From contig MU646605.1 in the NCBI GenBank assembly GCA_026770585.1, positions 88,410 through 113,329 of the forward strand: a DNA stretch of 24,920 nucleotides. The letters are read 5' to 3'. Origin of the DNA: Baffinella frigidus. Its lineage: Eukaryota; Cryptophyceae; Cryptomonadales; Baffinellaceae. Shown in pieces: positions 1 through 24,920 of this stretch; position 1 is the first letter of the stretch, and each line of letters opens with the position of its first letter. Under the pieces are notes generated by a model. That model was not told the origin of the DNA, searched no databases, and worked only from the letters and a program-made list of their open reading frames with translations. Position numbers and translations under genes: made by a program.

Positions 1-34
1 ACCGGTCGATCTCGCCGCCGATCTCGCTTGCGGC
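1..34 (-). repeat. Decayed copy of FAM184 exon 8 end plus donor
   Basis: On the minus strand it reads ...GGCGGCGAGATCGACCG|GT, nearly the same as the true exon 8 end at 164. It lies downstream of the true exon in transcript sense. Confidence 0.5.
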
Positions 35-96
35 GCTGTGCCGTCAGATGCGGGGCATCGAGGTGGGGGGGGCAGACAGCGCTCAAGGGGGGGGGC

Positions 97-150
97 ACCC
101 TACACCCTACACCCTACACCCTGCACCCGACACCCTGCACCCTACACCCG
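97..150. repeat. CACCCTA-type degenerate telomere-like array
   Basis: Tandem variants of CACCCTA and CACCCTGCACCC lie just downstream of FAM184 exon 8 in its next intron. Here the sense strand carries the GGGTGTA form, an exception to the usual orientation in this window. Confidence 0.7.
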
Positions 151-163
151 GAGGGGGGGGCAC

Positions 164-3100
164 CGATCGATCTCGCCGCCAAGTTCGCGGCGGATGCTCT
201 CCATGTTCGCGCGGTTCTTGATCTCCTCCTCCTGCCTGATGTGCCGCACCCGATCCTGTGCGAGAGTGAGAGAGAGAGCGTTGAGAAAGAGAGGAGAGAG
301 ATAGAGATAGAGATAGAGAGAGAGCGAGAGAGCGAGCGAGAAAGAAGACTTTGTCTGAATTTTGCTCTCCATGTTCGCGCGGTTTTTGATCTCCTCTTCC
401 TGCCGTATGTGCCGCACCCGATCCTGCACCGTACAGTTTACCATACGATACGGAATACGTAGATCGAGACGCGGGTCGCACACGACCCAGTCTTGTCCAC
501 TCAGCTGAGTCGTAAACCACTCGACAGGTACCGACCCGGTCTTGTCTACTCAGCTGAGTGGACAAGACCGGGTCGTGTGCGACCCGCGTCTCGATCTACG
601 TATTCCGTGTCGCATGGTTAACTGTACCGGTGCATTCACCACACCACACAGCGGGCTTGTTAGATCGGTCCATTTGTTTTCGTGGTATTAATGAACAATT
701 TCTCGGTACAAAGACATCGTGTTGACCTTCTTTTGATCTCATCATCCTGCCTGGTATGCCGCACCCGGTCCTGTACCATACGGTACAGTTTATCATACGG
801 TATGGAATACGGTAGGTCCTAGGCTAGACGCGGTCCCAGGAGCCCGTGCGATGACAATCCTAACCCCCACAAACCACCGTCTCTGAGACTCACGCGCCAA
901 CAAACGCGGGCCATAGGGCACTTTCCAAGGATTTTCAAAGCAAAAAAAATTTTTCTGGATGATTGAATACCTCGGTACTATCCAAATTTGGCAATACACG
1001 TTTTGTGTGGAGTGGTGAATACCTCGGCAGTCTTCTCGGTCTGCTCTCCGATATTTTTCGCAATACATCTATTACAAAGCGCAACACCATCTTGGTCTGA
1101 ATTGGGTTTTCATACCTCGGTAGTATCCATGTTTTGCAATACAGGGTTTTCCTGGATTGGAGAATACCTCGGTAGACTTCTGGGTCTGTTCGAGCGCCTG
1201 TTAACAATCGCCGCGCTGCATCTATCTCCCTCTCTCTCTCTCTCACACACACGCACTCTCTCTCTTTCTCTCTCTTTCTCTCTCTCGCTCTCTCTCTTTC
1301 TCTCTCTCTCTGTCTCTCTCTCTCTTTCTCTCTCTATATATCTATATCTATCTCTCTCTCTCTCGGAAAATACCTCGGCAGACTTCTGGGTCTGTTCGAG
1401 GGCCTGTTCAAACTCGCCGCGCAGCTGGTTCCGCAGCTCCTCCTCGGCCCTCGCCTGAAAACACCACCCGTCAGAAAACGCGGATAGTACCGAGGTAACC
1501 GTCAGAAAATGGCGCTTTGCCAGCGCATGCCGTCAACATGCTAGCTTCCTTGCCCACGCCTGCAAGGAACACCCGTCAGCAAGCAGCATCCATCAGAAAA
1601 GAAAGAAAAAAGCACCAGAAAGCAAGCCCCATCAGAAAGCAAGACCCATCAGAAAGCAAGACCCATCAGAAAACAACACCGAGAAAAGTTCTTGCCAGCC
1701 CACCATCCGGGGACACTTCGTTGATGCGTGCGCAGAAAACACGATCCATCAGAAAGCAAGACCCAGAAAAGTTCGTGCTTGCGCACCAGGCAACAATTGT
1801 GCGTGCACTGAAAACGAACAGTGGTCACCACTGAAATCCTCCACCCCTTATTTGTTATGGGTGAGTACTTGAGGCTTGAAGGACCGTTGTTAGGACATTT
1901 CAACTGAAGGCTTGCAGGACCCTTCTAGGACCTTTACGAGAGTAATGAAGAAGAAGATGGGAGGTGCTGGGGGACTTTTCCCTCACGGGGGTCACTACTG
2001 AAAACGCACAGGGGTAACTACTGACCCCCCCCACCCCGTATTTTTGATGGAAGGGGGGGTGGTGGGGACCTTTTCGGCGAGGGTGTCGTTGAGGCGCTTG
2101 GTCGACTTGTTGATCAGCTCCGTGATCTGCATCAAACCATGGCATCAGGACAAGGCCTCTGCATTACACCATGCGAGTAGTGCCCTGCATTCCTTCCACC
2201 ACAGAATCAGAACAAGTGCTCTGCATCGAACCGTAGGATGCTTGATCTGCACCACACCAGCGGATATGTGATCTGCATCCCACCATAGAATCAGAACAAG
2301 TGCTCTGGATTGCACCATAGCAGAAGCTCACGTGGCGTTCGGCCAAGCGTCGCGCGAGTAAGTGGGGCTTATGCGTCTGGTCGCATGACGCTCCGCCGAG
2401 CGCCATTTTCTGGAAAATACCTGCGAGGCCCGGCAGAAGAACACGCCAGGACGTAGGTCTCTCACTTCTCTAAAAGACTAGAGCAGGGCACGTTTGCAGC
2501 TGTAGGGAGGGGCCTGGCTGACAAAACGAGGCCTGGCTGAATAATACGCTTTTTGTGGTCGTCAGACATACTTACACCATGCCGGACACGCAAACACGAT
2601 AACGGTGACCTGGTTGTCCAAACCGAGGCCTGACAGACAAGAAACCCCACGAGACCTTGCTGAAGAATACGGATCTTCGGGGAGCGGCTCCTCAACGCAG
2701 ACAGGGCGGAGCCATCTGCCTACTCCCCTTCGAGGGTAGGCAGAGTGTAAAGTGCCGGTACCGACCGTTGGCTTGTTGACGGCATGCGCTGGCAAACTAC
2801 GGAGATCCTCTCCAATAAATCGGAATTACTCGAATTGTGAAGGGGGAGACCAACCTGGTGATCGTGGTCGATGTTCATCTTCCATGCCAGTCTGGGTTAC
2901 GAGCCTGGGCAATCTCATCCCGCCGAGTATTCATAATGCATACGATTTTGGTGTATCTTGAGGGTAGAAATAAGACAGTCGTCTATCTAGACTTCATTTA
3001 GAGCCTTAAGATACACCGGAATCGGACCGGAGATCCCCGAAATCGTATTCATTATGAATACTCTTCCTGATGAAATCAGGTTGTGAGTGTAGCGTTGAAA

Positions 3101-5823
3101 GGGTGACCTGGTCATCAAGGCGTAGGGGACCAACCTGGTGATCGTGGTCCATCTTCATCTTCTCGACAACCTTCACGCTACACGCTACACGCTACACCCA
3201 TCCTCATATCCAGCCTGCGCCTCACGAAGCTTAGCTGACGAACACGCTGGTCAGGGGTTAAGCGACCGATATTGCGTTCGCACGAGCAGCTGACACGGAG
3301 TCCAGTAATTACCACACAAAAATGCGGTGCTGGCGCAGGCAATTCGGCAAAAAAAAGCAACATCTCTGACCTGGTTATCATGGTCGATCTTCATCTTCTC
3401 GACGACCTCGCCCTTCTCGCCCTGCATCAGCTGCATCGTCTCCGCGAACGCCCGCGTGTTCTGCGCGTTGAAGGATTAGGGTTTAGGGTTTAGGGTTTAG
3501 AATTTAGGACTTATGCCTTAGGTATGAGGGTTTGGGGTTTTGGGTTGAGAGTTTAGGGTAGAGGATTCAGTGTTTAGGGGTTAGAACACTAAACATGGAC
3601 ACCTCTCCACCGCTAAGCCCCGGCGTCAAGCCATATCCAACCTAGCGAATCGCATCAGCCCAACCTGCTACCTACGACGCATCACCCACCCATCGCACCC
3701 GCTGTCACACTGACTCACCACAGTGACACCCTACAGAGAAATCGCAAGGCGGAGATGCCAGGGATGTGGGAAGAGCAGTTACTCTCGCGCGAGAATATGC
3801 CAGAGATGCTTCCTGGGTAGCAGTTGCCCCCGCGCTGCTACAGTGGCAGCGCGAGGGCGACGGGGGTAGTGATCCATCTGCTGATGGATCACTCCTGGAA
3901 GCCTGCGTCGTGGACGTGCGGAAAATCCATGTAACACTGTGGCACGTAACTTGGACTAAAGAGTCGGGATCACACCTGGAAGCCTTCTGGGATTTTCGGT
4001 GGTCCCAGCTCAGTACATGTTATCAATAACGCAAATGTCTCTCTCTATCTATCTTTCTCTCTCTCTCTTTCTCTCAAGGAAGCTTCAATCGTCGACGGGC
4101 GGAGAATTCGGCTAAACACCTTCCGACTACACAGGAGCTTGGACTACACAGTCGGGATCACTCTGGGCTACCCATGCCGTGCGGATGCGCTGTGGGGAGT
4201 GTGGTCTGGTTCGACTACTCTCTTGCCTCACAGAGGTGTATCAAGGAGTCGGGATGCGGACACGCCTCTCTGTTCGACGGTTGCCAAGTGATTTTTTGTT
4301 TCAGGTGTGAGGTGAAGGCTCCCTCCTCCTCCTCTCCCTCCTCGGGTAGCACAGACGTTGGATCAAGCGCTAGGGGGAGGGGACCTGCTCGAACTGTTCC
4401 TTCATCTCCTTCATCTCCTTCGTCATATCCTGGATTCTTCGCTCGAACTGATTCACCAGCACCTGTGCCCAGCAGGAGAGGTCACGGTTAGCTCGGGCGG
4501 GGGGCTGCGCGCAGGGTTGATAATTCTCGCATAACCCCGGAGAATTGGGGGGGGGATGTGTGCAGGGGTTGAGACTCGGTCGCCGCTGGAATTGATTTGA
4601 CAGCATCGGTTTGGAGCAGGATCCAACAGCATCTGTGCAGAGCAGGAGGTCACGGTTATAGGGGTTCTCGCATTCTGGAGGCCACGAAAACAATCAAACG
4701 GTTCCAAACGTTGAAAGTTTAGCACCAACACCGTCAACTGCTGGCGTTGTTCGACTGTTTGGGAGTGGCCACCAAATGCGACCACCGCTCTAGAGGGGGG
4801 GCGGCTGCGTGCAGGGTTAAGAATCGTTCTCCGCGACGGCTGGCATGGAGCAGGAAAGTGGTAAGTGGTACACCAGGGTCTCTCGGCTTGTATCTGCACC
4901 TCAACCGGGCAGGCTTTACACCGGGCCGGTAACACTCATGGGGAGATTGTGCACCAGGATTAGCAATATCAAGACACTAGAATAGACGTGGTCGTGTCGA
5001 CCTTCTCGCGCTCCTTGACGCGAAGCTTGTACTCATTGAAGTCGTTGTACGCGTTCTTCTTCTCCGCCTCATGCTGCTTCCCCTGTGCTCGCAGCATCTC
5101 GGCCGCGTCCACCTTCACCCCGTCCCCGCCCGCCGCCGCTCGCGCCTGCCGCCGTCGGGGGGTCAGCGCAATGCCACCACGCCTGCCTTGTACCTCGCCA
5201 GCGTCGTGGGGTGACGACGCGCGTTGGGCTGACGGGGGGAGGGGGGGGAGTGCATGCGGCGCTCAGAGGGGGAAAGAACTCGGAAGGCATCCAGTGCGTG
5301 GATACACGGGTAGAGACAGGCAGGATTCAGGGAAGGGCTTGGTCGCCGGGAGGGAGGGAGTTGGGGCTTGCGACTTGGCCCCGTCACCCAGGTAGGGGCC
5401 AGGGCAAACGGACAGAGGGGTCTCGCGACCAACTGCACATAGGGTTGAGAAAGAAAGGAGAAGGGGATGGGGCTCGTGCCTCGTTGATAAGCGAGTTTGC
5501 TTCGTCGACAACGCGCCCGAGCTCCACCTCGAACGCTTCTGATAGGTACTGCTTCTCGTACTCCTGGGCGCGGCGCGGGGCGTCAGAATCAGGGATTCGC
5601 TGGTGAGCGACACGTGTGCGCTGCCTGGCGGGACTTGGCGCTAGGCGTTCGGCATCTGCTGCCTCCTGGATGAAGGCCAGCGGGGAGGGGGAGGGGGAAC
5701 CTGCTCTTCGTTCTTGTTGACGAGCATCCCGATGACGCGTGTAAGCTGCGCGATCTTCTTTGACATCTTGTAGTACGCCTCGTCCATCCACGGGGGAAGC
5801 TCATCGTCATCAAGTTTACTCAT
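164..5823 (-). CDS. FAM184-like coiled-coil protein, 5' part, 8 exons, runs off left edge
   Basis: Exons in transcript order: 5823-5701, 5563-5480, 5145-5002, 4462-4385, 3460-3371, 2126-2070, 1454-1374, 255-164. They give about 249 residues. All junctions are phase 0 except the last visible donor (phase 2). Start ATG is at 5823-5821. Residues 19-37 read KMSKKIAQLTRVIGMLVNK, which closely matches the conserved N-terminus of animal FAM184A/B. Later exons are charged heptad-like helices (NQFERRIQDMTKEMKEMKEQ; RVRHIRQEEEIKNRANME), so a long coiled coil is expected. The molecular role of the family is poorly known and no enzymatic motif is visible. Donors are GT except exon 2, which uses GAG|GCACGA. 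Introns hold foldbacks, (CT)n tracts and decayed copies of exon edges. It is divergent from the WIPI/ATG18 gene. The family call is from the N-terminal motif; later exons are placed by open frame, phase and splice sites, and small exons could be missed. Confidence 0.72.
262..345. repeat. (GA)n-rich microsatellite
   Basis: Imperfect GAGA/GATAGA tract in FAM184 intron 7, immediately upstream of exon 8 in transcript sense. It sits between true exon 8 and its first partial copy, and creates low-complexity spurious ORFs. Confidence 0.8.
360..432 (-). repeat. Partial copy of FAM184 exon 8 with its acceptor
   Basis: The minus strand reads an AG acceptor then codons for DRVRHIRQEEEIKNRANMES, identical at protein level to the first 20 residues of true exon 8 (255-164). 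It then diverges into non-matching sequence. It lies upstream of the true exon. It could be an alternative or decayed exon; no matching donor is evident. Confidence 0.65.
425..633. mobile_element. Large foldback element (about 86-bp inverted arms)
   Basis: The left arm at 425-510 and right arm at 548-633 are near-perfect inverted repeats (for example CGCGGGTCGCACACGACCC against its complement). The 37-bp spacer leads into a second, inner palindrome around CTCAGCTGAG. No coding capacity. A related left-arm fragment recurs at about 770-805. This could be a MITE or a foldback made by local inversion. Confidence 0.7.
722..780 (-). repeat. Second, more decayed copy of FAM184 exon 8 start
   Basis: The minus strand has GGTACAG then a run similar to DRVRHTRQDDEIK, matching the first 13 codons of exon 8 with substitutions. 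Like the copy at 360-432 it lies upstream of the true exon and is preceded by the same foldback-arm sequence. Confidence 0.55.
960..1222 (-). repeat. Tandem decayed copies of FAM184 exon 7 end plus donor
   Basis: True exon 7 ends GAACAGACCCAGAAG...GAG|GTATTTTCC. Copies of this end with a GTATTC-type donor are seen near 1165-1215 (best) and 1017-1050. Short GAG|GTAT remnants lie near 966-975 and 1111-1120. All are downstream of the true exon in transcript sense. Confidence 0.6.
1222..1366. repeat. (CT)n microsatellite
   Basis: Long CT/TCTCTTTC tract with CACACA and TATATC interruptions in FAM184 intron 7, directly downstream of exon 7. Leu/Ser-rich ORFs through it are not genes. Confidence 0.9.
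1590..1790. repeat. CATCAGAAAGCAAGACC minisatellite
   Basis: At least five degenerate copies of CATCAGAAAGCAAGACC, with a larger unit including GAGAAAAGTTCxTGC seen twice. It is in FAM184 intron 6. No gene seen at 1460-2065. Confidence 0.65.
2128..2330 (-). repeat. Decayed copies of FAM184 exon 6 acceptor edge
   Basis: True exon 6 begins GATGCAG|ATCACGGAG on the minus strand. Copies GATGCAG|ATCACATATC and GGTGCAG|ATCAAGC occur near 2240-2275, with an AGAATCAGAACAAGTGCTCT unit repeated at 2206 and 2290. All lie upstream of the true exon in transcript sense. Confidence 0.5.
2400..2850. other. Intronic sequence without a recognised gene
   Basis: Part of FAM184 intron 5. It contains a diverged direct repeat around 2494-2550 and 2629-2685 (GAGGCCTG.CTGA..AATACG) and, at 2772-2796, one arm of an inverted repeat whose partner is at 1515-1540. 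No convincing exon was found on either strand. Confidence 0.5.
2848..2887 (-). repeat. Copy of FAM184 exon 5 end plus donor (distal)
   Basis: The minus strand encodes KMNIDHDHQ then GTTGGTC, matching the end of true exon 5 (KMKIDHDNQ|GTCAGA). Downstream of the true exon. Confidence 0.6.
2912..3077. mobile_element. Palindromic MITE-like element, family A copy 1
   Basis: Terminal inverted repeats contain GAGTATTCATAATGNATACG. An inner inverted segment GGTGTATCTT pairs with AAGATACACC. No coding capacity. A second copy lies at 8576-8699. Confidence 0.75.
3125..3172 (-). repeat. Copy of FAM184 exon 5 end plus donor (proximal)
   Basis: The minus strand reads VVEKMKMDHDHQ then GTTGGTC. It is nearly the last 12 codons of true exon 5 (3460-3371) plus a donor, lying downstream. 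It shares the GTTGGTC donor with the more distal copy, so the two copies are closer to each other than to the true exon. Confidence 0.65.
3474..3590. repeat. TTTAGGG telomere-like array, intron 3' end
   Basis: Degenerate TTTAGGG units end about 10 bp before the acceptor of FAM184 exon 5 (AG at 3462-3461, minus). The transcript sense is CCCTAAA. Confidence 0.85.
3590..4380. other. Intronic sequence with short hairpins and a CT tract
   Basis: FAM184 intron 4. It has small palindromes (GTGATCCATCTGCTGATGGATCAC split around its centre, near 3870-3893), a (CT)n tract at 4037-4075 and a repeated AGTCGGGATCAC unit (3962, 4150, partial 4235). No exon was recognised. Confidence 0.5.
4466..4860 (-). 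repeat. Decayed copies of FAM184 exon 4 acceptor region
   Basis: True exon 4 is preceded on the minus strand by TGACCTCTCCTGCTGGGCACAG. A copy TGACCTCCTGCTCTGCACAG|ATGCTGTTGG occurs at 4625-4655. A third CTGCTCCATG/CCTGCACGCAG unit lies near 4800-4850. All lie upstream of the true exon. Confidence 0.5.
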
Positions 5824-6121
5824 GACTCAACCCCCCTCCCGCCCCCCTCGCCCTGAAACCTGCGCCAAGGTCCTGCACTCTGGGGCTGCACCACAGCCTT
5901 TCCGGGGTCCAGATCGCCGCACGCCGGACCGCCAGCGCGCGCCACAAATAGGCCGGACCTCTGTGAAACCCCTCCAGCCGATTCCCTTCAACGCCGCTGA
6001 AGAGAGAGCAAGCAAGTCGCCCCTCCTTGTTCAAAATGGGCCGTTTGCGTCAGCCTTAAGTTCAAAAGTCAACTTTGTTTCTATTGAGCCTCGCAACCTG
6101 TACACAGAGCCGACATTTTTC
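5824..6121. promoter_or_regulatory. Bidirectional upstream region, FAM184-like / WIPI
   Basis: 298 bp separate the two divergent start codons. The motif TCAAAAGTCAACTTT lies at 6062-6076, 45 bp before the WIPI ATG. The same 15-mer occurs in reverse orientation in the other divergent spacer of this window. No TATA box was seen. The region must also hold both 5' UTRs. Promoter function is inferred from position and the shared motif. Confidence 0.5.
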
Positions 6122-9100
6122 ATGTCGAGCGGCGGGATCGACGTCAGCGGACTGGAGAAGAAAGAGGACAACGATGTGCTCTTCATCGGATTCAACCAGG
6201 ACCAGAGCTGCCTGGCCGTCGGGGTGTCCAAGGGTTTCAAGGTCTTCAACTGCTCGCCGTTCCACGAGCAGGTTTCGCGCGCTATCTTGTTGCGATGTTG
6301 TTCGCAGGGAGGTGTAACAAAGCAGGACCGCTGGGCTCTCTTACCAAAGGGATTGGATGTGACACATCCAGGATAATCGCCGCCATCTCTGGCAGTCAGA
6401 TCGGCCAGCTGTCTGCCAGTGCACATGGGGCACCTCTAAACCTGCAACACACTCAAATCCAAATGATCGCTCTCAGGGCTTTCCACACACGTTGCCTCGC
6501 GATTGGCGCAACTCCTGGTTGCCGCCACCCCTGATTTGTACCGTATGTCGGCGGAACCCGGGCCACACGGAGAGGCGCAACCCCAGCATCGCCAAACTGA
6601 GCCTCGAGACTGCGAAATCCACACGGTGTGCCCCCCACTGAGCGTTCTCTCGTAGACCGGCAATGAGTAAACCCCGGTGGTTGCAGGTCAACAGCGAGAT
6701 GGAGGGCGGGGGGATCCGGCTGGTCGAGATGCTGTTCCGATGCAACATCTTCGCTCTCGTCGGCGCCGCGGACAACACGCGCTTCCCCCCAAACCAGGTG
6801 CATTCAGATTCATGAGCGGGACGACTCAATTTAAACCGTGTTTTTGCTATCTTGGGATGGGTTTTCGTATATATTAAAGCTGTGTCGAAGCTAATCTAGC
6901 AAAATAAGAGAGTCACCACCCTTAAGATAGCATAAAAGGCGGTTTAAATTGAGTCGCCCCGCACACTAAGATGTATCATGTTGAGGGGAAGAGAGGTAGG
7001 GGGAGAGAGTCAGGTGGGGCGGAGGGGAGGGTGCGGGTCAAAGGGTGTTGAAAAGGGGTGTCCACAACCAATCTCGCCCAGTGTGGTTGCAAGAGAAGAA
7101 CGTAGGATTCATACGTGGCAAATCTGAATTTGGACTCCACAAAAACCGCCTCCAAAGTTTGGAGACGGTTCATCGCGGGTAGATTCAGGGGGGGAGGCGT
7201 CTTGACCTTGGAATGGATCGCAGGTGATCATATGGGATGACAAACGGAAAAAGGACATAGGCCAGCTCTCGTTCCGGCATGATGTCAAGGTGAGTCGTCC
7301 TTTCCCAAAGCTTCACCGTAAAACATTCCCGGGGTGTGACATTCCTGCAACCACACGCGCCTTCGTCTGGCCGTTTGCTGCACTATCTAAAATGCTGTCT
7401 TGGACATGGATTTGATGACACGACCGCACCCTCTTGACACACCGATTCATTTTCACGTTTTTTCGTTCCCCGATCTCCCGACCTGATCTCGAAAAAATGC
7501 GCTCTCGCCCGAAACCGACAATATCCGTCCTCCGGTTCGCAACACTATTGCTCCTACACGTCCTACAACACTTCGCCTCTCCCACGGCATCTCCCAGCAG
7601 ACTCCAACGCGGTCCAGGATGTTTTACCTTAAGTCAACAAAGCGGATCCTCCGCAGTAAGTTGCCATTTCGTTTAGATGGACCTGATCTGGGAACAGGCA
7701 ATTGACTTGAGGCGATGTCTTTCAGGGGGGAGTTGGCGTAGGCGAAATTTGCTGGCTCCGAGTGGACTCTCTCACAGCTGGCCGTGTTGTTCCTAACTTG
7801 GCAGCGGAAGCGTGCTCTGGTGACCACCTGGGGCTTGCAGGTGTAACCCCCACATACTAACCCCCACATCCTGAACCCTCAACCCGTAAGCAGGCGGTGC
7901 GGCTACGGCGAGACAAGGTGGTGGTGGTGCTGGAGTACAAGGTGCTCGTCTTCAACTTCTCGGACCTCTCGCAACTTATGGAGATCGACACCATCTCCAA
8001 CCCCAAGGTCTGAACCCTAAACCCTAAACCCTGACACCTAAACCCTAAATTCGAAACCTGAAACCTGAAACCCGAAACTCTGACCCCCCCCTCCCCCGTC
8101 CTCCCACCTCCACGCGTTTAATCGTTGGACATCAGGCGGGTTTGTAAAAGAGGGCATCGGTTTCACGGGGCGCCGGAACTCGACGCCCCCGGTGAGTACA
8201 CATCGGTGCAGATCGGAGGCAGGCAAAACGATCAACGTTCAGGGCAAATTGGGGGCTGGCCAAACGAGCAACTTTGTTGAAATCGAGACCAGGTGGGGGC
8301 CAGGGACTGTAACGCTGATGGCGCGCTTTGTGTCGCAGTGGATGTGCGCTCTGTGTGCGTAGGAGCGGCCCTGTGTCCACACAGTCAGCACTTACCCGGG
8401 TTGTGCGGTGTCGCGGTGTCGCAGGGGACGAGTGGCATGTGCGCGTAGCGACGCACCTATATCCCTAGGCCCTACAGTAAGCGTCTTCGTGGGTTGTGTG
8501 CTGTGCGCACGAGCTGTGTGGTCTTGTGTACATAGAAACGGACCGATATCCCGAGGCCCTCCAGTAATCTCATCCGGACGAGTATTCATAATGAATACGA
8601 TTTCGGGGATCTCCGATTCGATTTTAGTGTATCTGGAGGCTCTGAATGAAGTCTAGATAGACTAAATCGTATTCATTATGAATACTCGGCGGGATTAAAT
8701 CGGTGACCCGGGCTGGGCGGTGTCGCAGGGGCTGTGCGCGCTGTGTCCCGCACCCAATCACACGGTCCTCGCATGCCCCGGGACGCAGAAAGGACAGGTC
8801 CTGCCCCCCCGCCCCCCCCCCCACGAGTTTTTGGGGAACCGATAAATTGCATCATCCATCGCCCCCCCCACCCCACACACAATCTTGCTCCTGTACCGTC
8901 GCTCCTTACCCGACTTTAGGGGAGCCACCTCGAGGAGATGATTGTAGGACATGCCCGCCTCGGGAACAGAGTTGGATATACGCGGCCTCTGCGCCGCAGC
9001 TCGGAAGTCTGCTGAAAGATCCGGTGGAGAGGCGAACAGTTGTTCGCACAACATGGTTGTTGCGAATCAGGGGAGGGTCTCCAGAGGGGCAATCTCTCTT

Positions 9101-12100
9101 GCACGCCGCAGTCGACGGAGCAGCGGTCGGGAGGATACCAGGGGTGGGTGGCTACATGCAGGCGAGAGGCTCTGTGGTTGCACACGTCCACGTTGGGCCT
9201 CTCTAGGCGGGCTGATCGGTTCCGACCACCAGCAACCCGCTGCAGCTTATATCCGGATCGGGTACTGTAGTAATTTTCTGCTAAACCGAAGAAATCTCTT
9301 CGGTATCTCCCGTCAGCAATTCGAGGTCCCTAGGGTTTCCTACTGTAGGGCCATAGGAAAGATTGTTTTGCCAATAAAATACCCGAATCCTTGCGAGTAC
9401 CCGGTATAAGCTGCTACGGGTTGCTGGTGGGAGGCGGGCACCGGGTGATCGCATACGCTGCGCCCTAAACGGTTGAGGGTTTAGGGTTTGGGGTGCGCAC
9501 ACTCGAAACCTTACACCCTACACCCAAAACTCCAAGAGGCCGCTCGCCGGGAGCTCACATGCGCTGCTGCCCCTCTAACCACACGTCCACAGGTAGGCAG
9601 GACCAATCACAGAGGTCGCGCAGAGGTTGCTCACATGCGCTGCTGCCCCTCTTACCACGCGTCGGCAGGTACGGTTGGAGCTGTCGGAGCTGCGCCGCAC
9701 GTTTTCCCTCGCCGCGCACACTGCTGCCCTCTCGTATGCCCCCCCCCCCCCCTTCCCTGTCTCGCCGTTTCTGTGGGTATGGATTCCAGTGTAGAGGGAT
9801 TGCAGTGCTGGGGAGTTCCAGTGTGGAAGAAGGAGGACTCAGCGAGGTACCCACTTCCCATTTTATCAATGAAGCCCGCTGATGCCAGCGGGTGAGATTG
9901 CTCAACACGTTTCAACGATCAGCCCGGGAGAGCTGACTCCCTATTTGGTCCCATCTAATCGAAACGTGAGACATCAGGTGTCTGGCGCTGACGCTGGATG
10001 GGACACGACTCGCGACCGCGTCCGAGAAAGGGACAATCCTCAGGGTCTTCGATACTCTCACCGGGAAACTCTTGCAGGTCGTGCCCCGAAAAACGCCCTA
10101 ACCCCTACGCGCTAAAACTGGGGCCCTGAGACCCTGCATCGATTGTGTTAAAAGCGACGTTGAGTTCCTACTCTCGCGACTTTCCAGCAGACCTACCACA
10201 CGGTTGACTACGAGGGTTTCGTCGACCCTGATTTCAAGGGGTAACGTGACCAAATTGCACCAGCACATCTTTTTCTAAGTTAATGGCAAGTTGACTTTTG
10301 ATGAAAGGTTCGTAGTTCACCGTGTGGCACGAGAATCCTGACGCACCGCCCTCTCATCTCTGCCCGTGCACCACACGTTTCGCCTCAACCCTTACTCCTC
10401 ACCTTCAAGCTTCACCGCAAAGCCTCTCCTCGATATCTCAAGGGACAGCACGGTTCATCCGGTGTATAACTCGACCCGGAACGCAGAGGGTGCGGGCAGG
10501 GAGAGACGGGGGTGCAGACGCGCGTTCTCCTTGGTGTGAGCACCTAGTCTAGGACGAGCCCGCATCCCGCCGTTAGATCGCTTCTACTCGGGTTAACCCT
10601 ATTACACCGACTGTACTCGGGGTAAAGAATATACACAGTTACATCGACTGTACTCGTGCCAAACTTTTTACTTACACGTCCAGGACGAGCCCGCCTCGCG
10701 CCGTTAATTCTATTCTACTCAGGGTGAACCCTATCAAGATGTGCTGACACGGAATGGTGGCGCAGGAGGTACGGCGCGGCGCGCAAGCAGCCGACATCTG
10801 CGGAATCGCCTTCTCCCCCACCTCCTCGCTCCTCTCGTGCGCCTCCGTGCGCGGCACCGTGCACATCTTCTCGCTCGCTGAGGCCGCGGCTGCCGCTCAG
10901 ACCAACGGGTGCGCCCCCCTTCTCCTTTGCTCCACTCGGGAACACCGTCTTCACCCGCCACACCACGGGTCCGGTGCACCGACCCCTTGGGAGGGGGGCT
11001 CGTGGCAGTGTAGGGAGAGAGGCGTCGAGTCAAGGGCATCGTTTGACGCCGATGCGAATGTTGGGGAGCAGGAAGGGGCAACATGCCGACTGCGAGAAGA
11101 AGGAACAGCCTTGACGTGTTGCTTTTTCTTCCCCCCTTGATCATTCTGGACCATAGCTTGGGCACACCGACGCCCCTGACGAGAGAGGTGACGTGCCTCC
11201 CTGGCAGGGAGGGGAGACACGACGACGTCTCTGGAGAGAAGAAGGAGCAGCATGCGGCGTCGAATTGCCGCTCGAGCCTCTCCTTCATGGGGAGTGTCGT
11301 TAACTACTTCAACTCCGAATGGTCTGAACCCTAAACCCCAAACCCTGCACCGTAAACTATAAACCCTCAACGTTTGGTCTCGCCCGCGTCGCGCCTATCC
11401 GCATTTTGCGTCCAGCACGCCACTTGTTAGGTACACGAGAGCGTGTGTGGTTCGTGTTTGGGCGAAGAGTGGTACTGTGTAGCTTCATGGCCAGCGTTGA
11501 TCCAAACCCTCAACACTGAACCCTCAACCCTACACCCTAAACACTCAACCCTAAACTTTTGGTCTCTCGCCCACGCCGCGCGTGTCCTCGGAAGCCTTCC
11601 ATGTGTTGTGCTGAGATGTGCTGCCAGCGGAGGGGGGTCACGTGTCTGCAACAAACCACAGTGTTAGACACACTCTCGTGTGCGTGGTTGTTGTCCCCGT
11701 GGTGCCTCTCCCTGGCAGAATGTGCTGACGAAGCGGTGCCTGTGACCAGGTCGTTCGCACGGTTCCGGCTGCCTCACGTGTCAGCGACACGTGCCCCCCC
11801 CCCCCGAGTTCATGTTCCCCGACACACTTTTTGAAAGCAGCGCTCGGTGGGCAGGTCGTTCGCGCGGTTCCGGCTGCCAGGGACAGCGCACGGCAACACC
11901 ATCTGCTCCTTCGCCTCCGATCCCAACACCATCCTCGTCGTCACCGCCTCTGGGTTATCACACTCCCTCTCACACTCTTCGCTCAGCCACACACACACGT
12001 GTGGTACCGTGACGAAAGGAAACTGGTCAGGCTCAGAAACAGGCGTAGTACCAGAAAAATGTCTGATTAGTCAAGAGTCGATGGCCTCTCCTCCGGATAC

Positions 12101-13968
12101 TCTTGATTCCCTCACACTTCCAGACGTGACTCCTGCAGGGAAAGCACCGGGTGTTCAGTACGTAGCACGACCGCGCAAAGGTCAGGTTCAGTTCAGGAAG
12201 AGGTGCAGACTCTGCCTCCCTCACTTCTTGCCACACACTCAACCTTTGGCCCAGTCGGGAAACTCATGGATCGAATCTAGAGCATTTGGCAATACGTAAT
12301 TCACCAGTGTAGTCGAATACGAGAGACGCTCTAGACCGAGAGAAGTTCGATCCCGAGGTTTGCGACCGATGGTGGCATGGCAGCAATGTCTCACTGAGCC
12401 TGGCTTGTCCGCGCAGGCAAGTGCACTCGTGTACCTTCAAGCCGGACGGGGCAGCGGGGCAGGTGCGCCACAGTCCTCCACCCTACCGTCTATGCATGCG
12501 TGCCTACACCCCTTACACGCGGTCCTTGTGAACCAGCGCTAGCTCAGACCTTGCGCGCGACACTAGCCCCAAAACACCCAAACAACAAACCATGGAAACC
12601 CTACCAAACGTTGGGCACCGTCAACGTGTGTTGCAGTGTCACCCCTGCCTGGCGCTTTTGCGCCAACGGCGGTTGTCGCATGTGTTGGCTACGCGAAAAG
12701 GATGAAACCCTACCAAACGTTGACACTAAACTGTCAACGGTTGCCATTGTGTCATTGATTTCGGGCCCAACAGATGTGAAATCCGCTCTCACCCGGTGCC
12801 CTGACGATTCGGCGCGGACTGGCGCCGGTCGAGTATTCATGGTTCACGGCTGAGGGTTGATAGTTGTCCTCAACGTTTGATGAGCAAGTAACATTCGGTG
12901 ACGGGCGCAGGAGTGCGAGGCAGGGGTATCATGCTCCTTCGTGCCTGAGAAACTCGACGCGGCCACCCAAGGTTTCCGGCTTTCCTCAACTCTAAATTAT
13001 AAACCCTAGACGCTAAACCTGAAACCTTCAACCTCAAACCCTAAACCTCAAACCCTAGACCCCAAACCCTAAACCCTAAACCCGAAACCCTAAACCCTAA
13101 ACCTTAAACCCTCGATCCCAAAACCTAAACCCTAAACCCTAAACCCNNNNNNNNNNNNNNNNNNNNNNNNNNNNNNNNNNNNNNNNNNNNNNNNNNNNNN
13201 NNNNNNNNNNNNNNNNNNNNNNNNNNNNNNNNNNNNCCCTAAACCCTAAACCCTAAACCCTAAACCCTAAACCCTAAACCTTAAACCTTAAACCCTAAAC
13301 CCTAAACCCTAAACCCTAAACCCTAAACCCTCAACACTGAACCCCACACCCCAAACCCTGAACTCTCCCTCCCTCCCTCCCTCCCTCCCTCCGGCCCAAT
13401 CTTGAAGAACCACACGTTGGGCTGGACCGTTGATTTGCAGGCTTGCCCTTGCACGCATGCACGCTCCCCTGCAAGAGGACGGACCCTAGGACGGGCCCGC
13501 CTCCGGCAGAGGGAAGTCAGGTTTGCAGACCTTAGACTCCGTGTGCTCTCCACGCCCACGCCCTTGACGACCTGTCGAGAGAGAGCAGCGGCGGGTCCAT
13601 GCACACCCTCTCTGCCATCCTCCAACCCTCACAGCCCGACCCTTGCCCCCCACACCACCCCACGCACAGCCGTGAACCACATTGTGACACACCTCTCTGC
13701 AGAGAGAAAAAAAAGGGCGTTTATATCACGGATCGAAACCAACACGGTCACGGTGTATTTCCCTCGCGCGTGCAGGGAGAAAAGTGTGTTTATTACGGAT
13801 CGAAACCAACATGGAATTCCCTTCCGTAAAGGTCTTGTAAGACTAGGACCTGACGCGCATGCCCTGTATGCAGGCGGGGCGGGAGGGGTGGACGGGGATG
13901 CGGCGGCGCTGGCCGCGCTGTTGATAGAGAAGGACGAGGGCGCCAGTGGGGAGGACGAGGCCGCATAG
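6122..13968 (+). CDS. ATG18: WIPI/ATG18 family PROPPIN (PI3P-binding WD-repeat autophagy protein)
   Basis: Exons: 6122-6271, 6687-6797, 7224-7289, 7894-8007, 8729-8797, 9669-9733, 9978-10077, 10766-10908, 11277-11321, 11855-11953, 12417-12462, 12911-12971, 13874-13968; about 387 residues, usual for the family. Phases match at every join. Family hallmarks in order are [53 protein letters not shown], a GLCALCP...VLACPG segment, [19 protein letters not shown], the phosphoinositide-binding RRG core at about residues 228-230 (EVRRG), [22 protein letters not shown] and a final blade with HSCTFKPDG. Known family role: PI3P-bound propellers acting at autophagosome and endosome membranes. The exact ATG18 paralogue is not settled. 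The exon 9 acceptor is chosen by phase (11250 would be out of phase). The last exon gives an acidic tail ([13 protein letters not shown]); alternatively exon 12 reads on to a stop at 13007-13009. It is divergent from the FAM184-like gene. Confidence 0.88.
6816..6962. mobile_element. Palindromic MITE-like element, family B
   Basis: Termini GCGGGACGACTCAATTTAAA and the complement of GCGGGGCGACTCAATTTAAA, plus an inner GCTATCTT pair. AT-richer than its surroundings and with no ORF. It sits 18 bp inside WIPI intron 2. Confidence 0.8.
8008..8090. repeat. CCCTAAA array starting at the intron donor
   Basis: WIPI intron 4 opens GTCTGAACCCTAAACCC and continues as degenerate heptamers. WIPI intron 9 starts with the same 16-17 bases at 11322. 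Confidence 0.85.
8320..8500 (+). repeat. Two decayed copies of WIPI exon 5 acceptor edge
   Basis: The true exon 5 edge is GGTGTCGCAG|GGGCTGTGCGCGCTGTG at 8719-8745. Related acceptor-plus-start sequences occur at 8331-8385 (TGTCGCAGTGGATGTGCGCT) and 8408-8450 (GGTGTCGCAGGGGACGAGTG). The first has an in-frame stop. Both are upstream of the real exon. Confidence 0.6.
8576..8699. mobile_element. Palindromic MITE-like element, family A copy 2
   Basis: Ends carry GAGTATTCATAATGAATACG in both orientations, the same as the element at 2912-3077. It lies in WIPI intron 4, 29 bp before exon 5. The two copies differ in the middle but share the ATTTNGGTGTATCT region. Confidence 0.8.
8800..9535. other. 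WIPI intron 5, no further exon recognised
   Basis: Contains poly-C tracts and, at 9470-9535, a TTTAGGG then CACCCTA mixed array. Open frames on both strands here show no family motif and interrupt the propeller alignment, which goes straight from exon 5 (8797) to exon 6 (9669). Confidence 0.5.
9540..9668 (+). repeat. Tandem duplication of WIPI exon 6 acceptor region
   Basis: CTCACATGCGCTGCTGCCCC occurs at 9554-9573 and again at 9628-9647. Each is followed by CACGYGTCSRCAG|GTA. The second leads into true exon 6 (9669) and the first into decayed sequence. Confidence 0.7.
10545..10740 (+). repeat. Tandem repeat upstream of WIPI exon 8
   Basis: The AGGACGAGCCCGC...CGCCGTTA...TCTACTCGGGTTAACCCTAT unit at 10551-10602 recurs at 10681-10733, with shorter ACTGTACTCG repeats in between. 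It ends about 30 bp before exon 8. Confidence 0.6.
11370..11700 (+). repeat. Diverged tandem duplication in WIPI intron 9
   Basis: TTGGTCTCGCCCRCGYCGCGC... through ...ACACGAGAGCGTGTGTGGTT (11373-11455) resembles TTTGGTCTCTCGCCCACGCC through ACACTCTCGTGTGCGTGGTT (11556-11690). CCCTAAA-like arrays precede each copy (11329-11372, 11505-11555). Confidence 0.5.
11740..11800 (+). repeat. Decayed copy of WIPI exon 10 acceptor edge
   Basis: AG|G TCG TTC GCA CGG TTC CGG CTG CC at 11748-11771 repeats the start of true exon 10 (11855: SFARFRLP), then breaks into a poly-C run. The true copy continues open into [14 protein letters not shown]. Confidence 0.75.
12595..12725 (+). repeat. Direct repeat GAAACCCTACCAAACGTTG
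   Basis: The 19-mer occurs at 12596-12614 and 12705-12723 in WIPI intron 11, about 109 bp apart. Confidence 0.7.
12985..13370. repeat. CCCTAAA telomere-like array with assembly gap
   Basis: Increasingly perfect CCCTAAA heptamers run up to a run of N and continue after it, then decay into CCCTCAACACTGAACC and a (TCCC)n tract ending about 13391. It is WIPI intron 12 if the last exon is at 13874. The array is flanked by unique sequence on both sides, so it is interstitial. Confidence 0.9.
13147..13236. other. 90-N assembly gap
   Basis: The N run lies inside the CCCTAAA array. The true array length is unknown. Confidence 0.98.
13703..13825 (+). repeat. Tandem repeat family H, two units
   Basis: AGAAAA..GTTTATNACGGATCGAAACCAACA is seen twice (about 13705-13745 and 13780-13815). 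The same sequence occurs inverted at 16622-16668 and 16916-16965 in the uL15m gene, so it is a dispersed family. Confidence 0.7.
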
Positions 13969-13974
13969 CGCCGT

Positions 13975-13976
<2 letters not shown>

Positions 13977-14034
<58 letters not shown>
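13977..14034. repeat. (CT)n microsatellite
   Basis: Nearly pure CT dinucleotide tract just after the proposed WIPI stop codon at 13966-13968. It may lie in the 3' UTR. Confidence 0.95.
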
Positions 14035-14037
<3 letters not shown>

Positions 14038-14086
14038 GTCGAGCATGTGAGCACGGCGCGCGACGCGTGTGCCTCCATTATCCCAG

Positions 14087-14174
14087 AAGTGGCGAGTAGG
14101 CTCATACGCCCTACGGTAGGGCCCTAGGACCTGCCTCGGGCGAGTCAGGGTGAATATTCGCCCGTCCGCCACTT
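14087..14174. mobile_element. MITE-like family E copy 1
   Basis: Ends are AAGTGGCGAGTAGG and CCGCCACTT (inverted). The core is CATACGCCCTACGGTAGGGC. Copies 2 and 3 are at 15896-15975 and 18138-18220. Confidence 0.7.
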
Positions 14175-14250
14175 GGGGGTTATGCGTGACTGGCATCAGG
14201 CACGCGGGGCCCCGGGCCTGCCAACTTCCCCCCTGCCCCGTACTCATAGG

Positions 14251-14375
14251 TACAGGGGTACCTCGTTCATAAGAAACGCCCACCCACCAACACTGTAGGA
14301 TCCCCACAGGGCCGGCATAGGCCTACGGTAGGGTCCTATGGGGTGGCGCTTTCTGGTGAGCGAGGTACCCCTGTA
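14251..14375. mobile_element. MITE-like family D copy 1
   Basis: Starts TACAGGGGTACCTCG and ends with the complement CGAGGTACCCCTGTA. The inner part carries AAGAAACGCC and a CCTACGGTAGGG core. No coding capacity. Confidence 0.85.
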
Positions 14376-14495
14376 CTTCGCTCTTTAGGAGCCCCCCCCT
14401 CCCTAGGACCACCGTAGGGCTATGAAAGGCTATTAGGATAACCATACGTTGGTCTTGGGGGGGGAGGGGCGGGGGCTCCTTATGAGCATACCCCT
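14376..14495. mobile_element. Diverged palindromic element related to family D
   Basis: CTCTTTAGGAGCCCCCCCCTCC near 14382 pairs with GGCGGGGGCTCCTTATGAG near 14466. It is abutted directly to copy D1. The termini lack the TACAGGGG end, so it is probably a degraded copy. Confidence 0.5.
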
Positions 14496-14572
14496 GATCG
14501 AACGTGTTTGCGGAGATGGCAGCGTGAGGTAGGCCGAGAGGCGTCACTCAACCTTGGGGAGGGGGATAGGTG

Positions 14573-14694
14573 TACAGGGGTTCCTCGCTCACAAGAAACC
14601 GCCCGCCCCCTAGGACCCTACAGTAGGCTATCCCTAGGGTCCTATGGTGGTCCTAGTGGGGGGGGCGGTTTCTTATGATCGAGGTACCCCTGTA
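14573..14694. mobile_element. MITE-like family D copy 2
   Basis: TACAGGGGTTCCTCGCTCAC and the matching right end CGAGGTACCCCTGTA flank a CCTAGGACCCTACAGTAGG core. Confidence 0.85.
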
Positions 14695-14784
14695 GTGCCT
14701 GGGCCTTGGGAATCGTGTGGAGCGGGTGGAGGCAATGGGAAATACCGTGTGGTGGGGCTGCAGGGGTACGCGAGGGCCCCGCCG

Positions 14785-15145
14785 GTTGTGTGTGTGTTAA
14801 TAAAGGCGTTCAAGGGAGTAGGAGGTTGGTCAAAGACTTGGGACGGCGCGTGCGAAGAGCTCTTCCCACAACGGAGAGTGGAGGGTTTCCCTGCACGTGC
14901 GGGTGCTAATGGCAGCACGAGGTTGGTTCCAGGCTTGGGACGGCACGTGTGAGAACCTCCCCAGGAATGGTGTGTGCCACGATGTATGCTCGCAGGTGTA
15001 CGCCCTTCTCGGGGCAGATTGGCCTTGGCGCAATCGACTCCACCCACACCGGAGAGTGCGGGGGTTCCATGCACGGACGCTGCACATTTCCCGTGTTTAC
15101 CGACTGCGTGTGTGTTAATAAAGGCGTTCAAGGGAGCAGGAGGTT
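14785..15145 (+). repeat. Direct duplication in the convergent intergenic region
   Basis: TGTGTTAATAAAGGCGTTCA occurs at 14792 and 15111, each followed by GGAGxAGGAGGTTGG. CGGAGAGTG.GGG.TTCC.TGCACG is also repeated (14873, 15050). No coding homology was recognised. Confidence 0.65.
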
Positions 15146-15156
15146 GGCTGGAGGCT

Positions 15157-15277
15157 TACAGGGGTACCTCGCTCATAAGAAACCGTCCCCCCCCTGGGAC
15201 CTCCATAGGGCCCTAGGCATAGCCCTACTGTAGGGTCCTAGGGGGGCCCAGTTTCTTATGAGCGAGGTACCCCTGTA
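15157..15277. mobile_element. MITE-like family D copy 3
   Basis: Intact TACAGGGGTACCTCGCTCAT terminus and its complement at the right end, with a CCCTACTGTAGGG core. Confidence 0.9.
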
Positions 15278-15542
15278 GGCCGGCACGTGTCAGGACCTCC
15301 TCGGGAAGCGCTACTGTAGGAGCCTTTTGGCATGCCGCGCAATTCCTGGAGCGAATGCATGCCTGACGCGCCTTTGATCAGCAACCCCAACCACCCCGGA
15401 GATACCTTTGCCGTGTTTACCGACTGCGAGGCACACACGTTGCAACGCGCGCAACCACTCGCAGCACACGACCCTACAGCCGTACGTGTGCGCACGCGGC
15501 GGGCGACCAGGGTCCTGTGCAGCCCTGCGGAGTGACCCCACG

Positions 15543-15663
15543 TACAGGGGTACCTCGCTCATAAGAAACCGCGCCCCCCTAGGACCCTACAGTAGGCCTA
15601 TGCCTAGGGCCCTATGGTGATCCTAGGGGGGGGGGCGTTTCTTATGAGCGAGGTACCCCTGTA
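15543..15663. mobile_element. MITE-like family D copy 4
   Basis: Terminal TACAGGGGTACCTCGCTCAT and its exact complement. The inner palindrome is CCTAGGACCCTACAGTAGG. It is the most symmetrical copy here. Confidence 0.9.
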
Positions 15664-15895
15664 CAGTCGAGCTGATGACACGAGACGGACTCGTACTAGG
15701 TTTTCATATCCGAGCACCCAACCTTCCCTTTCCGCCATAGACCTATCTGACAAACACACAACCTATCCGATGTCGGTCTTTCACGGAATCTATCCGATGT
15801 CGATCACTCACGGGTGATGTCCCCTCGATCTGACGAACAAACGATCCATGTGACGAATGTCCACCTCTGAGATGAATATCTCTCCAGTGGCCAGT

Positions 15896-15975
15896 AGGCT
15901 CATACGCCCTACCGTAGGGCCCTAGGACCTGCCTGGGACCTCTTGGCGGTCAACTTTGACCGCCTGGCCACTTAA
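15896..15975. mobile_element. MITE-like family E copy 2
   Basis: AGTGGCCAGTAGGCTCATAC at left and CCTGGCCACTTAA at right. The right end is 20 bp beyond the uL15m stop codon, so it probably lies in its 3' UTR or polyadenylation region. Confidence 0.75.
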
Positions 15976-15995
15976 GGGATACTGAGGCGAACCCT

Positions 15996-16005
15996 CTAGG
16001 GAGGA

Positions 16006-16041
<36 letters not shown>

Positions 16042-19000
16042 GCCGCCATGTGCGCCTCAATTTGTATGGCCCTGGCATCAAGCTGCGCCTTCACGTCCTG
16101 CCACGGGAGGAAAGTCAGGAGGCCGATGTCTGCGTACAGGGGCACCTCGCTCATACGAAACTGCCCAGCACCCTAGGGGTACCTCGCTCATAAGACCCCC
16201 CCCCCCCCCCTAGGACCACCATGGGACCCTAGCTAGGCATAGTCCTGCTGTAGGGTCCTAGGGGGGTGGCGGTTTCTTATGAGCGAGGTACCCCCAGTGA
16301 TGGAGGTGGCGAGCATGCGTGGTGAGCGTGCGTGACGCTAAGGTTCTCGCATGCGAAGCGGGGCCTGTCTCACGCAACTCCTGCGGTGGTCCAACCACGA
16401 TGCGCTCGATGCCTGTGAAACGCATCGCAGGACCGGCAAGCACGCAAGGGAATATGGTGGGCATGCTGGTTTCGATGCGTATTGCGCATCGCACCCGATC
16501 GCGCAAAGCTCGCGGCAAGGGCCGGGGAAGCCCACGTGCGGGAGGGAAAACATGGTACATAGGGTATCTGGGCTAAGAAACCAGAACTTAAGAACACAGA
16601 CCGGTTCCAGATACCCCTGTAGGCAAGTTGGATTCGATCCGTAATAAACGCACTTTCTCTCCAAGGGAGCAGACGACGGGACGCGGGTTTGTTTTCCGTC
16701 CGGGTGGGAAAACAGGACGCCCGCGGGGGGCAGCTTCGGCCACGCGATCGTGGGCCGGGGACGGCCAGGGGAACACACGGCGGGACGAATCGGGAGTGGA
16801 GGGACGCATGCGAGCCTCTACTCTGCCGCGACTCAAGGTCACTTGAAACCACTGATTTGCTATCTTTGGGGTCTCGCGGTTACGGAAAAGGCCACGTACG
16901 GGAGGGAAAACATGGCGGGCAAGTTTGATTCGATCCGTAAGCAACGCAATTTCTCTCCAAGGGAACTGACGACGGGTCGCGTGCCGAGTGGCGGGGCATG
17001 TTGCTTTCAGGGTTGGGAGGGAGACCTTGTAGTGCTCGGGGTACTTCCACATCAGCTTGGGGGGGGGCGCGGCGCGGCGCGGGATCACGTGGAACTTAGT
17101 GGGCTTCAGGAGCGCTCGGAGCCCCAGCCGGTTGTAGTACGCCACCTGCCCGGGGGGTATGCCCTCGGCCTCAACAGCCGAAAACACTATACGTGGGAGG
17201 GCGGGGGCAGGTTGGCGGGGTTGGCAGGGCGATATGCAGTTATAGTCTCCACATCTCTTATACGTAGTTATAGTCTCTTATAGTCTCCACATCTCGTACA
17301 TGTAGTTATAGTCTTACATGTAGTTGTAGTCTCTTACATGTAGTTGCAGTCTTAATCCACATCTCTTACATGTAGGTATACCTACTCTACTCGACATCCC
17401 AGCGCACATCGACAGTGCCGTCCTTGGCCTCAATCACCACACGGGCCTTGGCAGACAAAACATTTCAACGTGGGCCGGGGGGTGGGTGACGGGTGGCCGG
17501 GTGTTCTTGGTCCCAACAGCCCCCCTCCAGACGACCGCGGGGGGTCAAGGGAGGCTCCAGGGGTTACTCACGAATACGGACACGCACCGCCCTAGGGTCC
17601 TACCGGAGGGCTAGTCCTAGGAGCATATGGGTGGGTCCTACCGTAGGGCTAGTCCTAGGAGCATATGGGTGGGTCCTACCGTAGGGCTAGTCCTAGGAGC
17701 ATATGGGTGGGTCCTACCGTAGGGCTAGTCCTAGGAGCATATGGGGGTGGGTCCTACCGTAGAGGTGGTCCTAGGAGCATGTGGGGGAGGGTGGGGTGAA
17801 CCTTGACGGTACCGCCCTTGGCCTCAATGGCCACGCGGGCCTTGGCACACACACAACTTCAACGTGGCCCGGGGGGGGGGGGGGGGGGGGGGGGGGCCCC
17901 CCCCCCCCCCCCCCCCTCAGGACGTGGGCGGGGGGGTGAAGGGAGGATACAGGGGTTACTCATGAAAACGGACACGCACCATTCTGGGGTCCTACCGTAG
18001 AGGTGCAACTAGGAGCAGATGGGGGTGGGCGGCGCTAACCTTGACAGTACCGCCTTTGGCCTGATGGCCTCTCGGGCCTTGGCAGGAAAAAAACTTTATC
18101 CTGGGCCGGGTGGCCGGGTTCCCTTGGCCCCTATCCCTTAAGTGACCAGAAGGTTCATACGCCCTACCGTAGGGCCCTATGACCTGCCTAGGACCAGGCG
18201 TGGACCCCCTGGCCACTTAATGGATAACCCCCCTCCAGACGTGAGCGGAGGGTTGCGGGAGGGTGGGGTGGACCTTGACGGTACCGCCCTTGGCCTCGAT
18301 CGCCACGCGAGCCTTAGCACACAAACAACTTCAACGTGGGCCGGAGGGGGGGGGTGGCGGGTGGCCGGGTGCCCTTGGCCCCAATAGCCCCCTCCAGACG
18401 TGGGCGGGGGGGTGAAGGGAGAGCCCGGGCTCACGAAAGTGGTGGGCCCAAGACTCGGACAGAGGTAGGAGTCGTTACACGAAAGGCACGTGGACCAGCT
18501 ACATTGGGTGGGCGGCGCGGGAGGATACAGGGGTTACTCATGCAAGCGGACACGCACCGCCCTGGGGTCCTACCGTAGAGGTGCAACTAGGAGCAGATGG
18601 GGGTGGGCGGCGGTAACCTTGACGGTACCGCCCTTGGCCTCGATGGCCTCGCGGGCCTTGACAGACACGTCGGATACCTCCACCTGCACCGCCCGATCGA
18701 TCTGCCGTCCCCGCGCCACGTCAGACCCCTCACCGAGTGTAAAGTGACGGAGGAGAGAGAAGGGGGAGACCACCGATCCGCATGGTGTCCCCGCGCCACC
18801 ACTCTCACGTAAGTCAACTATCTACTTGAGTAGTTCCCTTAAGTTGGCCTAGACTCATAACCTGCGAGTCTAGGGTAATTACCCGCACTACCCAACCGTC
18901 AGCCTCCTTACCGATTGTAAAGTAACTGATGATAGAAGGAGGAGACCACTGTTATCCCCGCGCCACCACCTGTCAGCCCCTTACTCAGTGGGGGTGCATA

Positions 19001-22000
19001 CATGGCGGCCGTGTTGGTAGAAAATATCTCACCCTCACCGAGCCGCTCTCCGCCTCCGCCATACTACGTCAACACCACGGAAACAATCTCTGCAATGGGC
19101 GCATCACGATACTGAGCGCAGGCAGGCTGATATGACGCTGGGGGTGTCTTGCCTTCCACACGTTTCATTACGTGTCGCGGGTAGGTCAGGTCTTGCTGGT
19201 GACATCAAGACAGGCTAGAGCCCGTTTCGCGACTGATCCTGCGAGAGGTTTGGTCCTCGGGGTCTTGGCAATTCTCGATCCGGCGCCCTGCTTTCAGCCG
19301 GCTCCGGATCTCAGCCACTACCCGCGAACTCGCAAAAGTTCACTCCCGACAGGAGAGCTTTCACCCGGGTTGACCGACTATTTCTCAAGTTGCCACGCTG
19401 GGTCCACGGTACAAATCGGACAACTTTGGCCCGGGCTCACCAAATCGGTGAGCGCACATAGACTGCGATGGAGGGTGCGGTGGGGTGTGTACGTGTTTGG
19501 TGCCGCGGGAGAGAAGCTTGATGCCCTTCTTGACGGTTTTGGCAATGCATCCGCAGTCGCGCAGGTCCTTCATTGTGATCATCTGCCCACCGCGCGATCA
19601 AGACAGTCAGCGCGTGTCAGCATTCGGCAGCGCGTGTCAGCATCCGTCAACGCGTGTCAGCATGCAGTCTGCTCCAAATCTGAACCGCGTGACCCCTGGG
19701 ACCGCAGCAACTGCACCGTGATCATCTATCAAGCGTGCGATCCAGGAGAATAAGGTTTAGGGTTGACGGTTTAGGGTGCAGGGTTGACGGTCTCGGGTTG
19801 AAAGATTAGGGTTTAGGGTGTGGGGTTTGGGGTTTGGGGTTTGGGGTTTGGGGTTCAGGGTTCGGGATTTGGGGTTTGGGGTTTAGGGTTTGGGTTTAGG
19901 GGTTTAGGGTTTAGGGTTTAGGGTTTAGGGTTTAGGGTTTAGGGTTTAGGGTTTAGGGTTTAGGGTTTAGGGTTGAGGGCTGAGGGTTGAGGGTTGAGGG
20001 TTTAGGGTTTGGGGATTAGGATACAGGGTAAAGCGCTTGGGGTTTAGGGTTTAGGGTTTAGGGTTTAAGGTCTAGGTCTAGGGTTTAGGGTTTAGGGTTT
20101 AGTGTAGAGGGTTTAGGGTTTAGGGTTTAGTGTAGAGGGTTTAGGGTTTAGGGTGTAGGGTGTAGGGTGTAGGGTTCAGGGTTCAGGGTTTAGGGTTTAG
20201 GGTTTGAGGTTGGGGTTTTAGGTTTTAGGGTTTAGGGTTTAGGGTTTGGGGTTTGGGGTTTGGGGTTTGGGGTTTAGGGTTCAGGGTTTGGGGTTTAGGG
20301 TAGTTGCACCTTGGTGGTGTCAAGGCGGCCGGCTTTGACAAACTTCATGAGCTCGTCGACGTTGAGCGCCGCCTGCACGCGCAGCCGGAGGAGTAAGCCC
20401 CCCTTTCGACATAGCGGACTTCGAAGGCATGTTCGAATAACCCTTGAGCGATAAGACCTGCGACCTTACGGTAGGCAACCTGTGGCTGCGCCTGCAGGAG
20501 AAGCCAGCGGAGGAGTCTACTTTCGGAACAAGACGGAACCTGACCCGCTATCGTACGCTCCCCACGCGGAAGGGCAGGATGTACATGCTATGTTAGGCAT
20601 CAAATGATGCTACATTACGCCTTTTTATCAAGACAGATTCTGGCGCCTTTTTATCAGGACAGATTCTGTTGCGAGATGAAGTTAGCCCCCCCCTGACAGC
20701 GGCCGCCAAGACGATAACGACGAAAGCAACAGTCGGGCTGTGGACCCTCTTGCAAACGTACGCCGACGAGGCGCATCGGAGCCAAATCGCACGGTTAGAG
20801 GACCGACGCCACCCTGAAGGCAACTCAGGGGCAAATCTTAAGTCAATCTCCCACAGATGCCACCCGATTCTGGTGGCATGTGTATGGGAGTTGACTTCAC
20901 AAACCACCGATTTTCCACACAGTTTCCTCCAGGGTGGTTGATGGGGGGGGGGGGCAGCCGATCCATGACGCCTCTGGTATGTTTTTTGGGATGTTGTTTA
21001 TATGAAGATTGTTTTGGGGGACAGAGAGGAAGATTGTTTTGGGGGGGGCTGGTGGAGACCCTGGGCAGGGCGGGCAGGGTACCAGCTCTGAGAGGAACGC
21101 GTGCTTGTTGTGGAAACCGCGCTTCGGGTGACGTCTGATGAGCGGTGTCTGCCCGCCCTCGAACCCCAGCAGCCCATGGTTGCCTGCGCCGATCCTGGGC
21201 TGTCATTGCTCAACCCTCACCAATCGCCCCTGGGGCCTGCGTCCGCATTGTCACACGCCAGGGGACAACGCGTGTCGATGTCCCGCCGCTAAACGTGGCA
21301 GTGTTCATCCGCCAAGATCAACCGACGAGATCGTCGAGAACAGGTTGTGTCCCTAGCAGCGTGATCCCCGTCCACTAGCAATCCCAAGTGGCTCAATTAG
21401 TGCCCTGCAAGGTCTTCGATTTTACCTTGGATCGGGGTCGGATCCGACCCCGATCCAAGATAAATCGAAATTGTCCCGGGCCACTATTTGAGCCACCTCC
21501 AAGGGCTAGTGGGTGCTCGCACCTGCCCGCGAGTACTGCCCCTTGTGCCCACGCGTCGCAGTCTTTCCCCGCCCGCTTCCGATACCCCTGCGCGCCGCAC
21601 CGCCTTGCCACGCTCAGCTGCCGCATGCATCGCGCCAGTGATGCTCTGTTCGGGAATCCGCCCACAGCCCCCCTGCACGAACGCGCCGCCCCGTGCACTG
21701 AGCCCTCGGCTGGCGAGAAGCTAACATGTCCGCCTGCAACGGACTGTTCCTGTGCCCCTGCTGGCATCTTCTGCACTGCCCCAGCCAAGCCTCTGCGACG
21801 CTGCGGAGGGCTCTCCCCATCTCGAATCTCCAGAAACCGCAAACGTTTCTTTCCCTCCTCTGCAGCTCCGTTCTTGCAGCAGGGGCGAGGGGGCAGCGGG
21901 GTCGTTGGGTGGGCGGGACCTGCCCACCCTCCTTCGCTTCTTCCGCGATCCAGGGTTGTCCCGCAGATTCGTCAGATGGATCTGCTCCATCTGCACAACA

Positions 22001-22383
22001 CCACCCACTCAGCGCCGAGCATTCATTTGCCAAGCACGGCGCCACCCGCTCGGACAGGTAGGTCTCTGGGCACGCGGAGGCAGCACCTTGGGCACTTCTG
22101 TCGAAATGCTGCGAGCACCCGCAGACGCGGCGCCCCCGAAACCCGCCCCCATTACGACCCCAGCCCTGCACGCATGCTGCGCCCCCGAAAGCTTCGAGCC
22201 CGCCATCCCCAGCGCCAGCCTCCCCCCAGCGGCGGGCAGAGCACGAGGCGGCAGGGCACGCGACGGGGAGACGCCCATCTGCGCCATCGCCGTGGCGCCG
22301 AGGGCGAACTGCGGCGTCGATCGGGCGGTGTGGGTCACGCTGGACGCCAGCACACGGGCGGACAGAGCCCGCACTGCCAGCAT
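15996..22383 (-). CDS. MRPL15: Mitochondrial large-subunit ribosomal protein uL15m
   Basis: Exons in transcript order: 22383-22087, 21981-21920, 21587-21523, 21183-21083, 20372-20310, 19582-19493, 18701-18618, 17145-17026, 16097-15996; about 327 residues, with consistent phases. Exon 1 codes 99 residues rich in Arg, Ala and Ser, with no Asp or Glu before residue 95: a mitochondrial targeting presequence. Then come uL15 hallmarks: NLRDNPGSRKKRRRVG, GIGSGRGKTATRGHKGQ, GFEGGQTPLIRRHPKRGF, LNVDELMKFVKAGRLD, ITMKDLRDCGCI, KAREAIEAKGGTVK and YYNRLGLRALLKP followed by a Pro-rich segment. The last is typical of mitochondrial rather than bacterial L15. uL15 binds 23S-type rRNA in the large subunit. 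The last exon (DVKAQLDARAIQIE, poly-Ala, PP, stop TAG at 15998-15996) rests on frame and acceptor only and is less sure. Exon 2 may instead start at 21990. It is divergent from the PP2C gene and converges on WIPI/ATG18. Confidence 0.9.
16006..16048. repeat. (GCC)n microsatellite coding poly-Ala
   Basis: About 14 GCC/GGC triplets with one CAC interruption. On the minus strand it reads as an Ala run near the proposed C-terminus of uL15m, just before PP and stop. Confidence 0.8.
16135..16296. mobile_element. MITE-like family D copy 5, nested or compound
   Basis: Two left-end sequences (TACAGGGGCACCTCGCTCAT at 16135 and GGGGTACCTCGCTCATAAG at 16175) share one right end, as if one copy had inserted into another. 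Its left end is about 38 bp upstream (transcript sense) of the last uL15m exon. Confidence 0.7.
16531..16686. repeat. Direct repeat copy carrying a palindromic insertion
   Basis: CCACGTGCGGGAGGGAAAAC ATGG, a 66-bp insert, then GGCAAGTTGGATTCGATCCG and ACGACGGG. The same sequence without the insert lies at 16891-16986. Confidence 0.8.
16556..16621. mobile_element. 66-bp palindromic insertion (filled site)
   Basis: Begins TACATAGGGTATCTGG and ends CCAGATACCCCTGTA. The TACA/TGTA ends resemble family D. It is absent from the otherwise similar sequence at 16891-16986, between CATGG and GGCAAG. Confidence 0.75.
16891..16986. repeat. Direct repeat copy without insertion (empty site)
   Basis: CCACGTACGGGAGGGAAAAC, ATGGCGGGCAAGTTTGATTC and onwards, parallel to 16531-16686. 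It lies in uL15m intron 8. Confidence 0.8.
17230..17385. repeat. TACATGTAGTTATAGTCTC minisatellite
   Basis: About six degenerate units of TACATGTAGTTRTAGTCTYTTA with CCACATCTC interspersed. It is in uL15m intron 7, about 85 bp upstream of exon 8. Confidence 0.8.
17410..17475 (-). repeat. Copy of uL15m exon 7 end (most distal)
   Basis: The minus strand reads AKARVVIEAKDGTVD, against KAREAIEAKGGTVK of true exon 7 (18701-18618). Downstream of it in transcript sense. Confidence 0.65.
17595..17788. repeat. 38-bp tandem repeat, five units
   Basis: Units start at 17595, 17633, 17671, 17709 and 17749, each GGGTCCTACCGTAGGGCTAG then TCCTAGGAGCATATGGGTG. The core TACCGTAGGG and CCTAGGA are the same as in MITE families D and E. 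Confidence 0.9.
17800..17869 (-). repeat. Copy of uL15m exon 7 end plus donor
   Basis: The minus strand reads AKARVAIEAKGGTVK|GTTCACC, intact in frame and with a usable-looking donor. No acceptor is evident before it (CAACTTCAAC/GTGTGTGT precedes). Confidence 0.75.
17871..17916. repeat. Poly-G / poly-C palindrome
   Basis: 26 G followed by 20 C, a perfect G:C hairpin in uL15m intron 7. Homopolymer length may be wrong in the assembly. Confidence 0.8.
18037..18112 (-). repeat. Frameshifted copy of uL15m exon 7 end plus donor
   Basis: The minus strand has AAGGCCCGAGAGGCCATCAG, one base short inside the ATC GAG pair, then GGCGGTACTGTCAAG|GTTAG. A decayed copy. Confidence 0.7.
18138..18220. mobile_element. 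MITE-like family E copy 3
   Basis: TTAAGTGACCAGAAGG at left, CCCCTGGCCACTTAA at right, core CATACGCCCTACCGTAGGGC. It sits between two copies of uL15m exon 7. Confidence 0.8.
18270..18350 (-). repeat. Copy of uL15m exon 7 end plus donor (nearest)
   Basis: The minus strand reads AKARVAIEAKGGTVK|GTCCACC. It shares the Val for Glu change with the copy at 17800-17869, so these two copies descend from each other rather than separately from the true exon. Confidence 0.75.
18702..18990 (-). repeat. Tandem copies of uL15m exon 7 acceptor-side intron
   Basis: CCCCGCGCCACCACT, then GTCAGCCCCTYACCGA, TGTAAAGTRAC and GGGGGAGACCACYG recur at about 18708-18795, 18790-18810 and 18890-18990. They lie immediately upstream of the true acceptor in transcript sense. 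Confidence 0.6.
19608..19667. repeat. 20-bp tandem repeat, three units
   Basis: CAGCGCGTGTCAGCATTCGG and two variants in perfect 20-bp register, 26 bp upstream (transcript sense) of the uL15m exon 6 start at 19582. Confidence 0.9.
19705..19745 (-). repeat. Short copy of uL15m exon 6 acceptor edge
   Basis: The minus strand reads ATAG|ATGATCACGGTGCAG, against GGCAG|ATGATCACAATGAAG at 19582. Upstream of the true exon. Confidence 0.5.
19752..20307. repeat. Long TTTAGGG interstitial array filling uL15m intron 5
   Basis: About 550 bp of TTTAGGG and TTTGGGG-type variants begin 10 bp inside the exon 5 donor (GT at 20309-20308, minus). They fill most of the 727-bp intron. The sense strand is CCCTAAA. 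Confidence 0.95.
20400..20840. other. uL15m intron 4, no exon recognised
   Basis: Has a 25-bp tandem duplication (CGCCTTTTTATCARGACAGA twice, 20618-20668) and, near 20490-20515 (minus strand), a TCTCCTGCAG|GCGCAGCC sequence that resembles the exon 5 acceptor edge CGTGCAG|GCGGCGC. Confidence 0.5.
20837..20896. repeat. Small foldback in uL15m intron 4
   Basis: AGTCAATCTCCCACAGATGC pairs with GCATGTGTATGGGAGTTGACT around a GCCACCCGATTCTGGTGGC loop-stem. Confidence 0.7.
21372..21512. mobile_element. Palindromic element C in uL15m intron 3
   Basis: Outer arms CCACTAGCAATCCCAAGTGG and GGTGGCTCAA-type complement. The centre is a perfect palindrome across GGATCGGGGTCGGATCCGAC. It ends 9 bp from the intron 3 donor (21522, minus). 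Confidence 0.8.
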
Positions 22384-22564
22384 CCTGAACTTCCTCTCGC
22401 GAGCGACAAGGGGTTGGATGTGCGAGGAGCGATCCCGGTTTCTTCAAATGTCAACAGGCCCTGCCAAAAGTTGACTTTTGAGGCGACATCGCCCAAGGGA
22501 GGAGGGAGGTAGAGCGACAAGGATCGGGAGAACAAGCGGAGAGAGTGGGTGGGGGGCGGTCGGC
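22384..22564. promoter_or_regulatory. Bidirectional upstream region, uL15m / PP2C
   Basis: 181 bp separate the divergent starts. The sequence AAAGTTGACTTTTGA at 22467-22481 is the reverse complement of the motif at 6062-6076. It sits about 84 bp from each start codon. No TATA box was seen. Function is inferred. Confidence 0.5.
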
Positions 22565-24216
22565 ATGGGCTCGACCGTCCTCCGCTCGATCGAGTGGATC
22601 AAGATCGGGCAGAATGACCCTGGACCTGCCGAGCATGTTGGAGCGTCAGAACTACAACGCTTCTTCCGCCACTCGGGGTTCGCGCTGGCGTTCCTCGAAG
22701 CGAAGCGCCGCCGCCGCCTGCGGAACCCCTCGCGCGACGTGACAGTATCGGTAGTCTTTGAGGGGCGCACACCGGTCGACTTTGGCCACCCGTGCGACTG
22801 GAAGGAGGGGGTGGCCGCGCGTGTCCTCGGCGGAGGGACGCTCTCCGTTGCCAACCTGCACTTCGCCGTCAGCCACGAGGGCGGCGACGACGACGAGTTT
22901 GCCGCAGGTCCCCGCACTTCAACCCCCGTTCCCGCCAAGTACCATAAAAAACATGGGTCGTGGATGCTTCACCGCTGAAAAGGCTCTGTTGGGAAGGCGA
23001 GGCTAACGCGCGACCGCCCTCTGGAGCACAGGTGGTGAGGACCCTGACGCGGAGATCTCGATCCAATTCGCTGGAGTCACCCACTCGGGCGGCCTCTCCT
23101 ACCAGGTCGCTCTCTCCTCCGCCCTGGCAAACCGCAACAGCCTGTCCCAGCGCTGTTTGCCACCGTTTGCCGCAGAGGCCTCGAGGACCCCGCATGGCCG
23201 CATGTCCTCTGCGCCACTGTGGAGCGGGGCGAACTGCACCAGTCAAGGTCGCGCGGCAGAACAGCCAGGTGTGGTGACAGGGTGCTGGCAGGGTGCTCTG
23301 CGACGGTGCAGGAAACGCGGTGATGGATACGCTTGGAGCGCTTGACCGCAGGCGTGAGGTCGTTTCCGGTAGAGGCGCCGACGCTGGATGCGGCGGTGGA
23401 GAAACTGACAGATGCGGCGGTGGAGAAACTGATGGAGGCACACGTTGGTTCGCAGGAGGATCGGTTCGTGTGCAAGACGGGGCTGGAGCGGGAGACAGAG
23501 CTCAAGGGCCTGGTCCTCGCGCCGCTTGCTTTCTTCGGGGTATGCCTCCTACCTCTGCCTGCGTTTAATTCTGGCTCGCCCTAAGGCTTTCATTTTGCCC
23601 CTTTGTTCTGGATTTCTGCTCTTGAATAGTTTCAAGGGCGAGCCAGAATAAACTGAGGCAGAGCTAGGCCTCCTCCTGGCGCGCGGCGTGCCTGTGGAGG
23701 GGTCAGGAGCTGTGTTTCGCCCCGGACGTCACGTGGCAGTGCGCCCTGAATACTGCGGCACATATTTGAGAAGGGTGAATCTTGAGGAGTGGTATCTTTG
23801 ATTCCACGCCGGCAGGCTGCCATGCCAGGCCACCACTCTGCATGGTGTATTTGTTACCAGGACATGTGCGCCCGAAGTGTAGGGTGTCCTGTTAAACCAG
23901 CATGGCTGAGTGTCCCGCTTCTCTGGGATACGGCTTTGAGAAGAGTGAATGTTGAGGAGTGGGGCGAGCGTGGTGTGGGTTGTGGGTTTAGGGTTTAGGG
24001 TTTAGGGTTGTCTCAGGAGTTGCCGGATATCCAGCAGGATCGGGGTTGGTGTGGCGCTGAGTGTCCCGCATCCCTGGATGGTGCGAGCAGGTCTACGACG
24101 GGCACGGCGGGGAAGCCACGGCAGACTACCTCGAAAGTAGACTGCACGCCTCGTTCGTCGAGGAGCTCAAAAAGCTGCAGCGCACGCGCGTGTGCATCGC
24201 GACTGCTCTCGCGCAG
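22565..24216 (+). CDS. PP2C-family Ser/Thr phosphatase, N-terminal part, runs off right edge
   Basis: Proposed exons are 22565-22907, 23032-23143, 23359-23539 and 24091-24216, giving about 254 residues with matching phases (1, 2, 0, 0). The catalytic call rests on VYDGHGGEATADYLESRL directly after LAPLAFFG across an intron with a GT donor at 23540 and an AG at 24090. FFxVYDGHGG is the metal-binding signature of PPM/PP2C phosphatases, with Asp at about residue 215. Upstream, LSSALANRNS and QEDRFVCK resemble the segment leading to the first metal-binding Asp of the family. In between sits a 24-nt in-frame duplication (DAAVEKLT/DAAVEKLM). The first 114 residues, starting MGSTVLRSIEWIKIGQ, match nothing I recognise. 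Boundaries of exons 2 and 3 are uncertain: exon 2 could end near 23150 and exon 3 could start at 23449 (EDRFV). The rest of the catalytic domain lies beyond the window or in exons I did not find. Confidence 0.7.
23568..23650. repeat. Inverted repeat in PP2C intron 3
   Basis: TTCTGGCTCGCCCT (about 23570-23583) pairs with AGGGCGAGCCAGAA (about 23636-23649). The following AACTGAGGCAGAGCTAGGCC recurs with changes at 24338-24358. Confidence 0.75.
23740..24090 (+). repeat. Diverged direct repeats upstream of PP2C exon 4
   Basis: TTTGAGAAGGGTGAATCTTG at 23766 against TTTGAGAAGAGTGAATGTTG at 23934. GCTGAGTGTCCCGC occurs at about 23908 and at 24056 just before the true acceptor (24090), so it is another acceptor-side copy. 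Three TTTAGGG units lie at 23986-24008. Confidence 0.6.
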
Positions 24217-24566
24217 GTATCCTAGCGCTGCCTCTCAGTCAATCGGGGCTCGGCGTTCAACATATTCAGGGCAGTACTCCGTGCAAACGATCCTGAACAA
24301 AGCGCATTTAAATTGGATTCATGCGGAGCCCGGATTAACTGAGGCGGAGCTAGGTCTCGGGCGCCTCCTTACCAGGCCGTGTTGATGTCGGATAGCAACT
24401 GCCCCTGGCTAGAGTCGATTCTTGGCGCAGGACGGAATATCACAGAGCCCGCGCGTTTTTTCGATGCCGGGTAGGCGTCTGCAGGCGAGTCAGTTTCTGG
24501 CGTATATTTGTCCAGAACATTGATAATGGTGTAGGCTTCCCTGTTAAACCAGGATATCAACGATAT
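24217..24566. other. PP2C intron 4 or unassigned sequence
   Basis: Starts with the donor GTATCCT. No further PP2C motif was found. CCCTGTTAAACCAGGATATC at 24539 resembles GTCCTGTTAAACCAGCATGG at 23887. Confidence 0.5.
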
Positions 24567-24920
24567 GGTGAAGCTTCAATACCCAAAACCCTAAATCCTA
24601 AATAATAAACCCTAAATTCCAAACCCTAAGCCCTCAGCCCTCAGCCCTGAAACCTAAAACCTAAAACCTACAACCTAAATCCTACACCTTCAACCCCAGA
24701 TCCCAGACCCTAAAGCCTACAATCCTAAACCGTACATCCTAAACCCTAAACCTCAAACCCTAAAACCTAAACCCTAAACCCTTAACCATCAACCCTCAAC
24801 CCTACCACCTCCAACCCACCACCTAAATCCCAAACTCCAAACCCCAAACCCCAAACCCCAAACCCCAAACCCCAAACCCCACACCCCAAACCCCACACCC
24901 CAAACCCCAAACCCCACACC
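24567..24920. repeat. CCCTAAA / CCCCAAA array to the window edge
   Basis: Very degenerate CCCTAAA units grade into CCCCAAA and CCCCACA units from about 24830 to the end. Sense orientation for the PP2C gene is CCCTAAA. Probably intronic, like the other arrays; a chromosome end cannot be excluded from this window alone. Confidence 0.85.

What the first reader, a model, noticed from the sequence alone, without database searches (positions are those of the whole stretch)
164..24216. Exon-edge copies obey a positional rule in all four genes
Partial, decayed copies of exon edges with their splice site flank many exons. Acceptor-plus-exon-start copies always lie upstream of the true exon (FAM184 exons 4, 6, 8; WIPI exons 5, 6, 10; uL15m exons 5, 6, 7; PP2C exon 4). 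Exon-end-plus-donor copies always lie downstream (FAM184 exons 5, 7, 8; uL15m exon 7). I found no exception. This points to repeated local tandem duplication across exon-intron boundaries as a way these introns grow or shift their splice sites. It may be an undescribed intron-expansion process, or a source of alternative mini-exons.
Basis: partly seen in the sequence, partly recalled or inferred. Interest (0 to 1): 0.88.

Follow-up and report, generated by a model that had tools for sequence, protein, structure and literature searches.

The report
Exon-edge copies from local DNA duplication
Introns in this eukaryote hold many decayed partial copies of the neighbouring exon's edge; they look like neutral debris of frequent local DNA duplication, and the side on which they lie follows from the geometry of copying DNA in place rather than from a splicing rule.

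Summary
In the window, 7 of 27 acceptors have an upstream edge copy and 3 of 29 donors a downstream one, with none on the wrong side. Over 70 exons (window plus 20 kinase loci of the same 382-Mb genome), 57 of 58 edge copies lie on the predicted side and none covers a whole exon. Some named cases (WIPI 6, PP2C 4, part of uL15m) do not exceed chance.

The rule is geometric. If DNA across an acceptor is duplicated in place, only the downstream copy stays joined to the rest of the exon; at a donor, only the upstream copy does. Edges are not clear hot spots: 25 of 98 have a copy on the allowed side, while 22-27% of intronic or other sampled non-exonic points, and 47% of the window's intergenic points, have a local copy. 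Copies look neutral (41% synonymous differences; 44% expected if only the exon is constrained, 28% if neither). Only 1 of 47 decoy sites would extend the exon open and in frame, so mini-exons are unsupported.

The usual structure is copy-gap-copy. I read it as error-prone break repair that duplicates its flanks: known in kind, apparently dense here.

The parts
164..255 (-). FAM184 exon 8 (true exon)
   Evidence: AG/GT, frame open; FAM184 Pfam hit
363..426 (-). Copy of exon 8 start + acceptor, upstream; 94%; its 4 exonic differences are all synonymous
733..774 (-). Second copy of exon 8 start + acceptor, 88%
259..362 (.). Gap between copy and exon 8: mostly (GA)n microsatellite
1..27 (-). Short copy of exon 8 end, downstream, 85%
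1374..1454 (-). FAM184 exon 7
1159..1219 (-). Copy of exon 7 end + donor, downstream, 89%
1018..1046 (-). Second copy of exon 7 end + donor, 90%
1220..1364 (.). Gap between exon 7 and its first end copy: (TC)n microsatellite
1552..1582 (-). Copy of exon 7 acceptor region, upstream, 81%
2070..2126 (-). FAM184 exon 6
2268..2318 (-). Copy of exon 6 acceptor + 5 nt of exon, upstream, 82%
3371..3460 (-). FAM184 exon 5
3133..3172 (-). Copy of exon 5 end + donor, downstream, 90%
2853..2882 (-). Second copy of exon 5 end + donor, 90%
2912..3076 (.). Hairpin-like element (63% self-complementary over 174 aligned positions) between the two exon 5 end copies; related sequence at 8566-8701
4385..4462 (-). 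FAM184 exon 4
4620..4658 (-). Copy of exon 4 acceptor + 13 nt of exon, upstream, 83%
9669..9776 (+). WIPI exon 5
9535..9595 (+). Copy of exon 5 acceptor region (3 nt of exon), upstream, 82%; ends approximate
11855..11953 (+). WIPI exon (my W9)
11731..11773 (+). Copy of W9 acceptor + 24 nt of exon, upstream, 84%
19493..19582 (-). uL15m exon (my U5)
19703..19745 (-). Weak copy of U5 acceptor + exon start, upstream, 72%
17406..18323 (-). Region with four copies of U6 end + donor, downstream (about 17406-17457, 17785-17852, 17922-18085, 18254-18323)

Best explanation
The edge copies are remnants of frequent local duplications made in place during error-prone repair of breaks (or stalled forks). 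A stretch of about 25-130 nt next to the break ends up on both sides of the repaired site with a filler between: D-filler-D. When D happens to span a splice site, one copy stays joined to the rest of the exon and the other is stranded in the intron, so acceptor copies fall upstream and donor copies downstream. The stranded copy then decays neutrally. Shown: direct orientation of exonic copies, fixed side, copy-gap-copy structure, a neutral pattern of differences, no clear preference for edges. Inferred: the repair step itself and the claim that the gap was inserted in the same event.
For: Side: 57 of 58 edge copies are on the predicted side; 44 of these 57 had an offset that would also have fitted on the other side of the exon, so free local copying is rejected at p=1.3e-12, or 2e-7 counting one vote for each of 26 edges (correcting). 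Orientation: 50 local exonic copies direct, 0 inverted (68 exons). Structure: 437 local direct pairs in 124 kb unmasked, 1 in the block-shuffled null; only 28 have a gap <=5 nt; the 92 pairs of >=90% identity and >=30 nt have a median gap of 242 nt, and 16 of 17 pairs of >=97% have a gap of 50 nt or more. Neutrality: of 291 exonic differences 41% are synonymous, against 44% expected for a neutral copy and constrained exon and 28% if both are neutral (copies of one exon are not independent). Background: random non-exonic points have a copy on either side about equally (14.2/14.1%, 13.0/15.4%, 17.4/18.1%). Intron-side breakpoints show no strong tie to the splice site (KS p=0.20 for 26 copies, 0.03 for one per edge, n=18). 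Gaps: 23% of 69 young fillers contain a strong hairpin against 8% of 120 controls; the L041 filler is part of a dispersed element with inverted ends (by eye), and another copy of it (L048) lies between two 42-nt repeats, 98% identical, that read by eye as an exon end + donor. A 92%-identical pair of inverted paralogues differs by 73 bp, made of a 27-nt duplicate plus a 46-nt filler that is the reverse complement of the sequence just downstream, and by a further 21 bp that is another part copy of the same duplicate.
Against: No ancestral empty site was found for any exon-edge copy; in the C578 pair the polarity (gain or precise loss between repeats) is open and no exon edge was shown there. Outside exons inverted local repeats do occur (35 inverted against 180 direct pairs, besides 85 palindromic self-matches). 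One of three copies of the L041 element looked at (L049) has no flanking duplication. In L041 the element's terminal end abuts the acceptor, which would also fit an element already present before the duplication. In F8 the gap supplies a good polypyrimidine tract and the decoy does not, which fits a native gap better than an inserted one. Filler enrichment over control is modest (65% vs 53% with any feature). One start copy (L028, 66%) is on the wrong side.
Confidence: 0.6

Rival explanations
1. Proximal capture by synthesis-dependent strand annealing, as in vertebrate repair-mediated duplications: a nearby segment is copied into a break in the intron and the gap is old intron sequence.
For: Similar scale of distance and length; filler, hairpins and local templating occur; inverted local pairs exist outside exons (35 against 180 direct); F8 keeps a good polypyrimidine tract in the gap.
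Against: It predicts copies on both sides of the exon and both orientations; 1 wrong-side copy against 44 right-side copies that could have been mirrored, and 0 inverted against 50 direct exonic copies.
Confidence: 0.15
2. Ordinary head-to-tail tandem duplication followed by later insertions (hairpin elements, microsatellite growth) at the junction.
For: Gives the same side rule; hairpin elements and microsatellites do sit in gaps.
Against: 16 of 17 pairs of >=97% identity already have gaps of 50 nt or more; gaps <=5 nt are 28 of 437. Short tandem arrays were masked and offsets below 25 nt not searched, which lowers the count of gap-free pairs.
Confidence: 0.2
3. Insertion of short hairpin mobile elements that make long target-site duplications, sometimes at exon edges.
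For: The same element lies between exon-edge-like duplicates in L041 and L048; hairpins are enriched in gaps.
Against: Duplicate length varies from about 25 to over 100 nt, the fillers printed differ in kind (microsatellite, telomere-like, AT-rich, hairpin), the L049 copy has no duplicate, and extra bases separate element and duplicate in L048.
Confidence: 0.12
4. Selected decoy sites or alternative mini-exons.
For: Splice dinucleotides are kept in 48 of 56 copies that cover them (38 expected from identity); the F8 copy is in frame with all 4 exonic differences synonymous.
Against: Overall neutral pattern, 39 gapped positions and 4 changes to stop in the exonic parts; only 1 of 47 decoys would extend the exon open and in frame.
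Confidence: 0.05

Closest known systems
Repair-mediated duplications in vertebrates (Pace et al. 2009, PMC2671141; abstract and three result sections read)
   Same: Short local duplications near their template, filler and microhomology at breakpoints, splice sites and partial exons occasionally copied, two duplicated exons tested showed no constraint
   Different: There inserts within 50 bp of the template were excluded as tandem, an opposite-orientation case is reported, and 4 of 824 donors are partial exon/intron; here exonic copies are direct, side-fixed and found at 26 of 68 exons
Small tandem duplications from fill-in at breaks with 3' protrusions (Schimmel et al. 2021, PMC8355091; abstract read)
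   Same: Break-flanking DNA duplicated in place, direct orientation
   Different: A gap of tens to hundreds of nt between the copies is usual here; no genetics available
Patch-mediated break repair in rice and paired-nick tandem duplications in plants (recalled; one id look-up not held; the second seen only as a reference in PMC8153287)
   Same: Recalled: duplications flanking a repaired break, sometimes with filler
   Different: Not read; density at exon edges unknown
[quoted passage not shown] 2010, PMC2891723; passages read)
   Same: Duplication around splice-like sequence alters intron structure
   Different: There duplication of an exonic AG/GY site creates a new intron; none of 27 window introns carries a clear signature of that
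Introners (PMC9860276, PMC7789003; search listings only; features recalled)
   Same: Mobile elements and direct repeats next to splice sites
   Different: Here existing introns seem to grow; no shared intron family was shown

Membership tests
In-place (tandem-type) duplication | Copies direct and on the side forced by geometry | tested here: met
   57 of 58 edge copies on the side; 0 inverted against 50 direct exonic copies
In-place (tandem-type) duplication | Copies adjacent, gap near zero | tested here: not met
   28 of 437 pairs with gap <=5 nt
Repair-mediated duplication by proximal capture | Template within 5 kb | tested here: met
   all edge copies were sought within 2.5 kb only; 53 of 58 have an offset below 600 nt
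Repair-mediated duplication by proximal capture | Placement and orientation free relative to template | tested here: not met
   exonic copies; outside exons 35 inverted against 180 direct local pairs
Repair-mediated duplication by proximal capture | Empty site with microhomology, deletion or filler at the breakpoints | tested here: inconclusive
   only the C578 paralogue pair, polarity open
Intron gain by tandem duplication of AG|GT | Intron 5' end copies next exon start and intron 3' end copies previous exon end | tested here: not met
   27 introns, 54 comparisons: best score 11, seven at 9-11, against control 95th percentile 8 and maximum 20 of 300
Tandem or mutually exclusive exon duplication | Whole exon copied and kept coding | tested here: not met
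   0 whole-exon copies among 72 hits; neutral pattern of differences
Introner | A repeated element family that forms the intron with a target-site duplication at both splice sites | tested here: inconclusive
   one element shared by L041 and L048, duplicate absent in L049

The most novel reading that the evidence does not exclude
This lineage has an unusually active duplicate-with-filler repair process, perhaps set off by hairpin and repeat elements, that keeps rebuilding its introns out of their own exon edges. The edge copies then form a dated record of intron growth, because one partner of each pair is held fixed by coding selection.
Probability: 0.3. Interest if true: 0.6.

Novelty: new member of a known kind. 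Interest (0 to 1): 0.42.

Why it matters
The side rule looks like a biological law but is a geometric signature, and that makes it useful: it separates in-place duplication from free local copying without an outgroup. Coding selection keeps one partner of each pair fixed, so exon-edge copies can be dated and counted to measure how fast introns grow. Here 26 of 68 exons tested carry at least one such copy (9 of 31 in the window, 17 of 37 in the chosen kinase loci), so this genome would be a good place to make intron growth by repair directly measurable.

Tried and rejected
Rejected: (1) a splicing-specific rule, because random non-exonic points are copied about as often and the side follows from geometry. 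(2) Alternative mini-exons. (3) Breakpoints anchored at splice sites: looked striking in the most similar pairs, but weak once duplicate length was allowed for (KS 0.20 for 26 copies, 0.03 for one per edge). (4) Telomere-like repeats seeding splice sites: 20 of 130 edges against 264 of 2000 control stretches, not significant. (5) Intron creation by AG|GT duplication. (6) Free local capture. (7) A 60% 'whole-exon' hit in L046 is an alignment between telomere-like repeats.

Dropped or chosen rows: kinase loci were chosen by me from the 108 matches as loci with two or more near matches (20 loci, 43 matches), so they are not a random sample; 4 of 43 matches gave no usable splice sites, leaving 39 exons. 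Two kinase exons (L023:161-221 and L031:163-233) were set aside in later counts, that is after seeing the result, because their modelled edges look wrong; as modelled they gave two wrong-side hits, so wrong-side hits are 3 (2 acceptor down, 1 donor up) against 11 acceptor up and 8 donor down; they gave only internal hits. One search used 64 rows (29 start, 27 end, 8 internal) and left out 6 internal rows of those two exons and 2 end rows of L039. Only edges with <=10 masked bases entered (98). One search counted the one wrong-side copy twice in its mirror test; one search gives the corrected figures. Only 6 of 18 DEAD-box matches were fetched: L047 gave two acceptor copies up and one donor copy down, L045 one copy up that starts 5 nt inside the exon, L042-L044 none, L046 an artefact. 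Of 20 arbitrary stretches 14 read N throughout, 4 in part and 2 not at all. Telomere-like arrays, microsatellites and short tandem arrays were masked.
Full report
What was checked. The window lies in a 382-Mb eukaryote assembly at contig 301. I rebuilt 31 exons of the four genes from reading frame and splice consensus. No transcript data were available.

The observation. For each exon edge I aligned 40 nt of intron plus 30 nt of exon, forced through the edge, to 2 kb on either side, with foreign 2-kb pieces of the window as null. At a score reached by 0.36% of null comparisons, 7 of 27 acceptors have an upstream copy and none a downstream one; 3 of 29 donors have a downstream copy and none an upstream one.

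Generality. I fetched 20 kinase loci from the same genome (chosen for having two or more near matches), modelled 39 exons with splice matrices from the window, and repeated the test: acceptors 11 up / 2 down of 39, donors 8 down / 1 up of 39, null 0.6% of 2970. Two of the three wrong-side hits come from edges that look mis-modelled and were set aside after the fact; the third exon (L028) has both an upstream and a weaker downstream hit. BLAST of all 70 exons +-150 nt gave 28 start copies up, 1 down; 29 end copies down, 0 up; 14 internal; none whole. Foreign neighbourhoods gave 16 exon-touching hits, 4 of edge type, in 210 comparisons. 26 of 68 exons have at least one edge copy, 9 in the window and 17 in 12 of the 20 kinase loci; PP2C has none. 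Six DEAD-box loci gave three further edge copies, all on the predicted side and all in one locus.

Why the side is fixed. If a stretch across an acceptor is duplicated in place, the exon body remains joined only to the downstream copy; across a donor, only to the upstream copy. So the rule follows from in-place duplication and needs no further biology. It has diagnostic value: 44 of the 57 right-side copies had an offset that would have fitted on the other side of the exon too, and only 1 copy lies there (p=1.3e-12; 2e-7 with one vote per edge). Exonic local copies are 50 direct and 0 inverted. Free capture of nearby DNA, which should give both sides and both orientations, is therefore a poor fit. 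Against this, local repeats at large, most of them outside exons, include 35 inverted pairs beside 180 direct ones, so some other process also acts.

Are edges special? Random points have a local copy in 23.7% of window intron points (n=1166), 47.2% of window intergenic points (n=216) and 6.6% of exon-interior points (n=212), and in 22.5% (kinase loci, n=967) and 26.7% (other stretches, n=592) of non-exonic points elsewhere, about evenly split between sides in non-coding DNA. Of 98 unmasked edges 25 have a copy on the allowed side and 1 on the other. So a mild preference is not excluded, but there is no sign of a strong one.

Are the copies used? Of 291 differences between exon and copy in 64 aligned copies, 41% are synonymous; 28% is expected with no constraint and 44% if only the exon is constrained. 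There are 39 gapped positions and 4 changes to stop. Splice dinucleotides survive in 48 of 56 copies, somewhat above the 38 expected from identity, but only 1 of 47 decoys would extend the exon open and in frame. That one is the FAM184 exon 8 copy, whose 4 exonic differences are all synonymous; it deserves an RNA check.

Structure and mechanism. In 124 kb unmasked there are 437 local direct pairs (1 in a block-shuffled null), median copy 41 nt, median gap 237 nt, and 28 with a gap of 5 nt or less; they are uneven, from none in some loci to 82 in the window. Of 17 pairs with at least 97% identity, 16 have a gap of 50 nt or more. Gaps include microsatellite (FAM184 exons 7 and 8), telomere-like repeats (L031), AT-rich DNA and small hairpins. 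Hairpins are enriched in gaps (23% of 69 against 8% of 120), low-complexity sequence is not (26% against 23%). The gap of one L041 pair belongs to a dispersed element; a second copy of that element (L048) sits between two 42-nt repeats, 98% identical, that read by eye as an exon end plus donor, while a third copy (L049) has no such repeats. Two 92%-identical inverted paralogues differ by 73 bp (a 27-nt duplicate plus a 46-nt filler copied in reverse from just downstream) and by a further 21 bp of the same duplicate. These features suggest repair that duplicates the break's flanks and adds filler. The step from structure to mechanism is inference, and no exon-edge event has been caught with its empty allele.

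Known or new. Literature searches found relatives in kind: repair-mediated duplications in vertebrates (PMC2671141; abstract and three sections), small tandem duplications at breaks (PMC8355091, abstract), and tandem duplication or sliding at Drosophila introns (PMC2891723, passages). None of the titles and abstract starts listed by these searches reports side-fixed exon-edge copies at this density, but the lists were capped and the library holds only open-licence papers. I file it as a new member of a known kind.

Verdict. The pattern is real and general in the loci sampled; its rule is geometry; the process is ordinary in kind and, as far as I can judge without another genome for comparison, unusual in amount.

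Noticed in passing
window 3476-3584, 8010-8078, 11322-11556, 13000-13363, 19754-20301, 24581-24914: Telomere-like (CCCTAAA)n repeats are common in introns and sometimes reach within 10-20 nt of a splice site. They are not enriched there (20 of 130 edges against 264 of 2000 control), but by eye 17 of the 20 edge flanks listed have the C-rich strand as the sense strand.
   Followed up: partly
window 8008-8024 and 11322-11338: Two WIPI introns (after W4 and after W8) start with the same 17 bases, donor plus telomere-like repeat.
   Followed up: no
window 14231-16300: Repeated about 125-bp hairpin element in several direct and inverted copies, in the intergenic stretch and around the last uL15m exon.
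   Followed up: no
window 425-634: A 210-bp palindrome (86% self-complementary) between the second and third copies of FAM184 exon 8 start.
   Followed up: no
L041:2146-2213 and L026:522-592: A small hairpin of about 46 bp (AAGTTGAC...GTCAACTT, matched by eye) makes up most of the gap of two young pairs in unrelated loci; the two gaps have similar sequence in 8 and 4 other loci.
   Followed up: partly
window 5478-5479: FAM184 exon 2 seems to use a GC donor.
   Followed up: no
L050 and L051 (contig 578): Inverted kinase-gene duplicates about 8 kb apart, 92% identical over 1.55 kb.
   Followed up: partly
whole sample, 124 kb unmasked: Inverted local pairs outside exons (35 against 180 direct) were counted but not examined.
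   Followed up: no
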